From: Porpolomopsis calyptriformis
Lineage: Eukaryota; Basidiomycota; Agaricomycetes; Agaricales; Hygrophoraceae
NCBI GenBank assembly: GCA_951640195.1
Contig: OX621167.1
Span: 1,116,001-1,180,000, forward strand
Reading direction: 5' to 3'
DNA: 64,000 bases
Shown: in pieces, positions 1-64,000 of the stretch
Layout of the letters: each line of letters starts with the position of its first letter
Position numbering within the stretch: position 1 is the first letter of the stretch
Notes under the pieces: generated by a model
Databases searched by the model: none
Told to the model about the DNA's origin: nothing
The model's input: only the letters and a program-made list of their open reading frames with translations
Translations under genes and position numbers: made by a program

Positions 1-197
1 TTTGGCGAGCAGAAGAATAGCGAATATGCTATCTACAAGCATCTCTTCGAACAAGTCTACCACACGATTGGTACTATTAGTTGTCTTCATGTTCACCTTT
101 CATCCCGAGTCCTTACCTCACCACTCTTTACAAGTCCTCTTCGTTGGCCGCGATTATCTACGCCGTGGATACCATTTTCCACTCACACGGACGTTAA
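1..197 (+). CDS. 3' end of an unidentified gene (truncated by window edge)
   Basis: Reading frame 1 is open from the first base and starts FGEQKNSEYAIYKHLFEQ. A plausible GT-AG intron (55-134) then joins in phase to a short last exon reading SSSLAAIIYAVDTIFHSHGR, with a TAA at 195-197. The splice is inferred from codon phase and splice consensus only. The family is not recognised, because too little protein is inside the window. An alternative unspliced 86-aa reading in frame 2 starting near base 2 is equally open but looks less protein-like. Confidence 0.3.
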
Positions 198-391
198 ACG
201 ACGCGGCCAGAGTAATTCATACCCTCGCAGATCGTCTGCCATGTTGTTCTACCAGGATTTGACGTTTTGATTGGGTAGCACATAATTATCAATTTAATAT
301 ACCTTAGATTCCCTCTGTGTTCGTGAAGGTGTTTGAGTCTCGACGGGCGGGAGAAAAAGTCAATACATGTAGAGCACCCTCCTTCTCCCCA

Positions 392-1361
392 TTAAGTCGA
401 ATCCGTAGTTGGTTCGACGGCCAAACGTTCCCAACCGGTGAGAGCCATACCCCTCGCATTTTCTACCCGACCGAAAAACTGCGGATCTAAGAATCCACGA
501 CTATCACCCTCCGTTAGGACTACTCCATTTGAGGATAGAAAAAACTTGATTCCGGCCGACATGGCTTTGGCTACGTCAATGTAAATAAGAATCTGGGAGG
601 AGCTTCGCATTCCTGGGTGGACATTCAGCGAAAGGAGATATCGATGGTATGATGAACTCCCACCGCTGACGACGCTATTTCTAGCGATTCCTTGGGCTAG
701 ATGGATGTGATTGCGGTTCATCTTTGATAATCCTTCTTTCACTAGGCATGCGCACAAAGATAAGAGATCGAAATGTTGGCAGAGGTTACAAGACTCGTAC
801 GAATGGACTCCCATGCTTTCCGACCCGTCCCATGGACAGCCATGCTGATATCCGTGGCTTTCAGAACTGGCTGGAGGTTGAGCTCTACGGACTGTAAGAA
901 TGTGTTTAGCATGATGCCAGCCGATTCTGAAGCCCACGAACCGTCATAGAGTGCCCCTGATTGGCTCTTATCCACCACAATCTGACGTCTGATAGAGTCG
1001 AACCTGATATCTCAGCCTCGCACGTTTCGGGCTCGTGTAAGAGGTCGAACCGATTTTTGGCATCTTTGTTCACCATTTCTCGTAGTGATGAAAAGTCCAA
1101 GGACTGTAATTTTGGATGGGCTAGCTTATAGAACAAGAATGTCGTTGGCCGAACAAACGTCAAAAGGCAATAACGCACTAGGTCCGACACACGAAGGTAT
1201 CCATCTCTGCGCATTGGCAGACCTTCATTCTGGGCAGCGTGCCGGAGGAGCCACGATACAGTCTTCGAGATACGGACATCTGGGAGATCTTCTGGGCGAC
1301 CTCTGAGCTTTGTAGAACTTGTTGGCCTGATGTTTTTTGAACTCATCCTCGTTGGTCGCAT
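392..1361 (-). CDS. TPT1: tRNA 2'-phosphotransferase (Tpt1/KptA family)
   Basis: Removes the 2'-phosphate left at the splice junction of ligated tRNAs, passing it to NAD+. It is the last step of fungal tRNA splicing. The protein is read over several exons: an N-terminal exon with SKTVSWLLRHAA and MRRDGYLRVSDL, a second with HPKLQSLDF, then WWIRANQGHSM, then VHGTGRKAWESI and KMNRNHIHLAQG, and finally SSSQILIYIDVAKAM through VVLTEGDSRGFLDP. The Arg-His of the first block, the Arg of IRANQGHS and the HGT block match the conserved NAD/RNA-binding residues of the family. Start at 1361 (a second Met lies five codons in), stop TAA at 392-394. The 3' neighbour starts a new gene on the other side and no lesions were seen. 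Exon borders were not all fixed by eye. Confidence 0.85.
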
Positions 1362-1546
1362 TTGCGACTCAATATCGAGTCACGTGATAACGAATTTTAA
1401 TTTGGATAAAATTTTCTCTGCGACGATCAGACGCGAGTTCCATAGACATCCTTAGGATCAACCCCACCTTGTCCTTTTCGAATGTTTGCTTGTGCCCACC
1501 TGCGAAATTGTCCTAAGTGTCATTAGGAAAATATGGAAGATAGTCC

Positions 1547-3110
1547 TTACTTTTTGATTCCGATAGACTCGATCTGGATGAAGCCGGTGGTATCAGTTGG
1601 CTCGAAGCCACCCAGTTCATCCATGGATGACTGTTGCTCGTCGTAAAGACCCTGGCGCGAAAAAATAATTGATCAGGAGCCACTCATTGAAGTGAATGCA
1701 CCCAACCCTCACCTCTTCGGATGATCTGCCTTCCACAGTGACATTTCCTTTATACAGCTTCAGCCTAACCACCCCATTGACCGTCCTCTGGCTAGCAGGA
1801 ATTGCACTGGTTACAAACTCCCGCTCCGGTGTAAAGAAGTGTCCGTTGTACAATATCCTGCTGAACTCCGTCGTTACAAACTGATCCCTCAAGGCACGCA
1901 CATTTCTATCCAACGTGAGGCCTTCGAGATCCATGTGTGCAACCCGAAGAATGGTCGCTCCAGGCGATTCATAACAGCCACGCGATTTGACGCTGATGAA
2001 CCGATTTTCTACAATGTCAATACGGCCTACGCCATGATTCCGGGCCAAAGCGTTAAGTTTAAGAAATATCTCGACGGGATCGGTGAATGTTATCATATCG
2101 CCTTTGTCTTCGACCTTCACGGGTAGGCCGTGCTGAAAGTGAATACTAATGTGTTCCGGTACTTTAGGAGCGTTCTCTGGGGCGGTAGTGAGCTTCCACA
2201 TATCTGCCGGAGGAGTGACATTGGGATCTTCCAGAATGCCTGCTTCATAGAAAATGTGGAAAAGGTTTTCGTCAGGCTTAGCAGTAGTTTGTTGGACTGG
2301 AATATGTTTTTGAGATGCATAAGCGAAGAGAGCTTGGCGGCCGGGGAAACGGTTGTAGAATTCTATGAAGTGAAGGTAAATGCTAGAAATCACAGAGAGG
2401 AATGGGCAGACCAGGGATTCGTCATGGTGCGATTACTTTGATGTCTGGCTTCAAGCCATAAAATGCAAGTTCAAAACGAACCTGGTCATTCCCTTGGCAG
2501 GTGCATCCGTAAGACACGAAGCTGGGATAATTATATTTATGAGGGGCGAGAGAAAGGGGCAAATGCACTCACTCGCACCCCTCCTTGTCTGCAATGGCAA
2601 TCATGCCACGAGCGAGGGATGTTCAAAGGAGATAGACATTCTATAGAGAAATCAGCAAGATGTCAACGGTTCTACACGATAAAATACGCGGGGCAAAATT
2701 GTATGCCTCGTAAATACAGTTGGCTTGAACTGCTGGGTAGATCATACAATTCGGTTACGAATTCACGTTTGAGATCCTTAGGCGAAAATAATCAGAAAGC
2801 AAGGTTCAACGCTTTGATGTCGATCACAAACCTCCAAAAAAAAACTTTTTGGCACCAACAGCAAGTGCCTTTTCCGTGCTGCATTAAAATCCTGGCGAAA
2901 CGGTATCTCGACGTCTTCAGCTTCAGGAACGAATGGAAAGCCCACCTGTTCTTGACCAACATCGGCCATAAACGCGTAAACCTCGTATCCTTGTTCAATG
3001 AACCATGATGTATCTGTCGCATTCAAAAAAAGTTTGATTGGTGAATGCTCATCCTCTGCTTAATGCTCACCCAGTCCTCCAGAGTAAGCCAAAAGCACAC
3101 GACCGGGCAT
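1547..3110 (-). pseudogene. ARG1: Argininosuccinate synthase pseudogene (ARG1/ASS)
   Basis: Homology runs over the whole enzyme: MPGRVLLAYSGGLDTS (ATP PP-loop), [73 protein letters not shown] and a last exon ending SSMDELGGFEPTDTTG...IGIKK with TAA at 1547-1549. It would join citrulline and aspartate in arginine synthesis. It is broken by an in-frame TGA at 2422-2424 where the family has Trp (IAP-W-RIP) and a TGA at 2623-2625 where the family has Gly (LL-G-TSLAR). There is also a one-base insertion near 2740 before IYPAVQANCIYE, and a mutually compensating -1/+1 pair between about 2836 and 2876. Small in-frame losses remove about four codons after DTS and about three residues before DENLFH. 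Most intron borders are still canonical; one is GC-AG (near 2708). The neighbours show no such damage, so decay is the simplest reading. Confidence 0.85.
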
Positions 3111-3583
3111 TTTTACTGCTTCACCTGACCTTCCCACAACTTACCGTGAATAAACTTCAACATTTACTATCCTCAGAGCGCTCAGGATTGTTGAAAAAAA
3201 CCGTTTATTTTCATTACTATTGTCCTTGCTTCTTCTATTATTTCTTATCTTCAAACGCTGTTGTGAAATGACACAAAGGAGGGATGGCGAGGTGGGCAGA
3301 GATGTTGATGGACGATAAACAAGCTAACGAAGATGGGGAAACACTATGGTGTGAAATTAATGGGCATCTGCAGAAAAAGAGAAAAGTTTGTGGTTTCCTG
3401 TTCGCAAGCCTCTGTATCTCAGGGCCTCGATCTCTTTGAGATTCTGTGCGGGCGGGGGGGGAATGGAGGATTCATAGGGAGCGAATGAGAGCATGAAGAT
3501 CGATTCCATCATGCAGCGCTGTACAAGAACAGATTGTTCGTGGCCGCAATCTGTATCCACCCAAGGGCTGATCAGAAGAAACG
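3111..3583. other. Intergenic, ARG1 pseudogene upstream / CDC55 downstream
   Basis: About 470 bp with no supported gene. It should contain the former ARG1 promoter and the CDC55 3' region. A run of nine G residues after GTGCGGGC lies near 3450-3462. No other structure seen. Confidence 0.5.
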
Positions 3584-5358
3584 TCATGCGAAGTGGACGT
3601 TGTTACGCACAGCGATGGTATTCTCTCTTGGATGCCAACTAGCGTGCAAGATCTTCTTGTTGAAATCCGGGGTCTCCATCTGCATGGCCTCCCTGAGCGG
3701 AGTCGTCCGGGTCCCATTCTTTGCCGCAGCTTTACCACCTGGTAATGGTCCCCCGATCTTCTTAGCTTTAAACGCCGACTTGTCTGCCTGCAGTACGACA
3801 TCATTCAACGTGTCGGTGTCGTATATCCGGAAGTAGTTATGGTACGAGCCAGTCAACACGTGTCTATTTTAAGTCAGAAACTGTGGCAAAATTGAATGGC
3901 AAGACATTCACTTATCATCACCACCCCACACACACTCAAACTTGTCGAAGATGCAATCGTTTTCATACAGATCGCAAAGCTTTCCGCGGAGATGATCGTG
4001 GATTGGGATCGTCTTGACGGGCCGCGACTCCATATTAATGTCCCAGATCTTGAGCGTCAAATAGTCTCGCGAGAGTATGAAACGACCATCATGGCTGAAC
4101 TTCACGTCTGAGATGGATGATATGATCTCTGAAAAGAAGGATCGTGTCGATGGATCCTCTTCCTCCTCAAAACCTGCAGATATAGTGTCAGCGCTTCTTC
4201 CGAGGGTAGGGTGTGAGGTGACGTGCATTTTGCGTGCTTGTCGCAAAGGGCCGAATCACGCATGTCTGCAAGCTTGATGTTACTTTTTGAGCTGGAGTAC
4301 ATAAAGAAGCTGCAGTGCGTTGGGTGGAACTCGCTAGCTGTGATGACCTCCGTGAGCTCCTCCATGTTTACTGGTTTAATATCCACGATGTCTAACCGAC
4401 ATAATCATAACGTGAGGGAGGAATCCATCAGTACTGGAGCAAGCGGACAGATAAAAATGCACGAACTGAAACTCTGGTCACTGATGTTCAGATTCCACAA
4501 ATTGATTCTAAGGTCGTCAGCGGAAATATATGTCTCCTGGTCCGAATTAACAGAAATGGAATGTATATGATAAGCATGTGCATTCGAGTAGACTTTGCGG
4601 GGGACGGCGGCGATGATGTTGTCCTGTTGCATCATGCGCGGCAGGCGAAGATGAGACGGCAACGCAGGTGATTGCAAGGTTCGCCCAGAATCATAGTGAT
4701 TTGACTCAGATACAACACGGAGGGACTTTTCAAAAACTTTCCACAACTTGATGGTTTTGTCTGGATGTTCGGATGGAGCAGCACATGTCGATCGCGATTA
4801 GGAGAGAGATGACTAAGGATGCCACAGATTGAAAGTACCAACCATTAGTTGACAGTAAAAAATGCGCAGCATTCTGCCGTCTGCACCACTTGATCTTGTT
4901 GATTTTCTCCTCGATTTCCAGGGATTTGAGATAATCGAATTCGGGTTCATGAGACTGGAACTCTGTGTAAAACTTGTACTCGCATCCTTTTTTCTAGATA
5001 GTACAACGATGAGAGGAGCGGATGCACCAATGGTGAGGAGCGGATTGGGACCACCATAAGGGTGATCAGATCAAGGCGTGATATGATAAAGTGGGCCAAG
5101 ACAAACCAATTCGTTGCGCTCGAACAGAACAACACGACCGCCCTTGTCACCAGTAGCGAGGTAATTCCCTGTGGAATCGAATTCGACCGTGGAGATGATG
5201 TCGGCTAGAAAGGACACAAACGAAGCAGGGATGAGTGGGAGATCGCAGGAGATATGGCGAAGGGTTGTGTTACCTTCTGTGATATCTTCTACCTCACCCT
5301 TGTCTCCGAAACACTGTGCAAAGCGCCAACCGCCTGATCCTGAAGGGTCGGTATCCAT
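3584..5358 (-). CDS. CDC55: Protein phosphatase 2A regulatory subunit B (PR55/Cdc55)
   Basis: WD40 beta-propeller targeting subunit of PP2A, acting in mitotic control, the spindle checkpoint and morphogenesis. The first exon [19 protein letters not shown] splices cleanly into [20 protein letters not shown], then [99 protein letters not shown] and [13 protein letters not shown]. These are the family's signature blocks in order, with no internal stops. The C-terminus (HPRENTIAV then VRNNVHFA) is slightly shorter than usual. About eight short introns. It is divergent from COX9, with about 240 bp of shared upstream DNA. Confidence 0.92.
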
Positions 5359-5599
5359 GCTTGTGTGGGGAAAAGAACTGGTTGCTGGGGTCGCTGAACT
5401 GAAGGATAGGGAGACGATTGAGGTTCAGGGTAAGAATAACACGGGTAAAGCGCGTTTTGTATAGGACAGGACAGTCAAAGGAACACGAGCAAAGCACAAG
5501 GTGAACGGAAAGGGTTTACCACAAGACTACGATTGCTTGATCCTGTTTGGCAAACAACGTACAAATCCTGTTCTCATCTCATCGATTGAAAGCAGAGCC

Positions 5600-5905
5600 A
5601 TGCCTATCGCACCCATCACCGGCAAACTCAGAAAGAGACTCTGGCTTGATTTAACCTGTGCCCTTGGTCTCGGCGTCGCAGCTGGCTATGCATATTGGTA
5701 CGCTAACCGTGTTTGCCAGCCTCTCTTATCTTACTCTTTCGTTCAGGTATGGCTATCATCTCAAGGCCGGTGAGTTTTGAGGTAATGTTTCAAGGCGCCC
5801 TCGTCTTGTTGCTGACTATCTATCCGTTCGGTTCTTGCAGTTCAGCGGCAGGAGGAGTTTTACTTGAAACTCGAGAGACAGAAGCGGTCAGAGGAGCAGC
5901 AGTAG
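5600..5905 (+). CDS. COX9: Cytochrome c oxidase subunit VIIa (Cox9-like), 61 aa
   Basis: Small inner-mitochondrial-membrane subunit of complex IV. Three exons give one clean protein: 5600-5697, a 23-nt microexon 5747-5769, and 5841-5905 with TAG at 5903-5905. The first exon begins MPIAPITGKLRKRL and carries one transmembrane segment around GLGVAAGYAYWYGYH. The third gives QRQEEFYLKLERQKR. The start MPIAPITGKLRKR and the membrane segment followed by a charged helix match fungal Cox9. The donor at 5698 (GTACGC) is required to keep phase; reading through gives a spurious longer exon. Convergent with the J-protein gene, whose stop is 133 bp away. Confidence 0.88.
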
Positions 5906-6038
5906 AGTGGGGCTATAGTTCCTGTGTTTATAGACGGTCTTCATCATAAATCAGAACGACGTCCAACGTTCACGTCCAATAACCAAGGTGGTGATGTTAG
6001 GTATAATAACATGCGATGCCATACGGTACTGGCCCAGT

Positions 6039-7568
6039 TCAAAACCCAAACTTCCTCAGTTCCTCACAGCTCTCTATCAACTCCCCCTCGATTCGTTTGA
6101 CCTTATCCCAGTCTGTCCCCAACCCAAATATCCCTATCTCGGCATCTTTCCTCCTCTCCTTTCTCTGCAAACCAATCTGGCACTGGCTGAATAACTCCCG
6201 CGTGTACGCCTTTTCAACCATTCCTTCGAACCGGCCCAACGCTGCGCTCCTCCTATTGCGTGCATCCTCTGCGGACAACTCAGCAGCGATGTGTGGGTGT
6301 GTCATGAATTCTTGATGATTAACATGATATTTAATTCCTAGTCCGCTCGTTTGCCGTTCGACGTTAAATTGTGCGGAAGGAGTGAACGAGAAATGAGGAT
6401 CCGGTATAGGTGGAGTGCTGAGGAGCGCTGGGAGGGAAGGGAGGAGATAAAAGACAAAAATGGCAATGAGAGGGAGGAGCTGGGTGAGTAGTGACCGTCC
6501 TTGGGCTGCCTCGGGGCGGTGGGCTTCAGCCGTCCGTGTTGTGCGGAATCCTCTAGGGCCAAATGTAGCTGTAAACACTGGCGAGCGACCCGGGAATATG
6601 AGAGAACCAGTAACAGCGTGAATTCATCAAAGCTTACCAGGTCCGCCACCAAATGCGCCGCCAAACCCTCCCCCACGCCCACCCCCAAAGAACATGTTAA
6701 ACAACTCTTCGGGGCTCATTTCGCCCTCAAAAGCCATATCTCCGCCACCAGCAAATGGATTGTGAGGAAAGCCTGGTCGGGTACTTGCTCCACCAAAACG
6801 CGATTCTGGGTCTGAGCCATACTGGTCGTATGCCGCTCGTTTTTGCGGGTCTGTGTTGAGATTAAAAGAGGTATTGAAATACTCAAGAGTGGATACGTAC
6901 CAGACAGCACTTGGAACGCTTTTGAGACCACTACACAAAGACCCGAGTTATTGCAACGACCGGAACCGAGGTTGGATGAACCAACTCACTTTTAAAAGCT
7001 TCGTCGGCACCCGGCGCCGCGTTCTTATCTGGATGTAACGCCAAAGCCAACTGTCACGGATTAGAGCGGGACAGTTTTGAGGATCATTATCCATGCAACT
7101 TTGGAAAAGTACGGCCACCTTTCGATAAGCCTTCTTAATATCCACCTCTTCGCAATCCTTCTTCACCGACAATATTTCATAATATTCAGTCACCTTGCAT
7201 GCACGTACACGCTTCACAACATCCCGTTGCTCCGGAGTGTAATCCCTCTTCTCCCCGCCAATCCCACTTGGTGTGCCATTACTGGTTGCTGACGACATCG
7301 TGTGACGGTGTTTTACCCCAGAAGCAGAAGGATTGGTTTCCGCGGCAGAGGCAGACGCTGAACGACCTGGTTTAGCCGACCGTTCCGCTGAATTTATTGA
7401 GGCGAGGAGTTTAATAGCCTCAGGCGTGGAGAATAGGTTTATGGACTTCTGGCAGAATTTACGGGCAGATGCATAATTCCCAGAATCTCTGTGTTGCTGA
7501 GAAATGGCTAGACACCGCAAGGCTTCGTCCTTGTTGCCTTCCATCTTGATGCTGGGCCGACCTTCCAA
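6039..7568 (-). CDS. ER-membrane J-domain protein with DUF1977 (DNAJB12/DNAJB14 type)
   Basis: Hsp70 co-chaperone for membrane-protein quality control at the ER, with the J domain facing the cytosol. The N-terminal block (NKDEALRCLAISQQHRDSG) is the usual DNAJB12-type start, so the true start may be the second Met (about 7544). The J domain follows at TEYYEILSVKKDCEEVDIKK, then LALALHPDKNAAPGADEAFK with the HPD motif intact, then VSKAFQVLS and DPQKRAAYDQYG. Next come a Gly/Phe-rich segment (GGGRGGGFGGAFGG), one hydrophobic span near 6440-6490, and a C-terminal DUF1977 region (FNVERQTSGLGIKYHV to the end). Several short introns. Divergent from the F-box gene, with only about 90 bp between starts. 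Confidence 0.9.
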
Positions 7569-7659
7569 TTCGCCAACGTGGTGATCGAGGGCAGTTGCGT
7601 CTATATTATGTAATATTATGATTTATGTGATTATTATGTAATCAATCCTGCCTTTACTT

Positions 7660-9350
7660 TTGACTGATCGGATGCACCTTTCACAGGTCCCAAGCCTACA
7701 CCCAGACCAGGATACAGGAGAGCTCGCTCGGTTCAGAGAGGAATGGAAAGCCGAGATACAGCAGAAGAATGCTAACACCAGTCTTGTTCACCAAGCTGTT
7801 GCTACTCAATCTCAATCGTCTTATGCCATCGTTCGGCCAAGCCCCACTCACACGGGATCTCCGCTTTTGCATTCTAAAAGCTCCTCCCAGTTATCTAAAT
7901 CCAGTTGCGCGGCAGTTGAGATATACCGCAGAGCTGTCGAGCTCGAGCGGAAGGGCCAGCTTGACGATGCACTGCGTCTCTACCGCCAAGTGCGTAAGTG
8001 TCTCTGAAGAGGGATGACATAAAATCAGGATGCACAAATCACTGCACACAGGCTTTTCGAATGGACGCTTCAGTTGATAGGATCTACAACAAAGAAGAGA
8101 ACATCGCCGCCATCTCTCAAACCTTGAGGTCCCTCCATGTGCGAGATGATACGAGTAAAACATCCCCATCCTTAGATCCACCTTCAACTAATGGACTTAC
8201 CCGAAACTCCCCGAGTTTGTCCATCATAAACACTACCGGAGGGGGTAGTGTAACTGGGACTCTCGATGAATTGCTGAAGATTTTGCCCCTCCATGTCGCG
8301 TTCGATAGCGAAGACGAGCAGCAACACGCTCCGTTCAAAACACTTCCTGACGAAGTCCTTGTTCTCATTCTACGCAAGCTCGATCCAACCACTATCGAGC
8401 GTTTTGCGGCCGTGAGCCGCAAGGCACGCATCCTAAGTTTGGACTCTGCTATATGGCGGTGAGCCGGCATCGAACACTTCCCCTCTGATTGAATCAAAGA
8501 GTCTGGCAACACAGGGAACTTGTGGAGACAACGTATGTACCTCCACAAGTACCCGACTTGGAGGTCACGCAAGCGGCTGTGGTTAGCCATGGTTTTGATT
8601 TCCGTCGCGTTTACATCGAGCATCCCCGCTTGCGAACAGACGGTGTGTATATATCTGTTTGCCATTACGTGTACGTGTGTCGCATCATTCAGAATTGAGA
8701 AATATTTAGTTTTATCGCATTTATCCAGTCGCCCAGGATCGAGCGAAAAAGCGTGGGTGAATGTATGCAGTCAATTTTTGGATTCTCACATTTGTCCAGG
8801 CTAAATTGTCACCTAGGTGGATTATTTGATTACCTACCATCGATATCTGTCAGTTCTGGTCACAGTGCTCGTAAATAACCCCTTCATTTGCTCCACTTCC
8901 AGCCGATTTTTTCCCAACGGCCAAGTCCTTTCCCTTCTTGCCAACGAGGAATTAAATCCTCAATCCATCGTTCCCCTTCTCAAACCAACTTTGCGCATGA
9001 AGGTATGAGAACCTTTGCATTGCGTCGCCCATCGATTTCCAATGTTCATACTCCAGGGTCTACTCATTGGGACATGGCATCTATGCAACACAATTGCCCA
9101 CATCGACAATCTGATAGACGCGAGCGGCAAGTATCACCACGCTACGCCGCCGTCCGCTACCGAAGTCCCTTCGCTGCGATACATCTACCAAATGACCCTC
9201 GATTTGCGTTCACGTCCACTTGGACGGTGGAATAGGTTGGATTTTATAGAGTACACTTCGCTGAACGTCGAGACTGGCGAATGTATTCCGATTGTGTTGA
9301 GGCACGAAAGACCTTTTTGGTTCTCAAAGGTCCGGTCCTATGTCAACTGA
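7660..9350 (+). CDS. FBXO9: F-box protein, FBXO9/Hrt3/Pof7 type
   Basis: Likely substrate adaptor of an SCF ubiquitin ligase. The N-terminal exon has a TPR-like repeat (AVEIYRRAVELERKGQLDDA). The second large exon holds the F-box (FKTLPDEVLVLILRKLDPTT followed by ERFAAVSRKARIL). Downstream exons give ELVETTYVPPQ, a YHRYLRFFPNG-type junction with QVLSLLANEELNPQSIVPLL, GLLIGTWHL, and a terminal exon LRYIYQMTLDLRSRPLGRWN to the end, the FBXO9 C-terminal region. Intron number is about six. Start taken at the first in-frame ATG (MTDRMHL); an additional upstream exon cannot be excluded. Convergent with ERG4, 234 bp apart. Confidence 0.85.
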
Positions 9351-9584
9351 GTAGAGATATGCTCGAGGTGCCCATACACGAATAGAAACCATGACCATAT
9401 GACAATATTCTCTAGGTTATACTAGTAATAATCTACCACACCTGGCGCGATGGTCGCTCAGTTTTACGCTCGAAGTTTTGGGGTGTCAGTAATTAGCGAT
9501 CGATTTTTTGTAGGATAACAAGTGAGTAATATACGGACAATACTCTTTTGTACGACGAGATGAATTTAGGATTTGCTATTTATC

Positions 9585-11527
9585 CTAGTAGATACCGGGT
9601 ATAAACTTGTACTTGACGACGGCGCAATAACGCTCCCAGTCTTTTCCATATTTGATTGAGCATCTGAGATTTTCATTAAAGTCAGTAAATAAAGGCCGAT
9701 CTGAGTAACATACCGCTCAAAGTCCCGGCCGACACGGTGAACAAGAACTGTGATGAAGAAAAGTGGATAAAAAAATGGTATCAACGAGGAGGTGCCTGCG
9801 ATAGCGGCCCAGGTGAGGCTCATGATCCAGTCGGCGACATAGTTCTGTCATGAACAGTCAGCGAGTATGTAAATGGAAAATAATAGGACTTTACGGGTTT
9901 CCGAGAGTAAGCCCACCACCCACTTGTCAGTAGGCGATTGCTAGTGGTCGACATTGGTGAGCAGTAAGGTGGGGGGTCGATAGTAAGCATACCCATGAGC
10001 AGTCTGGATGTAGGTGGGGTTTTTGACCACATTCCATGGCAGTTGAGGAAATGTTTTACGAAATGTGTGGATTCCTTGGTTCTGCATTTTGAATCGGCTC
10101 TTCTGCGACATAGACGTATCCCAACTTGAAAAGTTGTCAGCCTAAGACCGTAGAAAATATAGAAGGGGGCTCACACATAGTAAGCTGTGAGAAGCGTGAT
10201 GAAGAAGGCAATGTATGTTGGAGTGGAGAAATGGTATATCGAAGGGTCATGCGAAGCCATGTATACGACTGAGTATACATATGTCTGAAGAAGATTTTTG
10301 TTTATTGTAAGAGGGTGCAGAAAGAAAGATTTCAGACATACAAATGGGACCCCGGAAAAGTTCCAAAAGATAACCATGAATCCCCATCTGTGTAGGAGGC
10401 GTCATTAAACATACTCCCAAAAGCATCGAAAAAGAGCAGACTTTTCATGAAACATGTCCCAAGTTTGGGGTATGCATTCTTCGCCTTTGACACTGCAGAC
10501 ACACGTCGGACACCTGACCTTGGACGAAACTGCAGTACGCACCATGCATTAATATAAAGCCATGTCGCCAAAATCATGAAGGCCATATTCTATTACCGTA
10601 CGATTCAACATGTTAGGCCAGCATATTGGGCGGTTACTCACTGGTGTGATATAGCCATACAGCTCATACTGTTTGCATCCTCCAGACACAGATAAAAAAA
10701 ATACAGTGACCCACGGAATGCGGACTTCGGCCCACATCTTGAGATCTACGGACCCAATACGAGGATTCAAACTTGCGCCCATGAACACGTCGTATATGAA
10801 ATTTCCTGACATCCTGATTTGGGTTCCTGTGGCGATTGTGACAAAATATACCCCGAAGGACACCCCAAAGCCGTAAATCATAGAGACGGACATAAGATGT
10901 CCATAATTATCTATGATTTCCGTGAGGGAAAAAACGCCGGTGTAATGCAGAACTGCGGCGGTGATCATGGTGAAATAAAGGCAACCGACTGCGTTGCAGT
11001 TGTACATGAGGGTTTTATAGCCCAGGGACGGGACAGGAAGGCCTTCCTGCTGGTACCCTGGCATGACCCATGCCAGAGCTAGTTGGAAGAAGAAGAGGCC
11101 GGAGTACACCTTCCACGCGTATAGATTCGGGCTAGCATCCTTCTCATAGTTGAAAGTGGAGCGCTTCTGAAATAAAGATATCGCTCACAACTCGGACGTG
11201 ATCCCACATCTGGCGAAGGAATGGTTGAATTTCGTCGAATGACTCGGGCCCAACCAGTTTGCCATCGTAGAACCACACACAAATCCACAAATAGTACATT
11301 AGAATTGGGAAGCCAATCATCATAGCCGCGACTCCGAGTGGTCCCCCAAACTCATACCTTAAGAAGCCGGGTGAGTGGAAGGTAAAAGAGGTCAACTGGA
11401 CACTTAACCGGTCATGGTGGTCGATCAGTTCATCTATCTTTTGGCCTTGGGCTGTAGTTAAAACTTTAGACTTTTTATCACTAGAATTTTTATCGAGCTG
11501 GGGAGCCGCCTTGGCTGGTTCTAGCAT
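9585..11527 (-). CDS. ERG4: Delta(24(24(1)))-sterol reductase, last step of ergosterol synthesis
   Basis: Multi-pass ER enzyme that reduces the C-24(28) double bond to give ergosterol, using NADPH. Exons read [108 protein letters not shown] joined to [16 protein letters not shown], and a last exon [20 protein letters not shown] ending at TAG 9585-9587. All are diagnostic of the ERG4/ERG24 family, and NPRIG with the FIPGIY-type C-terminus is typical of ERG4. Predicted eight or more membrane spans and about eight introns. Start at [10 protein letters not shown] (11527). Divergent from MPE1, with 185 bp shared. Confidence 0.93.
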
Positions 11528-11712
11528 GGCGGGAGTGAAGAAGCTGATCGCCTGATTTTCCAGCCATCTTTATGAGAGGTCACATGATCGCGACCAGTTG
11601 CCATTTTCATTGCCGGAATTAAAACTCCGCTTAAAGGTTGATTCAGACCACACTTAACCGCCATCGTCACTCTTGTACTGTACATTAGCAGCAGTTTCCG
11701 ATACCTACACGT

Positions 11713-13777
11713 ATGGCATCGTCTGTTTTTTACAAATTCAAATCCCAAAAGGACGAGTCTCGGGTAACTTTCGACGGCACTGGCATATCCGTCTTTGACC
11801 TCAAAAGAGAGATCATTCTGGCCAACAACCTTGGTAAGGCAAACGATTTCGACCTAGTCATCTCCGATAGTTCCTCTGGTCAAGGTGAGTTGTGTGCGTG
11901 CGGTCATATTCGACACTTTTCAGCTTTGTTCTGCCATCAGAGTACAAGGATGATTCCCAAATCATACGACGGTCTTCTTCTGTAATTGTCAGACGCCTGC
12001 CTTCTTCCCGGCCTGGAAAGGGCAAGGCCATGATGTACATTGCTGGCGTCGGTAATACTGCCGCCGCTTCGGACCCTCAGAAAGTGAACGGCTCCACAAC
12101 TTGGCATAAGGGTGCGATGTCCAAACGCTTCGACAAAAAGGAAGAGCCTTCGTCTTCTAGCACGAAACCGCTAGTGGTGCGCATTCAACTTTTTATTGAC
12201 TAGTTCATCTCATCACCGCTTGGTTGATGTCCAGGCGAGCTCCGTAACAAGTAATCCTGATGAAGCAGCCGCCATGGCGGCTATGTTCAAAGCTCAAACT
12301 GCAAATTGGGAGGAAACCCAAGAAAAGATGACCCAGTTTGTGTCGCGCTTATGCGGTTTTATTGTCCTGTGTAGTAGAGTGATGTCTCATGAACGCGATT
12401 TGTTTTTCCCCTTCCCGACGGTTTTACGAACTAAACAGTGCCGTGCCCATCTTCACTAATTCCCGAGGGAGCGGCTTTTCTCGTGGTGGAAAGCCTCATA
12501 TCCAACATCATCAACCTGAGCGACCGTTACCTCCGAGCTACGTTTGCTATCGTTGCCGACAGAAAGGTTCGCTGTCCTCTTCATGCCTCGTTTCTCATAA
12601 GTTTTCTCACTCTTCCAAGGTCATTGGATACAAGATTGCCCAACAAACAACGATCGTGAATTCGACAACAGGCCACGTATAAAGCGTACAACTGGTATCC
12701 CGCGTAGTATGCTCAAGGCTGTCGACGACCCAAACAGCGGCGAACCAGGACAAGGTGTGATGGTCACCCCAGAAGGAGGCTATGTTGTGGCGCAGCCCGA
12801 TTCGTGCGTTCCCACTTGTATCTTATATTCAATCAAATGCACTCAAGAGTGTATTCAGTGTATCATGGCAAAAACAAGTTTCGCGACCTAAAGGACTAAC
12901 AATAGCGGAATTTCGTGAGCGCCCTCCAACGGACCCGTCATTGGTTTGTCCGATAGACAATAAACTTTTTCGCGATGCTGTCAAGACGCCATGTTGTGAC
13001 ACATCATATTGCGAAGAGTGTATTCAAACACATCTACTTGAACGAGATTTTGTGTGTCCCCATTGCGGAAAGAAAATTCCTTCTCTGGATAAGCTGATTA
13101 TCGACAAACCAATGCGTACGAAAGTCAACGACTACATTGACAAGGGTATCCAGGAAAGTGAAAAGGAAGCAGAGGCAAAAAACAACTCGAGTGGTCCATC
13201 TAATGACCAAGTACGTGTTCAAACGCATGTCAAGTGGTAGAATGTAGGATCTTCATTAAGGCTTAAATTGCAGGATCACTCTCAACAGGACCTCGATCTC
13301 TACTCCGATCAACAGCCGGGTGCCGACCTGGACATGTCCCAAATGTTAATCGATAATATCCCCCAACTCCAAGCCCAGATCTCCCAAATATCAGTAATGC
13401 TGCAAAACCCTTCCCTGCCAAACCAAGTCAGGCACACAACAGAGATGCAATACCAACAATTACAGATGCAACTGCAGCACGCTCAGACCATCGCCGCGTT
13501 GGCCGCTGTATCGAGCTTCCAGCAGCAGCAGCAACAACAACAACAACAACAACAAGCTCAGAATGGCGGGGTCTCGATGTATAATATGCCAGTCTACCCA
13601 GGGCCTGACTATCGCGCGTGGACAAACCCGTTTTCGAATCAGCAGCCTGCAGGGCAAGATTCAGCTTACCAGCGACTTCCACTCAATAATCGGCGGAGAA
13701 ACCTCAAACGAGAACGCCCATCCGATTTCTTAGAAGTCACTGGCGAGCATGAAAAGGTCGCGAGGTATTGGGAATGA
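11713..13777 (+). CDS. MPE1: Cleavage/polyadenylation factor subunit Mpe1 (RBBP6 family)
   Basis: Component of the mRNA 3'-end processing complex (CPF). Domains in order: an N-terminal ubiquitin-like DWNN domain (MASSVFYKFKSQKDESRVTF...ISVFDLKREI); a CCHC zinc knuckle (CYRCRQKG spliced to HWIQDCP, with C-x2-C-x4-H-x4-C complete); a RIKRTTGIPRSML linker typical of RBBP6; and a U-box/RING-like domain (LVCPIDNKLFRDAVKTPCC to CPHCGKKIPS). A Gln-rich tail follows, with a poly-Gln run near 13519-13553 encoded by mixed CAG/CAA. Introns are short. Convergent with VPS5, stops 125 bp apart. Confidence 0.92.
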
Positions 13778-13902
13778 TAGAAAAACTTTGAACGAGTCCC
13801 GAGCGCCTTCATAGGTCCATGTTTCATTACTCACACATCTGTATTCCTCAGATCACAATAATGAAGCATTAGTAGTAATTTATTATAATGTGGTTGTGCA
13901 AA

Positions 13903-16337
13903 TTATGTTGACACAGTGGACGAGACTTGTAGCCGACCTCCTCCAACCCTTTTTAAGAGAGCTTGCTGATAACTCTCCCATGCACCGATGAGCTATAGTG
14001 ACCAAAAATCAATTGAAAATTCGAGTCAGCACAACGCTCGGAAGAGTAATCACTTACTTCCTTCTGTCTTGAAATCATCCCATCTAAGAACTGGTGTAAA
14101 GAAATTTTGAAATCTTCAATACGTTCCCGTTCAAATCGGGCCACTTCAGACTTGACCAACTTTGAGACATGGTCAAACTCATGCTTGGCTTCCAAAGCCC
14201 GCCGTTCGGCCTAACGAGAGGTATAAAAGAAGTTTGGATATTTTGAGAAGCTTGAAAATTAGTTCACCTCGGCAATTTGGCTGAGCGAATAACTCAGTCT
14301 TTCGGGCGGTATACGACCCTGGGCACGGTTTCTCTCGTGCGTTTGTTTGACTCTCCGGACATCGCTGTCCGCGGTTTGCCATGCCTGATATGTACGTACA
14401 CGGGAGCTGAAAGCCAGCTGTCAACAGTATCAGGTACTAGCGTTCAGACACTGCCCAGCCAACTCACCCTCACTGAATTAATAAGCCTTGCATACTCATC
14501 AACTTAAAAGGCGAAATTATCAGTAGCCATAATATCCAAAAGGATCGGTATACAATACCCGTGCTCATGATCACAACCATATCCTGCTCTGATTGTGATC
14601 TCTGTAGATCCTGCGCAGTCTTTTCAACGTCCGCTAGACCTGCCAATGCAAAGGACAACTGCTTTCCGACATCCGATGAGGAGAGGTCGCCGACCATTTG
14701 GGCGAACTCCCCTGTAGCGACTGCAAGTTCTACATGAGAGAGGGTATTGTGAGCCACTTGAATAAATGTTCAAGTCATAAGCGACTCGCCTGCACGATGT
14801 TTCGCAACTAGATCAATAGCTTTTACTAACCCGCGAAGTTGGGACTCGAGGCTGTCTAGATAAGCCTTTTGTTTGTCAAACCACTGCAAGCCATGTCAAT
14901 GACTACCGAAAACTAAGTAATCCTGAATATTTACCTCGTCAGTTTCGTGAAATCGGGGTCCGGCAATTGTTTGACCAATGGAAGCCATTAGACCGCCACG
15001 ATCGTGAGCGATCTCGGCTTTACGGTGTTTTATCTAAGACAACGTTCAACACTGCAGAAGCAACAAGACGTGATACCGACATCTAACGCGAAGGAGTCGC
15101 TTTCCAAAAACATCTTCAGATCAGCATCCTTAGCCAGCACCGGGTGGTTTGCAATTTTCTGAATGCACTTCTCGAGAGCGAGTCTGCGTTGTCGTACGAA
15201 GTTGTCATCAAACCGACCAAAAGGATTTTTCTCTGGCACCGGAGGAACGACAACACCAGGGTTGTTGACAGATAGTGTTTCATACAGCCAAAGGAAATCC
15301 GAGTAACGCCGTAGAACGGAAAATGATGATTTTTGAAAAAGTGGAGATGTAGTCTAATGATCCGGAGTCTTTCAGAGAAGAGATTCTGAAAAGAGACGGA
15401 ATACTGACTCGGGTGTGAACAGTGTACATTGTAAATGATCGGATGGGGTCTCCTACTTTCTGGGGGTCTTCAACAGATATAACAAACAAAGGTTGAAGTC
15501 CGTTCTCTGCTCGTGGTGGAGGGGCAGGCGGTTCTGCTGCCGTCTGCGTGACTCATCAGACATGGGACAATATATAATATATGAACTAACAGGACTAGTT
15601 GGCGCTTCTGATGGCTTGAGGGTCTGCCCAATAGGTTTGTCATCGTCGCTGTCTTCAGCACTGAGTTGTGGCGTATGCGGGGTAACCCAAGGGCCATGTG
15701 CGCTTTTCCAACCGCCAACAGTCTCCCCGCCGAGCGCAAGACCAGCAAACGAACGACCAAGGCTTGAAGTGGTGGGGGAATCAAGTGGTGAGGTGACTCG
15801 AGCGAATACGGACGCCGAAGGAGAAGCAGAGACAATAGATGTTGACGAACTGGCAGTGGAAACAGGTTTCTTTGAAGTCAAAGATGGAGGAGGGGGGGCT
15901 GGGTCCAGATAGAATGCAGGAGCAGGGATTGACGGTTCTAATTCTTCCGGCAGTGTAGGCCTGATAGTCTCTGTTTCGGAGAAGATTTTGGGAACACTCT
16001 CCATGAAACCTGGAGACGGACGAGAGTCGGACTGTACAATTATATCATCCTCGTCGGTGGGTTGTGCAGCAGCGTCCAATGGGTCCGATGTGTGGGTGCT
16101 GACGCTCCCTGCACGATCGTCCTGATCCGCAGTAACAAACGATTCTGTCGGGGTGGTGCTTCCGCCTTGTTCGTATTCTGATTTGTAGGTTTCCTCTGAG
16201 TCCGTAAGGACAGCGGTCCGCTGAGTATAGTTAGACCATGGATCCGGGGAGTTTGAACGCTTAGCGAAGGGATCTTCGAAAGGATTCTCCTCTAGAGCAC
16301 GTCTAGAAGGTTCAAGTAAGTCATCGAAAGTATCCAT
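13903..16337 (-). CDS. VPS5: Sorting nexin Vps5 (SNX1/2-like), retromer PX-BAR protein
   Basis: Membrane-bending subunit of retromer for endosome-to-Golgi recycling. A long Ser/Pro/Asp-rich N-terminus begins MDTFDDLLEPSRRALEENPF at 16337; an in-frame Met lies 13 codons upstream. The PX domain runs from FVISVEDPQKVGD through the PI3P-binding RRYSDFLWLYETL block to NPFGRFDDNFVRQRRLALE. A BAR-type helical region follows (ALAGLADVEKTAQDLQ, FDHVSKLVKSEVARFERERI) and the protein ends LIGAWESYQQALLKRV with TAA at 13903-13905. Tandem with MVP1 just upstream on the same strand. Confidence 0.9.
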
Positions 16338-16477
16338 CTCGGCCAGGAGCTGGTGCCGCTGAATCAAAACAAACAAACAAGACGTATTACACCAGAAATG
16401 ATATCTCCATGTATATATTTTTTTCTTGGTTCATGTTATATGTAGAAAATATCACCAATACCATAGAGCAAGCTCCT

Positions 16478-19059
16478 TCATTCAAGCGGCATACTCTCAA
16501 TGGCCTCCGCAAGTGACACCCAGTTACTTACGACACTCTCGGCATGTTCTTGTTCCTCGCGTGCAAACGCTTGCACCGTCAGAGCGAGTAATGTGTTCTC
16601 GCGATTGTGCAACACAACTCGAAGTTCGTGCCACATGCTAACAAGGTAGATGTCAGATAGGCAGGTGACTTCTTCTCCCCCCCCCCCCACTCACCAGGAT
16701 CGAATAAACACCCGTCTGTGCAACTGGGAGGAGATAGTAGCTTGATCTTTTTCGATGAGCCCCATTATCCGATCAGCTTCCTCCTGCCATCCTTCAGACC
16801 GGGCTGCCTTGCACCCTTCCAACTTTAACGAATTAGTTTCCACGCGCTTCTTCAGCCGCTCAACTTGATCAATCGAGAGCCGATCATGACGGATAAACAA
16901 ATCGCGCATGGCAATATACAAATCTCTCTGGCTCTGTAAACCATAGGTTAAGGATGTCAGGTACGGCAAGGCTATACATACTTTCAGAGCTTCGAGAGTG
17001 CCATCGAATAATGTATGTGTCTGTAGCGAAGGTGAATATGGGAGCACAGCAGAATTTATTATCCACGGACCCTCTGCTCCGACGAATCGGAATAACTCTG
17101 CAGATGCGTTGCGACATGTTGCAGACCTTGGCGCACTCCGTTATCTAATTCAGAATCGTCTCCTCGCCAGGGGTGCTCATTTGCTTCGATTACTGCTCTT
17201 AGAGTATTCGTCAACCTCGCCAGATCTGCCTGTTCATCGGATGAAATGATAGTGGATATAAAATTTTGCATAAGTGACGATTCAGAAAATATTGACCACG
17301 CAGAGGAGTGTCCAGACGCCGATAGTGACGGAGAGGAAGAATAGAGATCAAAGAGGAAATGAGTCGGGAAGTAGATGCGTCGGTAGGCTGGAGGGAACCG
17401 TACCGCTGCAGCCTCTCGTCTTTTTATGATGCGTTCGGCCAGGATACATATCCGCTGCCAATGCTCGATGAGAGGTCCCAATTTTCCGCGGACGATTCTG
17501 TACGAGCGAGGAAAAGAATAACGTCAAACCGCGTAGGAAGAAAGGAAAGATATCAAGTCGCACGCAAGTTTGTCTTCCAAGTCACTAGGAATGCCTATTT
17601 CTTCGATTCTATCCACGCGTTTGCTGACCGACTCTTCCTCCAATGAGATGGAGGTATGCTTTCGCCATGTTTCGAAAGATGGTTCGGTAAGAAAGACTGA
17701 CAGTAGCCCGTCATTCTTGATTATGGGGTGGTTTCTGTTAAAATATAAGGACCGAAAAAAGATATGGCAAGTGGAAGGTAAATGGACGAACATGACAAAA
17801 CTTATAGCTCTCGTTAATCCTCTCCTGCATGCCATTATTCGAAGGTTCAATGTACTGAGCACAATGAGAAATATTACAACTACCTTCGTTGTTCCAAGAA
17901 ATACTCATCCGCTATGACCGGGTGTACTTGAGAATACAGAACCAGGAGAATAGTGTGAACTTACGCCCTAGTCGCTTTGGTGGCAACGCAGGAAACAAAC
18001 GAAATGGATAACGACGAGTCAAGCACTCCCATAAGAAGACGAATTCAGAGTATCGCCGGTGGACGGGTGCACCTCTCTACTCAAGAGGTCAGTCGTACGG
18101 GAGAAAGGTAACGAAACAGGATGGGTACGCACATCAGTAGATACTTCGTACACAGTATAACGATTCAGAATAAATCCTTGTTGTCCGATGATGATAATCT
18201 TGACCTGCTCTTGATTTTTCCACCAGTTTTTCGGCATCCCACTGCCAAAAAGACTCGATGGAGCGCCATTCGTGACACCTCTGTTTCCCGCCTCAAGTCC
18301 TGCGTTAGCATTAAAACGACTGTTCCAGGGATCCTCCGACGCGTAGGCAGGAGCTGGTGAACGAGTTGGTGGCACATTATTCATCTGGGATGTCACTGTG
18401 ATGGTCGAAGGTCGTAAAGAGCCAATGTCCAGGCGAGGCTCCGGAAGAGTGTTTTGCGAGGATAAGGCAGCGACCTGTTCAATGCTGACATCTGTTGTAG
18501 GACGTCAGCGCGGAAGCGAATCTGCATCAACAAATATACGTGTACCCTTTCCAGATTGTGCTAAAGCAACCAGGGCCAGAGCGACGAAGAATTCGAGCTT
18601 GGACACTCTGGGCCGAGAACTGACTAAATTCACAATCTGAAGGTTCCTTCAGTCTTTAGAATGAAGTTGTGGACATTGAAACTAACCCTATCGATAGTAG
18701 CGGCTGGGAGAGATGATGTACCCAGAACGCGCGATAATGCATTGACTGACGTTTCTCCCGTCTCGCTGGGGTCAACAGCAGAAAAAGCTTGATTGTAAAT
18801 AACCGGCACTGTGGCGTCCGCTGATAACACTGTTCAACGAAATACTATCAAGCTGTCTGCGATGAACCTTACCAATGACGGCGCTGAATACTGATGGTCC
18901 AGAGGGCACTGGAGGTGGCGAAGGGCTAGGAGCAGCACTCCAGGGGTCAAGGCCGTCGTACGCCGAGACGGCGAGAGGATTTTCGTCAACAAAGCTGCCA
19001 CCGAATCCGCTATTCGGAGCTGCTACGTAGCGTTGCCCAGGTCGAGGAGCGTTGAACAT
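16478..19059 (-). CDS. MVP1: Sorting nexin Mvp1 (SNX8-like), PX-BAR protein
   Basis: Endosomal recycling sorting nexin. The N-terminus MFNAPRPGQRYVAAPNSGFG is followed by an EH-like helical part (TVPVIYNQAFSAVDPSETGE). The PX domain spans NQEQVKIIIIGQQGFILNRY through VHRRYSEFVFLWECLTRRYP and LFPALPPKR. Downstream, LEEESVSKRVDRIEEIGIP and HWQRICILAERIIKRREA lead into the BAR region, ending WMWHELRVVLHNRENTLLAL with a stop at 16478. The WHELR-VLHNREN block is characteristic of Mvp1/SNX8. About ten introns. Its neighbour VPS5 works on the same membranes; starts and stops show two separate genes, not a fusion. Confidence 0.88.
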
Positions 19060-19334
19060 CGCAAAGCCTCAAACGGTTGTAGCCAAATAAGGAAACAGGA
19101 AGGCAACTTGGGTTAAAGGTCTAAGTATAAAGTATATACAACAATAAACTAACGTATGACGGGCGAATGGGCCCAGAATCTAAAAGTCCGACGTTTGGAA
19201 TCAAGGGTTCGTAAGTCCATCAAAAGTTCGTGAAGGTAGACAAGCATGAAAATCGTTCGTGGCCGCATCGGAGTTCATGCCGAAACCCGACATAAAGTAT
19301 CGAATGGCGAAGGATTCGATACATACCAAGGGCA

Positions 19335-20456
19335 TCAATGGGGAGTCATATCGGTAACAAGAAGAAATGCTGTAGTCAAGTCGTGAGATATCCGAAAGCA
19401 AATTTCACTGTGGAGGATGAGACTCACAACCGGATAGGCATTGACACCGGGGTTCTCTTGGTTCCATTCATTAAGATCCCCTGTCACAATAAGTTTGTTA
19501 TGGGTCTCGTCAAAGCCAACGATAGTCTCCGGCGTGCTCCCATCAGGATTGACCCAGTGAGCTAATAGATATCAGTGAAGACTGGGTAAAGCGAAGACCA
19601 TATAAATAACACACCAGTCAACTCATTTGTGCTTGAGTCGAATGCCCAAATGGCAGACTCGCTTTCATGGACAGGTGGAGAATAAGGAGGTGTTTCGTTT
19701 ACATTCGACAATTCAACCGTGCTGTGGTTCACTTATTGTCAGCAAAAATTTGACGGCTGTTACCAAACAGCTAACTTGGCAGAGCCGTGACCGAGGCTAT
19801 CCTGTCCCGCCAGCCCAACAAAATATGGAGCTTGAAAGAGGGCATTCTGCAAAAGATGGTAATATCGCGGAAAAACACGGACACGATCCGCAACATACTG
19901 TGACGGAAATATGGAAAGGACTAGTCTGGAAGGGCAATATCGTGAAAGAGATGTAGAGACTATGCTGAGGATCCCCTCGATCAACGCCATTACTATAGCC
20001 ACCATGAATAAAGTGGAAATTTGTCAATGCTGTCTTTGCTCACATAGGATTAGGTCCGTCGAAGTTTTGCACCGTTCCGATTGATGGACCATTTTTTTTG
20101 CGCACGTCGATTTGACCTGTGTATCTGCATATGGGTCAGAAATAGTACAAGGACGCTATGAAAATGTGGTACGTGGTCGGGGAAGATGATGGTAGACTAC
20201 GCTTTGCTCCTGCAGGCCGACGAGTATGGTCAGGAAAGTCTGGGATGCGATAGAGAATTCACAAACCGAACGCAGGGGTCGGTTCATCCAAAGCATAATC
20301 AAATCCAGGAAGTATTTGACCGAACTTGGGGCGCAGTGGGGGGAGGCCGCGAGCAAGTCTTTGACCGTTGGACTCTAACGGGGCGGCGGAGGTGAAGGCA
20401 CTGGCAAATAGGGCCAAGACCAGAGCTACAAGAATATTATGCATGTTGACAGACAC
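19335..20456 (-). CDS. Secreted protein of unknown function (basidiomycete family)
   Basis: A clear signal peptide at the start (MHNILVALVLALFASAFTSA, preceded by MSVN) is followed by a Pro-rich mature N-terminus. Further exons read YTGQIDVRKKNGPSIGTVQ, FQAPYFVGLAGQDSLGHG, PPVHESESAIWAFDSSTNE and AHWVNPDGSTPETIVGFDE with TGDLNEWNQENPGVNAYP. The pattern resembles a secreted protein family often seen in mushroom genomes without assigned function; no catalytic motif was recognised. The last exon and the stop (about 19335) are the least certain part. Intron-rich (five or more). Confidence 0.6.
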
Positions 20457-21112
20457 CTGGGGACGGAAAAATGGTTGATTGACTTAAAAACCGTTCCTGC
20501 GGGTTCGATCACGACAATGCTTCCGAGGAAACTTTTCGCGGCTCCCGAGCAAAAGACTTGGGGCCAAACTGGAACCGAATTCCCTACCGAATATGTCAGG
20601 AACAAGAGCCTGAGAACACTGATCACATACGTGTTAGCTAGTAAACCCCATTCCCGCAGAATTATGCCTCCAACGGGTTACAGTCAATAAGCTAGGCTCA
20701 AGACTTAAGCCCCAGTGAAAACCCGTCTATTTGGAGGCAATCATATAGTTGCTTGACTTGACAAGGGTTCTGGTACCTCGTTAATTCATCGGGTTGTTCC
20801 GGGATTATTGTTTTTCCTATTTTTGGCAAATGGATTATTTAGTGGAGAAAATTTATTCCTAGCCTTTTTTTTTGGCTGTTTTTATGAAGGGCCTTAAACA
20901 AAATTATATTTTGTCCAGTAAGGTCCTTCATATGATGTGGATCATGTCATTTTTCATCATTATTGGTTGACTTCCCATAAGGAATTAAATATGTTTATTG
21001 TCGAATCTCCGATTTTGACAGCTAGTTTGAACTGCGATATAAAATATTATATTCAATATGCGTTCCCATAAGGAAAATAAAAAATATAATTACTTCCATC
21101 TTACATAATGCG
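20457..21112. other. AT-rich boundary between gene block and transposon block
   Basis: No gene is supported here. Base composition turns AT-rich after about 20,750. It contains the imperfect palindrome at 20884-20931 and two copies of TTCCCATAAGGA (near 20972 and 21063). It probably includes the left flank of the Harbinger-like element. Confidence 0.5.
20884..20931. repeat. Imperfect 48-bp palindrome
   Basis: ATGAAGGGCCTTAAACAAAA on the left matches the reverse complement of the right side (ATGAAGGACCTTACTGGACA) with a few mismatches, around an AT-rich centre. It may be a MITE remnant or a hairpin end of the adjacent DNA transposon. Confidence 0.5.
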
Positions 21113-23125
21113 ATGCATAGGTACATCCTTTTAACGATGGACGTGATAACATTCTTCATCACAGAGCAAGCAGCCATGGATGAAGATGAGGCTGATGAAG
21201 ACCAACAGTGGGCACTTGCCCTCACTTCAGCCCTCATCTGGGGTGGTATGGAGGTTACACATCTCAAGTGGGCACGACTGCACAAGCCCAGCCACCTCTA
21301 CCTCACTCGTCCCCAGCTCCTCCCGAATCCTCAGCTCCACACACCCTGGCAGTGCTTGCGTGCTAGCCAAAGCAATTGTGCATATATCACCACCATGGGG
21401 ATTGATGTCCCCACCTTCCACTCCATCCTTGCTGCCGGTTTTGGCCAATGGTGGTATGAGACCCCAATTCCTCGTGCTGATGTTAACGCGAGTGGACGTG
21501 CTTGACCCCACGGTCGTTCATTGGATGCAGAAGGTGCACTGGGTCTGGTACTTCATTACCTGAACTCCACAATCTGAGAGACGAGCTTACAGGAGATATT
21601 TGCACTAATCCCTTCATCAGTGTCGCGCTACATTACTTTTGGCCTCAAGTTACTTCTCCGAGCCTTGTGGAGCATGCCTGATGCTGCCATTTGTTGGCCC
21701 AAGGATGCTATTGATGGAGATCAATCCAAATTTAAATGCTTCAATCAACTCATTTGGGCCTGCCATCCACTTTTGACGGGAGCATTTGCAAGCATCGATG
21801 GACTTAATTTACTGCTCCAAACATCTGCCGATGAGGACATTGAGAATGCTACCTACAATGGGTGGTTATTAGAGCATTTTGTATCTTCCATCTTGGTCTT
21901 TTCTCCCAAAGGTTTGTGATTGTCTCATGTCTCGTTTTCTGCCTTGTAACTAATGTAGAATCTAGGGACAATTATTGCAGCCAACTTGAATACACCTGGG
22001 AGTTGGCACAACTTGTGTGTCGCGCGGCCAATCTATCAAAAACTGCAGTATCACACACCCACGGCTTATTACCTTGTTGCTGACACAGCATTCCCTTGTG
22101 GGATGCAGAATATCAATAGCCAGATTCGTGCCCCAATCAAGGCAGGCCAAGTTCTCAATGGAACGCGAGAGGAAATCAAACAAACACTTCTCTTCAACTG
22201 ACAACTTCTTTCCTATTGACAAACCGCTGAATGGGGGAACCGTTGATATGACCCCTCCGTCCCCTGAGCACCATATATTCAACTATACGAATACTAGATG
22301 CCTACCAAGTCCTTCGAACATGAACTCGAACCCTCTGAACACTCTTGATAGCTCCCGAACGTCCCGAACGACTTCGAGAATCATCGAATGCTCCGAACGC
22401 AATTGAAGCTTTCCGAATGCGAATGAAAGTTTGTATATCAAAGGGAAGACACTATTCAAAGGCATCGGTTCTCTTCTATTTCTCCCTTTTCATTCGATTC
22501 CTTCATTCCCATTTACTACTTTTCCCTTAGATCATTAGAGAGGCTCCCCTTTTATCATATACACTCAAAGGGATCCTTGTACTAGAAGATATATATACTG
22601 TATGTTGTAGCTAGTGATCCAACAAGTTAGATATTCGCTTCTCTCTCGCTCTCGAGTCTAGATCCTCTTTAGATCTTCTAAGACTTCCTCTTTCGACTTT
22701 CCGATCCTTCCGATTCCCTGATCGATCACGTTCGCGAACGATTGAAGACTCCCTTTTCATGATTATCGATCATAGGCTGTGTTGAGACTCTTTATAGTCA
22801 TCCTCGCACCTTGTTCTGTGTTCGGTTCTCATACACGAAGCAGACGTATCACCGTGGCCTCCAGGGATCATTTGGGAGGTTACATGTCCCCCTGGAGGTC
22901 AATTTCACTGAGCGCCATGTGGATCTTTTGGAGACATGTGTCCAAGCTTTTTGTCTTCGCTCACGAAGAGTAGGGTTCAATGAGATTCAGACTGTGTATG
23001 TACCCCAATGGCAGGCTAATATTGGTGGTTTAGAGGTATGGCACAACTTCGAACGTATAATGTTTTCAGAGCAACGCAAAAACGATCATGTAGCATGCTT
23101 TCATATCACTGCTGTGTATGAGTAA
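21113..23125 (+). pseudogene. PIF/Harbinger-type DDE transposase, broken
   Basis: Protein blocks match the DDE_4 (Harbinger) transposases: MGIDVPTFHSILAAGFGQWW, SLDAEGALGLVLHYLNSTI, ETSLQEIFALIPSSVSRYI, SIDGLNLLLQTSADEDIENA (first catalytic Asp), APGSWH-like NTPGSWHNL, YHTPTAYYLVADTAFPCG (second Asp), AEWGNR then GLQGSFGRLHVPLEVN (Glu region), and FERIMFSEQRKNDHVACFH at the end. In-frame stops interrupt it near 21504 (GRA-stop-PHGRS, most simply CGA to TGA) and near 21574 (STI-stop-ETS), plus a frame change before the LGTIIAANL block near 21965. A solo LTR splits the NR/GLQGS codons. It would cut and paste its element in the nucleus. It converges with the DUF6818 gene, stops about 175 bp apart. 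Confidence 0.8.
22244..22851. mobile_element. Solo LTR (608 bp) inserted in the Harbinger transposase
   Basis: It starts TGATATGACCCCTCC and ends GACGTATCA, giving inverted ends TGATA/TATCA. It is flanked by the 4-bp duplication CCGT (22240-22243 and 22852-22855). Removing it and one CCGT restores the transposase reading AEWGNR-GLQGSFGR in frame. Its start resembles the solo LTR at 42352 (TGATA-AACCCCT-GTCCCCTGAG pattern), so both belong to one LTR family. No internal region of this family is in the window. Confidence 0.85.
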
Positions 23126-23555
23126 CACAATATATTATTGTAACAACTGACAACTAGTTGGTACTTGGTACTGTAAGGACTGACAATAGTTGGAAGTGCA
23201 AATCACAACAAAACGAACAAAATGAAACTGTAATGACAGACGTAAGTTAGATTAATAAAGGAGGGAGAGGGGTGCCAGAATGGCTGCAATCTCTTACATC
23301 TCACATATCCTTTTCAGCTGGTCTGTCAATATTCATAGCATCGGGGTAATCAGTATTGCCTGTTGCATCATCAGCATCAGATGTCTTGAGGTTGTTGGTG
23401 AGGTTGGGATTGATGGGCAAGGGGTTATGACGAAGGCTAAATGTGTGGGTTGGGGAAGGGAGGCTTGAGGATGTAAGTGGAGAGTGGGGAGGCTGGCGAG
23501 AGTGACAATGTGGGGCTTGGAGAATCTTGCGGTATAAGCTATAGTGCGGGGGGAT

Positions 23556-23988
23556 TGTCACGGACGTAAATTTTCATTTCCTCTCTATGTTAGTCATCGC
23601 TACTTAGTCGGACAGATCTTATCTCCGCTTGGGATTCCCCAGGGATTCCCCACCGTTCCTTATCTTTTCATTTACCCGAGATAGGACCTACTTCATTTCC
23701 GACCATTATGTTTCATCTCTTCACATGCTCCGAGTCGCTTATCATGCTTATCTTTACTCGTCGCATGTACTCCTCATGTACTCCTCATGTACTCCTCATG
23801 TATTCCTCGTGTTCATACTGACTCATCCGCAGTAGCATAGTCAGTATATAAACTCCTAGTTAGCCGTACTCAGACCTTAAGTCTGATTCCTCGTTAGCCA
23901 CCCAATAACTAGGACTTGAGACATTATCATCGTCTTGGGACAGAGCTCTCCGAAGTAAAACCATCTCATCGACAACCAGTTTATAACA
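23556..23988 (+). repeat. 5' LTR of element A
   Basis: TGTCACGGACG...GTTTATAACA, 433 bp. TATATAA is at 23845-23851. A tandem array of four 11-bp units (CATGTACTCCT, the last with one change) lies at 23764-23807. Confidence 0.95.
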
Positions 23989-24000
23989 AGAATCAGACTT
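23845..24000 (+). promoter_or_regulatory. Element A promoter, predicted transcript start and self-priming site
   Basis: TATATAA (23845-23851) is followed 34 nt later by AAGTCTGATTC (23879-23889), the inferred RNA 5' end. Its exact reverse complement GAATCAGACTT (23990-24000) lies one base after the LTR, where a primer-binding site belongs. The 11-nt match ends on both sides. This is the Tf1-type self-priming layout; transcript start is inferred. Confidence 0.75.
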
Positions 24001-24351
24001 CCTTCTTGCTCTCTCCCCCCTACTTGATCCACCCTTGCTTTAACACTGGACGACGACGACGAGGAGTTCTACGACCCCTCTGAGCAGAACAATCCGCTCT
24101 CTCAATCGCTTTACTCACAAACTTGAATCTTCCCAGATCCAAACGAGGAAGCCAATCAAGCTTCTCCTTTGCCAAGTATCACCCAAGCTCTAGGAAGAAC
24201 TCGAAGTGAAACAACTCGCTTGCTCGCCGCCGCCCATTCACAATGTCCCATCACTCCCCCTACTGTTAGGTATCAACCCTTCCCGTATCAACAACCGACT
24301 CGACCGTCTTCACCCTTAACAACACCTTCACTATCACCATCACCAGATCCA

Positions 24352-25560
24352 ATGGGTTCCTGCGCTAACCCCCCTGTCCCCAACCTCAACGAAATCCTCG
24401 CAGTCATGAATGACTTGCGGAGAGAGATGGTAGCCCTTCAGGCTTCGAATGCGAACCAAGCAGCGGAGATTCAAGATCTCCATCAACAGCTTGCTGCGCA
24501 AGGTCAGGCTCAGCCCCCACCTGGACCTCAGCCTCAAGCCCCTGCCGCTCCTCCCACCATCGAGATAAAGATGGCCAAACCAGATGAGTTCACTGGTCGA
24601 CAACAAGATGTCGACAAATTTATTAACAGCTGCGAATTGTATTTCATGGGGAAGCCATATCGCGATGAACACAAGATCCCCTTTGCCCTTTCCTTCATGA
24701 AGGGCATGATGGCTCAAACTTGGTCTGAAAAGGAGACCAACGACATGAGGACTGTCAACTGGACTGGCCCGACCGCTACTTGGGCCTCCTTCGTAATTCG
24801 ATTCCGATCAACGTTCGAAGGAATCGACAGACAATCCTGTGCTCGTAATGACATCAAGACTCTCCGCCAAGGAAGAAAGAAAATTGAAGACTATAACCTG
24901 CGCTTCGGCGCTTTACAGGTCAATACCGGTTTCAACGACGCCGCCCTCATCGATCTTTACCAAGCTGGACTCGACCCCGAGTTCATTGAATATATCTACC
25001 GACTCCCCACCGTCCCTACCACCCTTCAGGAATGGAAGGACGCCACAACACGTTACCAACATCAAAAGGACATTCTCGCCTCACAGAAACAGTCCTCCAC
25101 GTCTCGACCCCAATACTCTAACCCCTTTCCAACACGAGGATCGTATGTGGCTGCAACGACGACCCGTCAAACGACAGCAGCCCCCACCATCAAAAGAGAG
25201 GAACCTTCCTCTTTTGCCAATACGATCCCATACGGGAATTGTTACTCCTGCAGCCAGCCTGGCCACTTCGCAAACGCCTGCCCAAGTCGAAACGCCGGTG
25301 ATGCGAAGAATTTACCCGATACCTCTTCCTCACGTCGAGGAGGATACTTTCGAGGTAGAGGAGGATACAGAGGCTGAGGACGAGGACGAGGTAGAGACAT
25401 ACGTGTCATTGCCGCTGAGTCCCACGTGGAGAACGTCGACTCGCCCGCTACACTGGCAGCGAGCGAGACTCCGTCGGACATGGCGAAATCTGGTATACGC
25501 AATTGGTCGGATGATCGGAAGAAGAGGTTAGCAGCGGACTTGAAGGCCCAGGGTTTTTGA
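24352..25560 (+). pseudogene. gag of element A (one nonsense codon)
   Basis: Start chosen at MGSCANPPVPNLNEI because element I starts at the equivalent Met, although the frame is open from about 24169. It has a helical region (LNEILAVMNDLRREMVALQA), a capsid-like core (TGRQQDVDKFINSCELYFMG to LQEWKDATTRYQHQ) and one CCHC zinc knuckle (CYSCSQPGHFANAC). A TGA at 25375-25377 interrupts the RG-rich tail, where element I has CGA. The frame then stays open to the natural stop at 25558-25560. The RNA-binding Gag assembles cytoplasmic particles. Confidence 0.85.
25551..25557 (+). promoter_or_regulatory. Putative -1 ribosomal frameshift site (element A)
   Basis: In the gag frame the sequence reads CA-G-GGT-TTT-TGA: heptamer GGGTTTT directly before the gag stop. 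A -1 slip gives GGG-TTT-TTG-AAA, which is the pol frame. Confidence 0.65.
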
Positions 25561-28500
25561 AAGGTTCGAACGATGTGCCCAACGTTGCGGACCATACCAT
25601 TCGATGTACCATCGTTCCTTGCAATTTATTTCGAAATCTCGGTACTATCGAAAAGGGCGATTCAGGACTTACGATGGACGTTTGGATCAAGACTGCAGAC
25701 AGTGGCCGACGTGTCCCCGCCACGTGTCTTATTGATAGCGGAGCTTCTGGGAACTTTGTGGACGAGAATTTCGCAACTCGTCAGGAATTTACTCTTCGGG
25801 ATTTGGAAACCCCAATCCCCGTACGGAATGCCGATGGGTCAGAGAACCGAGGAGGCCCGATCGTTTTTGACACAGATGTTTGGATAGAAGCTCCAGGTGG
25901 ACACACTGAAAGGATCTGTTTGGAAGTGACCGACCTCGGATCCAAGTTTGATATAATCCTCGGCTACCCATGGCTCAGAGCTCAAAACCCTAGTATCGAC
26001 TGGGAGAGTTCAACACTGGCTCTCGGAGGCAAAGAGATTTCCCGTCGGTATTGTAGCGGCGAAGCAGAGCCCTCTGTGGTAGAATCGGTCTCGCTGGCGA
26101 TAACAGGAATTTCAAAATCGGATGAGTCTAGAGCCAGCACGGTGGAGGAAGATATGCGAAAGTTTGTACCGGAGGTCTATTGGAAAGACTATGCTAGTGT
26201 CTTTGCCAAGGAGTCCTTCGATTGCCTTCCACCTCATTCTGAATTTGATCATGTGATTGATCTCAAAGATAACTTCGTGCCACAGAATGACAAGACTTAC
26301 CCAATGTCCCCTCGAGAGATAGACTTCCTAGAGAAGTTTTTGGAAGAAAACGTGGCCACTGGACGAATATTCAAAGGAACCTCACCTCAGGCCGCTCCCT
26401 TCTTCCTAAGCAAGAAAGCTGAAGAAATCAATGCGAAAGGACAAGACGCTGGATACAGACCAATCGAAGACTACCGATACCTGAATCACTTTACTGTCCC
26501 TGACCGATATCCTTTGCCACTCCTCCATCAAATCGTTCAGCAGCCCAAATTATGATCAGCTGCGTTATTCACAGTCGTGGATATTCGATGGGGATTTAAC
26601 AACATTCGGATCAAAGAAGGCGACGAATGGAAAGCTGCCTTCAACACGGTCAAAGGACTCTATGTTCCAAGAGTGATGTTCTTTGGTCTACGGAATTCTC
26701 CAGCTACGTTCCAACGGATGATCGACACGCGATTCACTGAAGTGTTAAAATCAGGTTGTGTTTTTATCTATATCGATGACGTTCTCATCTGCGGAGATGA
26801 TCTAGAAGAACTACGTTACTGGACGTTCAAAACCCTTGATGTCATGAAGAAGAACAAACTCTCCTGCAAACCCGTCAAATGCCAATTCGAGAAAGAGGAG
26901 GTAATCTATCTGGGGATGACCTTGATGAAAGGTCATATCAGAACCAACCCCCAGAAAGTCAAAGCCATTGTCGAATGGCCTGAACCTCAAACTGTCAAAC
27001 AGCTCCAATCCTTTCTCGGAAGCACAAATTTCTGGAGAAAATACATCAGAGACTTCTCAAAGATCGCCCAACCACTCAACCAATTACTCCGCAAAGATAC
27101 CATATGGGAATGGTCCTCCAAATGACAACATGCCTTTGATCAACTGAAACACTCCCTCATGAATGCCCCTGTCCTCGAAGTACCAGATCAAGACCTACCA
27201 TACTGCCTAGAGACTGACGCCTCCAGTTTTGCCTTAGGAGGAATACTGTCTCAGCTACATGAAAACGAATGGAAACCCGTAGGCTTTCATTCGAGATCTT
27301 TAACCCCTGCTGAAAAGAAATATCCAACTCACGACGCTGAGCTTCTGGCGATAATAGACTGTCTTAAAGCATGGCGACACCTTTTGGAAGGCTCACGACA
27401 TGACCTTCTGATTCGTACCGACAGTCTTGCCCTCAAGTATTTCAGTACTGCTCGCGTATTGGTTGGACGACGTGCTTGTTGGTCAGAAATCTTATCAAGA
27501 AACGAGTACAAGATCGAGTACGTCCCAGGGAGAAAGAACAAGGCCGATGGGTTATCCAGGCGCCCGGATTATTTCGATGAGGGTAAAGGCGAGGTGGAAG
27601 ACGAAATTTTAATCGCGGATGAACATTGGATCAATTCGATTATCAAACTTTCAGAACCGGACTTTTTCGCAAGATTACGCTTCAAACTTCCGATACCGAA
27701 CAAGATCTCACAAAGAATCGAGGATGCCTCACTGTTTTGGGACCAAGCCGATGGGTTGGTTCGCGATGTTGAAGGTCGAATTGTGGTGCCGGAGGAAGTA
27801 TCTTTGCGCACAGACATAATACGACTGTCCCACGCCTACCCCCACGCTGGACACCCTGGCATTGAGAAGACGAAGGAGCTGCTGCTCCGGAACTTTGTTT
27901 GGGATGGCGTCTCTCAAGACGTTATCAACTACGTACGATCCTGCCCTGCTTGTCAACAGAACAAGAATTACCCTTCGAAGCCGACAGGACTCCTACAACC
28001 TATACCCCCCGCTACCGAACCATGGACTGAGATAACCGTCGATCTCATTGTTCAACTACCTGACTCGCTTGGATACGACGCCGTGATGGTAGTCGTCGAT
28101 CGCTTCACAAAACGAGCCCATTTCATCCCGACGACTTCCAATCTCTCATCAGAAGGCGCTGCCCGACTTTTCCGTGATCACATCTGGAAACATCATGGAT
28201 GGCCAAAGAAGATTATTTCTGATCGTGGAGTTCAGTTCGCATCAAAATTCACTGAAGCCCTCAACAAACTCCTAGGAACCATTTCTGGACTGTCTACTGC
28301 TTATCATCCCGAGACTGATGGTCAGACTGAACGAACGAATCAAGAACTCGAAGTCTACCTACGGTTCTATACCAATTTCATGCAGGACGACTGGGCCGAA
28401 TGGCTAGCTTCTGCCGAATTCGCTTACAATAATCGACAACACTCCTCCACATCACAATCACCCTTCTATTTAGAATATGGCCGTCACCCTCATTTACCGA

Positions 28501-29093
28501 TCACAATCGGACCCCTGAGTAATGTCCCCGCAGCAAACACCTTTCACGAACGTCTCACGCGTGCTCAGAAGAGTGCTGGCGAATCACTTTCACACGCCGC
28601 AGAATCAATGAAGAAATATGCCGATCGAAAATGGAAACTCTCTCCCTCCTTCAAAGTCGGAGATTTGGTTTGGTTAGATACCAAGAACATCAAGATGACT
28701 CGACCTGCCAAGAAACTAGATAACCGAAGAACTGGACCATTCAAGGTCCTGAAACAAGTATCGGACCTTGCGTATCTTATCGATATCCCCGGAACTTGGA
28801 AACTCCACCCAGTTTTTCACGTATCACTCCTGAGACCGAATGTCGAAGATAAGTTGCTCCACCCTGATATTACTGATACATCTCGACCTCCACCAGATCT
28901 GATCGAGAACGAAGAAGAATACGAAGTCGAATCTATTCTTCAACACTCCGGAGTTCAACGCCGACGAAAGTATTTGGTCAAATGGAAAGGTTATCCGATC
29001 GAAGAAGCTACTTGGGAAGAACGATCGAACGTCTTACGATACGCTAAAGAAATTGTGAAGACTTACGAAGACTCAATTCAAACGGCGACTTGA
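25551..29093 (+). pseudogene. pol of element A: protease, RT, RNase H, integrase, chromodomain
   Basis: A single frame, closed only by two TGA codons (26553-26555 after QQPKL and 27123-27125 after EWSSK); element I has CGA at both places. Domains: aspartic protease (TCLIDSGASGNFVDE), RT (VDIRWGFNNIRIKEGD, FIYIDDVLICGDD), RNase H (LETDASSFALGGILSQ, YPTHDAELLAI), an integrase zinc finger (HPGIEKTKELLL to SCPACQQNK), an integrase core (VVVDRFTKRAHFIPT, ISDRGVQFASKF, STAYHPETDGQTERTNQELE) and a C-terminal chromodomain (EEYEVESILQHSG, KYLVKWKGYPIEEATWEERS). Expressed by -1 frameshift from gag. Confidence 0.9.
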
Positions 29094-29261
29094 CTCATTT
29101 GTCATCACCGCTGCTGTCCATTTTAAATTCTATTTTTAGGTTGAGTGAGCGTTTATAAACTCAGAATCGTCAATACGATTCCATCCAGTCTTTTCCCCAC
29201 TTTGACGAACTCACCCAATACGCTTGTTCCCGACACCAACGCCACTGAATCATCGTTCATA

Positions 29262-29990
29262 ATGCCCGCCACTCGATCTCCCTCTCCTCAAGTCGCCATC
29301 AGACGCGCTGGACGAATCCCTTCGTCTGCCGCCATCCGTTCTCCTACCCCCGGTCCCTCCACCTCTTCCTCCTCCACTCGACAAATACGTCGACAAGCTT
29401 GCGCATGAGCAGAGGACTTCTACACCATCAAAACCCCTCCTCCCGAGGACCCTGCCGTCACCATTTCACGTCTCACGGTTCACAGCAATAGTGTTAGTAA
29501 CTGGAACCGAGAACTTCGACAGGAACGTGATGTCTTGAAAGCCGAGCTCAAAGCATCGGAGAAGAGCGCCTTGTACTGGAAGAACCGCTGGGACGAAAGC
29601 GAGCTCAAAGTTTGGGAGCTCCAACGACAGAAGAAGCGAACATGGGTCGACTGCTATGACGTCACCACCCGTGCCATCATCGTCAAGCTCGTGGAGGAAA
29701 GTCGTCGAGCTGAACGACTCTCCCGAGAAGATTTCCTCCGTGCCCAACAAGACCTTGCGACGACGGAGACCATAATCGATTACGGTTTGTCAGTCGAGTA
29801 CCCCATCAACCTCGACTTGGAATATCCGGAGGACGACGACGTCAAGACAATCCGAGCCCCTTCCCCCGTCGAAGCGGCTCCGGAAGCAATCCCCACCGCT
29901 TCCCTCTCAGTGGTCATCGAGGCCCCCACTGATGAGGAAATCCAGACTCAGGGCCCAGAGGACGAAACGACCGACACCACCCAGATTTGA
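29262..29990 (+). pseudogene. ORF3 of element A, extra coiled-coil protein (one nonsense codon)
   Basis: It lies between the chromodomain and the 3' LTR, in the pol frame. It starts MPATRSPSPQVAIRRAGR (basic, Ser/Pro-rich), is interrupted by TGA at 29406-29408 (CGA in the ancestral pattern) and continues VTISRLTVHSNSVSNWNREL into a long charged heptad-like segment (LKAELKASEKSALYWKNRWD, LVEESRRAERLSREDF). It ends with an acidic tail (INLDLEYPEDDDV). No signal peptide or membrane span, so it is not an envelope protein. Homologous ORFs occur in elements E and I and a similar one in B. Function unknown. Confidence 0.8.
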
Positions 29991-30007
29991 AATTCGGGTC
30001 GAATTTC
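29989..30007 (+). promoter_or_regulatory. Pre-LTR hairpin, element A
   Basis: GAAATTCG-GGT-CGAATTTC: an 8-bp perfect stem with triloop, starting at the ORF3 stop codon and ending 17 nt before the 3' LTR. The spacer is the presumed polypurine tract. Confidence 0.8.
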
Positions 30008-30024
30008 CCGAAAAACGAGGTGTA

Positions 30025-30457
30025 TGTCACAGACGTAAATTTTCATTTCCTCTCTATGTTAGTCATCGCTACTTAGTCGGACAGATCTTATCTCTGCTTG
30101 GGATTCCCCAGGGATTCCCCACCGTTCCTTATCTTTTCATTTACCCGAGATAGGACCTACTTCATTTCCGACCATTATGTTTCATCTCTTCACATGCTCC
30201 GAGTCGCTTATCATGCTTATCTTTACTCGTCGCATGTACTCCTCATGTACTCCTCATGTACTCCTCATGTATTCCTCGTGTTCATACTGACTCATCCGCA
30301 GTAGCATAGTCAGTATATAAACTCCTAGTTAGCCGTACTCAGACCTTAAGTCTGATTCCTCGTTAGCCACCCAATAACTAGGACTCGAGACATTATCATT
30401 GTCTTGGGACAGAGCTCTCCGAAGTAAAACCATCTCATCGACAACCAGTTTATAACA
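30025..30457 (+). repeat. 3' LTR of element A
   Basis: 433 bp, nearly identical to the 5' LTR. It carries the same four-unit 11-bp array (30233-30276). Differences noted are single-base transitions. Confidence 0.95.
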
Positions 30458-31712
30458 GGGATGTTCTCCTTGTCAGACTCATTGATGTCAGTATCGGTGA
30501 GCCATTGGATGCACCCGCCACCATCAGGATACCATTCCTCATGCTTGCGTTTCATTCGGACCATCTGACGAGAAGTGGATGTGACGGGGGGGGCGAAGTA
30601 CTTGGGTGGATGTATGGACATCTGCAGCATCTCCAACTTGAGCTCTGCTCGATCATGGGCACTTTCTGCTGCATGATAACAGGTCTGGAGGGAGCTGAGC
30701 TGAGTTCGGAGGGACTTGACGGTCCCCTGCGCATCTCGGAGCTGCTGGGAGAGCAAGAGGAAACCAGTGTTCTGGAAAGACCGGTCAGTGCGCTGCTCAT
30801 CATGAGCTTGCTGGACAGAGGGGTCCAGTGTCTGCGAGAGCTTTTGGAGGACTTCAACCCCAGGCCCAGGATGGTGGGTGATTCGAGAACGGGGAGCGTA
30901 TGGGTGAGTGATCCACGCAACCACGAGCTTCAGATCCGGCACAAGGTCCTCATCCTCATTACTACTCAGCCCCCCAGGCTCATTTTGATCCTCTCCATCT
31001 CCGTCTCCGTCTCCATCTCCATCTAATTCGGAATCATTAACTTGACAGGTTCCAGCACGTTCAGTAATGAGCGATTCAATCTCATGCGCTTTCTTGATAT
31101 TGGGGGGACAGATACCCGTGCCAGTTGGCTTGGGTGTCCTAACAAGCTGATTGGAATGGTCATGTTAGTAGATTGAATAATACATGGAGGGTAGACATAC
31201 CTGTTTAAACTTTGTCCCGATGGACTTAAGTGATTGCTCTGGGTGTCGATGCTTGGCTGCCCATTTCAAGAAGTTGCAATGGATGACACGCTATCTGTGG
31301 CCACCCAGCGGAAGTTCAGCTTCGACAAACTTGAGAAGGGCCTTGACATCACCCTCAGAATAGTTTCCGGTGCCGGAGGGGCAGCCGCGCTTCGATGGCA
31401 GCTCCGGTAAGTCGTCTTCAAGGTTGTCGGACTCCTCGGAGGCTTTGCGTTTGCGCAGTGGGTCACAGATTTTGACTTTCCAGGATTTCGTGGGTGCAGT
31501 GACATTCGTGGCTTGACTGAGAGGGAGGGGGGCAACAGACAGGGGTGGGAAGTGAAATGGATCAACAGGCTAAGAGAGATTAGTGAATGTCAGAAGATAT
31601 GTTTGATCATATACCGGTAAAATGAGCCCTTGTGAATTGGCATGAAAAACTGGCGCGGGTGCATTGGTATGATACACCCAGGTTTGGCCATTCATGTCTG
31701 TTGGGTAGGCTC

Positions 31713-32077
31713 TGTTATAAACCGGTTGTTCGGAATGCGTTTTACTTCAGGTGTTCTGTCCCAAGAGATATAGGGTATGGTTCCAAGTCCTTGTTATGAG
31801 TAGCTAACGAGGAATCAGACTTAAGGTCTGATACGTACAAGAAGTACTCTTTATATACTGACTACTTATCTGTGCGAGTCAGTGCGACATAACATGAGGT
31901 AGAGATAAGAATGAGTCATCGTGATTGATGACGAATCATAAGGGGTTGAAACGTAACGGAAATGAAGGTATCTGCATATAGGTAGAGTAATGGGGATTCC
32001 CTGGGGATTCCCAAGATAAGATACAAGTTTGCATATTGATAAGATAAAGGAAAGAAAAGAAAATTACAACCGTGACA
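31713..32077 (-). repeat. 3' LTR of element E
   Basis: 365 bp. On the minus strand it begins TGTCACGGTTG and ends TTTATAACA. It holds the AAGTCTGATTC/TATATAA pair as in element A. Several transitions and a 35-bp shorter central part distinguish it from the 5' LTR. Confidence 0.9.
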
Positions 32078-32095
32078 TACACCTTGGCTTCAAAG

Positions 32096-32114
32096 GAAAT
32101 TCATCCTGAATTTC
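32096..32114 (-). promoter_or_regulatory. Pre-LTR hairpin, element E
   Basis: On the minus strand GAAATTCA-GGA-TGAATTTC, an 8-bp perfect stem, 18 nt from the 3' LTR. Relative to element A the loop-closing pair is A-T instead of G-C, a paired change. Confidence 0.8.
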
Positions 32115-32438
32115 AAACTTGGGTGGTGTCGGTCGTTTCGTCTTCTGAGGCCTGAGTCGGGATTTCCTCGGTGGCGGGGGCCTCAATGGCCACTGAGGGG
32201 GAAGCAATGAGTTCAACCTCCGAAGTTGCTTCGATGGGGGAGGGGGCTCAGACTGTCGCGACGTCGTCATTGTCATCGGGATACTCCAAGTCAAGATTGA
32301 TTGGGTATTCGACCGATGCTCCGTACTTGATCAACGTTTCCATTGTCGCGAGGTCCCATTGTGCCTGAAGGAAGTCTTCTCTGGTGAGTCGTTCGCTTTG
32401 ACAACTCTCTTCTACGAGCTTGGCGATGATGGCGCAGG
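32115..32438 (-). pseudogene. ORF3 of element E, C-terminal part
   Basis: Reads CAIIAKLVEESCQSERLTRE, then DLATMETLIKYGASVEYPIN and acidic LDLEYPDDNDDV, with an in-frame TGA before APSPIEA. The N-terminal part continues on the far side of element B, at 39125-39410. Confidence 0.75.
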
Positions 32439-32807
32439 TGTTATGATTCGGTAGTCGAAGGGTTTTACTTCTCGCGTTGGAGGGGCTGATGAGGGAAATG
32501 GAATTCGACTAAAGAGTGGGGGAGCTAACTAGGAATCGAACTTAACCTACTGACTAGAAATCAGGCTTTATATACTAACTACCTGAGTCGCCATGAGTCA
32601 GTCGTATGTACGATTACAAAGCGGAATCCGGAATGTGACTAGTGAAGAGTCACGAAAAGAATAGCGGAAACGGAATGTGACTCGTGAAGAGTCGGAATGA
32701 AGGTACATGTGATCAGTCTCTATGTATAGAATGGTAAAACGGAAGGATAGACGGAATAGAGACTAATCAGGTATGACTAAGAGAAAAAGAAAAAGACGTC
32801 CGTGACA
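32439..32807 (-). repeat. 3' LTR of element B
   Basis: 369 bp. On the plus strand it runs TGTTATGATTCGG to GACGTCCGTGACA. Differences from the 5' LTR are confined to CpG sites (C or G against T or A). Confidence 0.95.
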
Positions 32808-32824
32808 TACACCCACACTAAAAG

Positions 32825-32843
32825 GAATTTCGTCCCGAAATTC
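32825..32843 (-). promoter_or_regulatory. Pre-LTR hairpin, element B
   Basis: GAATTTCG-GGA-CGAAATTC on the minus strand, an 8-bp perfect stem, 17 nt from the LTR. The stem differs from element A by compensated changes. Confidence 0.8.
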
Positions 32844-32887
32844 GAGGCGGCTTCGAGAGTGCTGAAGGGTGTGGAGGAGGGGAAGGA

Positions 32888-33478
32888 CTAGGTTGAGTCC
32901 TTGTTGGAGGCGATGGTCGACAGGGAAATAATGTCGACCGGGGAAATGTCGTCGTCATCGGGGATGGTGATGGGGTTCGACGACGAACCGGGGGGAACGA
33001 TAAGCGGACCCGGGAAAACAGGGGGAACTGGAGAATCAAGATGGGGAAGTACCTTTGTGACTTCCTCGTACTTTGCCTCCCAGTGTTTGGCCTGCTCTCG
33101 CCAGTACTCGCTCGCTCTTCTCTTTCCGTCCAAACTCATTCCTTGGTTGTACAACTCTTCGTTCAGTCTCGCGATCTCGTTCTTGTAGTAATCGATATCC
33201 CTCTGTAGTGACTCGATGATCTGCTCGGGCGGGATGGGTGGAGCGACGATTTCTTCTGGCCATATGGCAAGGTCCCGATTTCGTGCGCGACGGTTGTGCT
33301 GCCAGAGTTGTCCGGCGAGTTGTCCGGCGAGCTCGGCTTCACCGTAAGCGGAGGAGGTGGAAGCGAGCGGAGGGGGAGCGCGACGAGGGGGTTGCCCTCC
33401 AGTAGACATGCGAGGAGCGCGGGGTGGACGACCACCAGTAGACTTGCGGGCAGTTTGGTGTGAGCGTTCGGCGGGCAT
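32888..33478 (-). CDS. ORF3 of element B, 196-aa coiled-coil protein of unknown function
   Basis: Starts MPAERSHQTARKSTGGRPPR, a strongly basic Pro/Arg/Gly-rich N-terminus. A predicted coiled coil follows (IIESLQRDIDYYKNEIARLN, RASEYWREQAKHWEAKYEEV), then a Pro-rich, acidic tail (SNPITIPDDDDISPVDII). The layout (basic head, coiled coil with Trp-rich heptads, acidic tail) parallels ORF3 of A, E and I, though sequence identity is low. It starts about 120 nt after the pol stop, so a separate mRNA or re-initiation would be needed. No membrane span. Homology to A ORF3 is inferred from position and architecture. Confidence 0.75.
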   Translation of the reverse strand: MPAERSHQTARKSTGGRPPRAPRMSTGGQPPRRAPPPLASTSSAYGEAELAGQLAGQLWQHNRRARNRDLAIWPEEIVAPPIPPEQIIESLQRDIDYYKNEIARLNEELYNQGMSLDGKRRASEYWREQAKHWEAKYEEVTKVLPHLDSPVPPVFPGPLIVPPGSSSNPITIPDDDDISPVDIISLSTIASNKDST

Positions 33479-33598
33479 AGCGAGATCGATTTCTTGAGAA
33501 AGATGGAAACGAAAGAGATTATAAGGAAGAGTCGGAGTTTGGAAAAGGTGACAAAAGTGAAAATATAAACGAGGGGAGTTGATACCGTGAAAGAGTGA

Positions 33599-36500
33599 TT
33601 AGGTCGCCGTTTGAATTGATTGTTCGTAATCCAGAATTCGTTCTTTCGCATGGAGGAGGTTCTTCTTCGGTTCCCAGGTTGCTTCCTCAATGGGATAGCC
33701 GACCCATTTGACCAAATACGTACGACGTCGGGTGGACCCGTGATGTTGGAGAATTTGTTCAACCTCATATTCTTCTTTTTCCTGAATGATATCCGGAGGT
33801 GGACGGAGATTATCGTCTACTTCCTCTGGGTGGAGATCGGAGTTAATATTAGCGGGTCTCAGGAGAGAAACGTGAAAGACGTCGTGTATCTTCCATGATA
33901 AGGGGAGGGCCAGGCGATAAGAGACTTTTCCGATTTTTTCTAGAATTTTGAACGGTCCAGTGCGTCGGACATCAAGTTTGAGGGTTGGACGACCTGTTTT
34001 TAAGTTACGAGTATCAAGATAAACAAATTGACCTATTTGGAGTTGGGTATCTTTCCGTTTACGATCTGCGAAGCGTTTCATGGTTTCGGCCGCTGCTTCT
34101 AGAGCTTTTGTGGCTTCTTCACGGGCTTCTGCGAGATGATCGTGGAAGGCATTTGCTGCGGGGTTGGGAGTAGGGGTCGCAGGGATAGATGGGACGAAGG
34201 GATGTTGACCAGTATCAAGATAAAAGGGAGTGTGTTTCGTCGAGGAGTGCTGTCGGTTGTTATAAGCGAATTCAGCTGGGGACAGCCAGTTGGACCAATC
34301 GTCTTGCATAAAGTTTGTATATAAACGAAGGTATTGTTCAAGTTCCTGATTGGTGCGTTCCGTTTGACCATCGGTTTGGGGATGATAAGCGGTGGATAGA
34401 CCGGAGATGATTCCCAAATGAGTGTTGAGAGCTTTCGCAAATTTGGAAGCAAACTGAGTTCCTCGATCGGTTATGATCTTCTTTGGCCAGCCGTGGTGTT
34501 TCCATATATTGTCCCTGAAGAGTTTTGCGACTCCTTCTGCAGAAATATTTGATGTCGTCGGAATAAAGTGAGCGCGTTTGGTAAAACGGTCGACAACGAC
34601 TAAGACAGCATCGTAGCCAGATGATTGGGGGAGTTCCACGATTAGATCGGCGGTGATTTCTTCCCAAGGTCGAGACGAAGGGGGAATGGGTTCTAGGAGA
34701 CCTGCAGGCTTCGAAGGATAGAGCTTGACTTGTTGGCAGGTCGGACAGGATGACACGAATACACGGATGTCAGGGGCAGCACTACTCCAGGTGTAGTTCC
34801 GCAACACAAGCTCACGTGTCTTCTCGATTCCGGGATGGCCTCCATGGGGTAGGGAGTGGGTCAATCGAATTATTTCTGTGCGTAGCAATACGTCTGCTGG
34901 CACAACAATACGATCTCCTGCATCTCTCACAATTCCGTCAGTGAAGGAGTAGCCGGAAGAGGAATCGGATAACTTGATGCGAATGTCCTCTGGGATTTCG
35001 TTGAAGTCGGGGAAGCGAAGTCTTGACATAAAGGAAGGTTCGGACATGGAAATGATAGCATTGATGAAACGTTCGGGGGGGAGGAGGGCTTGGCCTTCTG
35101 ATTCTTCTTTTTCTGTGTGACGGTGGTCGGGTCGGCGGGAGAGTCCATCGGCTTTGTTTTTGATTCCAGGGGAATATTCGATCTTGAAGTCGAATCTACC
35201 TAAGAATTCCATCCAACGTGCTTGTCGTCTGGAGAGGGATCTGTTCTGCATAAAATACTTGAGCGCCAAATTGTCCGTTTTTATCAACACAGTATCCCTT
35301 GCGCCCTCTAAAAGATAGCGCCAATACTTGAGGGAAGTGACGATCGCAAGCATTTCCAGATCATGGGTAGGATAGTTGTATTCAGCAGGGAGTAGAGACT
35401 TTGAGAAAAAGCCAACGGGGTGCCAACCGTTGTCGTGTTTCTGAGATAAGACCGCGCCAATTCCGAAATCTGAGGCATCGGTCTCCAAGAGGTAAGGAAG
35501 GTCTGGCCGTGGGGTAAGAAGGACAGGGGCTGTAGTGACGAGATGTTTGAGTTGCTCAAAGGCTTTTTGACACAAAGGAGACCAATCCCAAGGTTGGTCC
35601 TTCCGCAAAAGGCCACAGAGGGGACGAACGACTGAGGAGAAACTTTTGATGTAACGACGCCAGAAGTTGGTGGTGCCAAGGAAGGATTGGAGGTCTCGCA
35701 GTTTTTGGGGCGTCGGCCAATTGATGATGGCGTCTACCTTTTTTGGATTGATAGCGAGTTGACCTTTACTGATGATTGTACCAAGGTATGTAACAGAGGT
35801 CTTCTCCATTTGGCATTTGACGGGTTTGGCGGATAGCTGATTCTTCTCCATGAGTTTAAGGGTTTCGTCAGTCCAGTGGCGAATTTCTTCGGGGGTGTCG
35901 CCCATAATGAGAATGTCGTCAATATAAATGTGGACACAGCCAGAGTCCAGAACGGTTTTAAAGAGAACGTCTATCATTCGTTGGAAAGATGCTGGGGAGT
36001 TCCGTAGTCCAAAGAACATAACGGTCGGCTCGAAGAGTCCTCGATTGGTGATGAAAGCTGCTTTCCATTCGTCACCTTCCTTGAGTCGTATGTTGTTAAA
36101 TCCCCATCGAATATCGATGACCGTAAAGAGTGAAGCGGTAGCAAGCTTCGGTACTTGGAGGATTTCCGATAGAAGGGGAAGGGGGTAACGATCAGGAATG
36201 GTTTTTGAATTGATGTAGCGATAGTCCTGGATAGGACGTAGACCAGCACTGAGACCTTTAGCATTGATCTCTTCAGCTTTTTTCGCAAAAAAGAAAGGAG
36301 CAGCTTGTGGTGATTTCGATGGACGTATCCGACCTGTTCTGAGATTTTCGTCAATAAACTTATTAAGTTCCACCTGTTCATAGGGGGAAAGGGGATAGAG
36401 TTTTCCGACTTGAAATTTGGTGTTCGGGTAGAGGTTGATCGCATGATCGAAGGAACGTCGAGGAGGAAGTTTGTCGAATTCTGCGGTATGGAAAACACGC

Positions 36501-37168
36501 CAGAAAATGTGATAACGACTGGGAATGAAGGATTTGATATCCTCCTCGATGGAAACTGGTCGGGAGTGGTCAACTCCGACCAAACGGATAAAGGAGTCAT
36601 GTTTCAGACTCGAATCGAAGACGTAGAGTTCTTCCTGTGGGGGCAACACTCCGACTCGCATACTACTGAACAGCGTGTCACCAGATGCAAATGTTAAGGT
36701 GCCTTTTGTCCAATTGATGGTGGGGTTGTGTCGCAAGAGCCATGGGAAGCCGAGGATGACCTGTTGCTTTCTTCCTAAGTTGGTGACCTCCAACCGGATT
36801 CGTTCTCGAAAAGATAGATCTGGTGCCTCAATAAACAGGTCTGTATCGTGCGTGATGGGACCTCCTCGGTTCTCGGAGCCATCAGCGTTTCGTACCGGTA
36901 CAACCTCATCCAACGGATAGGTCGATATCTCCATTTGACGAACGAATGCTTCGTCAATAAAATTCCCTGAGGCGCCAGAGTCAATGAGCGCTATGATAGC
37001 CACTCGTCGAAGATTGTCGGCACTCATGATCCAAAGATAGAATTCGAGAGCGCCTTTGCCCTGTTCAAGTGTGCCAAGAAAACGAAAACTTTTCATAGAT
37101 GATGGTACACATACATGGGACACAGCCAAAGTGCTCGGGCTTCTAGCACTTGGCCGGACTAAAAATCC
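33599..37168 (-). CDS. pol of element B (protease-RT-RNase H-integrase-chromodomain), intact
   Basis: An uninterrupted frame of about 1,190 codons entered by a -1 shift at 37162-37168. Domains: aspartic protease (IALIDSGASGNFIDEAFV), RT (FTVIDIRWGFNNIRLKEGDE, HIYIDDILIMGD), RNase H (LLETDASDFGIGAVLSQ, YNYPTHDLEMLAI), an integrase zinc finger (HGGHPGIEKTRELVL to SCPTCQQVK), an integrase core with Asp-Asp-Glu blocks (VVVDRFTKRAHFIPT, IITDRGTQFASKF, GQTERTNQELEQYL) and a chromodomain (EEYEVEQILQHHGS, TYLVKWVGYPIEEATWEPKK). It copies RNA to cDNA and integrates it; chromodomains direct insertion toward particular chromatin. All catalytic signatures seen are intact. Confidence 0.93.
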   Translation of the reverse strand, partial: GFLVRPSARSPSTLAVSHVCVPSSMKSFRFLGTLEQGKGALEFYLWIMSADNLRRVAIIALIDSGASGNFIDEAFVRQMEISTYPLDEVVPVRNADGSENRGGPITHDTDLFIEAPDLSFRERIRLEVTNLGRKQQVILGFPWLLRHNPTINWTKGTLTFASGDTLFSSMRVGVLPPQEELYVFDSSLKHDSFIRLVGVDHSRPVSIEEDIKSFIPSRYHIFWRVFHTAEFDKLPPRRSFDHAINLYPNTKFQVGKLYPLSPYEQVELNKFIDENLRTGRIRPSKSPQAAPFFFAKKAEEINAKGLSAGLRPIQDYRYINSKTIPDRYPLPLLSEILQVPKLATASLFTVIDIRWGFNNIRLKEGDEWKAAFITNRGLFEPTVMFFGLRNSPASFQRMIDVLFKTVLDSGCVHIYIDDILIMGDTPEEIRHWTDETLKLMEKNQLSAKPVKCQMEKTSVTYLGTIISKGQLAINPKKVDAIINWPTPQKLRDLQSFLGTTNFWRRYIKSFSSVVRPLCGLLRKDQPWDWSPLCQKAFEQLKHLVTTAPVLLTPRPDLPYLLETDASDFGIGAVLSQKHDNGWHPVGFFSKSLLPAEYNYPTHDLEMLAIVTSLKYWRYLLEGARDTVLIKTDNLALKYFMQNRSLSRRQARWMEFLGRFDFKIEYSPGIKNKADGLSRRPDHRHTEKEESEGQALLPPERFINAIISMSEPSFMSRLRFPDFNEIPEDIRIKLSDSSSGYSFTDGIVRDAGDRIVVPADVLLRTEIIRLTHSLPHGGHPGIEKTRELVLRNYTWSSAAPDIRVFVSSCPTCQQVKLYPSKPAGLLEPIPPSSRPWEEITADLIVELPQSSGYDAVLVVVDRFTKRAHFIPTTSNISAEGVAKLFRDNIWKHHGWPKKIITDRGTQFASKFAKALNTHLGIISGLSTAYHPQTDGQTERTNQELEQYLRLYTNFMQDDWSNWLSPAEFAYNNRQHSSTKHTPFYLDTGQHPFVPSIPATPTPNPAANAFHDHLAEAREEATKALEAAAETMKRFADRKRKDTQLQIGQFVYLDTRNLKTGRPTLKLDVRRTGPFKILEKIGKVSYRLALPLSWKIHDVFHVSLLRPANINSDLHPEEVDDNLRPPPDIIQEKEEYEVEQILQHHGSTRRRTYLVKWVGYPIEEATWEPKKNLLHAKERILDYEQSIQTAT

Positions 37169-38580
37169 TTTTGCTCTTTTAACGCTCGAGCTAGCGCAGC
37201 CCGTCTCTCCTTGTTCCAATTTGCGATTCCCATATCCTTCAAGTCGTCCTTTGCCATCCTTTTTTCCTTTTCGTCGTCCTCTGGTACTTCCTCTATCCGC
37301 GCCTCCGATTCTTCTGTATCGACCCGATTGATCGTTCGGACATTCCGTCCTTTGCCTCGACCGCGATTTCCTCCTCTTCCTCGAGTAGAGTTTGAGGACT
37401 CTTGACGTGCCGGAACGTCTTCAGCGCGTGGGCTTCGACATTCGTTGGCGTAGTGTCCCTTTTTGCCACAATTGTAGCAAGTGATGGAGGAGTTGTCTCG
37501 TTTCGCTGTCTTGAGAGAGGCTTCTCTCGATTCTTGTTTGATCGGGGATGAAGTGGTGGTGGTAGTGATGGAGCGGGAAGGGTTTCCTCGTGGACTTGAT
37601 TTGGCTTCAGACTTCTTTCCTTTTTGATCTCGACTTGACCACAATGCTTGTTCGGCTCGTTGTTCCTGGTACTGTTCTTCGAACTGGGCCGCTTTTGTTG
37701 TCCAGTCCAGCAAAGTCGACGGCATATTGTCCATCGAATAGATCCGCGTTCGGATCGGCTGGGGGAGTCCGGCTTTGTAAAACCGAAGTAGAGCGGTCTC
37801 GTTGTACTCAGTTCTTGCTGCGTGTTGCATGAACCGAAGGTTGTAGTCTTCTATCGTTCCTGTCATCTTCACTTTTTCTAGCTCGATCCGCGCCTTCGCC
37901 GCTGGGTTGATCCTTCCGAAAGCTTCCCTGAAATCGTCCAAAAATGTCGCGTAGTCCCATACGAAATTCGTCGTCCTGTCAACTCCTTCTGTGAACAGTC
38001 GTCCCCAAGCCCGTGGATTGCCGTCACCGAGATAAGAGAGCATATAGATGATCTTCTGCTTGTCGTTGTAGTCCTTGACCACAAAGTTGAGTCGACATTG
38101 GTGAATGAAGTCTTCAAGCTTCTCGGAGGTTCCATCGTACTCGGTTGGATCGGCGATTTTGATTTTGGTGGGGGCTGGGAGTATGGGGGGAGCAGTTGTC
38201 TGGGTGGGTAGTTGAGTGGGAAAGGCTGGTTGGGATGGTTGGACGGATTGGGTTCTTCTTGTGGGGTAAACGAAAGGATTCGAGGGGGAAAGTCCAGGTC
38301 CTCGAAGTACAGATCGTCGTCGTGGGGGAGGGGTGGCTGGTTCAGATTCTTCGCGTCGGCTTTCTTTGAGAGCTTTTAGTTCCTTTCGGAGCTCATCATT
38401 GACGTCGACTTCGTTGTAGTACCAACCGCGGAACTGGTCGATTTGTGCTCTTAAGTCTCTGAGCTCTTGTTCCATGTTGAATGGGACGACGTCTTCTTCT
38501 TCTTCTTGAATGGTGGCGGGGATGTTACTGGGTCCTGGTGCGGGAACGGATTGATCGGCTTCATATTCTTGTTGTGACAT
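37159..38580 (-). CDS. gag of element B, 473 aa
   Basis: Starts MSQQEYEADQSVPAPGPSNI. A coiled-coil (LRDLRAQIDQFRGWYYNEVD) is followed by a capsid-like core (KIADPTEYDGTSEKLEDFIH to LLDWTTKAAQFEEQYQEQRA) and one CCHC knuckle (CYNCGKKGHYANEC). The tail is rich in Arg-Gly (NSTRGRGGNRGRGKGRN) and ends KEQKDF with TAG at 37159-37161. Forms the particle and binds the genomic RNA. The stop directly follows the slippery heptamer. Confidence 0.92.
   Translation of the reverse strand: MSQQEYEADQSVPAPGPSNIPATIQEEEEDVVPFNMEQELRDLRAQIDQFRGWYYNEVDVNDELRKELKALKESRREESEPATPPPRRRSVLRGPGLSPSNPFVYPTRRTQSVQPSQPAFPTQLPTQTTAPPILPAPTKIKIADPTEYDGTSEKLEDFIHQCRLNFVVKDYNDKQKIIYMLSYLGDGNPRAWGRLFTEGVDRTTNFVWDYATFLDDFREAFGRINPAAKARIELEKVKMTGTIEDYNLRFMQHAARTEYNETALLRFYKAGLPQPIRTRIYSMDNMPSTLLDWTTKAAQFEEQYQEQRAEQALWSSRDQKGKKSEAKSSPRGNPSRSITTTTTSSPIKQESREASLKTAKRDNSSITCYNCGKKGHYANECRSPRAEDVPARQESSNSTRGRGGNRGRGKGRNVRTINRVDTEESEARIEEVPEDDEKEKRMAKDDLKDMGIANWNKERRAALARALKEQKDF
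37162..37168 (-). promoter_or_regulatory. Putative -1 ribosomal frameshift site (element B)
   Basis: Gag frame AAG-GAT-TTT-TAG: heptamer GGATTTT directly before the stop. A -1 slip gives GGA-TTT-TTA-GTC, the pol frame. It resembles the GGATTTA type used in some retroviral pro-pol junctions. Confidence 0.6.
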
Positions 38581-38743
38581 TGATGTCAGTGATGATGATG
38601 AGGGGGAAAGGGGGATGATGGATTGTGCGGGAGTTTGGAATACTATTGGTTGAAAGGGAGTATCTGAATCTGCAGATGAGAAGATTGACCTTGTTAAGTC
38701 TTCGGCAGGATCCAGAGTGGAAGTGGTTTGATGCGCAAGAAGG

Positions 38744-38891
38744 AAGTTCGATTCTTGTTATGATTCGGTAGTCGAAGGGTTTTACTTCTCGCGTTGGAGG
38801 GGCTGATGAGGGAAATGGAATTCGACTAAAGAGTGGGGGAGCTAACTAGGAATCGAACTTAACCTACTGACTAGAAATCAGGCTTTATATA
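38744..38891 (-). promoter_or_regulatory. Element B promoter and self-priming site
   Basis: On the minus strand TATATAA (38891-38885) precedes AAGTTCGATTC (38860-38850) by 31 nt. The complement GAATCGAACTT (38754-38744) starts one base after the 5' LTR. The 11-nt match differs from element A at two positions, and both partners changed together. Confidence 0.75.
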
Positions 38892-39124
38892 CTAACTACC
38901 TGAGTCGCCATGAGTCAGTCGTATGTACGATTACAAAGTGGAATCCGGAATGTGACTAGTGAAGAGTCACGAAAAGAATAGCGGAAACGGAATGTGACTC
39001 ATGAAGAGTCGGAATGAAGGTACATGTGATCAGTCTCTATGTATAGAATGGTAAAACGGAAGGATAGACGGAATAGAGACTAATCAGGTATGACTAAGAG
39101 AAAAAGAAAAAGACGTCCGTGACA
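38756..39124 (-). repeat. 5' LTR of element B
   Basis: 369 bp, nearly identical to the 3' LTR at 32439-32807. Contains the TATA box and self-primer listed separately. Confidence 0.95.
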
Positions 39125-39410
39125 GCAGGTGGTGATGTCATAGCAGTCAACCCACGTTCATCTCTTCTGTCGCTGGAGCTCCCAAACTTTCAACTCGCTC
39201 TGATCCCAACGATTCTTCCAAAATAAAGCACTTTTTTCCGATGCCTTGAGTTCGGCTTGTAGGACTTTGCGTTCTTGACGAAGTTCACAGTTCCAGTTGC
39301 TAACGCTGTTGCTGTGGACTGTGAGGCGGGAGATGGTAACAGCGGGGTCTTCAGGGGGAGGAGTTCAAGTAGGACTGAAGAAATCTTCTGCGCGTGCGTG
39401 AGCTTGTCAA
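39125..39410 (-). pseudogene. ORF3 of element E, N-terminal remnant
   Basis: Reads PPPEDPAVTISRLTVHSN, ELRQERKVLQAELKASEKSA and KNRWDQSELKVWELQRQKR, then TGA (39158-39160; CGA in element A) and TWVDCYDITT up to the element B junction. The first part of the ORF is missing through a deletion that joins it to the chromodomain. Confidence 0.75.
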
Positions 39411-42400
39411 TGTAATTGTCGTAAAATGTTCAATCGATCTTCCCAAGTGGCTTCCTCGATTGGATAGCCTTTCCATTTGACCAAGTATTTTCGGCGTCGT
39501 TTAGCTCCAGAATGTTGTAATATGGATTCGACCTCATATTCTTCTTCGTTTTCGATCAGATCAGGAGGAGGCCATGATGTGTCGATGATATCAGGGTGGA
39601 GCAATTCATTTCCGACATTGGGTCTCAGGAGTGAAACGTGAAAGACTGGGTGTAGTCTCCATGTTCTGGGGATGTCGATCAGATAGGCAAGGTCTGATAT
39701 CTTCTTCAAGACCCTGAATGGTCCGGTCCATCGGTTGTCGAGTTTCTTCGAGGGTCGTGTCATCTTGATGTTCTTGGTATCCAACCAGACCAGATCTCCT
39801 TCTTCGTAGGAGGGTGAGGGTTTCCGTTTGTGATCAGCATATTTCTTCATCGATTCCATTGTCTTCTGTAAAGATCGTTCGGCATTTTGCTGTGCGCGTG
39901 TGAGGTGTTTGTGAAAGGTGTTGGCTGCAGGCACGTTGCTTTGATCCGGAATAGTTGTGGGGAGGTGAGGATGACATCCGTATTCCATATAGAATGGTGA
40001 TTGTGAAGTTGCAGAATGTTGTCGATTGTTGTAGGCAAATTCCACAGAAGCGAGCCATTCCGACCAGTCGTCTTGCATGAAGTTGGTATAGAAATGTAAG
40101 TAAACCTCGAGTTCTTGATTGGTATGTTCCATTTGACCATCTGTTTGGGGATGATATGCAGTGGAGAGACCGGAGATGATTCCTAAGGAGTTGTTGAGAG
40201 CTTCTGTGAATTTCGACGCGAATTGTACTCCATGATCGGATATGACCTTTTGGGGCCATCCATGATGTTTCCAGATGTGATTCTGAAAGAGTTTCGCAGT
40301 GCCTTCTGATGAAAGATTGGAGGTTGTCGGAATGAAGTGAGCACATTTAGTGAAGCAATTGACAACGACCATCACAGCATCATAGCCTTGTGACTTGGGG
40401 AGTTCGATGATGAGATCGATGGTGATTTCTTTCCATGGTTCTGTAGAAGGGGGTATGGGTTGGAGTAGTCCTGACGGCTTCGAGGGGAAGTTCTTGTTTT
40501 GTTGACAAGCTGGACAGGATTGAACGTAGTTGGTGATGTCTTGTGGGGCACTATCCCAAATAAAGTTATAAAGTACGAGTTCCTTTGTCTTCTCAATTCC
40601 AGGGTGGCCAGCATGGGGGTAGGCGTGGGACAGTCGTATAATGTCTGTGTGCAAAGATACTTCCTCTGGCACCACTATTTGACCTTCAACATCGCGTACA
40701 AGCCTATCAGCTTGGGTCCAAGCGAGTGAGGCATCCTCGAGTTTATCTTGGATCTTCTGTGGGAGTGGGATTTTGAAGCGTAATCTAGAGAGAAGGCTTG
40801 AATTCGACAACTTGACAATTGAATTAATCCATCGATCGCGCGCTATCAGAACTTCGTTCTCCACGTCAGCTTCGACGCTGGGCAAGTAATCAGGGCACCT
40901 GGACAGGCCGTTGGCCTTGTTCTTCCTGCCCAGAACGTACTCGATTTTGAACCCGAATCTGGACAGATACTCAGACCAACGAGTCTGGCAATTTGACAAG
41001 CAAAGATTCTTGGAGAAATATTGTAAAGCCAAACTGTCTGTCCTGATGAGAATGTCGTGTCTCAATCCTTCAAGGAGGTGGCACCATTGTTTGAAAGAGT
41101 CAATGATTACCAGGAGTTCTAGATCGTGGGTTGGGTAGTTCTTTTTGGCAGGAGAGGTAGATCTTGAGTGATAGCCAACAGGTTTCCAGTGTCCGTCGTG
41201 AAGCTGGGAGAGTATTCCTGTGATTCCAATGATGGAGGCATCGGTTTCTAGGCAATAAGGGAGATCGCGATCAGGAATATGAAGGATGGGCGCGTTCGTT
41301 AAGAGGGATTTGATGTTGTCAAAGGCTTCTTGTCTTTGGGGAGTCCATTCCCACACAGTTTCATTGTGCAAGAGTTCGTAGAGAGGGGTAGCGACCTTGG
41401 AGAAACCCTTGATATATCTTCGCCAAAAGTTCACACTGCCCAAGAAGGATTGGAGTTGTTTCACCGTTTCTGGAATAGGCCAAGACATGATAGCATTGAC
41501 CTTCTTCGGATTGGTGGTGATTCATCCTTTGGATAGGACAACTCCGAGATAAATGACTTCTTCTTTCTCAAACTGGCATTTGACGGGTTTACACGAAAGT
41601 CCGTGTTTCTTCATAACATCTAAAGTTTTGAAGGTCCAGTATTGCAGTTCTCGTAAATCGTCTCCACAAACAAGCACGTCATCAATATAGATGAAAACAT
41701 TTCCAGAGTCTAGAACTTCTTTGAATCTTGTGTCGATCATCCGTTGAAAGGTGGCTGGGGAGTTATGCAAACCAAAGAATATAACGGTGGGTTCGAAGGC
41801 ACCTGCTTCAGTGATAAAAGTGGCTTTCCATTCATTGCCTTCCTTAATCCTGACGTTGTTGAATCCCCATCGGATATCCATGACTGTAAACAGAGATGCT
41901 GTCAAAAGCTTTGGTCGTTGGAGGATTTGGTGGAGTAGAGGGAGGGGATAATGGTCAGGGACCGTGTGTTCATTAAGGTAGCGGTAATCTTCGATAGGGC
42001 GTAAGCCAGCATTCTTACCTTTAGCATTTACTTCTTCGGCTTTCTTTCCAAAGAAGAATGGAGAGACTTGTTTCGACTTGGAAGTTCGTATTCATCCAGT
42101 GGATAAGTTTTCATCGATGAACTTGTGTAAGTGATCCATCTCAAGAGGGGACATTGCGTATTTTGTGCCCTTGACTAGTCTGAAGGTTTCGTCCAGTTCT
42201 ATGGCGTGGTCGAATTCCAAATGTGGTGGAAGGCAGTCGAAGGATTCTTTGGCAAAGATGCAAGAGTAGTCTTTCCAGTATACCTCCGGTACAAACTTTC
42301 GCATATCTTCTTCCACCATGCTAGCTCGGGATTCATCCAACTTCGATACGCTGATACAACCCCTTTGTCCCCTGAGGTCCGGAGGACATGTTCCACATAT

Positions 42401-43493
42401 CTACGTGATCCTCAAGACGTCTACTACACTGCTACGATGTCCCCGACTACGCGATTCGGCTTCCTGTCCAGTGATTTATCTCCGAATGCTTCGGATTTCT
42501 GCGAATTTCTTCGAATTCTTCGATCCTTCGATCCGCGATCGCAGCCCATATCAAAGGATGCATCTGATAGCCAGACGTCCATTGTGTAGTTCCTCATCGT
42601 TTCCATCGTCCCTTTCACTGGTGGCTTCGTTCAGAAGTCTCATCCCTTTACTATATAGCATATAAAGGGATCTTTGTTTTCACAGATATATTTACTTGTA
42701 GATATGTTTGTATCATAGAGAAGGAAGATAGATCCCATCGTCCCACGTCTAGTCCTTCATGTTTGAGCCTCTTCGACCGCCTCTAGCACTCTAGAGAGTG
42801 CTCCGATTTTCCGATTTCTTCTATTTCTTCGATTTTCACGATTTCTTTGATAGCTCCTTTCTATTGTGCCTCCCATCATCTCTCGGGGCAGATCCCAGAG
42901 CTCAGACAGCTCCACATCGCATCAACGCGTCGATTCATGGCCAGTGTGACTGATTCCATTCCCGGTGACTCTGCATCATCGACTATCCATCGCGGAAGAG
43001 GGAAATCTTTGCTATCCAGAGCCAGTGTTGCCTCTTTCCAATCGATGTTGGGGTTGTGCTTTTTGAGCCACAGGAAGCTGAGGATAATATCAGTCTTAGA
43101 TCCGAGATCAGTCACTTCCAATCGGATCCATTCATTGTGTCCTCCAGGAGCCTCTAACCAAATATCAATATCGTTCTTGATGGGTCCACCTTGGTTTTCA
43201 GATCCATCAGCATTCTGTATAGGGATTGGAGTTTCCAATCATGTTAGAGTAAAATTGTGGCAAGTTGCGAAGGATTCATCCACGAAATTTCTAGAGGCTC
43301 CACTATCAACCAGAGCAGTGGCTGGAACATGTCGACCAGTGTCGGTAGCTTCAATCCAAACGTCTAAAATGAGTCCGAGATTGCCTTCTTCAAGAGTACC
43401 AAGAATTCGAAATAGATTGCATGAAGTGGTGATACATTCTTGAGTAAATATGTCTGTAACGGCAGGTGAAATGTTTGGACTCCCTAAAAACCA
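39407..43493 (-). pseudogene. pol of element E, broken and split by a solo LTR
   Basis: From the gag-pol junction (heptamer position TGGTTTT at 43487-43493) a decayed protease lies upstream of the solo LTR (43238-42925, ETPIPIQNADGSENQGGPIK). After the LTR comes MDESRASMVEEDMRKFVPEV. RT (MDIRWGFNNVRIKEGNEW, FIYIDDVLVCGDD), RNase H (LETDASIIGITGILSQ), integrase (VVVNCFTKCAHFIPT, AYHPQTDGQMEHTNQELE) and a chromodomain (YLVKWKGYPIEEATWEDR) follow. Stops include TGA after NLSTG (CGA in element I) and after VLSKG. Arg-to-His and Arg-to-Cys replacements are frequent, consistent with C-to-T decay. Confidence 0.85.
42352..42924. mobile_element. Solo LTR (573 bp) inside pol of element E
   Basis: Starts TGATACAACCCCTTTGTCCC and ends CACATCGCATCA, flanked by the 4-bp duplication ACGC (42348-42351 and 42925-42928). 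Removing it restores LAMNRRVSKLDESRAS in frame. Same family as the LTR at 22244 by its start, length and 4-bp duplication. Confidence 0.82.
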
Positions 43494-44590
43494 TGTTCTT
43501 TCAGTTCCTTGATGAGCTGAGCTTTTCTCTCTTTCAGCCAGCGATCGATCCCGCAGTTGTCCACCACTCGAATAGTTTCCTCCATAGTAGTTGGGGAAAC
43601 CACCTCATCGACTCGTTCCATCTCGACACCTCGTATGCTTCGTCCTCGACCTCGCCCTGTGTTTGGTCTTCCTCCTCATCGTCCGGCAGGGGCACTACTC
43701 GGTGGGCACGCTGACAAAGAAGAGGTGAAAGGGGTATTTGGACACTTGTTCACCCAATGACCTGGTTCTCCGCAGCGATAGCAGTTGCCTCTCGGAACAC
43801 GCGATATTGATGAAGAGGAAGTTGTCTCCTGTTTGACAGGAGCAGAGGATGGAGTTCGGGTCATCGTTCGAGCCATGGTTTCCCTGGGAGTGTAGTAGTT
43901 ACTCCGGGGAGTGGCACGATGCTCAAGTGCGAGTTCAAGACATTGTCGATCGAAGATGGAAGCTTTTCACTTCCAAGCGTTGAGGGTGGCTGGGATGGGA
44001 TCAAGAGCATAGATCCTTTCAAGGATCCAGGGATCAAGGCCATTCTGGTAAAAAGTTTTGAGTGCGTCATCGTTAAATCCGGTTTCTTCTGTGAGAGCTC
44101 CAAATCGTACATTATAATTGTCCACAGTGGAAGATCCTTGCGTTACCTTTTGTATTTTGACCTGTGCTGTTGCCTTAGCGTCAACATCTCCGAAGCATTC
44201 CTCAATTTCTTCCATAAAGTCCTCATAGTCAGCTCCAACCCATTGGACACGATTGAACTCTCAGGTCTGCTGTCGAGCCCATGACTGGGCGACACTGATT
44301 TTCATGAATGACAAGATGTAAGTAATCTTTTGTCTGTCAGACCACTGGCTGTCGTCAAGGACTAGATGACAAGCCTGGACAAAATTGAGACATTTGGCTG
44401 CAGACCCGTTGTATTCATCGGGTTTGGCTATCTTGATGGGGGGAGGAGTGGGTTGTTGAGGTAAGGGAGGTTGTATAGGCAGCTGAGTGGATTGTCGAGG
44501 TTGTTGCTGGAGCTGGGTGATCAGCTGTTGTTGTTGGGTGATGGTTTGTTCAAGTTGGCGAATGGTGGCCATCAAGGTAGTAAGATCTAT
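43484..44590 (-). pseudogene. gag of element E, C-terminal part
   Basis: Reads LTTLMATIRQLEQTITQQQQ (coiled-coil), a capsid-like core (IKIAKPDEYNGSAAKCLNFV, MEEIEECFGDVDAKATAQVK), and a CCHC knuckle (CYRCGEPGHWVNKC), ending LKEHGF and TAG at 43484-43486. Interrupted by stops, e.g. near 44260. The N-terminus lies beyond element F at 52205-52473. Confidence 0.8.
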
Positions 44591-44942
44591 TGTTAGGTGC
44601 AAAGCAGGACTCAGGTCTTCACTCTGGGAGGTCCAATGTGGGTCTTAGCCAATGCAAACAAGGAAGTTGGCAAGTCCAAGTTGTGGTTCAACCTAGAGAA
44701 GTACAAGCAATTCCGAGCTGCCTATATTTACCCTAGCTGAGTCCGAAAATGTGATTATGTAATCAATCCATGGAACGATTGTGTAAGCAATGATTAAGTG
44801 TAAAAGATAAGATAAGAAAGATAAGAAGGAGTGACAAACGTCACACTTGTGACAGCATGACAATCACAGCATCAAAAATGATAGTAAAGAGAACTGGCAC
44901 ACAGAAAGGAAATAATAACCAAAAAAGAGACTCATCGTAATA
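44591..44942 (-). repeat. 3' LTR of element F
   Basis: 352 bp. On the plus strand it runs TGTTAGGTGCAAAGC to CTCATCGTAATA (terminal CA mutated to TA). It lacks a 39-bp segment found in the 5' LTR. Confidence 0.92.
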
Positions 44943-44958
44943 CCACCCTCTCATTAGA

Positions 44959-44974
44959 ATCGCGTCCACGCGAT
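44959..44974 (-). promoter_or_regulatory. Pre-LTR hairpin, element F
   Basis: ATCGCG-TGGA-CGCGAT on the minus strand, a 6-bp perfect stem, 16 nt from the 3' LTR. The stem is unrelated to that of element A but the loop still ends GGA. Confidence 0.7.
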
Positions 44975-45063
44975 GTTCAGAATAGACGTCAGAGATGTCT
45001 TGAGTAATCATGGAGGAGCCAACGGGGTGCATAACAGGGTTGAATTGGGGACTGATACTCGTA

Positions 45064-48000
45064 TCATTTATGGATCTCAATGTCAAGAAGAGGGTTCACA
45101 ATTTGGTAGGCACGGAGAGTTTGGCCTTGAGCATCAAGTCGAAGTACAGCCGTGACAGCATTGACTGGGGTTGACTCATGAACCCAAACTCTACGAACTT
45201 GAGGGGGGAGGATAGGGAGAAGGGCGGAGGCATCTTGCTTGAGATCAAGGAGGCGGTCAACAATGTCAGAAGACAATGGAACAATAGCATCGAGATTGTC
45301 ATTAGATTGAGGTGGATAATAATCTTCGCCAGGTGAATGAGTGACTGGGTTATAGAGCCTTGGATCAACTCCAGGGGAGTCATCAGTCTGGATCACTCTA
45401 ATATTATTGGTAGGGGCTGGGCGATTTGGATTCTTGATGTGGAATTTGCTGACTAGATCTAGGGCGTTTTTGACATTTCGTTCAGGCTCCCAGGTGTCCT
45501 CTTCACAGGTGTATTCCTTCCAATGGACTAGGTATTGGAGACGTCCTCTTCATCAACGGGAGTCACGAATTTCTTCAACAATATACTCAGGTTCTCCTTC
45601 GATATCTAAAGGGAGCGGAGGGGGAGGTTTTCTTTGGTTCGGGAATTTGGGGGGACGATATGGAGAAAGATATGATTCATTGAACACAGGGTGAAGGCCA
45701 GGCCAAGGGAGTTCAAGGCGGTAAGAGGAGTGACCAACCCTCTCAACAATCTTGAAGGGTCCAAAATGTTTGTCATCAAGCTTCTTCATTGGACGATTAG
45801 TGCGAAGATTGGTTGAAGCAAGGTAAACTCAGTCTCCAGGTTGGTATTCAACAGCTTGATGGGCATGCCTATCATGGGTTTCTTTCATCCGTTCATTCGC
45901 TTGGCGAAGGGCAGATTCAGCTTCACAGTGGATGTTCTTCATATGAGTGGCAAACTCTTGAGCAGATTCATTCCTGACTTCCTTCTTGGAGCTATCTCCT
46001 TTCCAGGGGTGCCGACCATAGTTGAGGAAGAATGGTGTTTGGTGAGTTGCAGCATGAATAGAGTTGTTGTATGAAAATTCAGCTAGCGCAAGCCATTCCT
46101 TCCAGTTGTCCTGATGGTGGTTGATAAAGATATGGAGATACTGTTCAAGCGTCTGACTCATCCGTTCAGTCTGACCGTCAGTTTGGGGATGGTAGGCAGT
46201 GGAGATGTTTTGGGAGGTTCCAAGAAGGTGAAAGAGGTCAGTCATATACTTTGATACAAATCTAGGGTCACGATCATGGATGATTCGTTTGGGGAGTCCA
46301 TGGTCTCGGATAACACGGTCTCAAATGATTTTGGCAAAGCCTTCAGAATTGAGTTCAATATGGGTTGGTTCAAACTTGACAGCCTTTGTGAACCAGTCAA
46401 CGATGGTAAGGACAGCATTATAGCCTTGACACTCTGGTATGGGGCCTACGAGGTCGACCGTAATCATTTCCCAAGGTTGCATTGGTGGTTCAAAGGGGTG
46501 GAGTGGGGTCTTGGTAGGGAGACGAGAGGCTTTGGTCCTTTGACAGGTTTCACATCCAGCAACATAGGTTGCAACATCTCGTTGAAGCGTGGGCCACCAG
46601 TAGTCTCGAAGGACACCTTCAGCAGTCTTGTACCAGCCATAGTGTCCAGAGAGTGGGGTGTCATGATACTGAGAGATGATGTCGCCCCGGAGGGTTTTGT
46701 CAATGGGGACATAAATCCGATTCTTGAAGGTACAGACACCATCATTAGAGGTTTCCCAGTTTTGATCCCTTTCTGAAACAAGCATGATAGTCTTGTCCAG
46801 GTTGTTGCGAGCTCGGACAATTCGGGAATGGAAGTCGACAGGCTTAATATCGTGTTGGACTTGCCGTAGATTGAGTTTGTTTTCTTCTGGGACAGGGCCT
46901 AGGGGTTCGCAAGGGAGAGTGTCGAAAGGTGAGAAGAGATTATCTGTGAGTAAAATGGCATCATTATTGTCATCCATCCCCCTTTCAAATCCTAGTCATC
47001 TCGACAGGATATCAGCCTTGGAGTTTGATTTCCCCGGGATGTGGTGAAGCATGAAGTGATAATCTTGTAGCTCTGTGAGCCAACGGGCCTGTCGTTTGTT
47101 GAGCTTTTGAGGCTTTTTGAAGTATTGGAGATTAGCATGATCTGTCCAGATCTCAAAATCTTGCTTAGCCAATATTAAATGTTGGCGGAATTCCTAGAGT
47201 GCAATCATCACAGCAAGTAATTTGCGGTCATAGATCTGATAATTTCATTCTGTAGGGGTGAGAGATTTCGAGATGAAGCCAATTGGTTTCCAAATGTTGT
47301 CCTGTCGTTGGGAGAGAACAGCACCTATGGCATAGTCTGAAGCATTGGTCTCTACACGGAAAGGGTCCTGGTCATTGGCAATAGAGAGAATTGGAGAAGT
47401 GGTAATGAGAGTCTTGAGTTGGTCAAAAGCATTCTGGCAGTCTTGAGTCCAGTCAAAAGGAACACTTCCAGTAAGGGTGTTAAGAGGTCAGGCAATTCCA
47501 GCAAAGTGGTGGATAAAACGTCGGTAGAAGTTACAGAACCCGAGGAAGGACTGAACATCACGTTTGCATTGGGGGATTGGCCATTCAGAGATTCCCTTGA
47601 CCTTGATCAGGTCCATCTCAACTTTTCCTTCAGAAATGATGACACCAAGGTACTCCACTTTATTCTGGTCAAAGTCGCACTTCTCCAGCTTGAGGTAGAG
47701 CTTGTGTTTACAAAGAAGGGACATTACTTCATAGACATGTTTGTGATGCGTATCGAGATCTCTGTCGAAGATGAGGATGTCGTCAATGTAGATTAGAACA
47801 TAACCTTGGCGGATTTGGACATGGAAGATGTCGTTCATCATATTTTGAAAGGTGGCAGGGGAATTTGTGAGACTGAAGAACATAACAAGGGGTTCGAAGT
47901 AACCATGATTGGTATGAAAGGCTGCCTTGAATTCATCCCCCTCCCTGATCCAGACATTGTTGTAGCCCCAGCGTATATCTAGCTTGGTGAAATAATGGGC

Positions 48001-49323
48001 ATTCTGTAGTGTGTCAATCAATTCTGTGATTAAAGGGAGAGGATACCGGTTCTTGACAGTGATTTCATTAAGCTTGCGGTAGTCTTGTATAGGTTGGAGT
48101 CTTCCATCTTTTTTCTTGATAAAGAAGAAGGGGGAGGCAATAGGCGAGATGGAGGGTCAGATTCGTCCAGTCCGGAGGTTTTCATCAAGGAATTCATTGA
48201 GTTGAGCTCATTCATCCACACTAAGTGGGTAGATCTTGCAGTCAAGTACTTCTTCAGTTCCAGGTAGAAGTTCAATGGCATGATCCCAGGGACGATGAGG
48301 TGGAAGTTCATCAAACTCTTCCTTGGTGAATACATCCTCAAACTCATGAAGGTAAGAAGGGACACTCTCTCTCCAGGAGGCAGTCTTGTCCTGAGCCTCA
48401 TGCGCTTTGATTGCGAGTTCTTGGGACTTGGTCGTGAGGAGGCGGATATTGATTACAGGGGTAGGGTCCACCATGAGGATGTGATCTCCCTCCTCAAGAG
48501 TGAGAGCATTCAAGCTGCAAGAATCAATATGGGGGTTACAGTCAGAAGGGCATCTGTCAAAGATGAGGGTTCCTTTCTTCCAGTCCACTGAGGGGTTGTG
48601 AATCTTGAGCCAATCATGACTGAGGAAGATCTGTCCTTTGCCAAGGTTGGTGACACCAAAGTTGATTCGCTCCCAGTGGGTACCGACCCTGAGCTCAAGA
48701 GTGACCATTTCAGAGATCGGTCCTTCAGTATTAGGCTGGCCATCTGCATTTAACACAGGGATTGGACGTGCAAGCTTGACTGTGTGCAGGTCATGGTCAT
48801 GGACATATTTCACATTGATACAAGAGCCTTCGCATCCACTATCAACCAGAGCAGTTGCTTGATGTTCAGCTCGATTGTCAAGAGTGACAATGGTGGTCTT
48901 GAGAACAAGTTGGGATCCTTTGGTGCCTCGAACAAACACGTGGGGGTCCTTGAGTTCGTTAATGGCACAGATGGCATTCTTGGGGGACAGCAGATTGATT
49001 TCATCAACAGTGTGTTGAGTCATCTCGCGGAAGCGTACAGGGTGAGACCATTGCTTGAGGATGGGGATTGCTTGATGGGGGTTACATCTAAGAGTAGTAG
49101 CGACAGTAGTGGGTAACAAGGGGAGAGGATAGGGTAGGGTGCATTCCAGGGTTTCTGCTTGTTGCGAGTTTGAATTCGGACTTGTTAGAGAAGGTGAAGA
49201 GATGCTGGCATTGGCATTTACTATACATTGCATCATAGAGGGAGTAGAGAGGAAGTCCGAATCATTCTGCAAGCAACGCAAGAAAAGAGCATATTCAGTC
49301 AGATGAAGGAAACGTGTCTTCAC
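45064..49323 (-). pseudogene. pol of element F, several stops
   Basis: Protease region (TALVDSGCEGSCINVKYV), RT (FTKLDIRWGYNNVWIREGDE, YVLIYIDDILIF), RNase H in the 47.4-47.0 kb stretch, an integrase zinc finger (YVAGCETCQRTKASRLP), an integrase core (ITVDLVGPIPECQGYNAV, NISTAYHPQTDGQTERMSQT), a YLVHWKEYTCEEDTWEPERN chromodomain and a roughly 130-aa C-terminal extension (VRRVWVHESTPVNAVTAVLR) ending at 45064. Frame is mostly one, broken by stops near 48204, 48022, 47487, 46978, 46320, 46246 and 45828, so this copy is dead. No separate ORF3 follows. Confidence 0.85.
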
Positions 49324-50264
49324 CGACTATCGTGAAAATCCTGGTCCTGTTGGTTTAAAAGCCCATTCAGCTCACTAAGTTCATCATCATCCATCTCCAT
49401 CATAAGTGCTCTAACATTGACCTTCACCTTCTCCTGGGGGCAGTCATGATGGAAGTGTCCAACTTCACCACAATTGAAGCAACGATTACTCTGTCGCGTC
49501 TTGTCCAGATCCATTGGCACACCTCGACCACCATGGATAATTCCAGAGGAGGTCTTAATATCTGGAGAGGTTTGGTTCTGAGCAGGAGGGTGGGGGGTAG
49601 GACGGAAGGTGGTAGGAGCCATAGGCTTTTGCAAGCGTTCATGGGATTGGAGCTGTTCAAAGAGTCATCCAATCATCATGACCTTGTCGCGGTAAGCTGG
49701 GTACGTGGTGGGGAGGGGAGGAGATGAGTAAACCTGGCGAATAATAGCCTGGTGGGTGTTCTTTTCAAGGATGCGAATCTGCTCCTTATCAGAGTTTTCA
49801 AGACCAGCATTGTGAAAGAGAAGCTCGAGCTTGAGGATCCATTCATCAATTCGCTGGCGATCCTGTTGGCAGTGCTCAACTTCCTCACAAGCCCGCCGCT
49901 CAGTTATGCAATCCGCAAAGCTCGCAGCGAGGGCATCTCTAAAGGTACTCCAGGGTCCAAGGGGAACGGGGTCTCCTTCATCATTTACCACACTGAAGTA
50001 TTCATCAACATAATGCTGAGCCCAGGTTGCCGCCATCCCTTCCTTCATGTAGGAAAGGGTAACAAGAATACGTTCCTCATCGCTAGTAACTTGTCGGCCA
50101 CGGAGGTAGATAGTCACCTGCCACATCCAGTTTCTGAAATCCTTTGGGGCACCATCAAAGGTGGAGGGCTCGGCGAGTTTAATCTTATTGGGGGTAGTAT
50201 CAGTCATTGGTGTAGGAAAGGTTGGGGGGGGGGGTGTGTTGGGGTTCGCTGGGGGTGTCTTCAA
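49320..50264 (-). pseudogene. gag of element F
   Basis: Starts MKTPPANPNTPPPPTFPTPM, then a capsid-like core (IKLAEPSTFDGAPKDFRNWM to YPAYRDKVMMIG). A stop follows near 49665, then a zinc-knuckle part (CFNCGEVGHFHHDC). It ends QDQDFHDSR before the pol frame (MKTRFLHLTEY). GGATTTT occurs in the gag frame shortly before the stop, as in element B, but the -1 frame is now closed by a TAG. Confidence 0.8.
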
Positions 50265-50670
50265 ATTCTACGTCATCCAAGAGACCGTATCTAACCCTCG
50301 AGCTTGTTCCTGGTGGTGTCATTGCAGATTGTCTTGGATGTGGACTTCCCTGATAAGGTCAGTACCACATCAGCAAAAGATGCAGATTAATGAAGCAAGG
50401 AAGTGGGTGACTGGTTTGGGAGTATGTAGTGGCACGTGTGGGGATTGATCTAGAGCACTTCAGACACTAGCAAATCTGGATACAAGATCAACAGTTCAGC
50501 AGTGGAAGGCTGTGTGGAAGAAGGGGGGGCAGATAGGGATAGGGGTGTAAGGTGGGGCAGGATCAGTGGAGTAGTCCAGAGTAGTGGTCAACTTGAAACC
50601 AGTGGAAACGTCCGTTAGGGTCTTCCAAGTAGTTCCAAATGAAAGAGGATAGGACGTCCAAGGTTGTCTT

Positions 50671-50874
50671 TGTTAAGAATTGCACTGGGAACGTGCGCCT
50701 CTTGATGACAGTCAAGACCACTTGACTAAAACGTCATAGTATTGGACTTACCCAATACTGTTGTTCCCAGTATATATACCAGATTACACGTGATTGGCTT
50801 TGAATCTGCTCGACGTGCATGGGAGACGGCCTCAGCGCGCTCGATCTCATGTCTCGAATTTCAGATTCCTGACA
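50671..50874 (-). repeat. 3' LTR of element G
   Basis: 204 bp, TGTTAAGAATTGCAC to AGATTCCTGACA on the plus strand. No differences from the second copy were seen. Confidence 0.93.
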
Positions 50875-50891
50875 TTCACCTCCACTTTATG

Positions 50892-50910
50892 AATGTCCGT
50901 CCCGGACATT
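50892..50910 (-). promoter_or_regulatory. Pre-LTR hairpin, element G
   Basis: AATGTCCG-GGA-CGGACATT on the minus strand, an 8-bp perfect stem, 17 nt from the LTR. Four of eight stem pairs differ from element A, all compensated. Confidence 0.8.
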
Positions 50911-51495
50911 ACCAGGTACGGCCAACCCAATAGTGCACAGAGTCAAACTCCTTGGTACACATAAGACGCCTATCAGAGGCTGAGGAAACAGCAATACTGG
51001 TGGTCCAGCGGTCTACTGCCATCTCGGCATGATACTTTGGGTGAAACCCATCAGCCTTCACATAATCCTTGATTCGGGTGAGGTCCATCTCGGACAGCCT
51101 TGCTCCGTATAGAGACTAGCTATCTAGGGCCAAGCCCAGCTACTGCATTCATAGCGGACTCCGCTCAACCCATAAGTGGAGTAGCTGATCCTTTTACGTC
51201 GGCGCCACCGACGGTCCACAACATCCTATCTTTTAAACTCCGGGATGATGGCGATCAAACACGCCTTGGCTTATTTATACTCGAGGTCCTCGAGTCGGAG
51301 TTGCAGTAATCAGAGGGACCATGCTCAACAGAGTTAGGGAGACCTTCAATACTCAGACACGTCTCGTTAGAGGTCAGGTAAGCTCTGACCAATCGCCTAT
51401 GTCCTTTTGTAACGCAACCACGTGCGCATATCAGAATTCTTTTATAGGGACTTTAATTCTGGTATGTGAAGGATTCGAACTCTCGACCGCATGTG

Positions 51496-51615
51496 AAGTC
51501 CAATACTTGTTAAGAATTGCACTGGGAACGTGCGCCTCTTGATGACAGTCAAGACCACTTGACTAAAACGTCATAGTATTGGACTTACCCAATACTGTTG
51601 TTCCCAGTATATATA
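51496..51615 (-). promoter_or_regulatory. Element G promoter and self-priming site
   Basis: On the minus strand TATATATA (51615-51608) precedes AAGTCCAATACT (51586-51575). Its exact complement AGTATTGGACTT (51507-51496) directly abuts the 5' LTR. 12-nt match. Confidence 0.7.
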
Positions 51616-51711
51616 CCAGATTACACGTGATTGGCTTTGAATCTGCTCGACGTGCATGGGAGACGGCCTCAGCGCGCTCGATCTCATGTCTCGAATTTCA
51701 GATTCCTGACA
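51508..51711 (-). repeat. 5' LTR of element G
   Basis: 204 bp, identical to the copy at 50671-50874 by eye, so insertion is recent. Confidence 0.93.
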
Positions 51712-51800
51712 GTCTTCAACTAGTGAATAGTCGTGGAAGATGATAAGGAGCAGTTCCAAGGAAGTGCTGGAAGAAGTGAGGTTGAAGAGGTGAGTTAAGG

Positions 51801-51917
51801 AGGTTGAACCAGCTGTTAGGTGCGAAGCAGGACTCAGGTCTTCACTCTGGGAGGTCCAATGTGGGTCTTAGCCGATGCAAACAAGGAAGTTGGCAAGTCC
51901 AAGTTGTGGTTCAACCT
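51801..51917 (-). promoter_or_regulatory. Element F self-priming site
   Basis: AGGTTGAACCA on the minus strand at 51917-51907, about 30-38 nt after a TAAATATA box, is exactly complementary to TGGTTCAACCT at 51811-51801, two bases after the LTR. 11-nt match with sequence unrelated to elements A and B. Confidence 0.7.
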
Positions 51918-52204
51918 AGAGAAGTACAAGCAATTCCAAGCTGCCTATATTTACCCTAGCTGAGTCCGAAAATGTGATTATGTAATCAATCCATGGAACG
52001 ATTGTGTAAGCAATGATTAAGTGTAAAAGATAAGATAAGAAAGATAAGAAGGAGTGACAAACGTCACACACTTGTGACCATGACTCGACCGGTCGGGTAA
52101 CGGTCACGTTGTGACAGCGTGACAATCGCAGCATCGAAAATGATAGTAAAGAGAACTGGCACACAGAAAGGAAATAATAACCAAAAAAGAGACTCATCGT
52201 AACA
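51814..52204 (-). repeat. 5' LTR of element F
   Basis: 391 bp, TGTTAGGTGCGAAGC to ACTCATCGTAACA on the plus strand. Contains a CG-rich segment around CGACCGGTCGGGTAACGGTC that is absent from the 3' LTR. Confidence 0.92.
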
Positions 52205-52473
52205 TCTATGGTAGGGTTGGCGGGGGTATTGGTGGACATTCCTGACATGTCGGTGGATGTCGGTTGTTGTGGAGTTATTGGAACTGTTGGTGTTGGTGTT
52301 GATGTTGCAGAGGAAAGCTGGGAGTAAAGGGAACCATATCGTCCTGGTGGGGTAGCAGTTCGTTGATGAACTGGTCTTGTTGCTGGAGCTGAAGATGAAG
52401 AGAAAAGTCCTCTTGTTCTTGATTGAGTTCGGGGTCCTAGAGGAGCAGGAGCAGGAGTGGGGGTAGCTAACAT
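52205..52473 (-). pseudogene. gag of element E, N-terminal part
   Basis: MLATPTPAPAPLGPRTQSRT, Ser/Thr/Pro-rich, reaching NTPANPTID at the element F junction, where it continues at 44590. Low-complexity head typical of these Gag proteins. Confidence 0.75.
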
Positions 52474-52679
52474 TTCTTCAAGAGCAGAAGAAAAGGATGG
52501 TTCTTGATCTTGAATTGTAGCTGAAAAGGTTGATCTCGAAAGAGGGTCTTCGTATTGTTCTTCAACGTCTGAGTTGTCAGTAGAAGCCAGGATGGAAATG
52601 GGTAGAAGTCAAAAGGGTGATGTCGATGATCACAGTGACGAAGAGTGTTTGGATAAGCGAGTGGGAGAGAACCAGAAGG

Positions 52680-52801
52680 AAGTCTGATTCTTGTTATAAA
52701 CCGGTTGTTTGGAACGCATTTTACTTCGGGTGTTCTGTCCCAAGAGATATAGGGTATGGTTCCAAGTCCTTGTTATGAGTAGCTAACGAGGAATCAGACT
52801 T
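52680..52801 (-). promoter_or_regulatory. Element E self-priming site
   Basis: AAGTCTGATTC on the minus strand inside the LTR (52801-52791), downstream of TATATAA. Its complement lies at 52690-52680, one base after the 5' LTR. Same 11-mer as element A. Confidence 0.75.
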
Positions 52802-53091
52802 AAGGTCTGATACGTACAAGAAGTACTCTTTATATACTGACTACTTATCTGTGTGAGTCAGTGCAACATAACATGAGGTAGAGATAAGAATGAGTCATCA
52901 TGATCGATGATGAATCATAAGGGGTTGAAATGTAATGGAAATGAAGGTATCTGCATATGGGTAGAGTAATGGGGAATCCCGAAGAAAGGCAATGGGGAAT
53001 CCCAACGAAAGAATGTGGGGATTCCCAAGATAAGATACAAGTTTGCATATTGATAAGATAAAGGAAAGAAAAGAAAATTACGACTGTGACA
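52692..53091 (-). repeat. 5' LTR of element E
   Basis: 400 bp. Compared with the 3' LTR it has an extra 35 bp within a repeated GGGGAATCCC/GGGGATTCCC stretch (52970-53030) and about a dozen transitions, mainly C/T. Confidence 0.88.
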
Positions 53092-53281
53092 CTGGCCCAC
53101 CACAAGATTTCAGATGAGCACAAAAACAAGAAGAAAAATCAGTGAGGCCTCACTGATAAGCTTTGAGGCGGGAGCAGCCAATCCCAACAGATTGGCGTGG
53201 AAGGATCATTCATACATCCCCCTATGAATGGCAGGGACAACGAGCAAAGGTGAGGGGGTCAGCACAGTTACAGTTCACCAG
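53092..53281. other. 190-bp spacer between elements E and H
   Basis: No gene or repeat recognised. It may be the last piece of the pre-insertion locus. It does not begin with the flank expected from the left side of element E. Confidence 0.4.
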
Positions 53282-53640
53282 TGTTAGACAGCAGTCTAGG
53301 GTTGATCGCAAGGTTTTACTTCAGGCTCTGGATGTAGGGTTTTAAAGGGTTGGAAGACTACTGATTGGGGTGTTAACGAAAGAAACAGACTTATCCTAAG
53401 TCTATCTACTGCTAGCTTTATATACTAGCTAAGTATGAGTCATACTGACTACGTGTGAGTCATAACGACTATGGATGAGTCATGTAGATAAGGAAAGTGA
53501 TGGTAGACTAAATATAGATATGGCTTGGTCACCTTCTATTACTAAGCGGAGCTTGGGTGGCTAAGCGGCTATTGATGTAAACTGTCTGATATAAATGGGA
53601 ATAGACGAGCAAAGGAAAAAGAAAAAATATATCTCTGACA
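53282..53640 (-). repeat. 3' LTR of element H
   Basis: 359 bp. On the plus strand it runs TGTTAGACAGCAGTC to ATATCTCTGACA. On the minus strand TATATAA is followed by a predicted start AAGTCTGTTTC. The 5' LTR and primer site are outside the window. The left boundary is inferred from TGTTA alone. Confidence 0.75.
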
Positions 53641-53658
53641 TTCACCTCCACAAAAGGG

Positions 53659-53675
53659 AAATTCGTCCCGAATTT
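53659..53675 (-). promoter_or_regulatory. Pre-LTR hairpin, element H
   Basis: AAATTCG-GGA-CGAATTT on the minus strand, a 7-bp perfect stem, 18 nt from the LTR. Confidence 0.78.
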
Positions 53676-53813
53676 TGAGAAGACCCTTCGAAGCGAAGGA
53701 AGGGTGTCAAGGGGAGGTGTAAAGGGATGGTAGAGGTGGGCAGAGGAGTGATGAGATGGGTGAGTGATGAAGAGGAGGGATGAGTGGATAGTTGTCAGAT
53801 CAAAGACTATCCA

Positions 53814-54618
53814 CTAGGTATACTTTTCCTCAACTCTCCAGTAGATATCACCTTCTCTAACCACACATCCAGAAGGGAGGCATAAGGAATACTGTTCGTT
53901 TGGGAACAACATCCGGTCCCTAGGTTGCGCCATCATAAACTGGGGGTTGAAGCAGGTGTCCATCTGGGTCAAACCAGTGGTAACAGCCATCCAACTCCTG
54001 GGCACGTCGCAACCAAGTTTCAGCCAGCTCCCTACACATCACAGCATTTTCCTCTAGGTCAAGGATCCTTTTGTACTTGGCATCCATCATTGAGCAGTAC
54101 CCGTTCTAGGCAGTATAGAGTCGGTCGGCAACGCGATGGATGCAGTGCGAGATGGGGTCTTCGGGGATAGTGGGGGTGGTGATGTCGGATTCATCCTGGT
54201 CCGGTATAACCATCAAAAGTTGGCGCCCAACTTGGTATGCCTCCAGCCAATCTTCGAGTTGATTCTTCTTGTCGTCAAAGTCGCTGTCCTTGTCGAACAT
54301 GTACCAGTGACGGTCGTAGTTAAGTTCGCATCGACATGCTCCAGAGATAAAAGGGATGTAGGTTTCAGGGCACCCAGATAGGTGCTCGACCTTGGCAAAG
54401 GGGAGCCCTTGGTAGTTACGATTTCGTCCTGGCTTGTCAATAGTATCGGTACATCATTTCGGCTTCTTGAACCGTCGGGTAACCAAGACACTGTCGGATG
54501 AGGAAGAGGAGGAAGAAGAATTGGGGGGGAGGTTGGAGGTAGAAGCGGTGGGGTTCCCTCAGGGTGGACGCCTCCCAGTGAACTTGCAGGTGTAAAGAAC
54601 TTGGCAGGGCATTTCGTG
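53814..54618 (-). pseudogene. Possible ORF3 remnant of element H
   Basis: Between chromodomain and LTR a broken reading gives SSSSSSSSDSVLVTRRFKKP, DFDDKKNQLEDWLEAYQVGR and MDAKYKRILDLEENAVMCRE with AETWLRRAQELDGCYHWFD. This is a charged, helical protein in the same place as ORF3 of other elements but without clear sequence match. Several stops. Confidence 0.5.
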
Positions 54619-54726
54619 CTTCTTTTGATGATTGTCGGGAAGGGGAAGTCCTTATAGTCGTTGGAGATTCAAAAGGAGAAAAAGAGATTTAACGATCGTG
54701 ATGTCGGTAGTATTTGTGAAAGAGAG

Positions 54727-57696
54727 TTAAGTCGCTGCTTGAATAGACTTTTCATAATTCATCAAGACGTCTTTTGCATGCTTGAGGTTCCATCGTGGTT
54801 CCCAGGTAGCTGCCTCTATTGGGTAGCCTTTCCACTTGATTAGATATTGTCGATTTCGTTTTCCTGGGGTGTGATTTAAGATACATTCCACTTCATACTC
54901 AGGCTCTCCTTCGATCACATCCGGAGGTGGTCAGAGATTATCGTCTTCTCCGATTGGGGGGTGGAGATCAAGATTCTCCTCTAGAGCCTTGAGTAGCGAA
55001 ATGTGAAACACAGGGTGGATCCTCCACGACAGCGGTAGCTTTAGTCGGTAAGCCACAGGTGATACTTGTTTTAGAATTATAAAAGGTCCGAGCCGGCGGA
55101 CATCCAGTTTCTTCACGGGCCAGCCAGTTTTCAAATTCTTGGCATCAAGCCAGACCCTTTGTCCTTCGTAAAACGTGGGTTCCTTTTGACGTTTTCGATT
55201 GGCATAGAGCTTCATTGAGTTAGCGGTCTTTTGAAGAGACTCTTCAGCGTTCTCTCTAGCTCTAGTAAGCTGCACGTAAAACTCGTTGGCATCGGGATTT
55301 GAGGTTTGGGTTGGAACTGATAAGGGGGTGTGAGGATGTCAACCATATTCAAGCCAGAAGGGGGATTGGTGAGTGGAGGAATGTTCTCGGTTGTTATAAG
55401 CAAACTCCGCTGGGGCTAACCAGTCTTTCCAATCGTCTTGCATGAAGTTAGTGTAGAGCCATACGTACTGCTCTAACTCTTGATTGGTTCGTTCGGTTTG
55501 TCCATCTGTTTGGGGGTGATAGGCGGTAGAAAGCCCAGAAGTGGTTCCTAGGAGTTCATTCAATGACATAGCAAACTTCAATGAGAATTGGGTTCCTCGA
55601 TCAGTAATGATCTTCTCTGGCCATCCTTTAGCAGACAGGTTTCCAGTTGTTAGGATGAAGTGAGCCTGTTTGGTGAATCTGTCTACCACAACTAGAATGG
55701 CATTGAATCCTTTTGAGTTAGGGAGTTCCACGATAAGATCAGCAGTGATCTGTTGCCATGGTTTAGTAGGAGGGGGTAATGGTTGGAGAAGTCCAGTGGG
55801 TTTCTGTGGATAAACCTTGGTCTATTGACAAGCAAGGCAGGACTTCACGTAATTGGTGATATCTTGTGGGGCACCTTCCCATGTGTAATTATGGAGGAGC
55901 AGTTCCTTCGTCGTCTCAATGCCGGGATAGCCACTAGTGGGTGTGTTGTGGGTCAATCGAATAATTTCTGTGCGCAAAGATACATCCTTTGGCACAACTA
56001 TACAATCTCCAGCATCGCGCACAATGCCATCTACGTGGGTGTATCCGGAAGAGGGATCTTCAATTTTGGCCATGATCTCAGGGGGTAGGGGGGAATGGAA
56101 GCAAAGCTTGGATAAAAAGTTGGGGGATGATAAACTGATGATTGCATTGATGAAAAGTGCATTGACAAAAAGTTCTTTTGGCAGAAGGACCTTGTCCTCC
56201 ACCTCCTCATAAGACTCTGGGTAATGATCTGGACGTTTGGAGAGTCCATCAGCCTTATTCTTGATTCTAGGCTGGTAGCTGATTCTGAACCAGAAGCGAG
56301 CTAAAAACTCAGACCATCTAGCCTGGCATCTGGAGAGCTGATGACTGGTCATGAAGTATTGGAGGGACCGGTTGTCAGTCTTGATCATAATGGGTTGCCG
56401 TGTCCCTTGCAGGAGGTATCTCCATTCATTCAAGGCAGATATGATGGCTAAAAGCTCTTGGTCATGGGTGGGGTAATTTTGTTCAGCTGGGAGGAGGGTT
56501 TTGGAGTAGAAGCCAATGGGGTGCCAATCTTCTTCATCATTCTCTTTCTGGGTCAAGACTGCACCTAGTGCAACACCAGAGGCATCTGTCTCCAGAAGGT
56601 AAGGAAGGTCTGGCTTCAGGGTTCTCAAAACAGGAGCAGAGGTAAGTGCATTCTTGAGGGTATCAAAAGCACGTTGTTGCCTAGGGGTCCAAATCCATTC
56701 TTGATCCTTTCATAGGAGCTCATTAAGAGGACAAGCAATCAGGGAGTAATCCTTGATAAACCTTCGCCAAAAGTTGGCAGTGCCAAGGAAGGATTGAAGG
56801 TCTCGTTTCTTCTGGGGGATAGGCCAGGTTCTGATCGCCTCAACCTTCTTGGGGTTAATAGCAATGTGGCCTTTAGAGATCATTATCCCCAGATAAATCA
56901 CTTCCTTTTTCTCAAACTGGCACTTGACAGGTTTGCAGGACAGTTGGTTCTTCTCCATGATCTCTAGAGTTCATTCTGTCTAATAGGTGAGTTCAGTAAG
57001 GTCCTTTCCCATGATCAAGATATCGTCAATATAGATGTGGACCTGTTTGGAATCGATAACCTCTTTGAAGAGAATGTCGATCATTCATTGAAAGGAGGCA
57101 GGTGAGTTTCGCATTCCAAAGAACATGACAGTGGGCTCGAACAGCCCTCGTCGAGTGTTGAAGGCTCCTTTCCATTCATCTCCTTCTTTGATACGAATAT
57201 TGTTAAAGCCCCATCGGATATCCATGACTGTGAACAGTTCCACTTCTGATAACTTGGTCTGTTGAATGATCTCAGAGATGAGAGGTAAGGGATAAGCGTC
57301 TGGGACTGTGTGAGCATTCAGATAGCGATAGTCTTGGATTGGACGCAGTCCAGCATCTTGTCCTTGGGCATTAACTTCTTCACCTTTGGGAGCAAAGAAG
57401 AACGAAGCAGCTTGTTTGGAATTTGATCGTCGTATTCGTCCACTTGCAAGTTGTTCTTCCAGGAATTCATTCAGCTTTCCCTGTTCGTACTCAGTGAGTT
57501 TGTACACCTTTCTGATCTTGGGTCTAAAGGTAGGTTCGAGATCGATCACATGGTCAAATTCTGGTCGTCGTGGGGGAAGTTCATCGAAGATAGTCTTCAT
57601 AAACACCTTCCAGTGCCTCCAGTATTTCTTTGGCACATACTTCTTCATATCTTCCTCCACAGTAGTGGGTCTTGCATGGTCTCCCAGTGAGACCAA
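54727..57696 (-). pseudogene. pol of element H, from RT to chromodomain, broken
   Basis: RT (MDIRWGFNNIRIKEGDEWKG, NSPASFQ), RNase H (LLETDASGVALGAVLTQK, NYPTHDQELLAII), integrase (VVVDRFTKQAHFILTTGN, STAYHPQTDGQTERTNQELE) and chromodomain (EPEYEVECILNHTPG, YLIKWKGYPIEAATWEPR). Interrupted by stops or frame changes around 57085, 56960, 56710, 55822, 55339 and 54925. Closest to element B in motif wording. Confidence 0.83.
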
Positions 57697-57697
57697 T

Positions 57698-58097
57698 TGT
57701 TATAAACTGGTTGTCGATGAGATGGTTTTACTTCAGAGAGCTCTGTCCCAAGACGATGATAATGTCTCAAGTCCTAGTTATTGGGTTGCTAACGAGGAAT
57801 CAGACTTAAAGTCTGAGTACGACTAACTAGGAGTTTATATACTGACTACGCTACTGCAGATGAGTCAGTGTAAACACGAGGAATACATGCGACGAGTAAA
57901 GATAAACATGATAAGGGACTCGGAGCATGTGAAGAGATGAAACATGATTGTTGGAAATGAAATGTGTCCTATCTCGGATACATGAAAAGATACGGAATTG
58001 TGGGGAATCCCTGGGGGATCCCAAGTAGAGATAAGACCTGTCCGACTAAGCAGCAATGACTAACATAGAGAGGAAATGAAAAATTACGTCCGTGACA
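57698..58097 (-). repeat. 3' LTR of element I
   Basis: 400 bp. It is 33 bp shorter than the LTRs of element A, exactly three 11-bp units: here only one CATGTATTCCT unit is present. AAGTCTGATTC and TATATAA are conserved. Confidence 0.88.
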
Positions 58098-58114
58098 TAC
58101 ACCTCGTTTTTTGG

Positions 58115-58133
58115 GAAATTCGACCCGAATTTC
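58115..58133 (-). promoter_or_regulatory. Pre-LTR hairpin, element I
   Basis: GAAATTCG-GGT-CGAATTTC on the minus strand, identical to element A, 17 nt from the LTR. Confidence 0.8.
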
Positions 58134-58869
58134 AAACTTGGGCGGTGTCGGTCGTTTCGTCCTCTGAGGCCTGAGTCGGGATTTCCTCAGTGGCAGGGGC
58201 CTCGATGACCACTGAGAGGGAAGTGATGGGGGTAGCTTCCGAGGTCGCTTCGATGGGGGAAGGGGCTCGGACTGTTGCAATGTCGTCTTCATCCGGATAT
58301 TCCAAGTTGAGGTTGATGGGGTACTCGACTGACGCACCGTAGTTGATTATAGTCTCCATCATTGTGAGATCCTGTTGGGCCCGAAGAAAATCTTCTCGGG
58401 AGAGTCGTTCAGCTTGACGACTCTCTTCTACGAGCTTAACAATAATGGCGTGGGTGGTGACATCGTAGCAATCGACCCATGTTCGCTTCTTTTGTCATTG
58501 GAGCTCCCAAACTTTGAGCTCACTTTCATCCCAACGGTTCTTCCAAAACAGGGCGCTCTTCTCTGATGCCTTGAGCTCGGCTTTCAAGACTTCGCGTTCT
58601 TGACGAAGTTCTCGGTTCCAGTTGCTGACGCTATTGCTGTGAACCGTGAGACGCGAGATGGTGACGGCGGGGTCTTCGGGAGGAGGGGTCTGTGTAGGGT
58701 ATTCATTGAAGAAATCTTCCGCGCGTGCGCAAGCTTGTCAGCGTAACTGCCGAGTGGAGGAGGAAGAGGTGGAGGGACCGGGAGTAGGGGAACGGATGGC
58801 AGCGGACGAAGGGATTCATCCAGCACGTCGAATGGCAACTTGAGGAGAGGGAGATCGAGTGGCGGGCAT
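58132..58869 (-). pseudogene. ORF3 of element I (three nonsense codons)
   Basis: MPATRSPSPQVAIRRAG, then the same coiled-coil region as element A (VSNWNRELRQEREVLKAELK, LVEESRQAERLSREDFL) and an acidic tail (INLNLEYPDEDDIATV). TGA codons at 58816-58818, 58738-58740 and 58495-58497 all replace CGA seen in element A. Without them the ORF would be about 240 codons. Confidence 0.8.
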
Positions 58870-59039
58870 TATGAGCGATGGTTCAACGATGTCAGTGTTG
58901 AAAACAATAGTATTGGGTAAGTCCATCAGAAGTGGGGAAAGACTGGATGGAATCGTATCGACGATTCTGAGTTTATAAACACCAACTCGACCTAAAAATA
59001 GAATTCAAAAAATGGACAGCCAGAATGATGACAAACGAA

Positions 59040-62000
59040 TCAAGTCGCTGTTTGAATTGAGTCTTCATAAGTCTTCACAATTTCCTTGGCGTGTCGTAAG
59101 ACGTTCAATCGTTCTTCCCAAGTAGCTTCTTCGATCGGATAACCCTTCCATTTGACTAAATACTTTCGTCGGCGCTGAGCTCCGGAGTGTTGAAGAATAG
59201 ATTCAACTTCGTATTCTTCTTCATTCTCGATCAGATCTGGTGGAGGTCGAGATGTATCAGTAATATCAGGGTGGAGCGACTTATCTTCGACGTTCGGTCT
59301 CAGGAGTGATGTGTGAAAAACTGGGTGGAGTTTCCAAGTTCCGGGAATATCGATAAGATACGCAAGATCCGATACTTGTTTCAGGATCTTGAATGGTCCA
59401 GTTCTTCGGTTATCCAACTTCTTGGCAGGTCGAGTCGTCTTGATGTTCTTGGTATCTAACCAAACCAAATCTCCAACTTTGAAGGAGGGAGAGAGTTTCC
59501 GTTTTCGATCGGCATATTTCTTCATTGACTCTGCGGCGTGTGATAGTGATTTGCCAGCACTCTTCTGAGCACGCGTGAGACGTTCGTGGAAGGTGTTTGC
59601 TGCGGGGACGTTACTTGGGGATTCGATTGTGATCGGTAAATGAGGGTGACAGCCATATTCTAAATAGAAGGGTGATTGTGATGTGGCAGAGTGTTGTCGA
59701 TTATTGTAAGCAAATTCGGCAGAAGCCAGCCATTCGGACCAGTCGTCTTGCATGAAATTGGTGTAGAACCGTAGGTAGACTTCGAGTTCTTGGTTCGTTT
59801 GTTCAGTCTGACCATCGGTCTCGGGATGATAAGCAGTAGATAATCCAGAAATGGTTCCTAGGAGTTTGTTGAGGGCTTCAGTGAATTTCGACGCGAATTG
59901 GACTCCACGATCGGAAATGATCTTTTTTGGCCATCCATGATGTTTCCAGATGTGATCACGGAATAGTCGGGCAGCGCCTTCTGATGAGAGATTGGAAGTC
60001 GTCGGAATAAAGTGGGCTCGTTTTGTGAAACGATCGACGACTACCATCACGGCATCGTATCCAAGCAAGTCAGGTAGTTGAACAATGAGATCGACGGTTA
60101 TCTCAGTCCATGGTTCGGTAGTGGGGGGTGTAGGTTGTAGGAGTCCTATCGGCTTTGAAGGATAGTTCTTGTTTTGCTGACAAGCAGGGCAGGATCATAC
60201 GTAGTTGATAACGTCTTGAGAGACGCTATCCCAAACAAAGTTTCGGAGCACTAGCTCCTTCGTCTTCTCAATGCCAGGGTGTCCAGCATGGGGGTAGGCG
60301 TGGGACAGTCATATTATGTCTGTGCGCAAAGATACTTCCTCTGGCACCACAATTCGACCTTCAACATCGCGAACCAACCCATCGGCTTGGTCCCAAAACA
60401 ATGAGGCATCCTCGATTTTCTGTGAGATCTTGTTCGGTATTGGTAGCTTGAAGCGTAATCTTGTGAAAAAGTCTGGTTCTGAAAGTTTGACAATCGAATT
60501 GATCCAATGTTCATCCGTGATTAAAATCTCATCTTCCACCTCGCCTTTACCCTCATCAAAATAATCCAGGCGCCTGGATAACCCATCGGCCTTGTTCTTT
60601 CTCCCTGGGACGTACTCGATTTTGTACTCGTATCTTGATAGAATTTCTGACCAACAGGCACGTCGTCCAAATAACACACGAGCAATACTGAAATATTTGA
60701 GGGCGAGGCTATCGGTACGAATCAGAAGGTCATGTCGTGAACCTTCCAAAAGATGTCGCCATGCCTTAAGACAGTCTATTATCGCTAGAAGCTCAGCGTC
60801 ATGAGTTGGATATTTCTTTTCAGCAGGGGTTAAAGATCTTGAATGAAAGCCTACGGGTTTCCATTCGTTTTCATGTAGCTGAGACAGTATTCCTCCCAAG
60901 GCAAAACCAGAGGCGTCCGTCTCCAAGCAGTATGGTAGGTCTTGATCCGGTACTTCGAGGACAGGGGCATTTGTGAGGGAGTGTTTTAATTGATCAAAGG
61001 TGTGTTGTCGTTTGGGGGTCCATTCCCATATAGTATCTTTGCGGAGCAATTGGTTAAGTGGTTGGGCGATCTTTGAAAAGTCCTTGATATATTTTCTCCA
61101 GAAATTCGCACTTCCAAGAAAGGATTGGAGTTGTTTTACAGTTCGAGGTTCAGGCCATTCGGCTATGGCTTTGATCTTCTTAGGATTGGTTCCGATATGA
61201 CCTTTCGTTAAGGTCATCCCTAGATAGATCACCTCGTCTTTCTCGGATTGGCATTTGACGGGTTTACAGGAGAGTTTGTTCTTCTTCATGATGTCAAGGG
61301 TTTTGAACGTCCAGTGATGCAATTCTTCTAGATCATCTCCGCAGATGAGAACGTCATCGATATAGATAAAAACACAACCTGATTTTAACACTTCAGCAAA
61401 TCGCGTATCGATCATCCGTTGGAAAGTAGCTGGAGAATTCTGTAGACCAAAGAACATCACTCTTGGAACATAGAGTCCCTTGACCGTGTTGAAAGCGGCT
61501 TTCCATTCGTCGCCTTCCCTAATCCGAATGTTGTTAAATCCCCATCGGATATCCACGACTGTGAATAGCGCAGCAGATCGTAACTTGGGTTGCTGAACGA
61601 TTTGATGGAGAAGTGGTAGAGGATATCGGTCAGGAACAGTAAAGTGGTTCAGATAACAGTAGTCTTCGATTGGTCTATATCCAGCATCTTGTCCTTTCGC
61701 ATTGATTTCTTCAGCTTTCTTGCTCAGGAAGAAGGGAGCGGCTTGAGGTGAGGATCCTTTGAATATTCGTCCAGTGGCCACGTTTTCTTCCAAAAACTTC
61801 TCTAGGAAGTCTATCTCTCGAGGGGACATCGGGTAAGTTGCGTCATTCTGAGGTACGAAGTTATCTTTGAGATCAATAATGTGATCAAACTCAGAATGAG
61901 GTGGAAGGCAATCGAAGGACTCCTTGGCAAAGACACTAGCATAGTCCTTCCAATAGACCTCCGGTACAAACTTTCGCATATCTTCCTCCACCGTGCTGGC

Positions 62001-62582
62001 TCGAGACTTGTCTGATTTTGAAATACTTGTTATCGCCAGCAAGACCGATTCTACCACAGAAGGCTCTGCTTCGCCGCTACAATACCGACGAGAAGTCTCT
62101 TTGCCTCTGAGAGCCAGTGTTGACTTCTCCCAATCAATACTAGGGTTTTGAGCTCTGAGCCATGGGTAGCCGAGGATAATATCAAACTTGGATCCGAGGT
62201 CGGTCACTTCCAAACGGATCCTTTCAGTGTATCCACCTGGAGCTTCTATCCAGACATCTGTGTCAAAAATGATTGGGCCTCCTCGGTTCTCTGACCCATT
62301 GGCATTCCGTATGGGGATTGGGGTTTCCAAATCCTGAAGAGTAAATTCGTGACAAGTTGCGAAATTCTCGTCCATAAAGTTTCCAGAAGCTCCGCTATCA
62401 ATAAGACACGTGGCGGGGACACGTCGGCCACTGTCTGAAGCTTTGATCCAAATGTCCATTGTAAGTCCTGAATCGCCCTTTTCGATAGTACCAAGAGTTC
62501 CAAATGGATTGCTTGGTGTAATGGTACATTGAGTGGTATGGTCCGTAACGTAGGGCATATCATCCAAACCTCTTAAAAACCC
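59040..62582 (-). pseudogene. pol of element I (two nonsense codons)
   Basis: The same domain series as element A: TCLIDSGASGNFMDE protease, VDIRWGFNNIRIREGDEWKA and FIYIDDVLICGDD RT, RNase H (LETDASGFALGGILSQ), integrase (VVVDRFTKRAHFIPT, AYHPETDGQTEQTNQELE) and chromodomain (YLVKWKGYPIEEATWEERLN). Broken by TGA at 60309-60311 (TDII-stop-LSHAYP) and 60195-60197 (YV-stop-SCPACQ), where element A has CGA at both sites. Element A is in turn broken where I is intact, so the two copies decayed independently. Confidence 0.9.
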
Positions 62583-63778
62583 TGGGACTTCAAGTCCGCT
62601 GCCAGCCTCTTCTTTCAATCATCCGACCAATTGCGCATACCAGATTTCGCCATATCTGATGGAGCCTCGCTTGTTGCCAGTGTAGCGGGCGAGCTGACAT
62701 TCTCCACGTGGGGCTCAGTGGTAACGACACGTATGTCGCGACCTCGACCTCGTCCTCGTCCTCTGTAACCACCTCTACCTCGGAAGTATCCTCCTCAATG
62801 TGAGGAAGAGGTATCGGGTAGATTCTTCGCATCACTGGCGACACGGTTTGGGCAGGTGTTTGCGAAGTGCCCTGGTTGGCCGCAGGAATAGCAGTTTCCG
62901 TACGGGATCGTAAAGGTAGAAGAGGAAGACTCTTCTCTTTTGACGGTGGGGGCTGCTGACGTTTGTCGGGTCGTCGTCGCAGCCACGTACGATCCTCGGG
63001 TAGGAAAGGGATTGGAATATTGGGGTCGGGATGTAGAGGACTGTTTCTGTGAGGCGAGAATGTCCTTCTGATGTTGATAGCGTGTCGTGGCATCCTTCCA
63101 CTCTTGAAGTGTGGCAGGGACGGCGGGGAGTTGGTAAACGTATTCAATGAACTCGGAATCGAGTCCAGCTTGGTAAAGATCGATGAGGGCGGCGTCATTG
63201 AAACCAGTATCGACCTGTAAAGCGCCAAAGCGCAGGTTGTAGTCTTCAATCTTCTTTCTTCCTTGGCGGAGGTTCTTGATGTCATTGCGAGCACGAGACT
63301 GTCTGTTGATTCCTTCAAATGTTGATCGGAATCGAGTTACAAACGCGGCCCAGGTAGCAGTTGGGCCAGTCCAGTTGACAGTTCTCATGTCATTGGTCTC
63401 CTTTTCTGACCAAGTTTGGGCCATCATGCCCTTCATGAAGGAAAGGGCAAAAGGGATCTTGTGTTCATCGCGGTATGGTTTCCCCATGAAATACAATTCG
63501 CAGCTGTTAATAAATTTGTCGACGTCCTGTTGTCGACCAGTGAACTCGTCTGGTTTGGCCATCTTTATTTCGATGGTGGGAGCGGCAGGAGGTTGGGGTT
63601 GAGGTCCCGGTGGGGGTTGAACTTGAGCTTGGGTGGCAAGTTGTTGATGGAGATCTTGGATCTCCGCCGCTTGGTTCGCGTTTGAGGCCTGAAGATTGGC
63701 CATCTCCCTCCGCAAGTCGTTCATGACTGCAAGGATTTCATTAAGGTTGGGAACAGGGGGGTTAGCGTGAGAACCCAT
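62573..63778 (-). pseudogene. gag of element I (two nonsense codons)
   Basis: MGSHANPPVPNLNEILAVMN, a capsid-like core close to element A, and a CCHC knuckle (CYSCGQPGHFANTC). TGA at 62795-62797 (SSH-stop-GGYFRG) and 62615-62617 (NWSDD-stop-KKRLAADL) break the C-terminal tail. It ends LKSQGF and TAA at 62573-62575. Confidence 0.85.
62576..62582 (-). promoter_or_regulatory. Putative -1 ribosomal frameshift site (element I)
   Basis: Gag frame CAG-GGT-TTT-TAA: heptamer GGGTTTT directly before the stop, as in element A although the stop codon differs. Confidence 0.65.
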
Positions 63779-64000
63779 TGGATCTGGTGATGGTGAAGGT
63801 GAAGGTGTTGTTAAAGGTGAAGAAGGTCGAGTCGGTTGTTGGAATGGGAAGGGTAGATACCTAACAGTAGGGGGAGTGATGGGACGTTGTGACTGGGCGG
63901 TGGCAAGTAAGCGAGTTGTTTCGCTTCGAGTTCTTCCTAGAGCTTGTGTGATACTTGGTAGAGGAGAAGCTTGACTAGCTTCCTTGTTTGGATCTGGGAA

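What the first reader, a model, noticed from the sequence alone, without database searches (positions are those of the whole stretch)
29989..58133. Covarying hairpin with GGA/GGT loop at a fixed 16-18 nt from the 3' LTR in all seven LTR elements
Directly seen: just upstream of the presumed polypurine tract every element has a perfect inverted repeat around a GGA or GGT loop. A and I: GAAATTCG-GGT-CGAATTTC (29989-30007, 58115-58133). E: GAAATTCA-GGA-TGAATTTC (32096-32114). B: GAATTTCG-GGA-CGAAATTC (32825-32843). H: AAATTCG-GGA-CGAATTT (53659-53675). G: AATGTCCG-GGA-CGGACATT (50892-50910). F: ATCGCG-TGGA-CGCGAT (44959-44974). The distance to the LTR is 17, 17, 18, 17, 18, 17 and 16 nt. Stem sequence changes between lineages but pairing is kept, even in the non-coding G. 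I know of no described structure like this beside the plus-strand primer of gypsy elements. Possible roles (inference): placing RNase H for polypurine-tract cleavage, RNA packaging or dimerisation, or 3'-end formation.
Basis: seen in the sequence. Interest (0 to 1): 0.9.

Follow-up and report, generated by a model that had tools for sequence, protein, structure and literature searches.

The report
Covarying hairpin beside retrotransposon second-strand primer
Fungal gypsy-type jumping genes carry a small hairpin at a nearly fixed distance before their right-hand repeat; between lineages its letters change while its pairing is mostly kept, so it probably helps the element make the RNA primer for its second DNA strand.

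Summary
All seven inverted repeats are where stated; target-site duplications in A, B, F and G confirm the LTR starts, so 16-18 nt is right. In the same fungal genome, 59 of 60 further 3' ends chosen by their LTR start, not by the hairpin, carry it, many decayed. The shared core is stem-CG-(N)GG(A/T)-CG-stem. Sound covariation lies between lineages: in ten stems 52 of 60 outer pairs are kept, against 28.5 when arms are swapped; one A sub-lineage has an A-T to T-A swap in nearly unchanged flanks. The change in element E is ordinary CpG decay. A ~1-kb non-coding family also has the hairpin. C-terminal peptides of relatives elsewhere could encode such a hairpin (19 of 43; 7% of shuffles): inference only. 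Lineage M lacks it; N has it imperfect. The five elements tested look self-priming. Best reading: a cis signal for plus-strand priming, its base 13-14 nt from the purine-tract end, near the ~13 bp between Ty3 polymerase and RNase H sites. The mechanism is inferred; predicted RNA stability is modest, and in four of seven window contexts other folds win. Copia Sireviruses have a related but different inverted repeat.

The parts
29989..30007 (+). hairpin of element A, GAAATTCG-GGT-CGAATTTC
   Evidence: 17 nt to LTR start
30008..30024 (+). A: 17-nt spacer with the purine tract (G run ends 13 nt after the stem)
23556..23988 (+). A: 5' LTR; a self-complementary 11-nt PBS starts at its 2nd following base
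30025..30457 (+). A: 3' LTR; target duplication GGGAT
58115..58133 (-). hairpin of element I, same 19 letters as A
   Evidence: 17 nt to TGTCAC
58098..58114 (-). I: spacer with the purine tract
32096..32114 (-). hairpin of element E, GAAATTCA-GGA-TGAATTTC
   Evidence: 18 nt to LTR start at 32077
32078..32095 (-). E: spacer with the purine tract
32825..32843 (-). hairpin of element B, GAATTTCG-GGA-CGAAATTC
   Evidence: 17 nt to LTR start at 32807
32808..32824 (-). B: spacer with the purine tract
32439..32807 (-). B: 3' LTR (5' LTR 38756-39124; target duplication CCTGC)
53659..53675 (-). hairpin of element H, AAATTCG-GGA-CGAATTT
   Evidence: 18 nt to TGTCAG; LTR pair not checked
53641..53658 (-). 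H: spacer with the purine tract
50892..50910 (-). hairpin of the short non-coding element G, AATGTCCG-GGA-CGGACATT
   Evidence: 17 nt to LTR start at 50874
50670..51711 (-). element G: LTRs 50670-50874 and 51507-51711, 632-nt interior, longest stop-free stretch 86 codons
44959..44974 (-). hairpin of element F, ATCGCG-TGGA-CGCGAT
   Evidence: 16 nt to LTR start at 44942
44943..44958 (-). F: spacer with the purine tract (G run ends 13 nt after the stem)

Best explanation
It is a cis-acting hairpin of chromodomain gypsy elements that helps to make the plus-strand primer. Shown here: a nearly fixed place just 5' of the polypurine tract; pairing mostly kept while the letters change between lineages; a conserved core CG-(N)GGW-CG. 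Inferred: during minus-strand synthesis the reverse transcriptase meets the base of the hairpin, alone or with a protein such as nucleocapsid on the GGW loop, and hesitates with its RNase H domain over the end of the purine tract 13-14 nt behind it. One precise cut there makes the 3' end of the primer and so fixes the U3 end of the new DNA; the base of the hairpin would also mark the 5' edge of the primer.
For: Stem-to-LTR spacing is 16-18 nt in A, B, E, F, G (LTR ends from pairs), H, I, J, K and the contig L095 (LTR start by similarity); 13-14 nt to the end of the G run. Ten stems keep 52 of 60 outer pairs against 28.5 with swapped arms (20,000 permutations). L047 and L092 show an A-T to T-A swap in near-identical flanks. 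The short non-coding G family has hairpin and spacing. The hairpin forms with probability >=0.7 in 10 of 13 contexts at 25 C if the template ends at the stem base, 6 of 13 with 40 nt more. Ty3 polymerase and RNase H sites lie ~13 bp apart (PMC5371799, section 4).
Against: No primer end, pause or cut was measured. The stem is weak (-4.4 to -11.5 kcal/mol at 25 C) and B, H and G stay under 0.5 even in the cut context; eight of ten fold z-scores are unremarkable. Lineage M lacks the short hairpin and N has mismatches. A bare roadblock would not need a conserved loop. Two distances (to the G run, to the LTR) could be matched to an enzyme size, so the fit to 13 bp is soft; the HIV-1 value of 17-18 bp (recalled) would fit the other.
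Confidence: 0.5

Rival explanations
1. RNA packaging or dimerisation signal: Gag/NC zinc knuckles bind the GG(A/U) loop, or the near-palindromic 19-mer pairs between two genomic RNAs.
For: A zinc knuckle (PF00098) is found in 5 of 6 Gag frames scanned. GG-containing loops bind NC in retroviruses (recalled). A 19-mer duplex is strongly favourable on paper, -15.9 to -28.7 kcal/mol at 25 C. The non-coding G element, which must be packaged in trans, has the hairpin.
Against: It does not explain a nearly fixed distance to the purine tract. No knuckle was found in the F2 Gag frame. The loops are not self-complementary.
Confidence: 0.2
2. It acts as DNA: a hairpin in single-stranded minus-strand DNA next to the primer hybrid, or a palindromic binding site in double-stranded DNA.
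For: Covariation supports pairing but not RNA over DNA. Predicted RNA folds are often different.
Against: The loop is GGA or GGT on the element's sense strand in all ten stems, while a double-stranded site could face either way (shared descent could also explain this). A double-stranded binding site should keep letters, not pairing. DNA folding was not computed.
Confidence: 0.13
3. The palindrome is kept by mutation, not by selection: template switching during reverse transcription corrects imperfect inverted repeats.
For: A single correction event would also make the double change of L047/L092. Mismatched copies are common.
Against: It does not explain the place, spacing and common core. In A, B and E divergence other than C>T/G>A is lowest in the hairpin; not so in H/G.
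Confidence: 0.08
4. A 3'-UTR or translation-end element (stop-codon context, RNA stability or 3'-end formation).
For: A TGA overlaps or lies just before the stem in A, I, E, F and F2; in F2 it ends a 429-aa frame.
Against: In B and in J (L011) a frame stays open through the hairpin; G has no long frame. The spacing is set to the LTR.
Confidence: 0.05

Closest known systems
[quoted passage not shown] discussed in PMC3601003, passages)
   Same: Precisely placed inverted repeat beside the PPT; its authors propose that it aids correct PPT primer formation.
   Different: There the PPT lies in the loop and the right arm is inside the 3' LTR (arms about 19-28 bp). Here both arms lie upstream of the PPT with a 3-4 nt loop, in gypsy elements. 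In G alone the 3' arm can also pair with the LTR start.
T-box/U-box and the TCTT motif just upstream of the PPT in retroviruses, Ty1 and Tf1-like elements (PMC10085805, passages)
   Same: Conserved sequence just 5' of the PPT thought to define the plus-strand primer.
   Different: A short pyrimidine motif, not a hairpin; [quoted passage not shown]
Conserved Hairpin Site of fungal GalEa copia elements (PMC5445492, passages)
   Same: A conserved hairpin next to an LTR in fungal retrotransposons.
   Different: It follows the 5' LTR where a primer-binding site is missing; ours precedes the 3' LTR.
Tf1/sushi self-priming elements (PMC10085805, passages; Tf1 itself recalled)
   Same: The host elements here have the 11-nt complement between the start of the interior and the LTR.
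   Different: The self-priming structure is at the 5' end of the RNA; whether Tf1 has our hairpin was not tested.

Membership tests
Chromodomain Ty3/gypsy elements (host of the hairpin) | pol order RT - RNase H - integrase - chromodomain | tested here: met
   B pol: RVT_1, RT_RNaseH, H2C2, rve, SH3_Tf2-1, Chromo; the other elements were not scanned in full
Tf1/sushi self-priming group | sequence after the 5' LTR complementary to the start of the element's own RNA | tested here: met
   11-nt complements to the LTR at base 1-3 after the 5' LTR in A, B, E, F, G (5 of 5; no shuffle control; RNA starts not mapped)
Sirevirus-type PPT inverted repeat | PPT lies in the loop, right arm inside the 3' LTR | tested here: not met
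   both arms upstream of the PPT in all seven; a search for exact complements between the 45 nt upstream and 80 nt of LTR gave none of 6 nt or more in 5 of 7, though folding does pair G's 3' arm with the LTR start
PPT-defining cis structure (what it would work like) | fixed distance to the PPT/U3 junction | tested here: met
   16-18 nt to the LTR
PPT-defining cis structure (what it would work like) | base pairing conserved by compensatory change | tested here: met
   between lineages and L047/L092; not at the CpG pairs within families; M and N depart
PPT-defining cis structure (what it would work like) | a changed stem changes primer cutting or plus-strand start | not testable with these tools
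   needs an experiment
Fungal GalEa Conserved Hairpin Site | directly after the 5' LTR, no PBS | tested here: not met
   hairpin is before the 3' LTR; PBS-like complement present

The most novel reading that the evidence does not exclude
An old structural ruler shared by many chromoviruses: a CG-(N)GGW-CG hairpin whose base sets, through the size of the reverse transcriptase, where RNase H cuts the plus-strand primer. It would reach across basidiomycetes (peptide evidence) and, from memory only, into plants, where I recall a TTCGAGGACGAA motif before the PPT; the plant part was not tested here.
Probability: 0.3. Interest if true: 0.88.

Novelty: new variant of a known kind. Interest (0 to 1): 0.7.

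Why it matters
How reverse transcriptase picks one purine tract and cuts it at one place is not settled; a review (PMC3185511, abstract in the listing, passages) says that many details of PPT-primed initiation remain unknown. A hairpin 13-14 nt from the end of the tract, in several gypsy lineages and in a short non-coding element, is a concrete and easily tested candidate for a positioning signal. It would also help to mark the 3' ends of fungal gypsy elements.

Tried and rejected
Viral-contig pattern scans gave five loci; all look like chance matches with no retroelement context. Pol searches of viral contigs found no relative. The bacterial/archaeal genome scan gave two loci (L095, L096), low-coverage contigs with the same gypsy element of an unknown organism; its hairpin has one T-T mismatch and its LTR start was set by similarity. 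Wrong first LTR start, corrected. Shared peptide coding as the cause: rejected, the frames and peptides at the hairpin differ between lineages. Fold energy: no support by itself. Loop kissing with the 5' region was only considered, not computed. Rows that do not fit or were left out: L066 has no recognisable hairpin; of the 20 10-kb loci, L010 and L024 showed no readable 3' end; of nine F copies, five keep the stem, one is changed on both sides, three gave none in my scan; of 11 TTCGAGGACGAA places fetched, six are not LTR ends; of the 49 loci several F-type copies are decayed or unreadable, six (M) lack the short hairpin, two (N) are imperfect and L164 is a 5' end; N and M were not in the permutation test; 231 of 283 proteins had no L-x-G-G tail near the end and were left out, and that test shows only that a hairpin could be encoded. 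The G loci were fetched by their hairpin, so only their spacing is independent.

Full report
Setting. The window is C5:1116001-1180000 of an unnamed 33.5-Mb genome in 17 contigs. The named relatives of its elements in the protein searches that I noted are fungi (Candolleomyces, Sanghuangporus, Ganoderma, Phellinidium, Lyophyllum), basidiomycetes by my own knowledge. Element B's pol has RT, RNase H, integrase, SH3_Tf2-1 and chromodomain. In all five elements whose 5' LTR I read (A, B, E, F, G), 11 nt that begin 1-3 nt after that LTR are complementary to the LTR, the mark of self-priming (no shuffle control).

Observation. All seven inverted repeats are exactly where reported. LTR ends come from LTR pairs and from 5-bp target duplications in A, B, F and G. 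The spacing is 16-18 nt to the LTR and 13-14 nt to the end of the G run.

Genome-wide. The pattern GGTGWATGTCABRG (end of the purine tract plus LTR start), which does not contain the hairpin, hits 433 places against 4 for its reversal; the tool lists 100. I read 60 of these 100 as 200-base stretches; by eye 59 of the 60 have a recognisable hairpin, many decayed, L066 being the exception. With the window (7), loci found by the SH3 domain (16 ends) and loci found by the A-type hairpin itself (8), 91 ends (75 distinct) were scored: mean 14.3 against 5.9 for shuffles, and 56 of 75 reach 14 against 1.5% of shuffles. In 74 of 75 the best stem ends 13 or 14 nt before the TG (range searched 10-18); L064 is off register and L066's is not the same hairpin.

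Other lineages. Five of nine F copies keep ATCGCG-TGGA-CGCGAT; L103 is changed on both sides at CpGs; three gave none. F2 and F3 keep 5 bp, TCGCG/CGCGA. J has GAACTTCG-AGGA-CGAAGTTC and K AAGCTTCG-AGGA-CGAAGCTT, 17 and 18 nt before the LTR. A gypsy contig of unknown origin in two bacterial assemblies has GATCG-T-CT-GGA-AG-T-CGATC, 16 nt before its LTR. In J, K and that contig the LTR start was set by similarity. Against: lineage M (L157-L159, L161-L163) has no short hairpin, only a possible 7-bp stem with a 17-nt loop; N (L160, L165) has a 4-bp outer stem, two mismatches and a GGA loop.

Covariation. When 3' arms are swapped among ten stems (A, B, G, F, F2, F3, J, K, H, L095), outer pairs fall from 52 of 60 to 28.5 on average, at most 48 in 20,000 permutations. 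N and M were not in that test, the stems are not fully independent (F, F2 and F3 are close), and F2 and F3 have lost the sixth pair. The fifth pair from the loop shows all four Watson-Crick types. Within the A family, L047 and L092 have both arms changed, A-T to T-A, in near-identical flanks; L092 has an inner mismatch as well. Within families the CpG pairs decay without compensation. Leaving out C>T/G>A, divergence is lowest in the hairpin in A (0.009; upstream 0.023, spacer 0.064), B (0.004; 0.188, 0.016) and E (0.019; 0.045, 0.083), but not in H/G (0.037; 0.056, 0.023) (ungapped, so indels raise some values).

Context. In F2 a 429-aa frame ends at a TGA just before the stem. A TGA also overlaps or just precedes the stem in A, I, E and F, where I did not show that it ends a real gene. 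In J (L011) and B a frame stays open through the hairpin. G is a ~1-kb family without a long frame. Of ten loci fetched by its hairpin (one is the window's own copy), nine have 17-nt spacing and one 18; six show an LTR-start copy 787-927 nt upstream.

Other genomes, indirectly. I asked whether C-terminal peptides next to a purine-coding tail (L-x-G-G) could encode, with free codon choice, a hairpin with a GGA or GGT loop. Of 43 distinct tails 19 allow >=8 bp, against 6.9% of shuffled peptides and 1 of 43 control peptides from the same proteins; 20 of the 22 fits of >=7 bp end 1-5 nt before the end of the L codon. Two fitting proteins that I checked bear a name, both Sanghuangporus (P0043, P0144). 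This is inference, not DNA evidence.

Fold. The hairpin alone is worth -4.4 to -11.5 kcal/mol at 25 C. Its probability is >=0.7 in 6 of 13 contexts with 40 nt downstream and in 10 of 13 when the template ends at the stem base, as it would in front of an arriving reverse transcriptase; B, H and G stay below 0.5. In the fold of ten contexts, A, E, H and G prefer other structures; in G the 3' arm pairs with the LTR start.

Mechanism. A nearly fixed distance to the purine tract, presence in a non-coding element and a conserved GGW loop point to reverse transcription. Ty3 polymerase and RNase H sites are ~13 bp apart (PMC5371799, section 4), so an enzyme halted at the stem base would have RNase H near the end of the G run. 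This is the favoured, untested model. NC on the loop may be part of it or a rival: 5 of 6 Gag frames have a zinc knuckle.

Known or new. Ten paper searches showed no hairpin wholly upstream of the PPT in gypsy elements; most subscription papers are not in that library. Nearest are the Sirevirus inverted repeat (PMC2829016, passages), for whose kind PMC3601003 asks a systematic search (passages), and the TCTT/U-box (PMC10085805, passages). Passages on the PPT in PMC11381356, PMC3185511, PMC3362945 and PMC2864245 mention none. I call it a new variant of a known kind: PPT-flanking cis structures.

Noticed in passing
window 23989-24000, 38745-38755, 51496-51506, 51800-51813, 52681-52691: Interiors of A, B, G, F and E begin with an 11-nt complement to their own LTR, so these elements look self-priming (Tf1/sushi type), the short non-coding G included.
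   Followed up: partly
window 50670-51711; loci L166-L175: G is a ~1-kb non-coding LTR element (TRIM-like, my label) with PBS-like complement, hairpin, purine tract and LTRs; several copies in the genome.
   Followed up: partly
window 31814-31832 and 52793-52811: Perfect palindrome ATCAGAC-TTAAG-GTCTGAT inside LTRs; it covers the stretch complementary to the PBS, so it may mark the RNA start.
   Followed up: no
loci L034-L094: Element copies differ mostly by C>T/G>A at CpG in the hairpin, as after methylation decay or RIP-like mutation.
   Followed up: partly
L095 (Shewanella canadensis NODE_33), L096 (Neobacillus notoginsengisoli NODE_32): Two bacterial assemblies hold low-coverage contigs with nearly the same eukaryotic gypsy element, probably a shared contaminant.
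   Followed up: partly
window 32439-39124: Element B lies inside another gypsy element, probably E; target duplication CCTGC.
   Followed up: no
L157-L159, L161-L163: Lineage M has no short hairpin but a possible 7-bp stem (one G-T) with a 17-nt loop ending close to the purine tract (by eye).
   Followed up: no
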